Shown here piece after piece: positions 1 to 40,773 of a DNA stretch of 40,773 nucleotides. A program made the translations under genes and the position numbers. The stretch comes from a virus. Location of the stretch: positions 1 through 40,773 of the IMG/VR virus record IMGVR_UViG_3300030333_001235, one strand, 5' to 3'. The notes under the pieces were generated by a model. It was not told the origin of the DNA, searched no databases, and was given only the letters and a program-made list of their open reading frames with translations. Each line of letters begins with the position of its first letter. Positions within the stretch are counted from its first letter, which is position 1.

Positions 1-455
1 TCAGAAGGAGATGTGCCGTTGTAAATGCACTTGTAAACTTGATAGGACGAGTTAACAACGTAAAAGTCCGCATCATAAAGTTTCGTAGCACCTGAGGATG
101 CCGTCTTAGTCGAGGAGTAATCATGACGGTACATATCATAAACATAACCCAAGCCACCAGTGGTTTGCTCAGGGGGTATCCAGTCAGTCCTTCGGACTAC
201 CTGAATAGTATCATTCGCTAATACCCTCTTTAAGGATATCATATCCGAATAGTCATCGGAAAATTCTTGAAAAGAATCTACTGGGTCTGGGGGTGCATTC
301 TCGTTATCCCAAGGTTGTGGTCTACCAATGAATACATAAAGGCGATCCCTAGAAGTACCAGCTTCCAGGTCAGACTGTGTTGGGTTTGGTCCCTCAAGTG
401 CCTTTCTAAACCTTTCGGCAGTAAAAATTCTAAATTGGTCGGTAAGTAACGCCAT
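1..455 (-). CDS. 8: Baseplate wedge subunit gp8 (partial, C-terminus beyond window)
   Basis: T4 gp8 is a baseplate wedge subunit that forms dimers bound to gp7 and gp10. Only the first 151 residues are inside the window; the frame is open to base 1 with no stop. The start is ATG at 455-453 (MALLTDQFRIF). The segment LYVFIGRPQPWDNE, then VDSF, RRTDW and YQVYKCIYNG, aligns by eye with T4 gp8 (FITFGRSEPW..., PTDSV, RRDW, WLVYRCL). That alignment is from memory, not from a search. It lies 34 bases after the stop of the 613-residue gene, and a CATAAATA late-promoter match at 485-478 sits 22 bases before the ATG, with AGAAGG as a possible ribosome-binding site. Its place downstream of gp25, gp6 and the giant protein mirrors the T4 order 6-7-8. 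Confidence 0.85.
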   Translation of the reverse strand, partial: MALLTDQFRIFTAERFRKALEGPNPTQSDLEAGTSRDRLYVFIGRPQPWDNENAPPDPVDSFQEFSDDYSDMISLKRVLANDTIQVVRRTDWIPPEQTTGGLGYVYDMYRHDYSSTKTASSGATKLYDADFYVVNSSYQVYKCIYNGTSPS

Positions 456-477
456 TTTCTAGTAATTGCCTTCTTTT

Positions 478-485
478 TATTTATG
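478..485 (-). promoter_or_regulatory. T4-type late promoter CATAAATA upstream of gp8
   Basis: On the minus strand the sequence reads CATAAATA, which fits the NATAAATA form of the T4-like late -10 element recognised by the phage sigma gp55. It lies between the stop of the 613-residue gene and the gp8 ATG, 22 bases before the start codon. Similar elements at similar spacing precede other genes here. No transcript evidence is available. Confidence 0.65.
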
Positions 486-489
486 TGGG

Positions 490-2331
490 TTAATCTTCCT
501 CATTTCTGAGGTATGTTGTATACTCAACAGCTTTGATGGTTGCCTGTGCACCAGATCCATTACCTCTTAGTAACTCCCCTTTAATGAATTTAAAGTTAGG
601 ATCATTGCTAACAATGTCTTTTACTGAGATAATATAATCAGCACCTTCGGCTACAGGAGCAGCATTGCTTGTTGCGGTTAACCCTGATGTCAAACCTTCT
701 ACTTGCTCAGTAGCAGTAAATGTAGTACCAGTAGTTAATGTAACAGTCAAAGATGCTAGTGATTGGTGGGAATCTCCGTCACCCAAAGCACCAGCAGACT
801 GTATAGTTGCTACAAGAGGAGTTGCATTACCATCATATATCTGATCACCTTGTTGGAATAAAGTAGTATTCTGTCCACCAAGTGTCTCCTCAATACCATA
901 TTTAGATGATGCAATACCACCATCTAAGTTAATCTGATTTTCAAACTCAGTACCAGTATTAACTAGGTCAATAATACCATCACCTAAACCATCTAATTCA
1001 TCATCATCTTCAAATTGTCTGTTTAGAATTAGACTTAATGGATCGGTGAATGCAACAATGTTAGCACCTTCTACTTCTTCTAAAACATGTGGTGCTACAC
1101 CTGTGCCTGATGCTCCTGCAGTTCCAGCCACAAATGCTATGATCTTCGATTTTTCGTTGGATCTACCACCATCAATAAATGCTAACTCGTCAACTTCAAA
1201 TACAAGATATAATGCTCGGTTAGCAACATCCCAGTCATATACAATAGCAACTCGGTTAGATGAACTTTCAACTACACGTCTTACCTTGTCAGTAACTTGG
1301 AATGAATACTGTGTTAAACCAGAATTAGGATCATCTTGTAGATTATCTAAGATTACCTTCTGGTCGAAACGGAAGTTTGTACCTCTATCACATCCTGTAA
1401 GAGAAGTAGCAGTCTTACCAGTATATCTAATTAACTCTCTTCCAAGCAACACCTTACCAGATCCTGAGTATGGATTGGTATCTTCAACATATATGGTTGT
1501 TGCACTAGATGAAACGTTTGCTACTATACCAGCAAGGTTATAAAGTACTGAGTTAAGAGACTGTCTATTTCTTGCCTCTCTTATTAGGTTAGTATCTCTA
1601 GTAAAGATAACCTCTGGAGGATCTGTATATCCACCACCTCCAGTCAGTAAGTCAATATTTGTAATTACACCAAGGTTAATGAATGCTTCAGCAGTAGCAC
1701 CTGATCCACCACCCTTAATGATTTGAATCAATGGTGGCTCCTCAAAGAATTCACCTTGATTAGTTAATGTAATAGATGTAACTTCACCAAATTGATTGAC
1801 ATTAGCAACTCCAGTTGCACCCTGTCCTCCACCACCTGAAATAATAATATTAACATCTTCTTCAGTATAGTTACGTCCTGGTTGCTCAATAGCGAGACCA
1901 GTAATCAATCCTGTGATTGGCACCAATTCAGATCCAGATCCACCACCACCTTCAATACGAGCAGTAGCATCAAAATAACCGTCACCTGGGACGGTCATCT
2001 GTACGAAATCTATTCCACCATCTGGCTTAAGGAATACATTACCTGTTGCATCCTTAGAAGAAGCACCATCTTCAATGACTAGACGTAATGGGTCATACCC
2101 TTCACCAGGATCTAAAACTTCTACAGCAGTTATCTCACCAAGGTCTCCCTCAATTACTGCCCTAAGCACAGCATCTCTAATTGGTGTGCCACAGTTTTCA
2201 ATACGAAGTCTAGGTGGATCGTTAGGATCATATCCACTACCTTTATTAATGACATAGACATCCCTAACCCCAGATAAACTGTTGAATATTGGGATTATTT
2301 GAGCACCGCTACCAGGGACTGTTCTTGCCAT
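490..2331 (-). CDS. Virion structural protein with GGxGY beta-repeats (613 aa)
   Basis: This is a probable baseplate or tail structural protein of the kind found next to gp8 in marine T4-like phages; its exact role is unknown. The N-terminal 250 residues hold about six repeats of a short beta unit whose signature is a G-x-G-Y turn followed by PP-x-x-x-I and a Gly-rich loop. Examples are NKGSGYDPNDPP, DPGEGYDPL, GGGGSGS, GGGGQGATG, KGGGSGATAE and GGGGYTDPPEV. A mixed middle region (about residues 250-420) and an acidic stretch (EDDDELDGLGDG, near residue 445) follow. No signal peptide or membrane segment is seen. The ATG at 2331 follows the upstream TAA (2333-2335) after one base, so translation is probably coupled. 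The same GGxGY unit occurs in the giant protein and in the right-edge protein. Confidence 0.85.
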   Translation of the reverse strand: MARTVPGSGAQIIPIFNSLSGVRDVYVINKGSGYDPNDPPRLRIENCGTPIRDAVLRAVIEGDLGEITAVEVLDPGEGYDPLRLVIEDGASSKDATGNVFLKPDGGIDFVQMTVPGDGYFDATARIEGGGGSGSELVPITGLITGLAIEQPGRNYTEEDVNIIISGGGGQGATGVANVNQFGEVTSITLTNQGEFFEEPPLIQIIKGGGSGATAEAFINLGVITNIDLLTGGGGYTDPPEVIFTRDTNLIREARNRQSLNSVLYNLAGIVANVSSSATTIYVEDTNPYSGSGKVLLGRELIRYTGKTATSLTGCDRGTNFRFDQKVILDNLQDDPNSGLTQYSFQVTDKVRRVVESSSNRVAIVYDWDVANRALYLVFEVDELAFIDGGRSNEKSKIIAFVAGTAGASGTGVAPHVLEEVEGANIVAFTDPLSLILNRQFEDDDELDGLGDGIIDLVNTGTEFENQINLDGGIASSKYGIEETLGGQNTTLFQQGDQIYDGNATPLVATIQSAGALGDGDSHQSLASLTVTLTTGTTFTATEQVEGLTSGLTATSNAAPVAEGADYIISVKDIVSNDPNFKFIKGELLRGNGSGAQATIKAVEYTTYLRNEED

Positions 2332-2332
2332 A

Positions 2333-3814
2333 TTAGACCACCACTAAGTTTCCTACCATTGCTGGATGCATTGTGCACTGATAAACATAAGTTGTACCAG
2401 CACTTAAAGATTGAGGTACTGTCCATAATTGGACTCCTTCCTGACTACCACTAACACCGTCAGTTACAGATCCACCACCTGAGGTTGTCCTCAAAGCAAA
2501 TGGATGTGCAGCACCTGTTTCATTATTAAATCTATATGTGAATCCACGATAAACATATATCGTAGGATTATCTGTTGTAGTATTGACACCACTACCTGAG
2601 AATCTATACGCACTGTTACCAGTAGCAGATACTATAAGGTTAAGGCAAGGAGATTCAATTGGATCCCATGATGTGCCATTATATACAACGTTATCACCCT
2701 CCATTGCTCCACCACTGAGGTAGAATGAAGAGTTAACTGTAACTGTATTGGAAGTTACAGCAGTTACAATACCATTACCACCAGCTACAGATAAAGTGGA
2801 GGTTGACAACTGTGCAGTTGTTGTACCACTATCACCAGTAACTGTTTTATAAACTTCTTGGACTATATTAGGTGCATCATTGGTGATCGTAAGGTCATCA
2901 CCAGATACAGCAGTGCTAATTGATGTACCACCAATTACATTGATAGTTGCAGTAGCACTACTAGCAGTCTTACTTCCTGAATCACTTCCTATTACGCCAT
3001 AGGCATTTTGGTTTAGGTCACCAAGGGTGCCTGTCATGTTTATGGTGAGGGTGTCTCCTGTGATTGCAGTCGAGATTTCAGTGCCTCCCGCAATTGTAAG
3101 AACATCAGTAGGAGCACTAGCAGTAGTACTGCCAGTGTCAGCAGTGATTCCTTCAAATAAATTTTGAGTGGTTCCACCGCCACCGCCACCCGATGAATCA
3201 TCGTTTGCAGGTTCCCATGCAGCATTGCTTGCATTCCATTTAATAACTTGTCCATCACTAGGTCCGCCTCCAACGGTCATATCTACATCACTAAGTAACC
3301 CAAGACTACTGTTTTCACTTATTAAGGGTACCCATCCACCACTTGTAGCAACTCTTCCTTTACCATCACCAGATACATATGCAAACATACCATGATGAGC
3401 AACATTATCAGGAAGATCTCCTGTAGTTGGGAAATGATTGCTATATTTTAGTTTACCATCAGCACCATCAACGTAAGTTAGAGCAGAACCTGTACCACCT
3501 GTCCAAAACTTAACGTCTCCTGTACCATTTGGTTTAATTTGCACGTCACCATTTGCGGATGATGTTATATCAAATCCACCTACATCTAAATTTGCTGTTA
3601 ACGCATCAACATGACCCTCTACAAACTGAGCACCATTCCATTTGAGGACTTGTCCAGTTGAGGGAGTTGTTACATTTATTTGAAGATTGGTATCGTTGCC
3701 AAGTTGTGTATACAACTCGTCTATGACGCTATTAAGTTTAATAGCACCATCTCTCAGACTGTCTCCAGTCCCGTCATTCGCTGACGATCCAATATTGAGG
3801 GTTTGTTTAGCCAT
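2333..3814 (-). CDS. Tail/baseplate protein with C-terminal blue-copper-type cupredoxin domain (493 aa)
   Basis: This is a virion structural protein by context. The N-terminus (QTLNIGSSANDGTGDSLRDG, then INSVIDELY-like helix) matches a leader common in marine T4-like phage tail proteins. Residues 40-210 contain display-type beta segments ending in a GGGGGG linker. Residues about 220-370 hold three copies of a 45-residue beta unit (DSGxxTA ... GGxxIxTAVxGDxLTI). The C-terminal 75 residues look like a cupredoxin: IYVYRGFTYRF, His437 in AAHPFAL, WTVP, and VYQCTMHPAMVGNLVVV with Cys480, His483 and Met486. Those four residues are the classic type 1 copper ligands. That copper is actually bound is inferred. 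A CCTAAATA element 21 bases upstream may be its promoter. Confidence 0.85.
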   Translation of the reverse strand: MAKQTLNIGSSANDGTGDSLRDGAIKLNSVIDELYTQLGNDTNLQINVTTPSTGQVLKWNGAQFVEGHVDALTANLDVGGFDITSSANGDVQIKPNGTGDVKFWTGGTGSALTYVDGADGKLKYSNHFPTTGDLPDNVAHHGMFAYVSGDGKGRVATSGGWVPLISENSSLGLLSDVDMTVGGGPSDGQVIKWNASNAAWEPANDDSSGGGGGGTTQNLFEGITADTGSTTASAPTDVLTIAGGTEISTAITGDTLTINMTGTLGDLNQNAYGVIGSDSGSKTASSATATINVIGGTSISTAVSGDDLTITNDAPNIVQEVYKTVTGDSGTTTAQLSTSTLSVAGGNGIVTAVTSNTVTVNSSFYLSGGAMEGDNVVYNGTSWDPIESPCLNLIVSATGNSAYRFSGSGVNTTTDNPTIYVYRGFTYRFNNETGAAHPFALRTTSGGGSVTDGVSGSQEGVQLWTVPQSLSAGTTYVYQCTMHPAMVGNLVVV

Positions 3815-3835
3815 GGGTACAGTTTTCTACAGTGT

Positions 3836-3843
3836 TATTTAGG
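3836..3843 (-). promoter_or_regulatory. Possible late promoter CCTAAATA overlapping the stop of the YHYH gene
   Basis: The minus strand reads ACC TAA ATA at the end of the 662-residue gene, so the stop codon TAA is part of a TAAATA element. It lies 21 bases before the ATG at 3814, the same spacing seen for the NATAAATA elements upstream of gp25 and of the 59-residue ORF. It differs from TATAAATA at the first two positions, so it is a weaker match. Confidence 0.45.
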
Positions 3844-5827
3844 TGCCATCGAAGGTTTGTGCTGTTGAATCTAGTGTGCTGCTAGTGCTATCGAAGCGAT
3901 TAGCAGTATCACCACCTCCACCACTACCAGTTACTGTCAATACAGCTGGTTGTGAATCCAAAGGAGAGTTTTGTGCTTGTGTTGATGCCCCTACAGGACC
4001 AGAGATCCTACAGCGATATCGATATCCTGTCATATATGACAAGGAACTAATAGAATATGTGTTAGCAGTTGCTCCAGTAATAGCAGCAAACGCAAATCCA
4101 CCATCAGTAGACCTATACCACTGATATGTCAATGGTCCATCCTCAGGAAGTATCTGAGCTTGGACTGTGAATGTAGCAGTCTGATTAGCATTGACTGTCA
4201 CATTAGTAGGTTGCAGTGTAAACTGCAATGTTGGGACAACTGTGCCACCAGAGATAGCAAAGTTATTACCTTGATTTGTATGGAAATGACACCAATACCA
4301 AAGTATGTCAGGTGCATTACCAGGTACAACCCATTCCATTACACGACTGGTTGCATTTACAAATCCCATATGATATCCCATCATACTGACGACGACACCA
4401 TCCAACTTATAGGTGATACCCATCATATAATGGTCATGACCAGCTAATTCACCATCTTCTCCAGGTGATACCATGATAGGATGGTAAACACCACCGAAGG
4501 TTGCATTAGAATCATCATCTTGATTGAAGATATACTTCGTAGTTTCTCTCTCAAGAGCGAAATTAGCAGGTTTTTCAACACCATCAAAGTAGAATACCCC
4601 TGTTGATTGACCAGTTACGGTGTCTGTGCCTACTGTAACGGTAATAGTGGTCTCTGGTAACGATGCACCAGGAGCAACAGGTGCTACAGTGAACGTGGTG
4701 TCAATAGTTTCTCTTGTCTTATTACCAATAATGAAAGGAAACTTAACATTATCTACATTGTCTGGGTCTACTGTAAGGAAATAAGCATATGTTCCATCAG
4801 GATACTCAGGTGTAATGCAAAATCTACCATTATGAATGTCTAAATCCCCAGTTCCATCAACATACTCATAGTCTTCCATGAGTGTTCCAGCAGGTGGATT
4901 GTCTGAAGTGCTGCCATAATCAGGTCTTCCAGGTGCTTCTGTGTCTTTTACAGCATATGAAGTCCTCATTGTCCTTGTACCACTCAAATTATCCCAATTT
5001 GTGTCGTATGCGTAAGGTCCATAGATGGGAAATCCATCAAATGCTATGCCAATTATCTTAGAATGACCGTCAGGATGACGAATATTGTTACCATTATACT
5101 GAGTTGATCCATAATAATCATTATAACTCGCTATAGATGACCCTTCTTTCCAACAATCTAAGAAATGTGGGTCATGATAGTGATATTGACCACTCTGTTC
5201 TGGGTGTCCACCACAAGAATCTTCTCCAGAATCAACAAAAGGTATATCTCCAGCAGCAACCCAACTAAATCCTGGTGGTGGATTGAGTCCAGTACCAGCA
5301 GAAGGGTTAAAAATAGAAACACCATTAGCAGCAATACCAATTGCACCTAATGGAGTGTCAGTTCTTCCATTTCTTTGATCATAATATGAATAGGTACCAG
5401 TTACAGGAGTAGGTGCTTGTGTATCTACAATCAAATCTAACTGATCATCTGAGGATAACCAACACTCACCAGCAATAGAAGTAAATGTTGTACCTTTATA
5501 AACGAATTTCTGTTTTAAACCATCACTAAAAGTGAATAGTAAATGGTCTCCCTCATCAATTTGATTGTTAGTAAACAATACAAGATCATTTACGGATATT
5601 GATATTGTTCTAAGGTATCCGTCATGCGTATATTGATTATTATCAAATGTGCGAGCAATTCCAAATGTTCCTCCACGGTATAAAAAGTCATGGTCGAAAT
5701 CCTGTTCAGTAACTGTATTAGGGTTATTATCATTAGGAAACGTACCAAAAGATACAGGAGCAGGGAGACCATCCGATGCTACTGTAATAACTTTTGTTGC
5801 TTCGTTGTAGGAGGCTGTTGCTGCCAT
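3839..5827 (-). CDS. YHYH-domain structural protein with cupredoxin-like and Ig-like domains (662 aa)
   Basis: This is a virion-associated protein by context, probably a baseplate or tail decoration. The central domain (about residues 145-385) is a YHYH domain: PLGAIGIAANGVSIFNP, the tetrad YHYH at about 215-218, IIGIAFDGFPIYGPYAY, and NGRFCITPEYPDGTYAYF. The YHYH family is widespread but biochemically uncharacterised. Residues about 435-525 resemble a cupredoxin: VYHPIMVS near 449 and WYWCHFHTNQGNN near 512. The Cys-x-x-His pair is kept, but no Met occupies the usual axial position. Residues about 533-625 form an Ig-like domain (TYQWYRSTDGG ... YRCRISG), followed by a Gly linker and a repetitive FDSTSSTLDST tail. 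The start ATG (5827) is 14 bases after the giant gene's stop. The YHYH core is shared with a degenerate copy inside the giant protein. Confidence 0.88.
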   Translation of the reverse strand: MAATASYNEATKVITVASDGLPAPVSFGTFPNDNNPNTVTEQDFDHDFLYRGGTFGIARTFDNNQYTHDGYLRTISISVNDLVLFTNNQIDEGDHLLFTFSDGLKQKFVYKGTTFTSIAGECWLSSDDQLDLIVDTQAPTPVTGTYSYYDQRNGRTDTPLGAIGIAANGVSIFNPSAGTGLNPPPGFSWVAAGDIPFVDSGEDSCGGHPEQSGQYHYHDPHFLDCWKEGSSIASYNDYYGSTQYNGNNIRHPDGHSKIIGIAFDGFPIYGPYAYDTNWDNLSGTRTMRTSYAVKDTEAPGRPDYGSTSDNPPAGTLMEDYEYVDGTGDLDIHNGRFCITPEYPDGTYAYFLTVDPDNVDNVKFPFIIGNKTRETIDTTFTVAPVAPGASLPETTITVTVGTDTVTGQSTGVFYFDGVEKPANFALERETTKYIFNQDDDSNATFGGVYHPIMVSPGEDGELAGHDHYMMGITYKLDGVVVSMMGYHMGFVNATSRVMEWVVPGNAPDILWYWCHFHTNQGNNFAISGGTVVPTLQFTLQPTNVTVNANQTATFTVQAQILPEDGPLTYQWYRSTDGGFAFAAITGATANTYSISSLSYMTGYRYRCRISGPVGASTQAQNSPLDSQPAVLTVTGSGGGGDTANRFDSTSSTLDSTAQTFDGT

Positions 5828-5838
5828 CGTTTTACTTT

Positions 5839-5846
5839 TATTTAGA
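5839..5846 (-). promoter_or_regulatory. Possible late promoter TCTAAATA overlapping the giant gene's stop codon
   Basis: The giant gene ends GAC ATC TAA ATAAAAG. The string TCTAAATA is one mismatch from TATAAATA and overlaps the stop codon, as at the end of the next gene. It lies 11 bases before the ATG at 5827, closer than the 21-22 bases seen at other sites. Support is moderate to weak. Confidence 0.4.
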
Positions 5847-8800
5847 TGTCGTCGAAGATAATATTAGGTGTGAATCCAGTTAATACTGTAGCACCAGTCT
5901 GGACACTCAAGATTGCGGATAGTGAGTAGACAGGAGTTGCACCCGCAGCAGTTATAGCAACACGATACTCATCACCATCATCTGCCTGAGCAGCAGATAC
6001 TGTCTGATAGGTTGCTTGGTTAGCACCAATGATGTTGCTCCAAGTCTGTGTGCCATACTCCTTCTTCTGCCACTGATAATTCATTGTCTGACCGTTAGTT
6101 ACGGTAGAGACAACAGTGAATCCAGCAGTCTGACCTTGGTTAACAGTTACGTTAACTGGATCAATTACAATAGCAATTGTACCAGGATCGATTGTTGTAC
6201 CACCATCCTGATATTCGGATCCTTCGCCTGCGAGGACATCGAATCCACCGTTAATTGGACCACCGACAGGTTCTGTATAATCATCAGGTACCACGTTATC
6301 GATTGCTACTACTGGAGATGAATAACCAAGACCAGGAGTCTTAACGTCAATTCTAGTAATACCCATCAATGCCTTCAATCTAGCGTCAAATCCAGAAGAA
6401 GAGATAACGTCAACGTTAGGACGTGAAGTGTAACCGTCACCTGGGTTGGTGAGAATTGCGTTTGTTATCTGACCGTATGTAATCTCAGATATAGCAGCAG
6501 CATTTCTACCCTTAACAGATCCAGTGTATTCAAATGTGATTAGTGAGTTAGAAGACTCAATTAGAGCAACCTCACGAGCAAATTCCTCACCATCGATATC
6601 TAGTTTATCGCCAGCTTCAACTGGTGGGACAACTGTTGCTGCAATAACGTCTGCGTCAGATCCAATATATGAGAAACCAACAAATGTTGATCCCGCACGT
6701 GGGACTTCAGCGAAGATGATACGTGATCCAACGATCTCGTATGCGACTCCAGGTTCCTGAATAATACCGTTGAGTGAAACTAATATATTATTCTCAGGAC
6801 GTATAACGTTAGAGGATACACCTTCAGTCAATGTTAGTGAGTAGAATAATCCACCACGCTTAAGGTTGAATGAAGATCTCAATGAGTCAAACTCGAAGGA
6901 GATATCATCTAATTGACGTAACTTACCAACGTAGTAACCAATGAATTGTGATCCAACCTCAGGAGGCTCAGCGAACTGAATCTTATCTGAGAATGCAACG
7001 TATGATTGGTTACCACCAGGAGGTTGTAGGATACCGTTAACGAATGCTAATAGGTGACCAGCAGGGTCTGGGAAGTATGCCTGACCATTTGATATGGTTA
7101 GATCGAATATTGTTTGAGTACCATCAAATCCTCTGAAGTAACGATCAACTCTACCATCTAGTGTCCTAGCAGCAGAAATAGCAGCACTCCATCCAAAGTC
7201 AGATTCTATGGTCATATTGTCCATTAGATTTCCAACAGCATCCTCTACCCAGATGGTAGCAGTAATACCTTGTTGCTCAATTGCAACGACCTTAGCGTAT
7301 GATGAGTAAGTTGTCTCAGTGTATGATGTTACCTGTGCGTATATGGTTGGGAAGTTAGATCCAATCTCAACCTTACCAATGTTGTTTGTGCCAACAGTCA
7401 ATTCTGAAATAGGAGCACCAGCACCTACAGGTTGAATACTACCGATCCAAAGTTTGTGGATACCAGCATCAGTATCTAAAACATACTTGGTTACTACAGC
7501 AGTAAATCCTGGGTCTTTCTGTAATGTACCTTGTAGTAGTGAAACCTCATCACCAACTCTGAATGTATCTGTGATACCAGTATCAATGATAGCAGGACCA
7601 AGATTCAATTCTAATGTGTAACGACCATGTATATACTGGTTAAGTTGTAACTGTGTACCAGCAATACCCTTAATGTCTAAGATGTAGTCAGTAACACTAC
7701 CATAAATGATGTCGCCAGGTATCCAAGGAGCCTCAATGGTTTCAACGTCAATTGTAATTCTACCACCTTCGTTACCAGTTAGAGATCCAGACTTACTTAC
7801 ATACTCATCCATGTAACCTTCAGTTGCTGCTGATTTGGAGAAGAACCAATCACCTGTAGCAAAAGCACCTCTCTCAACGTTAATCAAGAATCTATCAGTT
7901 ATAGCAGTAACAGTAGATGTAGTGCCACTATCAGATCCTTCTAATATATCAGCAACGTTAATTGTTCCACTGATGGTATGAAGTTTCAGGAATGATATAG
8001 CAGTGTCAGCAGGTGCAGGTGTGCTTTGTAGCATTGTACCTGCATTAGATGTAGCACCTTGGACAACAACTTGCTCACCATTTGTGTAAGTATCAGACAC
8101 ACCAGGAGTTGTCTGTGATACACTACCAACATCAAAGTGCTTATAGATCTGACGTATAGATGCAACGTTCTCTTGGACTGTGCCTATCTCAGCAGCAGCA
8201 CCAGAGGTACCTCCATATATCACGTCAGCAGGATTCATTCCACCCTGTATAGGACATGCTGAATCATCAGTTGGGTATGTAGAAGCAGTTCTAGTAACAC
8301 CACTTCTTCTCACTACTGAGAATATTTGTGCACCATCATTAGAAGAATCTACTTGTAATGTTCTGAATCTTCCATCATGGATATATGAAGCACCAATTTC
8401 AAACCACTGAGCAGTAGCAGTTAGACAATAGAAGTATGTCTGACCTGTTAGACCTGTCAATGAAGTATCAGATGCTGGGATGTAACTCAATACATCACCA
8501 CGACGGAACTGGTTAGCACGGTTAATTCTTATTCTATATTCAGAGCGATCAAATCCAACTCTTACTTCAGGAGTTAGAGTAACTAGAGCAGGGTCAGTAT
8601 TATAATCCCAACCTGTTTCATATCTTGTTAGACGGTTAACAGCATCAGTGCTTGGTATCCACTGGACACTAGCATTTGTTGGGAATGATGACATCTCTAA
8701 AGCATACTCAATTGGGTTGAGTGAAGCATCAATCATAAATTCAACTGCTTCTTGATTCCACTCAAGTCTTGCTTCTGGAATGTATACATCGTAATTAGCT

Positions 8801-11800
8801 AACCATACTGGATCTTCAGTATGGAGATACATAACACTCTTAATATATTCTCTAACTCTGGTTAAGCAGAATAATAGATGAGATCTAGTTACGTTCTGGA
8901 ATGCTATGAAGTTACCTTCACCATCAAACCAATCTTGGGTCATTCTAAACGCACCAGCATTACCACCAGTTACCAAGTCATAACGCACTGCCTTCAGACA
9001 ATCCTCAGCAAATGTTATCGTTAGATTAGTAGTTGGATAGTTAGTTTGTGTGTCACTAAATGCTCTAGCAGCAATTGCTTGCTGGTTAAAGAGAATCATG
9101 TTAGCAATATTCTTACTATTATTCTCTCCACCACCTAAGGCATGAGTCATTAAATCATATAGAGTATCAATAGCAGATGTTACGTTATAGCAAGTACCTG
9201 ATTGATACTGAGTATTACTATTGAATGGGAAGGTCTTAGTTACACTATTAACAAGATAATTTGCTGAGTTATTAACTGCCTCATTAATAGTCTCGATGTA
9301 GATATCTAATAGAGTATCGATAGCAGATGCAGTCTCTTGGCAAGTTTGATTCCATGTGCCGTTAGCATCTTGTCCACCACCACTAAAGTCATAGGTAATA
9401 TCAAGATCTCTTACAACAACCTCAGGTGTATACTTAACAGGCCATATGATAGGCATATCATATGATCTACCAGCAACGTTATTAGGATTACTAATAGCGT
9501 CGGTAACCATTTGGACTAATTGTGTGATTTCATTCTCTACATTCTGTCCTTCATTACCTGTGTAATCATTGGATACTAGTCTATTTCTATAGTAATCAAG
9601 ATCACTTGTAGGCCATGCCCATGAATTTGCTTCTTGTACTTGTAATTTCTGACCATCAGCAAAGTCTGTTACACGAGGATATGTGTGGTTAGTAGCATTC
9701 TGGTCTTGAGAGCAAGTAAATGTTAGAGAATTGCTATCAATAGTAACAGTATCATCTGTTCTTAGAGTGTGTCCAACAACTGTCAGAGTTAATTGACCAG
9801 TAGTAGGCACATAGTATGCATCAGTAGGAGTAAATGTATCTCCAGTATTATTATTCTTGATGCAGTTAGCAAGAGCACTTACAAAGTTATGCTTATAATT
9901 ACCACCCTGTATCAATGCTCCAGTATTAGCACTTACAAATGTATGTTGATGTGTATCACCAGCTGGAGACTTACCAACGTTAACCATTATCATGCCATTC
10001 TGTACTCTAATACCACCTGTCTTACATGACTTGAAGGTATGAGATCCTATGAATGTTGATGGGACTCCAGAGAGTACTTGTATATCAAATGTATCAGTAG
10101 TTACATTAGATACTGCTAACCATTCATTACTTGCATGATCAGTAGGTCTTGGATATAAGTGAGTAGTTTCATGCTGATCAAGATCACATGAGAATCCTAA
10201 TGCATAGTCATCTATGTAAACATAATCATTTGCTTTCTCAATTCCACCTTCGTCAGCAGATACAAATGTATGAGTGTAACTACCACCACTGATAACAGCA
10301 CCAGGTACTGCACTTACAAATTGGTGATCATATTGATTATTAGATGCAGCAACATCAACATTAATTGTTATCTTACCACTTTGATGATGTAGTGAATTAT
10401 GCTTCGCAGAATCAAATGTATGAGTGTAGTTACCACCAGCAGTCACAGCACCAGATGTAGCAGAAGCAAATCTGTGTGTATAGTTACCAGCAACAGTCTC
10501 ACCAACATCAACAGTTATTGTTGAATTCTCCCAGTGGATTCCATCATTAACAGCACTTACAAATGCGTGTGTATATTCACCACCACCTCTTACAACACCT
10601 CTGATAACTGCACCATCTAGTGAAGATACCCATGTATGAGTTGTAGTGTTAGAAGAAGTACCAACGTTAATATCGAAATTATTACCAGATACGTTAGATA
10701 CAGTTAACCAAGAATTGTTAGATGCAGGGTCACTTACTCTTGGATAAGCATGATTTGATTGCCCACCATCTTCAGCACATGTGAAGGTGAATGATTCATT
10801 CTTAACTTGTACCTTATCTCCATTAGCAAATGGATGGTTAGGAATAGTTACTGTCAATACACCAGTTCCAGGTACGAAGTTAGCACCTGTTGGAGTGAAT
10901 GCATTTTCTGATCTTACAAATGTATGCTGAGTAGTGTTAGATGAAATACCAACGTTTACAGTAATAGTAGTATCAGTAGCAGATATAATAGGTACTGTTG
11001 TATCGTAGTATGGGTCATCAGCAGAAGCACCACCGTATCCATTAGGACGTGGATATCTATGCTCACTACCATTAGAGTCAGCAAGACACTTGAATACTAA
11101 TGATTTCTCTTCAATGAAGACTGACTCATGAGCAACCTTAACTCCATTAGGTGCAGCACTGTGGAAAGTATGTGCGTCAGTATTAGTAGAAGGTGCAGAT
11201 GCTAAGACCTGAATATCAAATGTATTTTGAGTTATGTTAGTAACTGGTACCCAAGTATTACTGATTGGGTCAGTTGATCTTGGATATGCCTTAATAGCAT
11301 CATTACCAGAAGCACCACCAAATCCACAACTGAATTGAATTGACTCATCAGTCATCATGATTCTATCACCTATGGTGAATCCATGATTAGCAATGGTGAG
11401 AGTCATAATACCTGTAGTAGGATTATAAGCACCATCAGTAACAGTATGTGTTGATCCACCTCTGAAGTTATGATTACCAATGGTCATTGTCATTTCACCA
11501 GTGGTAGGCTCATAGGTAGCAGCAGAAACTAGGTAGTTAGCACGAGGTGTCTTACCAACGTTAACATCAAAGTTATTACCAGATACGTTAGATACAGTTA
11601 ACCACTTATCATGTGCAGGGTCTGTTGCTCTTGGATAAGAATGATTAGTAGCATTACCATCCATGTCACAAGTCATGACTAATGAATTATCTGCTAACTT
11701 GATTCTATCTCCATTAGAGAATGGGTTATTAGTAACAGTAAGAGTTAATACACCTGTAGCAGCATTGAATGCAGCACCAGCAGCAGTATACTTAGCATGA

Positions 11801-14800
11801 CCAACCTTCTTAATTTCTATAGAATGATCGTATGCTCTATCTCTCTTAGCCTTAAGTCCATTATTAGCAAATGACTGGAAGGTATGAGTGAATGATCCAC
11901 CAGCTCTGATTGTGCCTCTCTTAATTGCACCAGTTTTTGCTCTCTTAAATGTATGTGCAGAGGTGTTAGTAGATGGTGTGATATCTAAGACTTTAACAGT
12001 AAATCTGTTATCGTCAATTCTTGTAATTGTTAACCATCTGTTGCTTGCAGGATCACCATGTCTAGGATAAGCATGCTCAGTTGCATGGTCATCTTTACCA
12101 CATGTGAAGATCAATGAATTGTCTTCAAACATGATCTGCTCACCTGTAGTCATTCCATGACTATTCAAGGTGACTGTCATAACACCAGATACACCACTAT
12201 ATGTAATTGCAGTTGGTGTCTTACCTACAGCAGGTTTAAAGATATGAGCATGATTAGATGCTCCAGAAGGTGATGGGTTTACATTAACTGTTATAGTGCT
12301 ATCAGTTACAGCAGTTACAGCAACAGCATCTTGATATGCAGGGTCATCAGAAGTAGCACCACCAGTACCATTAGGACGTGGATATGCGTGATCAGTTTGA
12401 TGATTATCCTGAGCACAAGTGAATGTCATTGATAGTGGGTTAATATAAACACTATGTGCAGTTGTAATACCGTGATCAGGACCAACAGTAATTTCCATAT
12501 TACCGTTAGCAGGATTGTAGTCTACATTCTGAGGATCGAAACTCTTGAATTCTGATTTACCAACGAAGATATCGAATGTATCTGTATCAGCATTCTCGAT
12601 AGCCTTCCACTTACCACTAATAGGATCAGAAGATCTAGGATAAGTCTTGTCATTGGTACTACCGTCCATTGTGCAACGCAGTGTTATTGCATTGTCATCA
12701 ATCTTAACAAGTGATCCATTATCTAAACCATGACCGTTAGAAGTAATTGTTAAATAACCTGTCTCTCCACTGTATACAGCATTTGTTGGAGTGAAGTTAT
12801 CAATTATATTTCTTGGATATGCATTAGTAGATGAATAACCATCCTGATCACATTCTAATACAATACCACCTGTTGCAATCTTAACACTCTGACCAACCTT
12901 AAGTGGGTGGTTACCAATGTTAAGCTCCATCTCACCTGTAGTTGGAGTATAGTCAGCATCTGTAGGTGTGTAACTAACAGCACTTGTTGTGCCTACGTTA
13001 ACTTCAAATGAATTTGTCTGGACATTAGAAATCTGCACCCACTTACCACTGATAGGATCTGTGCCTCTAGGATAAGCATGGTTATCAGAGTTATTATCCA
13101 TATCACAAGTAAGATTCAATGCATAATCATCTAACTTAATAAAGTCATCATTAGCGAATCCATGATTAGGAACTGTTAACTGTAATACACCTGTAGATGG
13201 TGTGTATGTAGCACCTGTTGGGCTATGTCTTGTTACACCGTCATCAACAATTCTAAGTGAATTATTGTATGCAGGGTCTGTAAGTCTTGGATATGAATGA
13301 TCGGTAGAATTACCATCCATTGAGCAAGTAAATGTCAAACCATTAGGAGCAAGTTTGATACTGTCATTACCCTTCATCAAGGTAGCAACTGTTATACTCT
13401 TAGGTCTAGCAGATACAAATGAATGAGTTGTTGTATTTGTAGATGGTATGTTGAATAATACTTGGACATCGAATGTATCAGTAGTTACATTGAATACCTT
13501 CATCCACTCATCACTATATGGGTCAGTTGCCCTAGGATATGCATGGTTAGACTGATCACCATCTTGATCACATGTGAATGTTACGAATCCATCGTCTACC
13601 ATAATTCTGGTACCATTCTTCATACCGTGTTTCGCAACAGTAAGTGTCATTACACCTGTTGTTGGATTGTATGAAGCATTGGTTGGAGTAAGTTTTGCAG
13701 GAGCAACAAACTTATGATCATAATCACCACCAGTTGCTATTGCTGCTCTAGTAATACCATTAGCAGTTGCACGGACAAATAGATGAGTAGTCTGGTTAGT
13801 AGAAGGTACTTCGTCTAGGACTTTAACATCAAATGTATCATCTGTTGTGTTGTATATTCTAATCCACTCACCACTTACAGGATCACTTGTCCTTGGATAT
13901 GAGTGCTCAGTAGCATTACTATCTTGTAAGCAAGTGAATACTAATGAGTTGTTAGCAATCTGAATACTCTCCCCATCCATGAATCCATGATTAGGAACTG
14001 TGAGAGTCATCCAACCTGTAGTTGGGTTGTAACTAGCATCAGTTACAGAAGCATGCTGACCAGATGCAACGAAGTTGTGGTTATATTGTCCACCACCAAC
14101 TAATGCACCAGAGGTTGCAGATATAAAGGTATGAGCATCACTATTACTGATAGCACCATCACCAACATCTAGTGTGATAGTACCAGTCTGTCTCTTAAGA
14201 CCATTGGATGCAAATGATACAAAGGTATGATCATAAACATCATTAATACCAGACTTACCTACATGGACATCAAATCCTGTACCAGATACATTAGAAATAG
14301 GTAACCACTGATCAAATGTTGGATCTGTCCTTCTAGGATATGTGTGGTTAGTAGCATTCTGATCCTTAGTGCAAGATAGAGTTATAGCATTCTCATCAAA
14401 CTTAACATAATCTTGTGCATGCCATATAGCAGCAGCACTAATATTTGTGCAAACGTGAGTTGTATTATTAGAGATAGCTGCTTGACCAAATAGGTTACCA
14501 ACTTGGACATCATATGTGTTGATACCTCTGTTGAATACCTTCAACCATTGTCCACTAACAGGGTCAGTAGATCTTGGATATAAATGATCAGTTGCCTGAC
14601 TATCTTCATCACATCTAAATGTTAATGATTCATCTCTTATAAAGATCTTATCACCATTGTGAATAGGATGACCAGGTTGTGTAACTCTTAATATACCAGT
14701 TGCAGGATAGAAAGTTACAGTATTAGGAGTGTATGTATTTGGAGGAGTAAAACTATTAGCAAGGGTTACTGTCATCTTACCTTCTGTAGGATGATAAGCA

Positions 14801-17800
14801 ATGTCAGTAGCAGTATGCTCAGTCTTACCTAAATCCCAAATTGGTATATTAGTATCATAGAAGAAGTCCTTCTTATGAGTGATGCAATTTGTAGCAGCAG
14901 ATAAGAATGCATGGACTGATGTATGAGTAGAAGGAATTACATCCAATACTTCAACTTGGAAAGTATGTGTAGATGATTCCTGAATCATGATCCACTTACC
15001 ACTTACAGGGTCAGAAGGTCTTGGATATGAATGACTACTTACATCTATAGCAGTAATACAATCAGTAGAAGCAGAAACGAAATTATGGACTGATGTATCT
15101 GTAACAGCACCTTGTCCACCGTTAACGTTAACTGTAATACTAGTTGATGTTACAGCTGTGATATTCAAATATGTGTCGTATGCATAGTCACGACCAGTAG
15201 AAGTTGCTGCACCAGTTGCACGAGGATATGATTTAGGAGTTGTATTACCATCACTATTGAAATCACATGTTAGAGTAATTGACTCAGGTGTAATCTTAAT
15301 CATATCCTGATTAGGAACCAAACCATGAGATACTCCAAATTCAAGTACCATATCACCTGTTGTTGGATTGTAATCAACATCAGTAGGAGTGAATCTATGT
15401 GTATCCTTCTTACAACTGAATGCTAATGAATTATCAGCAATCTTGATATATGTGTGTGGAAGGAATCCATGATTATTAACAGTAAATTTAAGTAAACCTG
15501 TATTAGGATCATACTTAACATCAGATGGAGTATGAGTTGTGGTTGCTGCTCTAGGATATGTCTTCTGAGCAGAATGACCATCCATATTACATGTGAATGT
15601 TAATGAATCATCCTTAAGTCTTACACTATCACCAGCATGACGTAAGCAATTTGCTGAAGATGTTACATAAGTGTGGTTGTATACACCACCAGACTTAACT
15701 ACAGAAGTTGTAATGCAATTAGGTGTAGCAGACTTGAATAAATGTAATGTTGTATTGCTCTGAGGAATATCTGTTAATACTTGGACATCAAACTCATTAC
15801 CAGTTACATTCTCAACCTTTAACCATGATCCTGATGCAGGGTCGTGGCAACGTGGGTATGTATGATCAGTTGCATGTAAATCCATCGCACAAGTAAATGT
15901 CAATGAATTATCAGCAATCTTAATGAAGTCACCATTTTGTAAGTTATGACCAGGAATACTGATCTTCATCTTACCTGTTACTGGATTGTGATCAATTGCA
16001 GTAGGTGTTAAACCAACATTAGGTGCGAATGTATGAGTTGTTAAATCTGAAGATACACCAACATTTAACTCAATAGTTGTAGCAGTAACATTCTGAATTG
16101 TAATAGGCTTATTATAGAATGGGTCAGCACCACTGTTACCGATATATGCAGATCCAGATGATCTAGGATATGTCTTAGTAGTAACGTTGTTATCTAAGAG
16201 ACATGTAAATGCTACAGAATCCTGTGTTAGTTTAATGTTGTGTCCAACTACTAAATCATGCTCACCAATCTCAAGTATTAAAGTACCATTTGATGGGTTG
16301 TATGTAGCATCAGATACTGTAAATGGTATTTCAGGTGTCTTACCAACATAAACATCAAATTGATCTCTGGATACATTACGGACATCCATCCACTTACCAG
16401 AATAAGGATCAGAAGCACGAGGATATGCATGGTTGGTTGCATTGTTGTCCATGTCACAAGTAAATGTGACTGCACCATCATCAAGTTTTACATAATCACC
16501 GTTAGCAAAGTTATGGTTTGCAACAGTTAATCTCATTAAACCAGTAGATCCATTATATGTTGCACCAGATACACTGTGGATGCTACGATCACGGAAACTA
16601 AACTTCCTATCTGTTGTTAGATTTAATCTACCATTAGATGTATCGAAACTAGCAGCACTAACGTCATACTCTACTTTAGGTGTAATACCAACGTTAACTG
16701 TAATAGAATCTGATGTAGTAGAAACAATAGGTAATGGCTCGTTATGTACTGGATCCTTAGGTCTTGGATATGAGTGATGTGAATGGTGATCATCCATATC
16801 ACAAGTAAATGTCAAGCTACCTTGTGCCAACTTGATATGTGTTCCAGCTGCTAGACTATGTGATCCAATTGTTAAAGTAAGAGCACCAGTCTCAGAATTA
16901 AATGTAGCAGCAGTTGGATTGTAACCTACAATAGGAGACTTACCAACATCAACTGTAAATGTGCCACCAGGAATATCAGACTCAACAACATCTAACCACT
17001 TACCTACGCAAGGATCAGTAGGTCTTGGATAAACGTGGTTAGTATAATGATTATCCATTGAGCAAGTGAATGTCATGGAATTTTCAGTAATCTGGATCTG
17101 CTCACCCTTAGTGATCTTATGTCCACCTACTGTCAGTTTCAAATGACCTTTCGCTGCATCATATTCTGAGTAAGTTGCAACATGATGTGTAGCACCAACA
17201 AAACGATGGTTTCCAACATCTAATGTTAACTCTCCATCAACCTGATTATAATCAGCATCAGATACGTTGTATTCTACTCTAGGTGTAGATCCAACATTAA
17301 CCTTAAATACGTCCTTATTTGTTACCTCTTCAACTAATAACCACTGATCACCAGCAGGATCTTTTTGTCTTGGATATCCATGCTTAGTAGCATAGTTATC
17401 TTGAGAGCAAGTGAATATTAGAGATCCATTGTGTATCTTAACTTGATCACCAGTCTTAAATCCATGATCGTCACAAGTTATCTGTAATACACCACTATCA
17501 GGATCATATGCAGCATCCTTAGCAGTATGAGTTGTAGAATCTGTTAAACCATGATCAGCAATGGTGATTGTCATCATTCCTGACTCAGGATTATATGCAG
17601 CAGTAGAAGCAGTGTGCTCTGTATTACCAACTTTGAGCACTTCTATAGCAGTATTACCAGCAGGGTCACCAGATCTAGGATATGAATGAGTTGACTGATG
17701 GTTATCCATATCACAAGTGAAGTTAATCGAATTGCTGACTAACTTGAGATATGTTCCAACAGTATGATTGTGTGATCCAACATCTAACCATAGATCACCA

Positions 17801-20800
17801 GTGCTGCTATCATATTTTGCATCAGTGATATTGTAAGCAATAGTAGGAGCAGGACCAACGTTAACTGTAAATGTATTAACAGTTGCAGATTCTCCAGCAA
17901 CTATTGAACCAGCAGAGGATCCAAATCCAGCATAATTAGCAGAAGCAAATATACCACCGCCACCTGCTAGACCAGTATTCTGTCCACCAGGAGTAGTTAC
18001 TTCAGATATGAAGTTACCATCTATCCATAGTTTAATAGCACCAGGACCAACTTGAACTGTACCACCAATGGTTATTTCAAATACTATTTCATGATCTCCG
18101 TTATCAAAGTAAGATGATAGATTACTTACTTGAAGATCCATCATTGCTAAACCAGTGTCACTTGTATATGAAGCACCACCAGAATATGAATTAGCACCAT
18201 TACCTGCACGAATTCTAAAGTAACTACCACCGTCTCTAATACCTACCCAGATACCAGCAGTAGAATCACCTGCTTCAAATAAGCAGCAATCTATTGGAGA
18301 TGAAGGTAACTTAGTAACTAATCTGAATACTGCATCTTCAGTAGGTACAATACCTGTGCCAGTATCAGTTGTAGAAATCTTATCTTCACCAAACTTGAAT
18401 GATCTAGTAATGATATTATTAGGTTGGTTAATCTGAATACCATCAGTACCAGAATTGAATAGAGATGTTACAGGTCTTGGGACAGCATCGTATATAACCT
18501 GATCTACAGTATGACCAGCATCATTAGTAATAACCTGACCCTTCATTGCACGAACTGCATACTCTTTCGCTTTGTTAATAATCCAATTAGTTTCAGTAGA
18601 TGCGTTAGTAACGTGGTCTAAATTACCATTATATGTTGTATAGAATTCAGAAGCATACTGCATCCAGTTATTACCACCATACTTGAGGTTGAATACCAAC
18701 GATCTCAAGATATCAGTAACATCATGCACACAGTTAATAGATCCACCAGGAATTAATAATCCAGGATATTGTTGTAACCCAGCAGCAACTGCTTGCTCTG
18801 CAATATATCTAATATTTCCATCAATAGCATCACCACACTTCCAGAATAAATCATCTCTTGGGTTTTGCTCATATGTCTGGACTGGTTTCAAATCAGGCTC
18901 ATGTCCTTCTACATAATCTCTACCAAACGCATTACGCATTACCATAGTGCAGATATCTCTTAGAATCTTAACTACAGTAATAGTTGCTTCATACTCAGTC
19001 TCAATATGCTTAAGTGAATTATCTTCTGTCTCAACATATAATGCAGCAGCATCATATGTCTTCTCGTTACAATCAAATCTTATGTCATGTACCAATGCCT
19101 CGATCATATCGATAACATCATCTTCACAGTTAACATGACCACCAGGAATCTGTAGATTCTCATACTTAGAAAGGTCATTCATTATGCTGACACATTCTTT
19201 AGCAATGAGATGTCTGTTTGTCCAAATAGATTCAGCAGCATCTAGATATCTGTCATTTGAAGATCTATTTGCTTGAGGATATCCTTCAGTATCTAATACA
19301 ATAGTAGAGTCTCTATATGCAACTCTAGTTGTATAAACTGGAGAATAATATTCTTCTTGGACATATGCAGGAAGACCTAATGCATTACCATCATTATCTG
19401 TTAGGTTTGCAGATGTTTCACCAGGAGACATTAGAAGGTTATTAATTGCCTTCATTGAAAGCATCTTGGCATACTCAAATGCATCCATCATTGCACTCAA
19501 TTCATGCTCTACATTGAGTATGTTATTTTGATCATCAAGATACTTGTCTATAACAGATTGTGTCTGATATGTACCACCAGTTACTAGGTCAGCAATTACA
19601 CCAGGAATAATGAAGTCCTTGATATCACGTTCACAGTAGGGTTGACCAAATCCAGGCATCTCAAGGAAGTCATATACAGTGCCATTGATTTCCTTCTCAT
19701 ATTTGTTCTGAATATATCCAGCAGTTTCTTCTGCAATATAATCTCTATTCTTCCAAAGTTGGAATCCACCTTCTCTAAATCTCTGATCATTAGGAGCAAT
19801 AACCTTAAGTAAATCATCACCTAAAGTAGTGATTTCAGCCTGGACATTAGCAGCAGCAGGAGATGAGAAGTTATTAGGAATTCTCAGTCTGGTAGTATAG
19901 ACACCAGTTAATGTAGTATCAGTTGTTGTTATAACATCCTTAGCAAGTTTTACAACTTCATTCCATGTGAATAGTGATTGTAAAATCTCATTACCAATGA
20001 AGTTTAACTCACCACCAACAGTTAGATAAGTTCTTGCTGTATAGATTGTGTGATAGTTTCCACCTTCTCTTAAGTCCTTAACAAGTGCACCTAAGATATA
20101 ATCCTTAGTATCTCTAATACACTTATCAGTACCACCATAGCTGTTTTCAGCAGGTACATCACCCTTAATAGTAAAGTCTGAGAATGCAGCCTTCATTCTA
20201 CCAACTGCTTCTTCTGCTATCCATGCACCATTAAGGTCAATGATATCAGCACAGTCTCTAAACTCTTGACGACCTAAATCAACGTCCTCAATAATAGTGA
20301 GAAGATTAGCATAGTCAACCTTCTTAGCAGCAGCATTAGAAGATCTTGATCCACTATACTCTGCATATACTTCAGTAGTTGAAAGTATAAATGGTGCTTC
20401 ACCATCTAATCCTAATACAATATTATCTTCTGTATAATCAACTTGTGTAGGTGCTGTAAATCCTGTTGTATGATCTGCTGTGCCCTTCTTAATATACAAG
20501 TTATCAATATGACCAGCCCAATGTGATGTCTGGTTAAAGTCCATACCAATAGATGCAGAAGCATAAAGGTATGTGTTAGTATCTGCCCAGTTAGATCCTA
20601 CTTGTGCACCATTAATATACATTTGGGTAACACCAGATGATCTAACAACAGATAGGTGATACCAAGTACCAGTTGTTGCAACTACGTTACCACTATTAAT
20701 TCCTAAAGTTGTGCCGTTATATACCTTAATTGCTTGACCATCCATTCTGATATTCAAACCTTGAGCAGAACTCAAACGACGGAAGTCAAATAGGTATTGT

Positions 20801-23800
20801 GTGCCAACATTAGCAGCAGGACGTATCCATGACTCAATAGTAAAGTCACCAGTGCCAAACTCAAAATCTAGACTTTCTGGAGTCTTAAGTATTGCATTAC
20901 TTGGTACATAGATGGATTTACTGCCACTTAATTCTGCCTTCTTAACTATGACACTCTGAGTGCAATTTGTTGCAGTTAGAAGACTATTAGTGATATATTC
21001 ACCTTGTTGGAATGTACCAGTAATATTACCAGCAAATATCCATTTTAGACCAGAATTGGATCCTAGAGCTTCAAATAGTGCTCCAGAAGTGATACCCTTA
21101 ATTTGATCGCCAATAACGAATAATCCTCTAGAACGATTCTTATATCCGATCTTAGTTGTCCTAATGGTCTCACCATCTTGGAATGTACCATCAGTAACTG
21201 TTAAGGCATTAACATTGGTTAAATTACCAGCATTGAATGCTACAGTCGCTATATCACTTAAAGTGCCGATATAGGTCTTAACGTTAGCACAATTGTTAAT
21301 ATCTTGGTTATTACCAGATGCATAGTTAGCATCGTAAGTATTAGCAGGAGCAACACCACCAGTGTAAGTAGTAGGATCATTAAGGTTATATCCAACCCCA
21401 GAGAGATCCTTCCAATACATTAGGTTATTAATCGCTCTATACATCAAATCTCTTGCTGCTTGGAAAGCAGTAATCGCTTGTGCCTCTTCTCCAGCAATTC
21501 CGTTAGTTAGAGGGACACCAGCAGCATCAAAGAATTTCTTAGTGAATTCTACTGTATTATACTGTCCACCAGATCCTAAGTCGTTAGCAATAGCATCAAT
21601 GAAGTATCCTAAGTCTCTACGACATAATTCTTGATGAGGTGAATATGTACCAACTGTTTCATCAGGAACGTCATTTAGACTTGCATTATTCAATGCTTCG
21701 TCAGTAAACTCCCAAAGTGTTGTAATTGCAGCTTGGACATCAGAGCAGTTTTGTGAATCTGCATTATTAGTGTTTGATCCAGGAGTGCCGTAATTATCGT
21801 TAGGTGAAGGGTCAGCAGTAATTGTAAGGTCTTGATAACCAGTCCAAGAGTCACCAGAGTTTACAGCATTGATTGTGCCTGAATATTGGTTAGCAACTGC
21901 TGCTTTCATTCTATCTTTTGCTTTTTCAAAGGCAAAACGAGTTTCAGCAGATTGTGCGTTTACATGTTGGTAAACACCTTCAGCAGTGAAGAATTGTTGG
22001 ACAAATTTACGAGTATAGACATTACCACCTGCAAAAACGTCAATTGAGATAGCATCGATCATATATTCGAGATCTCGCTTACATTTCGCATCTGAAGGAA
22101 TAGAAGAGCTAGGATACTGCGTCTTCATGTCATCAAATGCCATTCCAGCGATCATTGCCTTATTATTTTGAATTAGGCGATATGCATCCTTAAATCTACT
22201 CCAAGAGTTAGTAATAACGTCATTGGGGAAATAATAGTCAGGATGATCAATTGCAATTTGTGCTTCTGCAAAATCGATGATTTCTTGCTTATTATTCGAT
22301 ATATTTCGTTTTGCATCAAGGAATCTGTTTGCAGCATTACCGTGGAAGACAGAAATTGGATTTCCGTAAAATACCTTCTTATTTCGGATAACTTCTCCTA
22401 AAGTGAATTGACCACCAGTAACTTGACTATAAGTTATCTCTGTTGTCCTAACTTGCTCGAAATCAAGGAAGTCAGCGTTAATTCTCTCATCACTATTGTT
22501 AATCTCAGTAGGAGTGATAGAAGACTGTGAAATGTCGTCTAATATGACATTAGGATTCTCAAGACTAACTAAACGCTCAAATAGTAATCCTTGGAAGGTT
22601 GTTCCTTTGTTAATGATCAATTCATCAACAACTTCTTCATTAATAGGATCACTGTAAGGAGCAATGTATGTAATCTGGCCTGCTATCTTAGATGAGGCAG
22701 AATATATGAATTCATTAAGTTTGAAATCAAAGATACCAGTTTCAAATCTAGGAGTACCTGAAGTCTTACTTACAACAATACGATCATTAACAACACCTTC
22801 AGCATCTACGTTAGTCTCTTCAACGTATGCTGTATCTCCGTCTAGGTTTGTTAGTCCTTCACCAAATCGGAAGATTGTAGGACTGTTAACTAAGGTTACT
22901 GATTCAACTAAAGCAGCGAATAATTCACCTCTTTTAATCTGCTCATTAAGTTGGAAACTACCACCAACTAGATTGATAACATCTAAGTGGTTTGTACCTG
23001 AATCTATAACAGTAGCAACAACATCAGATAGTTGTCCTTGAATCTGCTGTCCTAGTGTTGGGAAGATACCATAGTTAGTACCACCGAATCCATCATAAAG
23101 AGCAATTCTGTAGATAGGCGTAGGAGTAACTCCTAAGATTCTATAGTTAACTTTAGAAGGTGGTTTTGGTGGCTCAGAGAATACTAAGTTACCACCAACA
23201 ATTTGATATGAAACACCAGGAGACTGAATAATACCGTTAAGAGTAATCATTAACTGATTATCTTTAACAATTACAGTTTCACCCTCAACAGTGATTGGGA
23301 ATGACTTCTTAATACCATCAAACTGATCAGAAATATCATCCATCTTCTTAACAATAGAAGTTAAGATTTCCTCAGAAGAAGTTAGACGCTTCTTACGGAA
23401 AAGAACCTCAGTATTGTTGTAGTCAGTATAGATTGGTTGAGCAGCACCAAATGATGTAATCTGGTTTACATTACTATAGTTTTGTATATTAACTTTCTTC
23501 GTAAATTCTGTACCAATCTTACGTCCAGATACATCCTTACCACCACTAAGTTGTAACTGACCAAACATATTGAAACCAGCTGGATGGTTATTCTCTAATA
23601 CCTGTGTCTTCCACTCAGTAATAGGAATCTCAGACTGGACAACATATGAGAAGTTTTGATAGAAGAAACTATCCTGAATCTTCTGGACAATCTCAGAAGG
23701 CTTACCAACGTCATCAATGAATCGGCCTGGAGTCTTCGTTAGGGAGCCGATATTTAACACACCACGAGCAATAGAGAAGTTATCGATAACACCAGATGCC

Positions 23801-26800
23801 TTGGATATAACACCTGTTACCTTCTCACCCTTAGCCCAATCACCAGTATAATCAACGATCTTAAGAATCTTAGGACCAATCTGCCAACCAGTGTTAGTAG
23901 ATACACTACCAATCGCTGTAGCAGTCTCAATAGCAGATCCTTGGAATACCTCTTCTCCTTCTAAGAATCTTGAGGTCTCAACAACAGCAGTTGCTTTACC
24001 ACCGAATACCTCAGTTAAAAGAGTCTGTCTACCAGATCCTTGTGTTAGGAAGGTAACGTAAGATCCAGCTTGTGCTGATTGTAAAGTAAGACCGAATCTT
24101 AATTGGTCAGTCTCTAAACCTGCTGCCTCACCTGCAATAGCATAATAGGTCTGTCCAGCGACTAACTGAGTCAAACCTGCGGTACTTGGTTTTGGTAATT
24201 CACCTTCTGTTGATCCAATATCATCAGATCTAAATTGGACTTCTGCACCAGTGGTTATACCATGTGGGAAGTTAAACTGTAGATAGTTAAGGTCTAAGTT
24301 AACAACGTAGTTAAATTCTGATTTTAGAGTAACCGTTGGTTCGGATGAATATCCAGCACCACCTTCAATTACAACAGCAGGAGTTGAAGTATAACCAGCA
24401 CCTGGGTCAGTTATCTTGATCTGACTTAGTATTGATGTATTGAAGAGTTGTAAGTTAACAGGGAAAGTAATCTCTGGTTTTAAGGTATAGTCGTGTGAGT
24501 AACCAAAACCAAATTCATTATTCTTAAGTCTCTTAATCTTACCAATATTACCACCAGTTAGGAATACAGATGCACCAGTACCTTCAGCAGGAATAACAAC
24601 ATTTACAGCACCACCAGAACCTGCAAGTGTTTGTCCTAAAATACCAGGTATGGCATCAATATCAATAGATGCTATAGTATATCCTTTACCTGGATCTGCT
24701 ACTTGAGCATTGGTAATTGTTCCTGAACCAACCTCATCATCTACCTCAACAGTAATGGTTGCTTTACCACCTTCACCATCACCTGCAACAGGGACATCAT
24801 AGTAGACACCTGGAGCATATTCAGTACCTCCATCAACTACTACAATCTTCTCAATCTGTCTAAATGATGCTATATCACTGATGATAGGTAACTTCTGATA
24901 GAAACCACCTGGAGACACAAGTTGAATTGTATTGATAGGTCCAACTGCTCTTGTGGAAGTAGTTGAATAATATGAATAAACCTGATCAAACTCATCAGTT
25001 CCAACTTCAGCATTGTTTCTTTCTGGTTCCTTTAATAATTGGAATTTAAAGCTAGTATCTGTTGGTACTTCTGTTACAGTAAATGTACCTTCAAATGGAG
25101 TGGTGATAACATCAATGAAGGATAGAGGTCCAACAGGTGAGTCACTACCAGTCCTGGATGGATCGAAGTAGTAAGAGATATTAGTTACATCACCTAATAC
25201 AGAGAATTTAACAAATGGATACTGACCAGCACCTAAAGGAATACCTGGTGTGCCAGATCTCTCAATATTATTAAATGAGTATTCTAGTTTATATTGGTTA
25301 TCCTGAGAGAATGATAGGTAGTAACCGAAGTTAGAAGTATCAGATACATCAAAGACATACTGATGATTTCTAGTAAACTCTAGGGTTGGGTGCTTCGCAT
25401 ATATGTTAACACTATTGATAGCGTTATTGTTAAATGCTGGGTCACTTACAGCAGTATCTCTAATACCGAATGTATACTCTCTAGATCCAATTACCTGATC
25501 AATAAAGAATGATCCATTAAACTGAGTGCCTTGGAATCCTTCAGTAAAGATAATACTACCAGCAGTAAAGTTATGAGCACTATTTGATGTGCAATAGACA
25601 TACTTGGTGCGATTAGTTGCAGTCCTAATAATATCCTTCTCTAAACGTGCTGTAACACGAATCTTCTTAACAGATGCTAATCCACCTATAACTACACTCT
25701 TCTCATCTTCAGCAACAGTTATATTACCAGAGTTAACACTGATAACGTCTTCTGGAATGTATAGTGAACCAGGATGGATCTCTATAATCTGTACTGTATA
25801 GTTGTTACCTAAGTCATATCCTAGGTTTCTAGCATAATCACTAATAGGCTCAGATGTTGATACAAATGTCCAAGTTACACTACCATCTGAAGCATCACCA
25901 GTAGTATGGACAGGAGCAGTTGTACCAGATACACCAGCACCACCACTTGCTACCTCATATACATTTAACTTATGTCTTACACGTTGTCCAACAACATACA
26001 ATAAACCTTCATCCCACTCAAGCATATCACTGCCTTGATATTGTGGCATTGGATATGGATGAGTAGTTAAATCTAATGTAAACTTACCTGCATCATCTAT
26101 GAATACCCAGTTAATTACTCCATCACTTGCTTGACCAGCAGTATGAGTAGGTTGAATTGTACCTGATGTACCAGCACCTAGTGCTTCATAGATTTTCTTA
26201 TCGCTGTATACTCTATCTCCCTGAGCATATACTGTAGCAGCTTGCCAAGGATTTTCTGGTTCATCAATATTGAAATATTGACCTTCTATTTGGTTTACAT
26301 CAGCAACATCAGTTCTAAAGCGATCATCATCGTTGAATGTACCATACATCTTACCAATCTGATACTTATTACCGTATCCAGGATTAAGTAAAGTGCCCTC
26401 AGGTACCTTTACAATTGTGCCGTATGCTTGAGTAACTCCAGCACTATTGAATTGCTGTATGATAGCACCCTTAGTTAATTTAATATCTTGATTAAATGTA
26501 AACTCAAGGACATTATCAATCTTCTGATATAGAGCATCACGGATATAGAACTTACTAATTACATCAGCACTAATCTGTAATGTCTTACCTAATGGTGATG
26601 GAACTGTAGAAGTCTTAGTTGCATACTCAGACTTAGTTGTAGTAAAGGTATATGTTCCAGGTATAAAGGTTGCAGCAACCTGTGACATATCCAAGATCTG
26701 AAGACCACCAGCACCTAATTCCCAAGGACTAAATGCAGATATGTTTAGATCAGCCCAAGTGGTAGCAGTTTCAATATCACTAAACTCTATAGTTGACCAC

Positions 26801-29800
26801 TTATCTAATCCAGTAAGAGTATAAGATGCTCTCTTATCATGGAGTCTATCAAACTTGATTAAGGCAGAATCTGAATTACTTGTAGTAACAGGAATCTCTT
26901 CTGTTGGTAGTTGATATGCAGTATTGTATGGAGCAACATCATCTACTACAAAGTCATCAATCCATCCAATGAATGAATTACCACTTACAGGACCAGAATA
27001 CTTACCAGCAAGAGTTACATCAGCAACATTAATATCTGAAGTGCTTTGATAGTTACAAACTAAGTTTCCATTTAAGAATACTTCATACTGATACAATCCA
27101 AGAGACTCTTCTCTCTTCTGGAATGTTACATGGCACCATGCAGCACCACCAAATGTAGTCCAGTTAGTAGCAACAGCAGATGAAGCAACTTCTGTTGAAT
27201 TAACGTAAATAACGAATTTCTCAAAGTTACCACTTGTGCTATCACCATCCAATTCTACTTGAATGCTATCACCTGCAATAGGAGTTACATCAAAGAATAT
27301 TGGTTTGGTATTCTGTGCAGTATGTTGAGCAGTTGCTAAAGAGAACCATGCTCTATAACTCCACTCTTTAGTAGAAAGATTTAACCCAGGAAGTTTAATA
27401 GGGCAGATACCACTTAACTTAAGTGATCCAGCACCAAACTTCTGAATAGATGTGTCAATCCAAGCATTCGCAGTAGTATGGAATGTCATTGTTGCGAGAT
27501 CTTGCTTAGTAAAGTCATAATCTCTATCAGTATCATCATTAAAGCGATATGCTGCTAGTTGATCTGATTGTTGTCTATCTACAGCAAGAATGCAGTCTCC
27601 AGAGTTATCAACTGTATGCCACTTAGTCTGGAATCCAATTTCAGCAGTATCATCAACTTTAGTCTCTTTAATTACACTACCATCATACTTGAGATAATGA
27701 ATTACTGAATATCTTTGATTTTGAGATTCTATAACATCAGTAACTAATGTATAGTTACCAAACACGTCTAAACTGATTCCAGCGTGTTTGATGGAATCTA
27801 CGTTACCAGAAACTGTAACTGTCTTACTCCAAGTCCATGCAGTGTTAGCAGTTGCAACTGGGAACTTATTAATCTGTATTTTCTCCCATTTGGATGTAGC
27901 AGAGTTATAAACGTTCCAAATCAGGATAACATCGTCATAATTGTCAATAATGAATCTTGGGTCTCTTACATATCCACCAACGGTAGGAATCTGTCTAATC
28001 CAGTCAATTTCAATGTTTGCACCATCATAGAAGAATACACCAAAGATACAGTCATCATTTTGGTCATTTACACCAACAAACATGAATCTGTCATTTGAGA
28101 TCCACTTAATTTGGTGCATCTCTTCTGAATCATCAGCAGAAGCAAGTTTACGTTTTTCTACAAGATCACCATCAATGCTACACTGAATAACCCACATATC
28201 GTTAGGATCAGGTGAGTTACTATCAGTATAACCACAAAGGTAAATACGACCATCTTGGTCTAGGTCTAAATCTGTTACCCAGTCCCTTCTAGAAAGACCT
28301 GAGATACCTGCAATTGACTTCTGCCATAGTAAGACACCATCAGGTGCATTTGCATTATTAAATCCAGATTCATACTTACCTAACCAAACATCAGGATTAT
28401 ACTGTGAATTGTTAGGATCATAGCTTTGACCAACAACATATATGAGGTCATTCTCAGGAGTATCGTCAATATGCATCTTGACGAATTCTGCCTTCTTAGT
28501 GCCTCCATTAGTAGGGATTAAATCTCTCTCCCATATAAGTTGGCCTAAGTCATCAAACTTAGCAAGAATTGCTGACTGATCTCCATCTGGTTCAAGGACA
28601 CTACCACAAATGTAAGTATAACGTTGTGCAGTAGTTATTGAGTGATGTATAGTAACTTGACCAGTAGCTTCCTTATATTCAGTTAACCAATAACGAGTTT
28701 TCTTAAATTGTTGTGGATGTGATACTCTGATCTGTGGAGGATTATCAGCATCGTATCCATTACCAGAGTTAATGATATTAACATCATTAATCTGACCAGT
28801 CCCTTCTAATACAAGAGATAACTCAGCATCTTGTCCAGAAGCAGTAATTAACTCAAATGTAGGTGGAATATCAAGATTATATCCAGTACCTGCTTGAGTA
28901 ATATTAATTCTTTCAACACCAGCAACAACCTTAACTTTAAAGATCTTATTGGTGTTATCAATTACAGGACGAGAATTTACAATGATTTCGTCTTGCTGTC
29001 TTAATTCATGACCTTCAGCAGTGGTAATTACACCGTAAGGACGGTCACCAATTATCTCTTTCTGATAACCAATAATTCTTTGACCTTGTACAGATTCAAT
29101 AAGAGCAGATGCACCAAATCCACCAGTACCTTCATTATCGAAGAATACGGTATCATTGACCTGATAAGACTCACCTGGGTTCTCAACAACGAATCCATCT
29201 ATCTGAGCATTCTCAAATTGAGTAGTTGTCTCAACTTCAATATCAACCCTAGACTCAGCAGAGACCCTTGGGAAATAATCATATATCTGTAGAGTTGCCT
29301 CTTCAGACATCTCTAATACTTCTTGTTGCTCATTAGCATCAATCAAACCATCATTGTTAGAGTCTTGTATTTCAAAGATAATAGGATAACCTTCAATCTC
29401 AGTAGTAAAGACATCTGCCTCTTGGTTTGGTTGACGATCTACATCGATATCAACATCAGTATATGGATCTCTATAACGGACAACACCATCAGGAATATTC
29501 TCCTGTGTTGCTATCTGAGAGAAGTTCCAATCATCTGGAAGTGAGTTAAATTGAGGACCACAAATGTATGGATACTCTGGAAGACCTGCTTCACTAGCAT
29601 CAATAGTTACAAAGTAAGCATATGTGCCATCTGGATACTCTGGTGTCTTACAGAAACGACCATTATAGTTGTCTAGGTCACCAGACTGGAAATCGTAGTA
29701 ATAGTCATCTACAAAGGTACCAGCAGGGTATGTTGAAATAGGAGGACCATCTACCCTAGCAGGATCAGGATTGGTTATCTCATCATATACAACGTTTGTC

Positions 29801-32800
29801 TTTAATTTAAAGGAAGTACGCATCCTTCTGATACCACTATTTGCATCAGTAGGATCAATGTATCCATAAGGACCATATATTGGGTTACCATCAAACGCCC
29901 AACCAATAATAGGTGAGTGTTGGAAGTTAGATTCTAATTCTTTAAATGTCTGTGTTACAGGATCTAGGAATACGTTGTCACCAACAACATATCTCAATTC
30001 CTTAGGATCTGATAGGTGAGCATATTCACCACCAAACTGGTTGTTATATCCAGTGAATACATAACCTCTTGCATTATCAAATTTAGTGTCAAGATCATAT
30101 TCAAGGTTCTTATTCCACTGATACACAGTAGGTGTAAAGGTCGCTAATTGACCCACTGCTTCGAGTCTAACGGTGGTTAAACCTTGTGTATACCCAATAC
30201 CCTTGTTGGTGATAGTTATTCCTAATACACGACCTTTGTCTTCTCCAATCGTGCCAATAGTTGCTTTAGCAATAGCACCGAAACCATCACCATTAATGAT
30301 TACAGTAGGTGCAGTTGTATATGATTCACCAGAGTTAATAATAGCGATAGAAACTATTCTGCCATTAATAACGATTGGTTGTGCTAGAGCACCTTCACCA
30401 GAGTTAACCTTAATAGAAGGAAGTGAAGTATAACCACTACCAAAGTTTGTTACGTTAACACTCTGAATAGTACCTCTAACGTTAGCAGTTGCAGTAGCCC
30501 CACTACCGCCACCACCTGTGATGGATACTAAAGGTTGTGTAGTATAATCTTTACCTGGTTGCTCTACTAGAATTCTTGTTACTCTACCACCAGTAATAAC
30601 TGCCTGTGCAGTAGCACCGCTACCATTACCACCAACAATAGAAACTAATGGTGAAAATGTATATCCAGATCCCCCTTCAGTTACTTCAAAGGAGTCTAGA
30701 CTACCATTAACTACAACTTCAGCAGTAGCACCTGATCCACCACCACCTGTAATCTCTACATTAGGTTTAGCACCAGCATCATAGTTAACACCTGAATTAG
30801 TTACAGTGATAGATGTTAAAGGACCATATTGGACAAATTCTCTAGATTTGTAAGACCATATAGAAACACCATTAATCCAAGCACCAATAGGTGTTCCTGG
30901 ATCAACTGTCTTACGTTCTGAGATTGTCTGGACTGTTCTGGGGAATCTTAAGAGTTTCCTTTGGTTTCCTGGGATGAGAGCAGACCCAGTGAAAGGACCA
31001 ATCTTATAATTGGGTAGACCAGAAGCAGCAACATAAACATAGCTATCGTTGAAGAATGCATTCTGTATATTAGTAGTAAATTCACTAACAACCTTATTAA
31101 TGGAGTTAATATCAGATTTACCTCTGTTGAGGTCAACTGATAACAGGATATTACCACCAGGCACTATCTCTGTTGGTACTGCTATTTGATATGAGAATGT
31201 AAACTGGTCAATTCTTGATGTGACAGTGAATGTGCCGTTGTATACAACAGGGTTAGCACCGTATATTGTAACTTGATCAGATACCAGTAGACCATGAGGG
31301 TTGTCGCAGACTACAGTAGCAGTCTGGTTATTAACACCACCAGGATTAATACTAGTGACCTGAATCAGTTTCTTGACGTTATATAACCAAGATTGAAGTC
31401 TTAACTCTTCAGCAGTAGATCCAAGGTTTGCTACCTTTAGTTTATCTCCTTGAAGATAATATGACCCAGTATCATTAAGAACTGTTGTACCTGCTTCAGC
31501 GATACCTAACACTCTTAACTTACATTCTTCTGAGGTACCTCTATTAACGTAAACATAGATATCCGACTGGACTATAGTACCAGGATCCCAATCTTCAACG
31601 ATTCCATTCTTAGACCTAGTACACTCGATGAACTGGTTTAGGGACTTCTCCTTATACTGGACTTCCTCTTCATCATTGATTCTAATAGTACCATTTCTCT
31701 CGGGCCATCCAATTGTGCTGTCAACCGTGATTATCTGACCATCTGTAGAAAGAGGCTCAACAAGACGAGTTTTATAAGGAATAATGAAACTACCAACCAA
31801 GGTTTCTTCAGATATCGCCAACTCGTAGATAGTATCTGTTCCTTCAATGATGGTGATGACATTTTCGATAAGGGCAGATGCAGCAGTAACACTAGTGTCT
31901 ACTTCATCAGCATATTGGTTAATTTGTGAGTCAATAAGGTTGCTTGGATCACCTTCTATCAACTCTGCACGAAGAATAGTGTCCACAACCCAAGTAGCAT
32001 GGGATGGACTAATAATTTCGTCTTTTGGATAGTAAAGATCAACATCTTCTCCAAATAAGATCTTGAAAAGATATTGAGTTGCTAATTTAGTACCTTTTGA
32101 GATATAGAAGTCGGTAATATTCTTAATTACCTGAACTGGGTTAACTTTGGAGAAATCAATGTCCAAAGTAGGCAAATACTGCCTTCTAAACTTATCAAAG
32201 ACTTCTTTAATGAATAAAGAGTCTAAATTGGTTACATAAGACCCAGCTGGGTGATTTGACTGTCTTAGAGCTGCTTCTCCAGCATATATCTCATTATGAA
32301 GATTATCATAAGCAACAGGACCAGAAACACCTCTAGCACATCCTAAAAACGCACTAGGAGCATAACTTTCGCCTTCTTCGATAATATCGAATCCTGTAAC
32401 TTGATCAAACCCAACATCTACAGATGCACGTGCTGCACGAGGTTCTGCGATGTATATCTTCGGTGGAGACTCTTCTGAGTAACCAGTACCGAAATTAATG
32501 ATATTAATGTCTGTTATTTCGCCATTGAAGATAGTTGCTTGTGCTAAAGCACCAGTACCTCCAATTGGCACCCCATATCCGTCTTTTCTGTCATCTACGA
32601 TATAAACTGAAGGTGCATCGGTATATCCTTGTCCACCAGTCAACATTTCGATATTTGTGACTGATCCAGATGCTACAGTAACGTCTAAAACCTGAGCACC
32701 GATAGGATCGATTATTTTAGTCCTAGGAGGGGTTAAATACCCTCTACCACGGTTTGTAATCTGAATTTCGTAAACTTGACCATCCTGATTGATTTTAGAG

Positions 32801-34218
32801 ATTGCAGTGGCATTAATACCACCATCAGGAGCCTCATCAATATAAACTAGGGGAGGATTGCTATATCCACTACCCATTGAAGAAACAGTGATGCTATCGA
32901 TGTTTACACGACCTTCACTGTCAATTGTTGGTTGAGTTATGATTGCTCCACCAGGATTCTTAAATGAAATCGCAGGAATGAAGTCATAACCACTTCCACT
33001 GTTAGTAATGGTCAAACTATCGACCATTCCAGTGGTATCGTTAACTGTAAGAGTTATTTGTGCTGCTGTACCATTAGGATCACTTGGTTGTGCAACAACT
33101 GGGATTGGAGGGTTATATGAGTTGTATCCTTGTCCACCATCGATCAAATTGATGTCTTTAATACCACCAATCAAAGATCTAGCAGTTGCAGCTCTACCAT
33201 CGTTACTTGTGATAGCAACTTTAGGTGCAAAATCTAATCTATACTTAGATCCACCATTTTTAGGGATTAATGCCCCAATTGTGCCATCATTAGCAACCTT
33301 AGCAATTGCTGTTGCTCCTGAACCGTAAGAAGGAGCAATATATTCAACAGAACGAATATGAATGGCATCAGCAGCCCCAATCTCGTTTTTGAAGATAACT
33401 CTATCTTGGAAAACGGTAAAATCTTCATAAGGGACTTGTAAACGACCATTTTTGTTAATTATTAGTCCAATTTCCGAAGTTGGAGTGTATGAAGACCCAT
33501 TTACTCGTAATGGATACTCTTTTGTGTTTTGCCACTCTTGCCAAGGAATAGAATCGGTTACAGTGATGGTTTGATCGGAATATCCAACCAAATATGTCAA
33601 TCTAGTGAATTCTGAGTCATCAGCACCAGTCCTATCTCTAGGTGGTGTATCAAAACGTATATTAAACCCTTCAATGAAGTAATCTACGTTTGGTACCAAC
33701 ATTGTGTTGTAAGTAATCACAATGAGGTGCTCTGCTGAAGGAGGAGCGACTGGAGTACCTAAAAAGCTTAGTTGGAAGTTATTTTCAACACCATCGAACA
33801 GTGTAAAGGGGTTTTCTAGCTGTTGCTTCTTCTTATTAAACTGTGGGAAAGAGATCCCAGGAGTAATAATAACATCAGGACCACGAGTAACAGATTCATA
33901 GTAAATTACCTCATTATCAATCATCAAGGATCCATTTTGACGCTGGAATCCGTCAATTTCCTCAACTTCTATCTTTTTATCATCTAATCCAATTTCGTTC
34001 AGCAAACTAGTTGAACTTGACAACTCATCAGAGGTATAATTGTCAAGATCAAGGTATCTTAGTAAATTATTAAGTATATCGTAAGGACGACCTGTTTTCT
34101 CCTGAGACTTATAGTATTCAAACAAGAAATTGACCAACTGTCGGTCTTCCTGACGAATAAACTCAGGTAGCTGATTTTCGACCCTATCAGAGACGTTAAT
34201 ATTCTTCGTAATCGGCAT
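5842..34218 (-). CDS. Giant gp7-like baseplate wedge protein with adhesin modules (9458 aa)
   Basis: One uninterrupted frame encodes 9,458 residues (about 1 MDa). It starts at ATG 34218, five bases after the gp6 stop, in the T4 gene 7 slot. T4 gp7 (about 1,030 residues) starts wedge assembly and binds gp6, gp25 and gp53. Visible modules, with approximate residues, are: gp7-like helices LVNFLFEYYKSQEK (28-45) and YISKGTKLATQYLFKILF (about 703-720); GGxGY repeats (300-607, 1130-1353, 1670-1836, 3120-3303, 9247-9310); degenerate YHYH (1380-1545); propeller-like region (1858-2226); LamG-like folds (2233-2433, 4428-4612, 5265-5430); CBM-like modules (2657-2787); gp7-like NHPAGF (about 3543); Cys-x-Arg-Asp helical repeats (3959-5226, 8220-8510); YPR array (5461-8199); C-terminal Ig-like domain (about 9345-9458). 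No signal peptide or membrane segment is seen. That it is an expanded gp7 is inferred; the virion role rests on its neighbours. Confidence 0.93.
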   Translation of the reverse strand: MPITKNINVSDRVENQLPEFIRQEDRQLVNFLFEYYKSQEKTGRPYDILNNLLRYLDLDNYTSDELSSSTSLLNEIGLDDKKIEVEEIDGFQRQNGSLMIDNEVIYYESVTRGPDVIITPGISFPQFNKKKQQLENPFTLFDGVENNFQLSFLGTPVAPPSAEHLIVITYNTMLVPNVDYFIEGFNIRFDTPPRDRTGADDSEFTRLTYLVGYSDQTITVTDSIPWQEWQNTKEYPLRVNGSSYTPTSEIGLIINKNGRLQVPYEDFTVFQDRVIFKNEIGAADAIHIRSVEYIAPSYGSGATAIAKVANDGTIGALIPKNGGSKYRLDFAPKVAITSNDGRAATARSLIGGIKDINLIDGGQGYNSYNPPIPVVAQPSDPNGTAAQITLTVNDTTGMVDSLTITNSGSGYDFIPAISFKNPGGAIITQPTIDSEGRVNIDSITVSSMGSGYSNPPLVYIDEAPDGGINATAISKINQDGQVYEIQITNRGRGYLTPPRTKIIDPIGAQVLDVTVASGSVTNIEMLTGGQGYTDAPSVYIVDDRKDGYGVPIGGTGALAQATIFNGEITDINIINFGTGYSEESPPKIYIAEPRAARASVDVGFDQVTGFDIIEEGESYAPSAFLGCARGVSGPVAYDNLHNEIYAGEAALRQSNHPAGSYVTNLDSLFIKEVFDKFRRQYLPTLDIDFSKVNPVQVIKNITDFYISKGTKLATQYLFKILFGEDVDLYYPKDEIISPSHATWVVDTILRAELIEGDPSNLIDSQINQYADEVDTSVTAASALIENVITIIEGTDTIYELAISEETLVGSFIIPYKTRLVEPLSTDGQIITVDSTIGWPERNGTIRINDEEEVQYKEKSLNQFIECTRSKNGIVEDWDPGTIVQSDIYVYVNRGTSEECKLRVLGIAEAGTTVLNDTGSYYLQGDKLKVANLGSTAEELRLQSWLYNVKKLIQVTSINPGGVNNQTATVVCDNPHGLLVSDQVTIYGANPVVYNGTFTVTSRIDQFTFSYQIAVPTEIVPGGNILLSVDLNRGKSDINSINKVVSEFTTNIQNAFFNDSYVYVAASGLPNYKIGPFTGSALIPGNQRKLLRFPRTVQTISERKTVDPGTPIGAWINGVSIWSYKSREFVQYGPLTSITVTNSGVNYDAGAKPNVEITGGGGSGATAEVVVNGSLDSFEVTEGGSGYTFSPLVSIVGGNGSGATAQAVITGGRVTRILVEQPGKDYTTQPLVSITGGGGSGATATANVRGTIQSVNVTNFGSGYTSLPSIKVNSGEGALAQPIVINGRIVSIAIINSGESYTTAPTVIINGDGFGAIAKATIGTIGEDKGRVLGITITNKGIGYTQGLTTVRLEAVGQLATFTPTVYQWNKNLEYDLDTKFDNARGYVFTGYNNQFGGEYAHLSDPKELRYVVGDNVFLDPVTQTFKELESNFQHSPIIGWAFDGNPIYGPYGYIDPTDANSGIRRMRTSFKLKTNVVYDEITNPDPARVDGPPISTYPAGTFVDDYYYDFQSGDLDNYNGRFCKTPEYPDGTYAYFVTIDASEAGLPEYPYICGPQFNSLPDDWNFSQIATQENIPDGVVRYRDPYTDVDIDVDRQPNQEADVFTTEIEGYPIIFEIQDSNNDGLIDANEQQEVLEMSEEATLQIYDYFPRVSAESRVDIEVETTTQFENAQIDGFVVENPGESYQVNDTVFFDNEGTGGFGASALIESVQGQRIIGYQKEIIGDRPYGVITTAEGHELRQQDEIIVNSRPVIDNTNKIFKVKVVAGVERINITQAGTGYNLDIPPTFELITASGQDAELSLVLEGTGQINDVNIINSGNGYDADNPPQIRVSHPQQFKKTRYWLTEYKEATGQVTIHHSITTAQRYTYICGSVLEPDGDQSAILAKFDDLGQLIWERDLIPTNGGTKKAEFVKMHIDDTPENDLIYVVGQSYDPNNSQYNPDVWLGKYESGFNNANAPDGVLLWQKSIAGISGLSRRDWVTDLDLDQDGRIYLCGYTDSNSPDPNDMWVIQCSIDGDLVEKRKLASADDSEEMHQIKWISNDRFMFVGVNDQNDDCIFGVFFYDGANIEIDWIRQIPTVGGYVRDPRFIIDNYDDVILIWNVYNSATSKWEKIQINKFPVATANTAWTWSKTVTVSGNVDSIKHAGISLDVFGNYTLVTDVIESQNQRYSVIHYLKYDGSVIKETKVDDTAEIGFQTKWHTVDNSGDCILAVDRQQSDQLAAYRFNDDTDRDYDFTKQDLATMTFHTTANAWIDTSIQKFGAGSLKLSGICPIKLPGLNLSTKEWSYRAWFSLATAQHTAQNTKPIFFDVTPIAGDSIQVELDGDSTSGNFEKFVIYVNSTEVASSAVATNWTTFGGAAWCHVTFQKREESLGLYQYEVFLNGNLVCNYQSTSDINVADVTLAGKYSGPVSGNSFIGWIDDFVVDDVAPYNTAYQLPTEEIPVTTSNSDSALIKFDRLHDKRASYTLTGLDKWSTIEFSDIETATTWADLNISAFSPWELGAGGLQILDMSQVAATFIPGTYTFTTTKSEYATKTSTVPSPLGKTLQISADVISKFYIRDALYQKIDNVLEFTFNQDIKLTKGAIIQQFNSAGVTQAYGTIVKVPEGTLLNPGYGNKYQIGKMYGTFNDDDRFRTDVADVNQIEGQYFNIDEPENPWQAATVYAQGDRVYSDKKIYEALGAGTSGTIQPTHTAGQASDGVINWVFIDDAGKFTLDLTTHPYPMPQYQGSDMLEWDEGLLYVVGQRVRHKLNVYEVASGGAGVSGTTAPVHTTGDASDGSVTWTFVSTSEPISDYARNLGYDLGNNYTVQIIEIHPGSLYIPEDVISVNSGNITVAEDEKSVVIGGLASVKKIRVTARLEKDIIRTATNRTKYVYCTSNSAHNFTAGSIIFTEGFQGTQFNGSFFIDQVIGSREYTFGIRDTAVSDPAFNNNAINSVNIYAKHPTLEFTRNHQYVFDVSDTSNFGYYLSFSQDNQYKLEYSFNNIERSGTPGIPLGAGQYPFVKFSVLGDVTNISYYFDPSRTGSDSPVGPLSFIDVITTPFEGTFTVTEVPTDTSFKFQLLKEPERNNAEVGTDEFDQVYSYYSTTSTRAVGPINTIQLVSPGGFYQKLPIISDIASFRQIEKIVVVDGGTEYAPGVYYDVPVAGDGEGGKATITVEVDDEVGSGTITNAQVADPGKGYTIASIDIDAIPGILGQTLAGSGGAVNVVIPAEGTGASVFLTGGNIGKIKRLKNNEFGFGYSHDYTLKPEITFPVNLQLFNTSILSQIKITDPGAGYTSTPAVVIEGGAGYSSEPTVTLKSEFNYVVNLDLNYLQFNFPHGITTGAEVQFRSDDIGSTEGELPKPSTAGLTQLVAGQTYYAIAGEAAGLETDQLRFGLTLQSAQAGSYVTFLTQGSGRQTLLTEVFGGKATAVVETSRFLEGEEVFQGSAIETATAIGSVSTNTGWQIGPKILKIVDYTGDWAKGEKVTGVISKASGVIDNFSIARGVLNIGSLTKTPGRFIDDVGKPSEIVQKIQDSFFYQNFSYVVQSEIPITEWKTQVLENNHPAGFNMFGQLQLSGGKDVSGRKIGTEFTKKVNIQNYSNVNQITSFGAAQPIYTDYNNTEVLFRKKRLTSSEEILTSIVKKMDDISDQFDGIKKSFPITVEGETVIVKDNQLMITLNGIIQSPGVSYQIVGGNLVFSEPPKPPSKVNYRILGVTPTPIYRIALYDGFGGTNYGIFPTLGQQIQGQLSDVVATVIDSGTNHLDVINLVGGSFQLNEQIKRGELFAALVESVTLVNSPTIFRFGEGLTNLDGDTAYVEETNVDAEGVVNDRIVVSKTSGTPRFETGIFDFKLNEFIYSASSKIAGQITYIAPYSDPINEEVVDELIINKGTTFQGLLFERLVSLENPNVILDDISQSSITPTEINNSDERINADFLDFEQVRTTEITYSQVTGGQFTLGEVIRNKKVFYGNPISVFHGNAANRFLDAKRNISNNKQEIIDFAEAQIAIDHPDYYFPNDVITNSWSRFKDAYRLIQNNKAMIAGMAFDDMKTQYPSSSIPSDAKCKRDLEYMIDAISIDVFAGGNVYTRKFVQQFFTAEGVYQHVNAQSAETRFAFEKAKDRMKAAVANQYSGTINAVNSGDSWTGYQDLTITADPSPNDNYGTPGSNTNNADSQNCSDVQAAITTLWEFTDEALNNASLNDVPDETVGTYSPHQELCRRDLGYFIDAIANDLGSGGQYNTVEFTKKFFDAAGVPLTNGIAGEEAQAITAFQAARDLMYRAINNLMYWKDLSGVGYNLNDPTTYTGGVAPANTYDANYASGNNQDINNCANVKTYIGTLSDIATVAFNAGNLTNVNALTVTDGTFQDGETIRTTKIGYKNRSRGLFVIGDQIKGITSGALFEALGSNSGLKWIFAGNITGTFQQGEYITNSLLTATNCTQSVIVKKAELSGSKSIYVPSNAILKTPESLDFEFGTGDFTIESWIRPAANVGTQYLFDFRRLSSAQGLNIRMDGQAIKVYNGTTLGINSGNVVATTGTWYHLSVVRSSGVTQMYINGAQVGSNWADTNTYLYASASIGMDFNQTSHWAGHIDNLYIKKGTADHTTGFTAPTQVDYTEDNIVLGLDGEAPFILSTTEVYAEYSGSRSSNAAAKKVDYANLLTIIEDVDLGRQEFRDCADIIDLNGAWIAEEAVGRMKAAFSDFTIKGDVPAENSYGGTDKCIRDTKDYILGALVKDLREGGNYHTIYTARTYLTVGGELNFIGNEILQSLFTWNEVVKLAKDVITTTDTTLTGVYTTRLRIPNNFSSPAAANVQAEITTLGDDLLKVIAPNDQRFREGGFQLWKNRDYIAEETAGYIQNKYEKEINGTVYDFLEMPGFGQPYCERDIKDFIIPGVIADLVTGGTYQTQSVIDKYLDDQNNILNVEHELSAMMDAFEYAKMLSMKAINNLLMSPGETSANLTDNDGNALGLPAYVQEEYYSPVYTTRVAYRDSTIVLDTEGYPQANRSSNDRYLDAAESIWTNRHLIAKECVSIMNDLSKYENLQIPGGHVNCEDDVIDMIEALVHDIRFDCNEKTYDAAALYVETEDNSLKHIETEYEATITVVKILRDICTMVMRNAFGRDYVEGHEPDLKPVQTYEQNPRDDLFWKCGDAIDGNIRYIAEQAVAAGLQQYPGLLIPGGSINCVHDVTDILRSLVFNLKYGGNNWMQYASEFYTTYNGNLDHVTNASTETNWIINKAKEYAVRAMKGQVITNDAGHTVDQVIYDAVPRPVTSLFNSGTDGIQINQPNNIITRSFKFGEDKISTTDTGTGIVPTEDAVFRLVTKLPSSPIDCCLFEAGDSTAGIWVGIRDGGSYFRIRAGNGANSYSGGASYTSDTGLAMMDLQVSNLSSYFDNGDHEIVFEITIGGTVQVGPGAIKLWIDGNFISEVTTPGGQNTGLAGGGGIFASANYAGFGSSAGSIVAGESATVNTFTVNVGPAPTIAYNITDAKYDSSTGDLWLDVGSHNHTVGTYLKLVSNSINFTCDMDNHQSTHSYPRSGDPAGNTAIEVLKVGNTEHTASTAAYNPESGMMTITIADHGLTDSTTHTAKDAAYDPDSGVLQITCDDHGFKTGDQVKIHNGSLIFTCSQDNYATKHGYPRQKDPAGDQWLLVEEVTNKDVFKVNVGSTPRVEYNVSDADYNQVDGELTLDVGNHRFVGATHHVATYSEYDAAKGHLKLTVGGHKITKGEQIQITENSMTFTCSMDNHYTNHVYPRPTDPCVGKWLDVVESDIPGGTFTVDVGKSPIVGYNPTAATFNSETGALTLTIGSHSLAAGTHIKLAQGSLTFTCDMDDHHSHHSYPRPKDPVHNEPLPIVSTTSDSITVNVGITPKVEYDVSAASFDTSNGRLNLTTDRKFSFRDRSIHSVSGATYNGSTGLMRLTVANHNFANGDYVKLDDGAVTFTCDMDNNATNHAYPRASDPYSGKWMDVRNVSRDQFDVYVGKTPEIPFTVSDATYNPSNGTLILEIGEHDLVVGHNIKLTQDSVAFTCLLDNNVTTKTYPRSSGSAYIGNSGADPFYNKPITIQNVTATTIELNVGVSSDLTTHTFAPNVGLTPTAIDHNPVTGKMKISIPGHNLQNGDFIKIADNSLTFTCAMDLHATDHTYPRCHDPASGSWLKVENVTGNEFDVQVLTDIPQSNTTLHLFKSATPNCITTSVVKSGGVYNHTYVTSSANCLRHAGDSVRLKDDSLTFTCNMDGHSAQKTYPRAATTTHTPSDVKYDPNTGLLKFTVNNHGFLPHTYIKIADNSLAFSCKKDTHRFTPTDVDYNPTTGDMVLEFGVSHGLVPNQDMIKITPESITLTCDFNSDGNTTPKSYPRATGAATSTGRDYAYDTYLNITAVTSTSITVNVNGGQGAVTDTSVHNFVSASTDCITAIDVSSHSYPRPSDPVSGKWIMIQESSTHTFQVEVLDVIPSTHTSVHAFLSAATNCITHKKDFFYDTNIPIWDLGKTEHTATDIAYHPTEGKMTVTLANSFTPPNTYTPNTVTFYPATGILRVTQPGHPIHNGDKIFIRDESLTFRCDEDSQATDHLYPRSTDPVSGQWLKVFNRGINTYDVQVGNLFGQAAISNNTTHVCTNISAAAIWHAQDYVKFDENAITLSCTKDQNATNHTYPRRTDPTFDQWLPISNVSGTGFDVHVGKSGINDVYDHTFVSFASNGLKRQTGTITLDVGDGAISNSDAHTFISATSGALVGGGQYNHNFVASGQHASVTDASYNPTTGWMTLTVPNHGFMDGESIQIANNSLVFTCLQDSNATEHSYPRTSDPVSGEWIRIYNTTDDTFDVKVLDEVPSTNQTTHLFVRATANGITRAAIATGGDYDHKFVAPAKLTPTNASYNPTTGVMTLTVAKHGMKNGTRIMVDDGFVTFTCDQDGDQSNHAYPRATDPYSDEWMKVFNVTTDTFDVQVLFNIPSTNTTTHSFVSARPKSITVATLMKGNDSIKLAPNGLTFTCSMDGNSTDHSYPRLTDPAYNNSLRIVDDGVTRHSPTGATYTPSTGVLQLTVPNHGFANDDFIKLDDYALNLTCDMDNNSDNHAYPRGTDPISGKWVQISNVQTNSFEVNVGTTSAVSYTPTDADYTPTTGEMELNIGNHPLKVGQSVKIATGGIVLECDQDGYSSTNAYPRNIIDNFTPTNAVYSGETGYLTITSNGHGLDNGSLVKIDDNAITLRCTMDGSTNDKTYPRSSDPISGKWKAIENADTDTFDIFVGKSEFKSFDPQNVDYNPANGNMEITVGPDHGITTAHSVYINPLSMTFTCAQDNHQTDHAYPRPNGTGGATSDDPAYQDAVAVTAVTDSTITVNVNPSPSGASNHAHIFKPAVGKTPTAITYSGVSGVMTVTLNSHGMTTGEQIMFEDNSLIFTCGKDDHATEHAYPRHGDPASNRWLTITRIDDNRFTVKVLDITPSTNTSAHTFKRAKTGAIKRGTIRAGGSFTHTFQSFANNGLKAKRDRAYDHSIEIKKVGHAKYTAAGAAFNAATGVLTLTVTNNPFSNGDRIKLADNSLVMTCDMDGNATNHSYPRATDPAHDKWLTVSNVSGNNFDVNVGKTPRANYLVSAATYEPTTGEMTMTIGNHNFRGGSTHTVTDGAYNPTTGIMTLTIANHGFTIGDRIMMTDESIQFSCGFGGASGNDAIKAYPRSTDPISNTWVPVTNITQNTFDIQVLASAPSTNTDAHTFHSAAPNGVKVAHESVFIEEKSLVFKCLADSNGSEHRYPRPNGYGGASADDPYYDTTVPIISATDTTITVNVGISSNTTQHTFVRSENAFTPTGANFVPGTGVLTVTIPNHPFANGDKVQVKNESFTFTCAEDGGQSNHAYPRVSDPASNNSWLTVSNVSGNNFDINVGTSSNTTTHTWVSSLDGAVIRGVVRGGGEYTHAFVSAVNDGIHWENSTITVDVGETVAGNYTHRFASATSGAVTAGGNYTHTFDSAKHNSLHHQSGKITINVDVAASNNQYDHQFVSAVPGAVISGGSYTHTFVSADEGGIEKANDYVYIDDYALGFSCDLDQHETTHLYPRPTDHASNEWLAVSNVTTDTFDIQVLSGVPSTFIGSHTFKSCKTGGIRVQNGMIMVNVGKSPAGDTHQHTFVSANTGALIQGGNYKHNFVSALANCIKNNNTGDTFTPTDAYYVPTTGQLTLTVVGHTLRTDDTVTIDSNSLTFTCSQDQNATNHTYPRVTDFADGQKLQVQEANSWAWPTSDLDYYRNRLVSNDYTGNEGQNVENEITQLVQMVTDAISNPNNVAGRSYDMPIIWPVKYTPEVVVRDLDITYDFSGGGQDANGTWNQTCQETASAIDTLLDIYIETINEAVNNSANYLVNSVTKTFPFNSNTQYQSGTCYNVTSAIDTLYDLMTHALGGGENNSKNIANMILFNQQAIAARAFSDTQTNYPTTNLTITFAEDCLKAVRYDLVTGGNAGAFRMTQDWFDGEGNFIAFQNVTRSHLLFCLTRVREYIKSVMYLHTEDPVWLANYDVYIPEARLEWNQEAVEFMIDASLNPIEYALEMSSFPTNASVQWIPSTDAVNRLTRYETGWDYNTDPALVTLTPEVRVGFDRSEYRIRINRANQFRRGDVLSYIPASDTSLTGLTGQTYFYCLTATAQWFEIGASYIHDGRFRTLQVDSSNDGAQIFSVVRRSGVTRTASTYPTDDSACPIQGGMNPADVIYGGTSGAAAEIGTVQENVASIRQIYKHFDVGSVSQTTPGVSDTYTNGEQVVVQGATSNAGTMLQSTPAPADTAISFLKLHTISGTINVADILEGSDSGTTSTVTAITDRFLINVERGAFATGDWFFSKSAATEGYMDEYVSKSGSLTGNEGGRITIDVETIEAPWIPGDIIYGSVTDYILDIKGIAGTQLQLNQYIHGRYTLELNLGPAIIDTGITDTFRVGDEVSLLQGTLQKDPGFTAVVTKYVLDTDAGIHKLWIGSIQPVGAGAPISELTVGTNNIGKVEIGSNFPTIYAQVTSYTETTYSSYAKVVAIEQQGITATIWVEDAVGNLMDNMTIESDFGWSAAISAARTLDGRVDRYFRGFDGTQTIFDLTISNGQAYFPDPAGHLLAFVNGILQPPGGNQSYVAFSDKIQFAEPPEVGSQFIGYYVGKLRQLDDISFEFDSLRSSFNLKRGGLFYSLTLTEGVSSNVIRPENNILVSLNGIIQEPGVAYEIVGSRIIFAEVPRAGSTFVGFSYIGSDADVIAATVVPPVEAGDKLDIDGEEFAREVALIESSNSLITFEYTGSVKGRNAAAISEITYGQITNAILTNPGDGYTSRPNVDVISSSGFDARLKALMGITRIDVKTPGLGYSSPVVAIDNVVPDDYTEPVGGPINGGFDVLAGEGSEYQDGGTTIDPGTIAIVIDPVNVTVNQGQTAGFTVVSTVTNGQTMNYQWQKKEYGTQTWSNIIGANQATYQTVSAAQADDGDEYRVAITAAGATPVYSLSAILSVQTGATVLTGFTPNIIFDDI
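8690..9565 (-). other. Second helical segment of the giant protein, C-terminal to the YPR array
   Basis: This is a domain inside the giant gene, residues about 8220-8510. It is predominantly helical by eye (VENEITQLVQMVTDAI, ASAIDTLLDIYIETINEAV, LFCLTRVREYIKSVMY) and contains one more copy of the C-x3-RYDLVTGGN unit near residues 8407-8431. The unit is of the same family as the six copies before the array, so the array and the third LamG-like domain appear to lie within one helical-repeat region. Confidence 0.6.
10679..10710 (-). repeat. 32-base perfect direct repeat, copy 1
   Basis: Bases 10679-10710 are identical to 11573-11604. Both encode the strand and turn NVSGNNF that closes a YPR unit, preceded by a W-L-x-V-S segment. 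Identity at this length in otherwise diverged repeats suggests recent duplication or gene conversion. Confidence 0.8.
11573..11604 (-). repeat. 32-base perfect direct repeat, copy 2
   Basis: This is the second copy of the repeat at 10679-10710, 894 bases away and in the same orientation and frame, so recombination between the two would remove 298 residues and keep the frame open. Confidence 0.8.
17925..18425 (-). other. LamG-like domain 3 of the giant protein
   Basis: This is a domain inside the giant gene, residues about 5265-5430. Features of a concanavalin-A-like jelly roll are FRLVTKLPS, GIWVGIRDGGSYFRIRAG, GDHEIVFEI, and IKLWIDGNFISEV before a Gly-rich stretch. It sits immediately N-terminal to the YPR array. 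Assignment is by pattern only and less clear than LamG-like domain 2. Confidence 0.55.
18540..22345 (-). repeat. Cys-x-Arg-Asp helical repeats in the giant protein (six copies)
   Basis: Residues about 3959-5226 contain a helical unit whose core reads C-x-R-D-x-x-[YD]-x-I-x-A-[LI]-x-x-D-x-x-x-G-G-N. Examples are CKRDLEYMIDAISIDVF, CRRDLGYFIDAIANDL, CIRDTKDYILGALVKDL, CERDIKDFIIPGVIADL, CEDDVIDMIEALVHDI and CVHDVTDILRSLVFNL. Between cores are helices of the type AxxxFxxAKDRMKAAV or AKMLSMKAINNLL. LamG-like domain 2 interrupts the series between copies 2 and 3. I recall such units in other marine T4-like structural proteins; no function is known to me. Confidence 0.7.
20385..20935 (-). other. 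LamG-like (concanavalin-A-like) domain 2 of the giant protein
   Basis: This is a domain inside the giant gene, residues about 4428-4612. It is a textbook LamG/LamGL pattern: SKSIYVPSN, FGTGDFTIESWIRP, YLFDFRR, IKVYNGTTLG, GTWYHLSVVRSSGVTQMYING, SIGMDF, and HIDNLYIKKG. Such folds usually bind carbohydrate or protein ligands. The ligand here is unknown. Confidence 0.75.
25860..26250 (-). other. Two CBM-like modules in the giant protein
   Basis: Two tandem modules of about 50 residues lie at residues about 2657-2787. Each follows W-x-x-x-x-x-Y-x-x-G-[DQ]-x-V, then Y-E-x-x-G-x-G-x-S-G-T-x-x-P-x-H-T-x-G-x-x-SDG-x-x-x-W-x-F. The spacing of Trp, Tyr and Gly resembles small chitin-binding-type carbohydrate modules that recur in phage tail proteins. 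Sugar binding is inferred. Confidence 0.55.
26920..27520 (-). other. LamG-like domain 1 of the giant protein
   Basis: Residues about 2233-2433 follow the LamG pattern: FGAGSLKLSG, LSTKEWSYRAWFSL, FFDVTPIAGDSIQVELDG, AWCHVTFQKR, YEVFLNGNLV, VTLAGKY, and FIGWIDDFVVDD. It directly follows the propeller-like region. Confidence 0.65.
27540..28645 (-). other. Beta-propeller-like region of the giant protein
   Basis: Residues about 1858-2226 hold repeated blades with the feel of SBBP or related propellers: YTYICGSV, AILAKFDDLGQLIWERDL, DLIYVVGQSY, DVWLGKYE, DLDLDQDGRIYLCGYTDS, MWVIQCSIDGDLVEKR, DRFMFVGVND, GNYTLVTDV and DCILAVDR. The pattern G-x-[IL]-Y-[LV]-x-G-[QY] recurs about every 50-60 residues. 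A propeller fold is inferred. Confidence 0.6.
29590..30040 (-). other. Degenerate YHYH domain in the giant protein
   Basis: Residues about 1393-1543 match the YHYH domain of the next gene: IIGWAFDGNPIYGPYGY versus IIGIAFDGFPIYGPYAY, PAGTFVDDYYYD versus PAGTLMEDYEYV, and NGRFCKTPEYPDGTYAYF versus NGRFCITPEYPDGTYAYF. The giant copy lacks the YHYH tetrad itself (YAHLSDP in the corresponding region), so the core is retained without the namesake residues. Confidence 0.75.
30160..30830 (-). repeat. GGxGY beta-repeats of the giant protein, set 2
   Basis: Residues about 1130-1353 contain successive units such as VTNSGVNYDAGAKPNVEI, GGGGSGATAEVVVNG, TEGGSGYTFSPLVSI, GGNGSGATAQAVITGG, TNFGSGYTSLPSIKV and INSGESYTTAPTVIING. 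They match the repeats in the 613-residue protein and in the right-edge protein. A related set 1 lies at 32400-33330 in the same gene. Confidence 0.75.
32400..33330 (-). repeat. GGxGY beta-repeats of the giant protein, set 1
   Basis: Residues about 297-607 hold units such as GSGATAIAKV, IDGGQGYNSYNPPIPV, TNSGSGYDFIPAISF, SSMGSGYSNPPLVYI, TNRGRGYLTPPRTKI, LTGGQGYTDAPSVYI and NFGTGYSEESPPKIYI. They lie between the two N-terminal gp7-like segments, suggesting insertion into that domain. Confidence 0.75.
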
Positions 34219-34223
34219 CTATC

Positions 34224-36344
34224 TTAGAAACAGGATTCGCTGACTGGATAAGTGAATGTATCACTTGGATAATCAATGATATTTATACCCCCTAGGTCAC
34301 CGAAATTATAACCATTAAAGTTATTAGGATCGAAGGTGGGGATTGCTACATCGTTGATTGTATAGTCAATTGGATTGACTGAGGGATTAAATATTGTTGG
34401 ATCTACGCCAGGTGGTACCGCAATTGATCCACCAGCAGGTAAAACTTGGATAGGCAACCTTTCAGTGTCATCTGGAGTGCCTTGTATCGCTATCGGACCA
34501 ACACAAACCTGACCACTACCATAATCTACACTTCCAACAGAAGGATTTAGCGTTAATTCGGTTTCATCCCTTGTTGTGACCAAAATTAAGTTACCTTGAC
34601 CATCATCTCTAATATTTACAGGCACTAACACCTGATTGGTGACATTTGTTGACAAACCAGGAGATGAAACTGCTACAGCAGTCGCTCCATCGGTCAAAGT
34701 TAGATTTACAAGGTCTTCTGTGTATCCAGTTGCATAAAATGTCCCAGATTTCACAGTTGAGAAGGATGGTTTACATTTTCCACCTGTACCATCACCAGAA
34801 TCATCATCTGTTGAGTCACCATCGTCTTTTGGACTACCAGCAAACCCTGAAGGGTCATAAAGTGGGTTACCAAAGTCTAGACATTGGGTAAATACGTTTC
34901 CAAAGGTGAATTCATCAAGATTTTGACCTAAAGTCATCTGTGTAACGTTACCAGAGATGCTAGGATCGCTACTATCAACCATCGCACCAAATTTAGACCC
35001 ATCTATGCGTCCATTGAAGCGATTATTGATACCTGCCTTATTCCATTGGTCAATTCCTTGTAAAATCTTAGTTCCTAGTTGAGATCCAGTCAAAGAAGTG
35101 TCATTTCCATTATAATAAACGTAAGATTTCGGAATAACGTAAAAACTTGTAGGGTCAATGATGACAGGATCGATTGAAGCGATAGAATACTTCAATAAGT
35201 CCTTTTTAATCTTCTGTTTTGTCGTCTCATTGAGTTTATTTCCTGTTTTTGGTCTAATTGCGACGTAAACCTTACCATATACAGGAGGAGATAGTTTCTC
35301 ACCCCCATAGGCGGTCACAGACGCTGCCTGGGGGTATATTTCAGAGACTATATGCTCATAATCATTCTCAGTAACTGCCCTATTCTGGGTTGCATACGCT
35401 CTAGGTGCTCTAAACTTGACAGAAAGTGCTGTTTCACGGTCTTCACCGTCTTGAGCAGCATCCTTAGTCGATAATCTTATGGCATTTGGACTAATTACAC
35501 GATTATCAGAGTCAACTACGTTACCAACGAAGTCAAAACCCTTTGCACCGTTAGCTTCAACCCCATCAGTGGACACATATGTGACTTGAATGTATTCACC
35601 ATCGATTAATTTACGTCCAATTGACCCATCTCCGAAAACAAGACGGTATCTCATGTCATCTGTCTCTTCCAAATAGTAAATTCTGGAAGTTGCGTCAGCA
35701 TTTGTGACATTTGCAGCAAGACTATAGGTATCAGTCTCTGAAGATTGAGCAGTTGGTGAAATATCTACTGTTAAAAGACCAGTATCGACGTTTTCATCGG
35801 GAATAACGAAGTCTTGCTTCCTAGTATAGTCAACTGTATAGTTTGCAGTAAGCAAATTACCTTGATATACAAGGACATTATCGAAAATTGCCTGTCCAGT
35901 AGCAGTATCTACTGAAACTTGGATGTCTTGAGTGAGTGCAAAGGTATAACTATCGTTATCATTGTCTGCAACAAAGACATCACCCTTCCTTAGGGTAGCA
36001 AATTCTGGAAAAGTAGTGCCATTTAGACCAATTGTAGTCTGTGCAACCAATTTGACACATGCTCTAGGTGCTTTTATTGACCTTGGAGTGTAATTTAACT
36101 GCTTTGCGATCCTTACAATGTTATCTCTGACCGTTGCAGTCTCTAAAAATGCTTCGTTTAACGCCATGTTAGCGTTAAATGCTGTATAATATGTGTTATA
36201 TGCTAGTATATCGATCAAATATGACGCAGAACTACCCTCAAAATCATAATCGGTAAACTCTTTTCGTGTCCGAAGGTATGATTTTATGGATTCTTTGATT
36301 TCAAAGAAGTCTAAAGACGTTAATTGTGAAGGAATTGCTGGCAT
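34224..36344 (-). CDS. 6: Baseplate wedge subunit gp6 (Baseplate_J family, 706 aa)
   Basis: T4 gp6 forms the continuous inner ring of the baseplate and holds the wedges together. The first 350 residues carry the family pattern: SLDFFEIKESIKSYLRTRKEF, ASYLIDILAYNTYY, NEAFLETATVRDNIVRIAKQL, RKGDVFVADNDNDSYTF, YYLEETDDMRYRLVFGDGSIG, and RAPRAYATQNRAVTENDYEHIV. T4 gp6 has about 660 residues. The excess is partly an acidic low-complexity insert (DDGDSTDDDSGDGTGG, about residues 500-520) and a Pro/Asp/Tyr-rich tail ending in VSESCF. The ATG at 36344 is one base after the gp25 stop, and the giant gene begins five bases after the gp6 stop, so the three are probably co-transcribed. A TATAAATA lies inside its 3' end. 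Confidence 0.93.
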   Translation of the reverse strand: MPAIPSQLTSLDFFEIKESIKSYLRTRKEFTDYDFEGSSASYLIDILAYNTYYTAFNANMALNEAFLETATVRDNIVRIAKQLNYTPRSIKAPRACVKLVAQTTIGLNGTTFPEFATLRKGDVFVADNDNDSYTFALTQDIQVSVDTATGQAIFDNVLVYQGNLLTANYTVDYTRKQDFVIPDENVDTGLLTVDISPTAQSSETDTYSLAANVTNADATSRIYYLEETDDMRYRLVFGDGSIGRKLIDGEYIQVTYVSTDGVEANGAKGFDFVGNVVDSDNRVISPNAIRLSTKDAAQDGEDRETALSVKFRAPRAYATQNRAVTENDYEHIVSEIYPQAASVTAYGGEKLSPPVYGKVYVAIRPKTGNKLNETTKQKIKKDLLKYSIASIDPVIIDPTSFYVIPKSYVYYNGNDTSLTGSQLGTKILQGIDQWNKAGINNRFNGRIDGSKFGAMVDSSDPSISGNVTQMTLGQNLDEFTFGNVFTQCLDFGNPLYDPSGFAGSPKDDGDSTDDDSGDGTGGKCKPSFSTVKSGTFYATGYTEDLVNLTLTDGATAVAVSSPGLSTNVTNQVLVPVNIRDDGQGNLILVTTRDETELTLNPSVGSVDYGSGQVCVGPIAIQGTPDDTERLPIQVLPAGGSIAVPPGVDPTIFNPSVNPIDYTINDVAIPTFDPNNFNGYNFGDLGGINIIDYPSDTFTYPVSESCF
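34280..34287 (-). promoter_or_regulatory. Perfect late-promoter match TATAAATA in the 3' end of gp6, before the giant gene
   Basis: The minus strand reads TATAAATA, identical to the T4 late -10 consensus. It encodes Ile-Asn in the gp6 tail (GGINIID). It lies 61 bases upstream of the giant gene's ATG, farther than the 21-22 bases of other sites, but could give the giant gene its own late transcript. A chance match is possible in A+T-rich coding DNA. Confidence 0.5.
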
Positions 36345-36345
36345 T

Positions 36346-36759
36346 TTACGCTCTCTCTAGGAGAAATTCGACGTTTTGGGTTTCTGATTCACCCACAATG
36401 GTATAATCTATACCTATTTGGACTGAATTGATCTCAGAATCATCACGAAGTGCGACACCTGTTACTACAATACGAGGTTCAAGTCTAGCTAGACAGTTGT
36501 AAATTTCACTTTTTATGGTATCTACTGCAAAAGGATCCCAAGGTTCAAACAAAAGTGCCTTAACTTTAGATCCAATGCTTCTTTGAAAGGGTCTTTCACC
36601 GAACATTGTCAGAATTAGGTTACGAACTGACTGCTTTATAGCATTCTCATTCTTAACCACACCAAAATCACCAGTATTAGGATTCGCTTTAAAAGACACA
36701 GCTAAGTCCTTGAATCCTCTACTGACATATTTTTCTGATCTGAACCTGTAGGTGGGCAT
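36346..36759 (-). CDS. 25: Baseplate wedge subunit gp25 (GPW/gp25 family, 137 aa)
   Basis: gp25 is a small lysozyme-fold-like wedge protein that joins gp6 and gp53 near the hub and helps start sheath assembly. Its length is typical of the family (T4 gp25 about 132 residues). Recognisable elements are FKANPNTGDFGVVKNENAIKQ, SVRNLILTMFGERPFQRSIGSKV, LLFEPWDPFAVDTIKSEI and EPRIVVTGVAL. ERPFxxxxGS is the usual family motif. The ATG at 36759 is preceded by GATAAATA (36788-36781) at 21 bases. The gene start lies inside the end of a probable 59-residue ORF in another frame, and TAA-A-ATG joins it to gp6. Confidence 0.95.
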   Translation of the reverse strand: MPTYRFRSEKYVSRGFKDLAVSFKANPNTGDFGVVKNENAIKQSVRNLILTMFGERPFQRSIGSKVKALLFEPWDPFAVDTIKSEIYNCLARLEPRIVVTGVALRDDSEINSVQIGIDYTIVGESETQNVEFLLERA

Positions 36760-36881
36760 TCTTGTCTACTTTTACTAAGATATTTATCACATCTTGGGTC
36801 AGTAATTAAGTATTTACAATATTCCCAACCGTTTTCCTTAAAGGAATCGGACATATCGACAGGTCGTTCAGGATATCCCAT
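36702..36881 (-). CDS. Probable small protein overlapping gp25 (59 aa)
   Basis: The ORF starts at ATG 36881 and ends at TAG 36704-36702, with no stop in 59 codons. The product begins MGYPERPVDMSDSF, continues NGWEYCKYLITDPRCDKYLSK, and ends in a polar tail. I do not recognise it. Two Cys in WEYCKYLITDPRC and the aromatic content look like a real small folded or zinc-type protein, but this is not strong evidence. It fills what would otherwise be a gap of about 160 bases, unusual in this tightly packed region. A perfect TATAAATA sits 21 bases before its ATG. Its last 58 bases overlap the gp25 start in another frame. The final residues after the gp25 ATG may be poorly conserved. Confidence 0.55.
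   Translation of the reverse strand: MGYPERPVDMSDSFKENGWEYCKYLITDPRCDKYLSKSRQECPPTGSDQKNMSVEDSRT
36781..36788 (-). promoter_or_regulatory. Late promoter GATAAATA upstream of gp25
   Basis: The minus strand reads GATAAATA, a NATAAATA match, 21 bases before the gp25 ATG. It is embedded in the 59-residue ORF, where it encodes Asp-Lys-Tyr. The spacing equals that of the TATAAATA before the 59-residue ORF. Confidence 0.6.
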
Positions 36882-36902
36882 TAGTTTGACCCTATTATGT
36901 TT

Positions 36903-36910
36903 TATTTATA
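36903..36910 (-). promoter_or_regulatory. Late promoter TATAAATA, perfect consensus
   Basis: TATAAATA on the minus strand lies in the 40-base gap after the 45-residue basic gene, 21 bases before ATG 36881. It is the best-placed late promoter in the window and probably drives the 59-residue ORF, gp25, gp6 and the giant gene. No hairpin terminator was seen in the same gap. Confidence 0.75.
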
Positions 36911-36921
36911 GGGTTTTCCGA

Positions 36922-37059
36922 CTATTTTCCTTGACCTCTATACTTCTTCCTTGCTGCATTACGTGCAGAAGCAGCTAATTTCGTGTTTTTTGAGTTTCCT
37001 TGCCTAGTTTTCTTAGGTTGTGGCTTAGTATAACCACCAGTTGAACCGTATAATGCCAT
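36922..37059 (-). CDS. Small highly basic protein (45 aa)
   Basis: The product is MALYGSTGGYTKP, a Lys/Arg-rich middle with KKTRQGNSK, and the end RKKYRGQGK. It has 12 Lys/Arg and no Asp or Glu in 45 residues, so it should be strongly positively charged and possibly nucleic-acid binding or structural. I recall short proteins with a KKTRQG...KYRGQG pattern in marine T4-like phages, with no known function. A longer frame begins at 37149, but it would overlap the PAAR gene by 74 bases and its extra N-terminus looks non-coding. The ATG at 37059 leaves a 16-base gap after the PAAR stop and is preferred. No clear Shine-Dalgarno sequence precedes it. Confidence 0.75.
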   Translation of the reverse strand: MALYGSTGGYTKPQPKKTRQGNSKNTKLAASARNAARKKYRGQGK

Positions 37060-37075
37060 AATTTTGGATAAACTA

Positions 37076-37609
37076 CTATGATGATAGCACAGTTGCATGC
37101 CCCCACGCAACCACAGATGAACAAGGGTAACTCCAACCAGGAAATCCAACTCCTAGAGGGTCTAATATCCTTGCAATAGGTAATTTCAAAGCAAATACTG
37201 TTAAAGTTGTTGCCATAACAATCCTAGTATGCCCTACACCCCCTCCATCTTCGATTGTAAGGGTGCTACACGGTATAGGAGTGGGGGTTGGACACATCGC
37301 TTTACCGCAAGGACACATGTACACAACAATATTAGTACATACCGCTATATGCGGTGTGAATGTATCACCCAGTAACATAATGGGAATCCTATTCACTAGG
37401 ACAGTTGCCCTATAAGGTGTAACAGGAAATATAGGAATTAGGGGTTGAGGAGGCCACCAACAGGTAAACTCCTTAATGACTATGCTGTAGGGGATTGGAG
37501 GGGTGCCACACGCTTGTACAGAGTGGACAGTGGATGGTAAGCACAATCCATGACCACTACAGGGTAGTCCATTTAAAGATGATACTGGTAGTAGATATCC
37601 AAATGCCAT
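37076..37609 (-). CDS. PAAR-like spike-tip protein (177 aa)
   Basis: PAAR proteins cap the central spike of contractile tails (gp5.4 in T4) and bind a metal near the tip. Two or three PAAR-type units can be read: ATVLVNRIPIMLLGDTFTPH, HTRIVMATTLTVFALKLPIARILDPLG, and the final SSVVAWGHATVLSS. They match the pattern x-TVxVNGxPxARxGDP and the closing SxTVxV strand. Ten Cys are present, including CPCGKAMCP, and several His, which could bind metal; this is inferred. The ATG at 37609 overlaps the TAA of the upstream gene by one base (TAATG), so the two are translationally coupled. It ends in tandem TAG stops. The gene lies just upstream of gp25, consistent with a hub or spike component. Confidence 0.78.
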   Translation of the reverse strand: MAFGYLLPVSSLNGLPCSGHGLCLPSTVHSVQACGTPPIPYSIVIKEFTCWWPPQPLIPIFPVTPYRATVLVNRIPIMLLGDTFTPHIAVCTNIVVYMCPCGKAMCPTPTPIPCSTLTIEDGGGVGHTRIVMATTLTVFALKLPIARILDPLGVGFPGWSYPCSSVVAWGHATVLSS

Positions 37610-40600
37610 TATCTTCTAGGTTCTATAATGTCGTTAACTTCTTGACCATCTGTCCATGATCCCTCTTCACTACATTCATCAAAGAATGGATTACCGTAGT
37701 TACGCAACGCCCTACCCAGGGCGATAACTCCACCAGTGAGGTAGTTTCTTACTACCATGGTACCATTATATGTGCCCATAATCAACCTAGCGTTACTCTC
37801 ACTACCTATAATCCTATTAGGTGGTATTGCTATAGAAGCATCCATAACTTTATCTAGTGCTAGACAAGGGTTGTTGTGTAACTCAGGAGTATTACAATAA
37901 GTTTGACCTGCTATACCATTACCATCTGCATCATATCCACAGTATACAGTAAGAGGACCATCAGATGCATTAACATTCCTGACATAGGAATCCCAACATT
38001 CATTAGGTGGCACACCATTAGTGCATGCTGCTACGGTTAATGCAGTATAATCTACAGAATGCGGTGTACCTGCTGGATCATTTGCCGTAGGGTGACCCAA
38101 CCATGTCTGCACTGCTTGACTACTTGTTATATTATCACCAGCCCACATCTGTAACTGTTCCAGCTCTGTATACTGAGATCTATTGTAGTCGTAGGTGTTT
38201 TCATCTAACCCCACAGGTACAAATACTTGGTTACCTGGATCCTGAGGATCCCTGTAGCATCTACCGTCTATACTACTACGCTTACAAGGCCATGTCCTCT
38301 CTCCAGAGTTGTTTGGTATATCTCTCTTCTCCTGTAGGAAAGGCACTGGCATCTCCCTCAGGAATTCCATAAAGTTTGCTCCCTGACTACCGCCCACATA
38401 TCCTTCTATTTCCATTGATACTCTGAAGGATGCTTCTTTCTGCTCAGATGCACAATACTTATACGGTAACCATCCAAATGCTTTCTGCTCTCCTTCCTCG
38501 TTAGAGGATAGGTATGCACACGGCATATCAAACCAACGAGTAATATTATAGAGCCTAGGTTGTGAGACTGTTATACACCTTTCTCCACCTACACCACCGT
38601 ATAGTGAGGACATATTCTCACCAAAGGTATCTACTGATTGTGCACCAGTGTACACATAAGGCATAACATTCTGCTCAAACCCTATAATACCACCACCGTC
38701 TTTAGAATTATCAAGACCAGATAATACCTCAAACTGTCTACCATCAGGCACACCATTAGAGATCATACCCTTAGCATTAATCTCAATACAACTCTCTGGT
38801 AGGTTAAAGCAAAGTTTTGTTACATCATCATCTATACCATCACCTGCTGCTCTTATGTAACTGTCTGGTACCTCAGCGTATACATGACTAGGTGAGTTGT
38901 TAACGTGCTCAGGTTGTGGTTGAGCACCCATAGATGATTTAACATATCCCATAGTCTCAGCATCCATATTCTCACCTATGGTCTGCACCTCATACTGAGG
39001 TTGCTCTACTCGTGCAGAAGAGTACACTGCATCCTCTTTCTCAAACTTATGATTCCACGCTTCCTCCATCTTTCCATGCATTGCTTCCCGCTTCTCTGCA
39101 TCAGGTCCAGCAAGACCTCCATCAAATGCTAACTTCTCAGGATCTACAACGTGCACCTCAGGTACATTTGCTTGGTTATACCCTGATCCACCATCTACTA
39201 TTCTTACAGACTTAATTACTCCTCTCTCATCTAATAGTGATATCTCAACCTCTGCTGTCTTGAGTTGCATAAACTCATTATCCTTATCAGCAGATACAAT
39301 ACCATTCAGTGTACCCCATTTACGACCTGCACTCTGCACTTCTGCTAATTGGTATCCCTTATCTTTTATTGGATCTCCTATAGCAGTATTGTACTGCGGA
39401 TCCATAGTTAACTTATCTTCCATGAATTCGGAAGTATCATTAGCAGAGAAGTTATCCATCTGCCGTGGATCCATTACTTTTATAATAGGATCTACATAAC
39501 CCATTCCACCGTTAATAACATTCACGGCAACTATGGTACCATCATCTCCCACTACCGCTTCTAGTTTTGCCTCATCCATCTTACGGTGCGGTATCAACGC
39601 CTTAGGATCGATCTCAACTTTCCAGTAGGATATCTTCTTAGGGAATTCATACGTACCACAGAATGCAGACTTATTGGGTATACCATATCCTGCTAATACC
39701 TCACATGTGCCACCATCACTGGAAGTGAATTGCTGCTGATATGAGAATGTCTCAGGATCTACTACTCTGTCTATATTCTGCACTCTAGTCTCTAGAGTGT
39801 AAGTACCTGCTGCAAGTGTCATAGGGATTACTTCACTACCCATACCACTAGCGTAAATGATCTGCCTGTCTATAAGGATATTATTACTAGAGTCCGTGAG
39901 TTTAACGTATCCATAGTTATCAGACTCTATTGCTAGAGAGTAGTCTCCACTAGCAGGTATAGTAATTGTCGCAGTGTGTACCTGCCATACACCAATATAA
40001 GGATCAGTTGCGTCATCAGCAGGTTTAATAGAGTATATACCCCATTGCTTCATAAAGTTTGACCACGGCACTGCGGTATTAGTTGGTGCACCTATAGCAA
40101 CCCATGATCCTTTCTCCGCAAGTGATGTAGTTACCTCCGCACTATCCCAGTTAACTAACCGCCATGCTACGCAAGCAGGGTTAACATACCACTTATTATC
40201 TCTACTGTTATCCCATGTTAACTCCATTACTCCGCACTTAAGCTCATCTCCGAAGTAATAGCAATTAACTATATCCCATTCATTAATCTTTTCTCCGCTA
40301 TTGAAATCACCACTCCTAGTGAGGTAACGGAAGAATATCATATGTGTGTCAGTATCAATAGTCCAGAAGGATTCATTTACACCAACGCTACTCTGGTCAT
40401 GTATTGATAGTTTAGTCTTAGTGGTATTCCATACATCCGCATTGATCTCATAGAAGTGACTGTGATACGTCCATACTGGAGCACACTGAGGACATCCTTC
40501 AGGGTCAGTAGTATTAGGACAACACTGTGCATTACTAAGGATATACTGAGTAGAGAATATAGGACCATTCCAAGGATAAGTCGTATCATATAGGTAAAAT

Positions 40601-40773
40601 ACAAACTGGGAGTCATACATATCCTCGAATCCCAAATAGCGAGGTATAGCACCCTTTACAGCACCACTCAGACCATAACTCCACTCAAATAGTGCTTCAT
40701 TATCTAATATGTCTACATTATCAGGCCATCCCCAACCTAGTATATTAGGTGGACCTTCTACACTATTTCCTTG
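37609..40773 (-). CDS. Large virion structural protein with PA14/GLEYA-like domain (5'-partial, 1054+ aa)
   Basis: The frame is open to the right edge, so the N-terminus is missing; the first bases in view encode QGNSVEGPPN. A TTG at 40635 is merely the first possible start and is not needed. The protein is not recognised as a named T4 gene. Residues about 231-338 of the visible part look like a PA14/GLEYA-type beta-sandwich: WSNFMKQWGIYSI, ATITIPASGDYSLAIESDNYGYVKL, and LAAGTYTLETRVQN. Two GGxGY repeats follow (INGGMGYVDPIIKVMDP and VDGGSGYNQANVPEVHVVDP). The C-terminal half is Cys-rich (CKRSSIDGRCYRDP) without a recognised fold. It ends EPRR and overlaps the PAAR start (TAATG). Context suggests a tail hub, spike or fibre-associated component. 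Confidence 0.82.
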   Translation of the reverse strand, partial: QGNSVEGPPNILGWGWPDNVDILDNEALFEWSYGLSGAVKGAIPRYLGFEDMYDSQFVFYLYDTTYPWNGPIFSTQYILSNAQCCPNTTDPEGCPQCAPVWTYHSHFYEINADVWNTTKTKLSIHDQSSVGVNESFWTIDTDTHMIFFRYLTRSGDFNSGEKINEWDIVNCYYFGDELKCGVMELTWDNSRDNKWYVNPACVAWRLVNWDSAEVTTSLAEKGSWVAIGAPTNTAVPWSNFMKQWGIYSIKPADDATDPYIGVWQVHTATITIPASGDYSLAIESDNYGYVKLTDSSNNILIDRQIIYASGMGSEVIPMTLAAGTYTLETRVQNIDRVVDPETFSYQQQFTSSDGGTCEVLAGYGIPNKSAFCGTYEFPKKISYWKVEIDPKALIPHRKMDEAKLEAVVGDDGTIVAVNVINGGMGYVDPIIKVMDPRQMDNFSANDTSEFMEDKLTMDPQYNTAIGDPIKDKGYQLAEVQSAGRKWGTLNGIVSADKDNEFMQLKTAEVEISLLDERGVIKSVRIVDGGSGYNQANVPEVHVVDPEKLAFDGGLAGPDAEKREAMHGKMEEAWNHKFEKEDAVYSSARVEQPQYEVQTIGENMDAETMGYVKSSMGAQPQPEHVNNSPSHVYAEVPDSYIRAAGDGIDDDVTKLCFNLPESCIEINAKGMISNGVPDGRQFEVLSGLDNSKDGGGIIGFEQNVMPYVYTGAQSVDTFGENMSSLYGGVGGERCITVSQPRLYNITRWFDMPCAYLSSNEEGEQKAFGWLPYKYCASEQKEASFRVSMEIEGYVGGSQGANFMEFLREMPVPFLQEKRDIPNNSGERTWPCKRSSIDGRCYRDPQDPGNQVFVPVGLDENTYDYNRSQYTELEQLQMWAGDNITSSQAVQTWLGHPTANDPAGTPHSVDYTALTVAACTNGVPPNECWDSYVRNVNASDGPLTVYCGYDADGNGIAGQTYCNTPELHNNPCLALDKVMDASIAIPPNRIIGSESNARLIMGTYNGTMVVRNYLTGGVIALGRALRNYGNPFFDECSEEGSWTDGQEVNDIIEPRR

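Follow-up and report, generated by a model that had tools for sequence, protein, structure and literature searches.

A cupredoxin domain with a conserved type 1 copper ligand set is predicted at the C-terminus of a cyanophage baseplate wedge protein

Why should a protein of a phage baseplate end in the ligand set of a blue copper protein, and might that set hold a metal on the virus particle? This question is raised by a 40,773-base virus record from IMG/VR, hereafter called the window. Its genes lie on the minus strand, and their order of transcription includes those for a gp25-like baseplate wedge protein, a gp6-like protein, a giant protein of 9458 residues, a 662-residue YHYH protein, the 493-residue protein in question and a 613-residue protein that resembles a baseplate wedge subunit (Table 1). 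The 9458-residue structural ORF (positions 5842-34218, minus strand) contains 21 copies of [FL][TSR]C..D..YPR, a repeat bearing Cys/His, between residues ~5500 and 8180, as well as a YHYH-like DGxPIYGP motif at 1443. A PAAR-like protein (phrog_281; 37076-37609, minus strand) has 10 cysteines in 177 residues.

Table 1. Features of the gp9/gp10-like protein and of the neighbouring YHYH protein, in window coordinates.
Feature	Position	Strand	Basis
gp9/gp10-like baseplate wedge (tail-fibre connector) protein, 493 aa	2333..3814	-	ORF; phrog_677 E 1.3e-141; PF07880 E 8.8e-10
T4 gp9/10-like N-terminal attachment region, residues 2-99	3518..3811	-	PF07880; PDB: T4 gp10 E 7.4e-6, T4 gp9 E 0.017
Predicted C-terminal cupredoxin domain (Met-type), residues 386-493	2336..2659	-	AlphaFold2 pLDDT 96.3; Foldseek/VIA; amicyanin profile match
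His437, putative copper ligand	2504..2506	-	Amicyanin alignment; invariant in alignments A1, A2
Cys480, putative copper ligand	2375..2377	-	Amicyanin alignment; invariant in alignments A1, A2
His483, putative copper ligand	2366..2368	-	Amicyanin alignment; invariant in alignments A1, A2
Met486, putative axial ligand	2357..2359	-	Amicyanin alignment; invariant in alignments A1, A2
Neighbouring baseplate/virion protein, 662 aa: YHYH + second cupredoxin-like + Ig-like domains	3839..5827	-	PF14240 E 2.6e-38; phrog_25852; Ig_3 weak
YHYH domain, residues 159-355	4763..5353	-	PF14240
Second cupredoxin-like domain, Gln-type: His449, Cys513, His516, Gln519	4250..4660	-	Alignment A3; model pLDDT 88.7; fold matches

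The 493-residue protein comes from a marine cyanomyovirus and belongs with the T4 gp9/gp10-like proteins of the baseplate wedge. Its N-terminus matches T4_gp9_10_N with 39.4 bits against a cut-off of 25, the closest solved structures to this part are T4 gp10 and gp9, and phrog_677 is annotated as ‘baseplate wedge tail fiber protein connector’. With the whole protein as query, 319 records match at E <= 1e-5, and every one is a phage labelled Synechococcus, Cyanophage, Prochlorococcus, Marine or Pelagibacter. The initial annotation had called the product a phage tail protein, which is right as to the tail but too generic, given that PF07880, phrog_677 and the T4 structures all place it at the baseplate wedge as a tail-fibre connector.

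The four ligands that had been proposed, His437, Cys480, His483 and Met486, are indeed the residues found at these positions of the ORF. The pattern H-x35-60-C-x2-4-H-x2-4-M occurs once in the protein and in none of the eight other coding frames scanned in the window; a chance motif was rejected on the basis of shuffling, which produced the pattern in 14 of 20,000 permutations of the protein, and of conservation in the family. The claim that order and spacing follow blue copper proteins also holds, as a residue-by-residue alignment sets the four positions opposite His53, Cys92, His95 and Met98 of amicyanin, the established copper ligands of that protein, and the ligand loop has the same C-x2-H-x2-M spacing.

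The last ~108 residues of the protein are predicted at high confidence to form a cupredoxin. A metal-free AlphaFold2 model of residues 386-493, built with 66 relatives, reached a pLDDT of 96.3 and a pTM of 0.88, and by both Foldseek and VIA-align it has the Greek-key beta-sandwich of cupredoxins. Among the 34 PDB chains that Foldseek matched at E <= 0.001 (TM-scores modest, 0.41-0.58), 33 are titled as copper proteins, including nitrite reductases, amicyanins, rusticyanins, plastocyanins and laccases, while for the last chain, 3cvd_A, the title leaves the molecule unnamed. Whether any cupredoxin fold would be predicted here was the point on which the initial annotation depended, and the model answers it in the affirmative. 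The domain is nevertheless larger than the final 75 residues originally assigned to it: the ligand-bearing part is C-terminal as described, and the fold begins at residue ~386.

The best Foldseek match (E 7.8e-5) is 6tfo_B, the N-terminal type 1 copper domain of the Hyphomicrobium denitrificans nitrite reductase, and the best VIA-align match is 2dv6_A (Z 10.3, rmsd 2.4, 93 aligned residues, 22% identity), where the alignment covers residues 24-131 of this three-domain nitrite reductase. The titles of the Foldseek matches also include amicyanin M98 variants in the Cu(II) form. In the DSSP assignment of the domain model, a strand (90-95) ends at the cysteine and is followed by a loop (96-101) and a further strand (102-107), so that the His and Met ligands fall in the loop after the Cys-terminated strand.

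Sequence comparisons lead to the same family. Profile searches of the PDB found amicyanin at E 1.3e-4 (profile A1) and 0.0027 (A2); the A2 profile also matched an antibody scFv (E 0.003) through two weak stretches, and plastocyanin weakly, at E 0.023 and up. A search of the PDB with the protein as a single sequence reached amicyanin at E 0.25 only, and the single-sequence Pfam search gave Copper-bind at E 0.11. The window domain stays below the gathering score of PF00127 Copper-bind (13.4 versus 21.2 bits) and far below the TIGR02657 amicyanin cut-off (19.4 versus 110.2 bits). Across 19 family members, PF00127 matches 11 at E <= 1, with a best value of 0.0041, and TIGR02657 matches 17 at the same threshold.

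The ligands are retained in every complete Met-type copy examined, including those with loops of altered length, so the observation that all four are kept extends from the window to its relatives. A tblastn search, which makes no selection on the copper site, found the 75-residue stretch in 296 of 50,697 phage records, and a divergent query found the domain in 341. Twenty-four phage records were fetched, 18 from the whole-protein (319) and 75-residue (296) match lists and six from the divergent-query list (341). All four ligands are intact in the 18 homologues first sampled (18/18) and in the 26 Met-type copies present across the 24 records (26/26). For IMG/VR, no more than the best 80 loci of each scan were kept (out of 323 in one scan and 564 in another); the set of 129 unique complete domains leaves out L094 and L204, whose domains are cut by contig ends, and matches of <60 bits. 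Because the scan patterns contained the Cys-His-Met stretch, raw counts favour intact sites, and we therefore give the counts for two subsets: the four ligands are kept in 101 of 101 domains retrievable via an unrelated RGxTY pattern, and in 19 of 19 that fit no Cys-site scan pattern. The loop is C-x2-H-x2-M in 120 of the 129 domains, C-x4-H-x2-M in seven and C-x2-H-x3-M in two. Retention of the ligands despite such insertions is as predicted for a metal site.

A second, less certain domain of this kind lies in the neighbouring YHYH protein, where the residues that would form the site are His449 and Cys513-x2-His516-x2-Gln519, and where His466 and His514 are conserved as well. The model of this region (pLDDT 88.7) gave VIA Z-scores of 8.8 to rusticyanin and to nitrite reductase, and its Foldseek list is filled by copper proteins, the best E being only 0.002. 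A PDB search with the A3 sequence profile retrieved no copper protein; the assignment thus rests on model and motif, and a cupredoxin fold is likely but not firm. With glutamine as axial ligand the site would be stellacyanin-like, and in cyanophage relatives this position is taken by methionine. In some relatives of gp9 a single protein combines the two domain types (L074, L075, L133 and L134). For the YHYH domain itself, PMC7824862 predicts a hydrolase that depends on metal and has a Zn site; the main text of that paper mentions neither cupredoxin nor plastocyanin nor copper.

The second domain type can lose its ligands, and when it does so it loses them as a set. In alignment A3, His, Cys, His and Gln are kept in 36 of 37 rows, the exception (L269) having lost all four. 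Copies in phage records comprise 13 with a full ligand set, 10 with none and 0 mixed. A wider set of 81 rows was scored for His, Cys and His, with the C-x2-H-x2-M of Met-axial copies read from the sequences, since the wider alignment misplaces the axial column for most of these copies; 59 rows have all three residues (58 when the window query is set aside), 11 have none, 0 are mixed, and the 11 rows gapped at the first His were left out of the count. Of the 11 copies without ligands, ten are one and the same second copy, shared by related phage genes, so that the 11 represent about two independent losses. This copy is found in a gene after gp9 that encodes tandem cupredoxin-like domains, the first with His, Cys, His and Met and the second without ligands (L114, L115, L117, L118, L120-L123, L126 and L127). 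As these cases show, a cupredoxin-like domain can persist without ligands, and its ligands go together.

The cupredoxin domain is also present in other contexts, among them unrelated proteins of virions and fibres. According to database descriptions, predicted structures that contain it include proximal tail fibres, S8-peptidase-domain proteins, YHYH proteins and other cyanophage virion proteins. The Prochlorococcus podovirus P-SCSP2 (L271:3941-5254) encodes a hypothetical protein of 438 residues with the domain at its N-terminus, and P-HM1 has it twice in a long protein. Sixteen loci with the domain were found in bacterial assemblies, in records labelled planctomycete, proteobacterial, Bacteroidetes, Marinifilum, Prochlorococcus single-cell and, in one case, Clostridiaceae; the search pattern held Cys and one His, so ligand retention in this group is not independent evidence. 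Some of these loci may be phage sequence, and in one (L280) the two-gene domain order is the same as in phages. The domain appears to be a mobile module that large surface and virion proteins of marine origin have in common. It occurs in large repeat-rich Prochlorococcus single-cell proteins (L287, L289 and L290) and in short Marinifilum proteins from open frames of ~156 residues (L285, L286, L288 and L291), and the model matches three BFVD entries (A0A481YVH3, A0A481Z6J5 and A0A481Z7Q7) described as ‘Beta-sandwich proteins’ of environmental Marseillevirus and Pithovirus genomes.

Direct placement on a particle comes from a homologue. S-SZBM1_206, a protein of 498 residues that keeps all four ligands (locus L129), is listed among the proteins identified by mass spectrometry in CsCl-purified virions, with 9 peptides and 24.9% coverage (Table 1 of PMC9146016), and its neighbour S-SZBM1_207 is listed there with 1 peptide. 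The virion location suggested for the domain is thus supported for S-SZBM1_206 by that list of virion proteins, and would extend to the protein of the window by homology.

We propose that the C-terminal cupredoxin holds a true mononuclear metal site of type 1 (blue-copper-like), displayed on the virion, that its metal is most likely copper, and that the metal works as a structural lock; we give this joint reading a probability of roughly 0.58. A metal site is suggested because the ligands are kept with the spacing rules and, in the related domain, are lost together. The combination of this ligand set with this fold is typical of type 1 copper, which makes copper the likeliest metal. Since the cytoplasm of cyanobacteria holds little free copper, the metal would be bound after the protein leaves the host cytoplasm. 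There it would link the His strand with the C-terminal Cys-His-Met loop, and might in this way steady a small exposed domain whose task is to dock a tail fibre or to contact the cell surface. The T4 counterpart is a trimer at the baseplate rim, and by this analogy each particle could display several to 18 sites.

Since the domain is shared by many related viruses, their particles probably carry copper. More broadly stated, our best guess is that copper or another thiophilic metal would be bound outside the host as a structural lock, within a domain for docking or adhesion at the surface. Stabilisation is also favoured among the three roles that had been considered at the outset, the others being copper sensing and redox chemistry, because fibres and adhesin-like proteins contain the module too and because no redox partner was seen.

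The main rival on purpose is that bound copper does work in redox chemistry or copper sensing, such that a change in its load or oxidation state at the host surface alters the baseplate and helps to trigger it. The domain does sit in a baseplate wedge protein, the retained site is of a redox-competent type, and neighbouring baseplate genes offer two ligand types, Met-axial and Gln-axial. However, neither an electron-transfer partner nor a sensor element was seen, and we regard such a role as unlikely.

The main rival on the metal is zinc: the site would hold this or some other thiophilic metal, or a mixture of metals, in the virion. Cupredoxin sites accept Zn and Hg in vitro, and assembly takes place in a cytoplasm where free copper is very scarce. 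Against this, the His-Cys-His-Met set, the cysteine that ends a strand and the amicyanin loop lengths are those of a typical copper site, and the C-x4-H and H-x3-M variants follow loops of known blue copper proteins. A different metal therefore seems improbable to us, to about the same degree as the redox or sensing role, even though the adjacent YHYH domain is predicted to bind Zn in PMC7824862.

A more elaborate and more doubtful variant makes copper a licence for activity outside the cell. The baseplate would be built metal-free in the copper-poor cytoplasm, and both cupredoxins, the Met-type in the gp9-like protein and the Gln-type beside YHYH, would load copper only later, after lysis or at the host envelope. 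Loading would lock the docking domains in their active form and would keep them from firing too early within the host.

It is also conceivable, though distinctly improbable, that only the fold matters, a stable beta-sandwich having been borrowed from a copper protein with the ligands left as fossils. Phage adhesins use many beta-sandwiches, and the same baseplate loci do contain cupredoxin-like copies without ligands. Those copies, however, show that the ligands can be lost, and lost together, whereas the Met-type domain is intact in every complete copy; fossil ligands were rejected on these grounds, and from the pattern of conservation a metal site under selection appears much more likely than a relic.

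That the protein is a plastocyanin-like auxiliary metabolic product (PetE) supporting host photosynthesis is very improbable and was rejected, for although one relative, from Synechococcus phage S-SCSM2R, is so annotated and petE homologues carried by cyanophages are reported in PMC2984593, the domain is the C-terminal part of a baseplate protein, a homologue of that protein is listed in virions (PMC9146016), and the sequence profiles lie nearer to amicyanin than to plastocyanin. The S-SCSM2R protein (L113:2716-3222, annotated PetE) starts like the gp9-type protein of S-SSM6a/S-SSM7 and has a cupredoxin of the baseplate type, which suggests that it is likely a mislabelled virion protein. Cupredoxin-bearing virion proteins can thus be mistaken for the photosynthesis gene petE.

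Copper bound at this site would mean that abundant marine viruses bear the metal on their tails in stoichiometric amounts. Another metal would then join the discussion of metals in phage tails, in which the Ferrojan-horse idea reportedly concerns iron. Adsorption of cyanophages could depend on the copper chemistry of seawater, and the site would provide a spectroscopic handle on a baseplate.

Both fold and site are well known; their placement on a phage baseplate is apparently undescribed, and is widespread in cyanophages. A cupredoxin on a phage baseplate was not found in searches of one open-licence library, which covers few subscription journals. The closest system by sequence is amicyanin (1aac, TIGR02657), the best profile match in the PDB, with the four ligands in the same order and the same loop. 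It differs in the residue after the first histidine, which is Asn in amicyanin and Pro438 in the phage domain, and in being a free periplasmic electron carrier rather than the C-terminal part of a baseplate protein. By structure, the closest is the N-terminal type 1 copper domain of the Hyphomicrobium denitrificans nitrite reductase (2dv6, 6tfo), although this belongs to an enzyme and is only 22% identical. Plastocyanin (PetE) of cyanobacteria and cyanophages shares the cupredoxin fold with His-Cys-His-Met, but it is a soluble lumen protein with a C-x2-H-x4-M loop and a weaker sequence match. Among virion proteins, those with a YHYH domain are represented by the neighbouring protein of the window, and T4 gp9 and gp10 have the N-terminal attachment region in common with the 493-residue protein. 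T4-like phages of other hosts, as judged from the best 60 of 1845 records, have matches confined to the N-terminal part and lying outside the cupredoxin region.

Follow-up and report, generated by a model that had tools for sequence, protein, structure and literature searches.

The window analysed here, a linear 40,773-bp IMG/VR record that is itself a fragment, carries a gene that probably encodes the gp7 orthologue (baseplate wedge initiator) of a T4-like marine cyanophage, grown to about nine times the length of T4 gp7 through added modules that would serve as host-touching arms. At 28.4 kb (5842..34218, minus strand), it is one of the longest phage genes; in 2016, one of 14.3 kb was described as the second largest (PMC5062602). 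The gene is one stop-free frame with an ATG start and a single terminal stop, and its 9,458 codons specify 9,458 residues with a computed mass of 1,029 kDa (1.03 MDa) and a pI of 4.7. Both the uninterrupted frame and the mass of about 1 MDa were claimed in the original prediction and stand. When 50 sequences were generated from a first-order Markov model of the window, the longest stop-free run over three frames of each was 255 codons, which excludes a chance origin of the 9,458-codon frame. In addition, the codon-position GC structure (~0.49/0.42/0.24) is maintained along the whole frame.

Within a T4-type baseplate cluster, the giant gene comes immediately behind gp6, its start falling five bases past the end of that gene. 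On the minus strand, a long structural-type gene, a PAAR gene, gp25 (36346..36759; PF04965) and gp6 (34224..36344; phrog_219 and the Pfam Gp6 domains) precede it. It is followed on the same strand by a YHYH + Ig-like virion protein recognized by domain matches (3839..5827), a gp9/gp10-like baseplate protein (2333..3814; PF07880), an unnamed conserved structural-type protein (490..2331; phrog_22827) and the N-terminal part of gp8 (3..455; ORF and domain match), which is truncated by the contig end. The location given in the original prediction, with gp6 on one side and the genes towards gp8 on the other, is thus correct. The slot order gp25-gp6-X-...-gp8 is also found in cultured cyanophages, and the order in T4 is gp6-gp7-gp8. 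The virion protein at 3839-5827 echoes the modules of the giant with its YHYH domain (PF14240, E 3e-38) and C-terminal Ig-like domain. At the position of 490-2331, the cultured phage S-SZBM1 encodes a 615-aa protein (S-SZBM1_205) that is likewise labelled "baseplate wedge initiator". The PAAR-type gene (37076-37609, minus strand; phrog_281) is just upstream of gp25, and the large structural-type ORF beyond it (37609-40773, minus strand; at least 1,054 aa, phrog_22792) weakly resembles baseplate-wedge proteins and is cut by the end of the contig. A T4-type late promoter sequence, TATAAATA, occurs at 36903-36910 (minus strand) in the gap upstream of gp25; its count in the whole window is not above chance. 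Neither Rfam matches nor tRNA genes were found in the window.

The relationship with gp7 was examined using a core profile, which covers the gp7 core-helix stretch of the giant in eight phages, T4 not included. Among all PDB sequences, this profile matches only gp7 (5hx2/5iv5, E 3.4e-5; a second gp7, 9f4a, E 5.2e-5), the next match having an E of 1.2, and in the T4 genome it finds gene 7 alone (E 5.8e-8). At E<=0.01, its matches in 11 genomes are confined to the slot ORF of each, T4 gene 7 included; eight of the 11 supplied, or are near, the rows of the profile, and T4 is the independent test. Beyond these, the genomes yielded a single match (E 0.018), to a stop-containing fragment of 66 codons in S-PM2. 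A profile-profile comparison of the core-helix stretch with T4 gp7 gave an E of 1.2e-8. As a control, we cut the family alignment into 156 overlapping windows and compared each with the profile of T4 gp7. The top two were aa 700-729 (E 6e-7) and aa 3527-3557 (E 1e-5), in the same order as in gp7, and the next best were one overlapping aa 700-729 (E 2e-4) and otherwise 5e-4. The core-helix motif is homologous to T4 gp7 aa 728-758, while the second motif, of ~31 residues, is colinear with gp7 and corresponds to about T4 aa 865-896; ~30 residues are aligned in each of the gp7 matches. The first core helix (aa 16-60) is matched to T4 by position only, its profile similarity not being significant. 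By tblastn with the N-terminal 770 residues, S-PM2, S-SM2, Caulobacter Cr30 and Sinorhizobium phiN3 match around aa 620-768. The first helix directly adjoins the core helices in Cr30 (767 aa); in the giant, ~600 residues separate the two. PDB searches with the N-terminal protein or profile, not narrowed to the core, gave no meaningful match, and an AlphaFold model of aa 1-770 with 32 close homologues had a mean pLDDT of 39.6, too low for a fold to be read from it. The gp7 reading of the original prediction is supported by the core profile, in both the PDB and the T4 genome, and by the second motif in order: at the sequence level, the giant appears homologous to gp7, and not merely placed in its slot. 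On this view, insertions of ~600 and ~2,700 residues would have split the gp7 scaffold, so that its C-terminal core motif follows the core helices at a distance of ~2,800 residues, and a further ~5,900 residues would have been added behind that motif.

The giant is the long end of a family that is already in databases and is little discussed. It matches PHROG 701 along its whole length, at profile positions 3-3339 and 5348-6121. The uniqueness implied by the original prediction does not hold: the family has many members, and in cultured cyanophages versions of 6,619-8,573 aa exist, one of which was seen in virions (PMC9146016). The proteins in this slot form a length series, from Cr30 (767 aa), phiN3 (1,006), T4 (1,032), S-PM2 (3,048) and S-SM2 (4,156), through the cultured relatives S-SZBM1 (6,619), S-WAM1 (6,737), ACG-2014d (6,817), P-TIM40 (7,351) and P-RSM6 (8,573), to IMG/VR versions of up to 9,922 aa. 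The S-SZBM1 orthologue (724 kDa) was detected with 71 peptides, at 13.5% coverage, by mass spectrometry of CsCl-purified virions (PMC9146016). A related 199-kb contig with a 9,914-aa version (G011) has a Photo_RC gene (PF00124), which fits a cyanophage. The filing of PHROG 701 under "head and packaging" is at odds with the location of its members in the baseplate cluster.

What, then, does the added length contain? All of the following segments are on the minus strand. The first core helix segment (aa 16-60; 34039..34173), contiguous with the other core helices in Cr30, is followed by the first insertion (aa 61-655; 32254..34038), which alignment and self-comparison show to be beta-rich with GxGYxxPP-type repeats, and by the gp7 core helices (aa 656-760; 31939..32253) with the motif DFYxSKGTxxxxxYLFKiLfGE, identified by the profile searches. 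Next come a YHYH domain (aa 1394-1541; 29596..30039; Pfam PF14240, E 2.4e-30), a weak beta-propeller (SBBP/delta-60-like) repeat (aa 1974-2001; 28216..28299; PF06739, E 1.4e-4, 22.2 bits against a cut-off of 20.5, with a TIGR02608 match that is also weak) and a LamG/concanavalin-like domain below the curated cut-off (aa 2274-2425; 26944..27399; PF13385, E 4.4e-5). The gp7 C-terminal core motif found by profile comparison (aa 3505-3560; 23539..23706) contains ...SEIPITEWKTQVLENNHPAGFNMFG... and precedes helical-looking repeats of ~120 aa (roughly aa 3960-5200; 18619..22341). These repeats carry the motif CxxDxxxxxxxxxxDlxxGGN, as read from the sequence, and are interrupted by a LamG/concanavalin-like lectin domain (aa 4452-4576; 20491..20865; PF13385, E 1.3e-17). 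They were detected by self-comparison in tiles, a whole-protein self-BLAST having given the identity match alone. A Pfam phycobilisome match (E 1.8e-5), which we take as chance, overlaps these helical-looking repeats at aa 4011-4114. Finally, an array of 81-aa all-beta repeats (aa 5462-8208; 9595..17835) was found by profile and motif count, with ~26-29 copies, and a weak Ig-like (Hoc-like) domain lies near the C terminus (aa 9343-9428; 5935..6192; phrog_4069, E 7e-4).

The array distinguishes the lineage of the giant, which has 26-31 copies of the 81-residue beta repeat in one slot, as counted from the sequences. The family alignment comprises a chassis of ~6,400 residues, common to all close relatives, and the slot at aa 5210-8260, which holds 3,030-3,486 residues in the long lineage versus ~95-320 in array-less relatives. 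The repeat has the consensus LTPTAATYNPTTGVLTLTVANHGLKAGDSIKIADNSLTFTCDKDGNATNHTYPRSTDPASNKWLEISNVTSDTFTVNVGKS, and its YPR motif occurs 26 times in the window. With the repeat profile, the twelve long proteins have 27-31 matches, some of them partial; P-RSM6 has 20, others have 1-8, and S-WAM1, S-SZBM1 and another IMG/VR relative (G020) have none. In a tree of the chassis, the twelve long proteins fall on one side of a supported split and P-RSM6 on the other, and the P-RSM6 expansion looks separate, since its repeats also lie at other places. The units within the array of the window are on average 37% identical to each other, while the best-matching units in long relatives are ~70-90% identical, mostly in the same order. 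The array is therefore old and stable, rather than a recent duplication. AlphaFold, run on three to four repeat units with 45 sequences, models the beta domains confidently (mean pLDDT 81) but leaves their placement relative to each other uncertain (pTM 0.41), which is what a bead-string arrangement should give. Models of this kind also exist for other cyanophage proteins, whose annotations read long tail fibre, tail protein or baseplate wedge initiator. In a search of PDB structures with the repeat fold, nothing reached E<=0.001; the top matches, to plexin IPT domains (E 2e-3) and to the endosialidase of phage phi92 (prob 0.66), are too weak for a fold to be named, and PDB sequence matches to a designed protein (E 3e-4) and an iota-carbonic anhydrase (E 0.009) look like chance.

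Based on these features, we propose that the gp7 core takes the place it has in T4, beside gp6 and gp25 in the wedge (in six copies if T4-like), with the insertions and the tail extending outwards from it as long arms that resemble strings of beads. The arms would touch host surface glycans, thereby sharing the work of long tail fibres, and their binding would be passed to the wedge that triggers contraction. Such adhesion by lectin-like arms is suggested by the domain names and by the missing tail fibres: long tail fibres are reported absent from S-SZBM1, S-WAM1, P-RSM6 and P-TIM40 (PMC9146016), which fits arms built into the baseplate. The array would lengthen the arms rather than replace the fibres, since array-less members, such as S-SZBM1, are also without long tail fibres.

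The giant may instead be a real gp7-type wedge part whose extra mass is structural packing, in a second baseplate layer or a skirt, and not a host-binding arm. This is the alternative that survives best, and we hold it to be possible, though on the unlikely side. Most of the extra length belongs to the chassis shared by all close relatives, and beta-bead arrays are also common spacers. However, the YHYH and LamG domains favour host contact, and the repeat recurs in proteins annotated as tail fibres. Moreover, the copy number of the array varies strongly among relatives, which a packed layer would not allow.

Is the giant chain assembled whole? In the boldest form of the arm model, an intact chain of at least 1 MDa, with about six per virion, would extend ~100-nm bead-string arms from the wedge core and combine receptor binding and the contraction trigger in one molecule. 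The arm length is our own arithmetic (26-29 beads of ~4 nm each), and the combination as a whole is tentative and rather doubtful. If it is true, the array copy number would set the reach or host range in an abundant ocean phage group. The opposite case, in which one polypeptide is made and then cut into several virion proteins so that no 1-MDa chain is assembled, seems improbable to us. The partial mass-spectrometric coverage of the S-SZBM1 orthologue (PMC9146016) is compatible with cutting, and very long chains are presumably hard to fold and keep whole. On the other hand, domain searches found no protease domain in the giant gene, no obvious unconserved junction exists outside the array, and T4 gp7 is listed as an intact monomer of 119 kDa (PMC3004832).

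Cyano- and pelagimyophages have been stated to lack T4 gp7, which is apparently substituted by VrlC (PMC7029224). The slot protein could accordingly be an unrelated VrlC-type protein that replaced gp7, and the N-terminal 1,000 aa, searched as a whole stretch, indeed showed no similarity to T4. We consider this very unlikely. The VrlC-type proteins (S-PM2p087 and phiN3 gp103) resemble the giant in being large and in belonging to the same baseplate operon, but they have their own genes downstream, after gp8 in S-PM2, in phages that also possess the slot protein. In S-PM2 and phiN3, the slot gene is thus not the VrlC-type gene, and it is the slot ORF, not VrlC, that the gp7 core profile picks out; among PDB sequences, this profile matches gp7 alone. 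This suggests that gp7 was not lost in cyanophages, contrary to the literature, but is hidden in an oversized protein.

The giant frame is conserved, and its sequence is under purifying selection end to end. Among 22 IMG/VR contigs searched that hold the N-terminal part of the giant, 11 carry an unbroken gp7-slot frame that measures 9,461-9,922 aa, and others have frames of 6,742-7,476 aa. Two of the 11 (G009 and G011) are nearly identical to each other. Two contigs of one other sample match the giant gene at 99.98% and meet inside it, and the meeting point is crossed by three further contigs; the other covering contigs match at 90-93%. The dN/dS ratio is 0.06-0.25 in 20 of 20 segments against the nearest relative (G001, 9,489 aa) and 0.09-0.42 against two more distant relatives, and these low values in all segments indicate that the entire length is selected as protein. 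An assembly artefact joining several genes by collapse or chimerism, which was named as a refutation of the original prediction and to which a single metagenomic fragment and the break in the assembly of the other sample might point, is rejected on account of the independent intact contigs, the three that span the break, the 6.6-8.6 kaa versions in cultured phage genomes and the purifying selection throughout. Four more IMG/VR records (G026, G038, G039 and G043) have gp7-slot frames of 9,131-9,580 aa. In the N-terminal 770 residues, one of them is 82% identical to the window and the other three are only 42-60% identical, which indicates that very long versions are widespread.

The giant shows how so long a gene came about: an ancient contractile-tail part was apparently split and extended by modules, and a repeat array makes its length differ among relatives. 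The reading as a hidden gp7 helps annotation and makes the question of the missing tail fibres testable.

Compared with T4 gp7 (PDB 5hx2 and 5iv5), the giant shares the slot beside gp6 and the core-helix and C-terminal core motifs in the same order. T4 gp7, an intact monomer present in six copies in the wedge, binds gp10, gp8 and gp6 in order (PMC3004832). It differs in its length of 1,032 aa, in the location of its core near the C terminus, after ~680 other residues, and in that no lectin-like modules or repeat array were found in it. The PHROG 701 profile is shorter than the giant, with 6,136 positions. The S-SZBM1 baseplate wedge initiator (S-SZBM1_208; PMC9146016), a virion protein, shares the slot and the chassis, but has 6,619 aa without any repeat copy. 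The closest parallels from cultured Prochlorococcus phages are P-RSM6 CPXG_00128 and P-TIM40 PTIM40_99, which occupy the same slot. In the N- and C-terminal thousand residues, P-TIM40 is 60-65% and P-RSM6 54-59% identical to the giant. P-TIM40 (7,351 aa) contains about five and P-RSM6 (8,573 aa) ~19-20 copies of the 81-aa repeat of the giant, partly in other slots, those of P-RSM6 lying at aa 4456-5015, 5785-6125 and 6352-7320.

Follow-up and report, generated by a model that had tools for sequence, protein, structure and literature searches.

The giant baseplate gene and its neighbours

The window is the whole 40,773-nucleotide stretch of IMG/VR record IMGVR_UViG_3300030333_001235. Its source virus is a cyanomyovirus, which infects ocean cyanobacteria. 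The tail genes of the window lie in the order PAAR - gp25 - gp6 - giant - YHYH protein - gp10 - hypothetical - gp8 (Table 1). The same order occurs in isolates P-TIM40, P-RSM6, S-WAM1 and S-SZBM1, with some genes named differently in the last three, and no PAAR-annotated gene was found at the matching cluster in P-RSM6, S-WAM1 or S-SZBM1. The giant ORF matched phrog_701, a giant gp7-position protein of Kyanoviridae, with an E value of 0, and is colinear with the giants of four isolates over its N-terminal 3,800-5,400 residues (54-61% identity) and its C-terminal 1,250-2,300 residues (42-53% identity). A phmmer search with the first 1,000 residues gave no meaningful match to any PDB chain, and the name gp7 derives from gene position and database annotation.

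Cyanomyovirus giants at the gp7 position (phrog_701, phrog_2885; 'gp7 baseplate wedge initiator' in P-SSM2 and P-SSM4) occupy the same place in the gene order, align end to end with the window ORF at both termini, and in many cases carry the repeated unit described below, named for its Tyr-Pro-Arg (YPR) motif. In the window 26 such units stand in one block, whereas the isolates have between 0 and about 20, distributed over one or more genes. These giants are mostly annotated simply as 'virion structural protein'. The S-SM1 giant (T4-GC969), which bears this annotation and contains two YPR units, has been found in purified virions (PMC3037559). An identification of the giant as VrlC, suggested by PMC7029224, was dropped because the S-SM1 annotation lists VrlC as a gene of its own that follows gp8.

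Table 1. Features of the tail cluster and of the YPR array. Numbers in brackets after units are the residue of the motif Tyr in the giant; bits are HMM scores.
Feature	Position	Strand	Remarks
gp9/gp10-like connector	2333..3814	(-)	PF07880, phrog_677
YHYH-domain virion protein	3839..5827	(-)	PF14240
Giant ORF	5842..34218	(-)	9,458 aa, uninterrupted; at the gp7 ('baseplate wedge initiator') position, flanked by the gp6 and YHYH genes
gp6-like baseplate wedge gene	34224..36344	(-)	PF21379, phrog_219
gp25-like baseplate wedge gene	36346..36759	(-)	PF04965, phrog_261
Optional insertion block with YPR array	9625..17943 (approx.)	(-)	Giant residues ~5426-8198; flanks colinear, absent in L035
YPR unit 1 (5513)	17602..17847	(-)	88.8 bits
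YPR unit 2 (5615)	17266..17544	(-)	105.4 bits
YPR unit 3 (5730)	16921..17199	(-)	101.7 bits
YPR unit 4 (5817)	16663..16935	(-)	105.2 bits
YPR unit 5 (5932)	16327..16590	(-)	115.3 bits
YPR unit 6 (6017)	16033..16341	(-)	89.7 bits; motif His to Lys
YPR unit 7 (6121)	15748..16029	(-)	114.9 bits
YPR unit 8 (6221)	15547..15720	(-)	48.6 bits; ends early after YPR
Half unit without YPR	15397..15543	(-)	44.0 bits; stops at CKKD
YPR unit 9 (6331)	15112..15405	(-)	79.2 bits; motif His to Lys
YPR unit 10 (6398)	14914..15045	(-)	29.7 bits; C-terminal half only; no fixed-offset Cys/Asp
YPR unit 11 (6547)	14494..14751	(-)	103.8 bits
YPR unit 12 (6627)	14242..14490	(-)	92.2 bits
YPR unit 13 (6774)	13786..14064	(-)	116.8 bits; starts four-unit model
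YPR unit 14 (6894)	13423..13707	(-)	117.6 bits
YPR unit 15 (6976)	13225..13455	(-)	67.7 bits
YPR unit 16 (7049)	12967..13239	(-)	116.6 bits
YPR unit 17 (7134)	12808..12987	(-)	66.3 bits; ends early after YPR
YPR unit 18 (7193)	12538..12804	(-)	99.6 bits; motif His to Lys
YPR unit 19 (7279)	12265..12555	(-)	91.6 bits
YPR unit 20 (7384)	11953..12237	(-)	106.3 bits
YPR unit 21 (7528)	11533..11805	(-)	117.9 bits; single-unit model, pLDDT 81.6
YPR unit 22 (7645)	11170..11463	(-)	101.2 bits; Cys loop longer
YPR unit 23 (7722)	10921..11199	(-)	71.1 bits
YPR unit 24 (7825)	10633..10914	(-)	109.8 bits
YPR unit 25 (8022)	10045..10281	(-)	76.7 bits
YPR unit 26 (8180)	9595..9852	(-)	96.8 bits

The YPR unit and its predicted fold

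Exactly 26 YPR motifs lie on the minus strand, all within the giant ORF (tyrosine codons 9681-17682), which confirms the count of the first-pass annotation. The average spacing of about 107 residues given there also held (mean 106.7), but the spacing is irregular and ranges from 59 to 197 residues. Each motif marks one divergent domain of ~90 residues. The proposed consensus, FTC-x-x-D-x5-H-x-YPRxxDP, fits only 11 units in its strict form, but its core stood: Cys and Asp are each at a fixed offset in 24 of 26 units (a 25th Cys was placed by eye, after a length change), and the Asp of DP is found in 20/26. The motif His is at its offset in 20 units, with Lys in five and Asn in one, and a second His, 30 residues upstream, is present in 17/26. 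The pattern C..D.{5}[HKN].YPR occurred 23 times versus 4e-5 expected from composition.

When the window was compared with 27 related contigs, columns of the motif proved invariant in 22-23 of the 26 unit positions and the motif His in 18, compared with 26% of all array columns. In a diverse set of 306 domains, less than 60% identical, Cys (~100%), Pro (100%), Tyr, Arg and Asp (~95%) and Asp51 (90%) were retained, and the motif His was present in 73%; a strongly constrained core had been proposed, and these values uphold it. The constrained loop comprises Cys48, Asp51, His/Lys57, Tyr59-Pro60-Arg61 and Asp64. Co-occurrence was strong for Arg61-Asp64 (odds ratio 240) and was also found for Asp51-His57 (odds ratio 13), a sequence pattern in which Arg61 and Asp64, and likewise Asp51 and His/Lys57, look like charge pairs. 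A single Cys was found in 272/306 units, which excludes an intradomain disulfide in those units, and this arrangement was rejected.

AlphaFold2 predicted unit 21 as an all-beta domain (pLDDT 81.6, pTM 0.69), and a four-unit model gave a pLDDT of 79.3 and a pTM of 0.41 with low-confidence linkers. Both models are thus of ordered beta domains, as opposed to the disorder or simple low complexity that had been considered at the outset. A long beta-fibre extending from the baseplate had also been suggested. Its beta domains and its place in the baseplate gene cluster were borne out; as to a continuous fibre, the low-confidence linkers and the pTM of the model fit beads on a string better.

VIA-align comparisons all gave Z scores below 8, a level that the tool warns can reflect only a common arrangement. 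Among the matches ranked high for the single unit were the Uba1/Uba6 FCCH domain (Z 6.0; 64 residues at 2.2 A) and the phage phi92 endosialidase (Z 5.4). For the four-unit model, phi92 endosialidase 255-340 headed the list (Z 7.3; 84 residues at 2.5 A), and endoNF 425-508 took fifth place (Z 6.2). Riboflavin synthase and V-ATPase barrels scored near the chosen matches and were taken as the same small-barrel arrangement. Foldseek gave no match below an E value of 0.001 against the PDB, and its top rows, fucosidases, were discarded with an rmsd of 11 A. Among 98 diverse units tested against Pfam, weak matches were found to End_beta_barrel (PF12195) in ten (best E 2e-4) and to E1_FCCH (PF16190) in seven (best E 0.0078). 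The array itself had no PF12195 match, and one elsewhere in the ORF scored below the cut-off (13.9 vs 35); the curated cut-off of PF16190 was likewise not reached, with one ORF match at 12.1 vs 29.5. A PDB sequence search with the array returned no match, and the profile's only PDB match with an E value below 0.001, iota-carbonic anhydrase, was discarded as a sum of weak pieces (i-Evalues 5.8 and worse). The weak Pfam matches and the fold comparison agree and point to a predicted unit fold of the E1-FCCH/endosialidase beta-barrel type.

An optional insertion and its association with host

The YPR block is an optional insertion in the giant. In the related contig L035 the block site is empty, both flanks are colinear with the window, and two units lie at another site. 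The giants of S-WAM1 and S-SZBM1, which have no units, are colinear with the window on both sides of the block, with a wider alignment gap at its place. Colinear relatives that carry units have 5-20 of them, sometimes at a second site, and the giant has at least two insertion sites; across phages, the number ranges from 0 to about 32. The limits first assigned to the array from sequence alone (9622-17838) lie close to those found by comparison with L035 (9625-17943). YPR domains are common among cyanophages, with 325 matching phage records; the optional insertion and the orthology of units by position were absent from the first-pass annotation, and we found no description of the domain as a module in the literature.

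The order of the units is kept position by position in related marine phages (22-25 of 26 units are reciprocal best matches), as is their irregular spacing. At the DNA level, unit pairs are at most 75% identical overall (median 63%) and neighbouring units are no more alike than distant ones, on which grounds a recent tandem expansion of the array was rejected, even though two units share a 52-base stretch with 94% identity. Among the isolates searched, the units are restricted to cyanomyoviruses. A four-unit query against genome contigs, a search that reaches close relatives only, found no bacterial relative of the array.

At least five units were present in 10/11 phages isolated on Prochlorococcus versus 2/14 isolated on Synechococcus, in a sample of 25 phages that share ancestry and for which the host is the isolation host only. 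P-TIM68 (no units) and S-SSM7 (17 units) are exceptions. Host recognition by T4-like cyanophages of Prochlorococcus and Synechococcus is little understood. Cultured phages offer a natural presence/absence contrast: S-WAM1 and S-SZBM1 have no units, whereas P-RSM6 and P-TIM40 carry them, and P-RSM6, like P-SSM4, has many. A defined domain, a predicted fold, this contrast and the host correlation together make part of the host-recognition question directly testable.

Possible roles and the closest known systems

The array may well be an accessory, multivalent tail surface module, in which 26 barrels of the E1-FCCH/endosialidase type, strung on flexible linkers, are inserted at one of the sites in a giant baseplate protein. 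The beads, which resemble the endosialidase barrel, are probably glycan-binding domains, and the array probably helps the virus grip its host. It would sit on the outer side of the baseplate, where numerous weak contacts with polysaccharide of the host surface could hold the virion during engagement of the main receptor-binding parts. The strict Cys-YPR loop would most likely close the barrel or shape the binding site. It is further speculated, with a small chance of being correct, that the units form a cassette adhesion system in which 0 to ~30 lone-Cys-loop units occupy fixed sites in the giant and their number influences the grip on Prochlorococcus versus Synechococcus.

The kept unit order argues against freely interchangeable receptor-binding repeats. 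It could reflect a structural, position-specific role, and the conserved residues, which resemble fold constraints, may serve folding alone. A non-binding spacer, in which the array is a long baseplate arm or scaffold whose barrels serve only as a ruler that fixes its reach and stiffness, would be expected to keep both order and irregular spacing as a length-defined part. It has a real but minor chance of being the answer: infective relatives that share the flanks lack the block altogether, so its length is not something that the core baseplate requires, and the unit number, from none to about 32, tracks isolation host. Covalent cross-linking between copies of the protein in the baseplate, with the lone Cys forming disulfides from chain to chain or some other bond, is improbable. 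A single, nearly universal Cys that is independent of its neighbours is unusual if the residue is purely structural, but a Cys buried in the barrel core would look identical. A near-invariant single Cys in a repeated tail-protein domain is a concrete chemical puzzle.

The same Cys, alone in most units, was the attraction of an array holding iron or zinc in each unit through Cys48, Asp51 and His57 or His29, after the Ferrojan horse idea; with six copies present, such an array would give each virion more than a hundred sites. T4 has iron-bearing HxH tail fibres, and fibres of this kind have been proposed in a marine phage (PMC11705849), but the YPR motif contains no HxH pattern. His57 is replaced by Lys in 18% of the diverse units and by other residues in about 9%, the Cys persists where Asp51 and His57 are both lost, and His29 varies with the N-terminal half of the unit (Gly20, Thr25) and not with the Cys loop. 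Since His is exchanged for Lys and no set of ligands covaries with Cys, the metal-binding constraint envisaged earlier is not supported, and we consider this reading highly improbable.

The accessory surface module can be compared with several known systems. The HxH fibres (T4 gp37; Alteromonas phage R22Y) resemble the array in having repeated His motifs in tail proteins, but their sites are trimeric, whereas the YPR unit has H-x-YPR, with Lys freely taking the place of the His. E1_FCCH, the first catalytic cysteine half-domain of ubiquitin-activating enzyme, shares the barrel type and is a eukaryotic enzyme domain with another function. phrog_1276, of unknown function in PHROGs, matched 98/98 diverse units. 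A scan that covered the array, the giant ORF and neighbouring genes found no match to a sialidase family. The endosialidase tailspike beta-barrel (PF12195; phi92, K1F/endoNF), with which the multi-unit model aligned best, is, like the YPR unit, a domain of a phage tail protein, and in K1F it serves as one of three sites that bind polysialic acid and as a hotspot of host discrimination (PMC12632334). Endosialidase is a trimeric enzyme whose chains each carry one barrel, whereas the window has an array, and the model of the YPR unit has extra unaligned residues relative to that barrel, which are most likely the Cys-YPR loop.

The giant reading frame and its setting

The repeats lie in one open reading frame, the giant, of an IMG/VR virus record of 40,773 bases. 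All 26 YPR motifs claimed in the first-pass annotation were counted, and its average spacing of about 107 residues was reproduced (mean 106.7), but the spacing is irregular, ranging from 59 to 197. The looser motif C..D.{5}[HKN].YPR occurs 23 times, versus 4e-5 occurrences expected from composition, and every domain scoring above 20 bits with a profile built from the units falls inside one block of the giant. Some units are truncated, ending after YPR or after CxxD. A second repeat type of about 40-60 residues occupies longer linkers between YPR units. Units 24 and 21 share a short stretch at 94% identity, compared with approximately 63% over the units as a whole, perhaps through local recombination.

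Features of the giant and its array
Feature	Window position	Giant residues	Remarks
Giant open reading frame	5842-34218, minus strand		9,458 residues
YPR motifs	17682 down to 9681		26
Unit profile domains		5458-8208	27
GGxYxHxFVSA repeat	9860-10590
52-base match, units 24/21	10659-10710 / 11553-11604
Phycobilisome match (PF00502)	21877-22188	~4011-4114	E 3.5e-7
Degenerate C-x-R-D copies		4199, 4700, 4862	looser at 5031, 5163
Alignment break, S-WAM1 and S-SZBM1		~5240 to ~8221
Alignment break, L035		5425 to 8199	junction ~25 residues
Second unit region, L035		near 4290	two units

Homologues of gp25 and gp6 and a PAAR protein are encoded upstream of the giant, and a YHYH protein, a gp9/gp10-like connector and a gp8-like gene downstream. 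This is the gene order of the cultured cyanomyoviruses P-TIM40, P-RSM6, S-WAM1 and S-SZBM1, with some names differing; the last three are without any gene annotated as PAAR. The same four phages hold the closest gp6 relatives (57-61%), and a related contig, L006, which is 74% identical to the window just after the array, carries psbA. On the basis of gene order, gp6 relatives and this psbA, the source was read as a cyanomyovirus. L006 (199,258 bases) has a still larger open frame (9,914 aa), in which 32 matches to the unit were counted. For some phages, databases list the giant as 'gp7, baseplate wedge initiator'; a phmmer search of the PDB with its first 1,000 residues detected no homology to T4 gp7, and 'gp7' is thus a name for position only.

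Outside the array, two stretches of the giant resemble concanavalin/LamG, another resembles the carbohydrate-binding CBM_5_12 and one close to its end is Ig-like; the giant also contains a beta-propeller repeat and a second YHYH domain. Its Pfam Phycobilisome match is above cut-off and covers a C-x-R-D motif, with several degenerate copies downstream; the motif resembles the bilin-attachment Cys-x-Arg-Asp of phycobiliproteins. Other cyanophages have weaker Phycobilisome matches, but a phmmer search of the PDB found no phycobiliprotein.

Conservation and history of the units

In most array-spanning contigs among 36 recruited with an anchor outside the array, the irregular spacing (102, 115, 87, 115, 85 ...) recurs, slightly changed. 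Reciprocal best matches fall at the same place for 22-25 of the 26 units in five compared same-group relatives, and the order is colinear except for one unit in L007. Such matches drop to 17, with some rearrangement, in contigs L026 and L027, and unit-by-unit correspondence is lost in P-RSM6 and P-TIM40. Adjacent units are no more similar to each other than far-apart ones. Because best matches keep their places and neighbors are not more alike, the unit duplication is ancient, with places kept since within this group and arrays differing across genera.

When the window is compared with 27 contigs, each of the motif residues Cys, Asp, Tyr, Pro and Arg shows no variation at 22-23 of the 26 unit positions and the His at 18; of array columns generally, 26% are invariant. 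Matches on 155 contigs yielded a diverse set of 306 units below 60% identity, which retains Cys48 (~100%), Pro60 (100%), Asp64 (96%), Tyr59 and Arg61 (95% each), Asp51 (90%) and His29 (88%), numbered within one unit. Since the motif pattern had fetched many of these contigs, a recount was made on the pattern-free set L001-L036, where Cys, Asp51, Tyr, Pro, Arg and Asp64 were all found in 59/59 and His57 in 50/59, with Lys in the remainder. The Cys/Asp/His/YPR core proposed earlier is strongly constrained, with His57 kept in 73% of the 306 units (Lys in 18%).

The metal-binding constraint suggested for this core fared less well. The Cys is alone in 272/306 units. Asp51 co-occurs with His or Lys at 57 (264/271) and Arg61 with Asp64 (288/290), and these look like charge pairs. 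In units that have lost both Asp51 and His57, Cys48 is still present; His29 varies together with Gly20 and Thr25 in the N-terminal half rather than with the loop. Metal binding is weakened to an unlikely reading because residue co-variation across the 306 units revealed no ligand set travelling with the Cys.

An optional module among cyanophages

The array is dispensable for an infective particle in relatives, because the cultured phages S-WAM1 and S-SZBM1 have the giant with 0 units, their alignment to the window breaking off before the array and resuming after it. Contig L035 (flanks 58-70% identical) also has an empty array site and carries its units elsewhere; in P-TIM40 and P-RSM6, units occur at both places. 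The two L035 units occupy residues 1950-2150 of its own giant protein, between two C-x-R-D repeats.

Matching phage records number 325, with organism names starting Synechococcus, Prochlorococcus, Cyanophage or Marine; the profile found 0 units in pelagiphage HTVC008M and T4. Counted as profile matches, partial units included, there are 20 in P-RSM6, 15 in P-SSM2, 14 in P-SSM4 and P-SSM3, 13 in P-SSM7, 11 in P-HM2, 10 in P-HM1, 7 in P-RSM4, 5 in P-TIM40 and P-RSM1 and 0 in P-TIM68; 17 in S-SSM7, 6 in Syn19, 4 in Syn1, 2 in S-SM1 and S-SSM5 and 1 each in Syn9, Syn33 and S-RIM2; and 0 in S-WAM1, S-SZBM1, S-PM2, S-SM2, S-ShM2, S-CAM1 and S-RSM4, the last excluded from the host test as it is without a host entry. 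At least five units occur in 10/11 Prochlorococcus isolates versus 2/14 Synechococcus isolates (Fisher p 2e-4), and unit number differs by isolation host (Mann-Whitney p 0.0025; 0.007 with two genera collapsed), an association that is a lead and not a test because the phages were hand-picked by the authors, the cut-off was fixed after the counts were seen and ancestry was ignored beyond the two-genus collapse.

Predicted fold and proposed role

AlphaFold2 modeled the single unit, using 98 diverse units, as an all-beta 95-residue domain (pLDDT 81.6, pTM 0.69). A four-unit segment of 380 residues (pLDDT 79.3, pTM 0.41; stretches below 50 at linkers) is predicted to form ordered beads whose placement relative to one another is of low confidence, so that beads on a string suit the model better than the long beta-fibre suggested in the first-pass annotation. 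The disorder raised as a possible objection to the array is refuted by both models. The GGxYxHxFVSA-type linker in the four-unit model is predicted to add two strands after a unit. Among the best VIA-align matches of the single-unit model were domains of the E1 FCCH type and a barrel from an endosialidase; the top match of the four-unit model was the phi92 endosialidase barrel, aligned over 84 residues with Z 7.3. Single units gave weak Pfam matches to End_beta_barrel and E1_FCCH; the array had nothing above curated cut-off in Pfam and NCBIfam. These fold and Pfam lines are weak singly, concordant and partly independent. In PHROGs, the unit falls in phrog_1276 (function blank) and in tail and virion protein clusters.

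The S-SM1 giant with its two YPR units, T4-GC969, is among the proteins detected in purified S-SM1 virions (Sullivan et al. 2010, PMC3037559), which shows that a carrier protein of the units is in the particle; exposure of the units themselves is putative. The array might serve as a spacer, the main rival, with which the kept unit order fits well, and we regard this as rather unlikely. Multivalent binding of host surface glycans by the units is the role we consider most likely, with about an even chance of being correct, because of the analogy with K1F and because the baseplate protein carries the array as an optional module whose unit number varies. Of the three sites at which the K1F endosialidase binds polysialic acid, one is its beta-barrel, whose loops tell hosts apart (PMC12632334); the analogy of the units with this barrel is one ground on which glycan binding is proposed.
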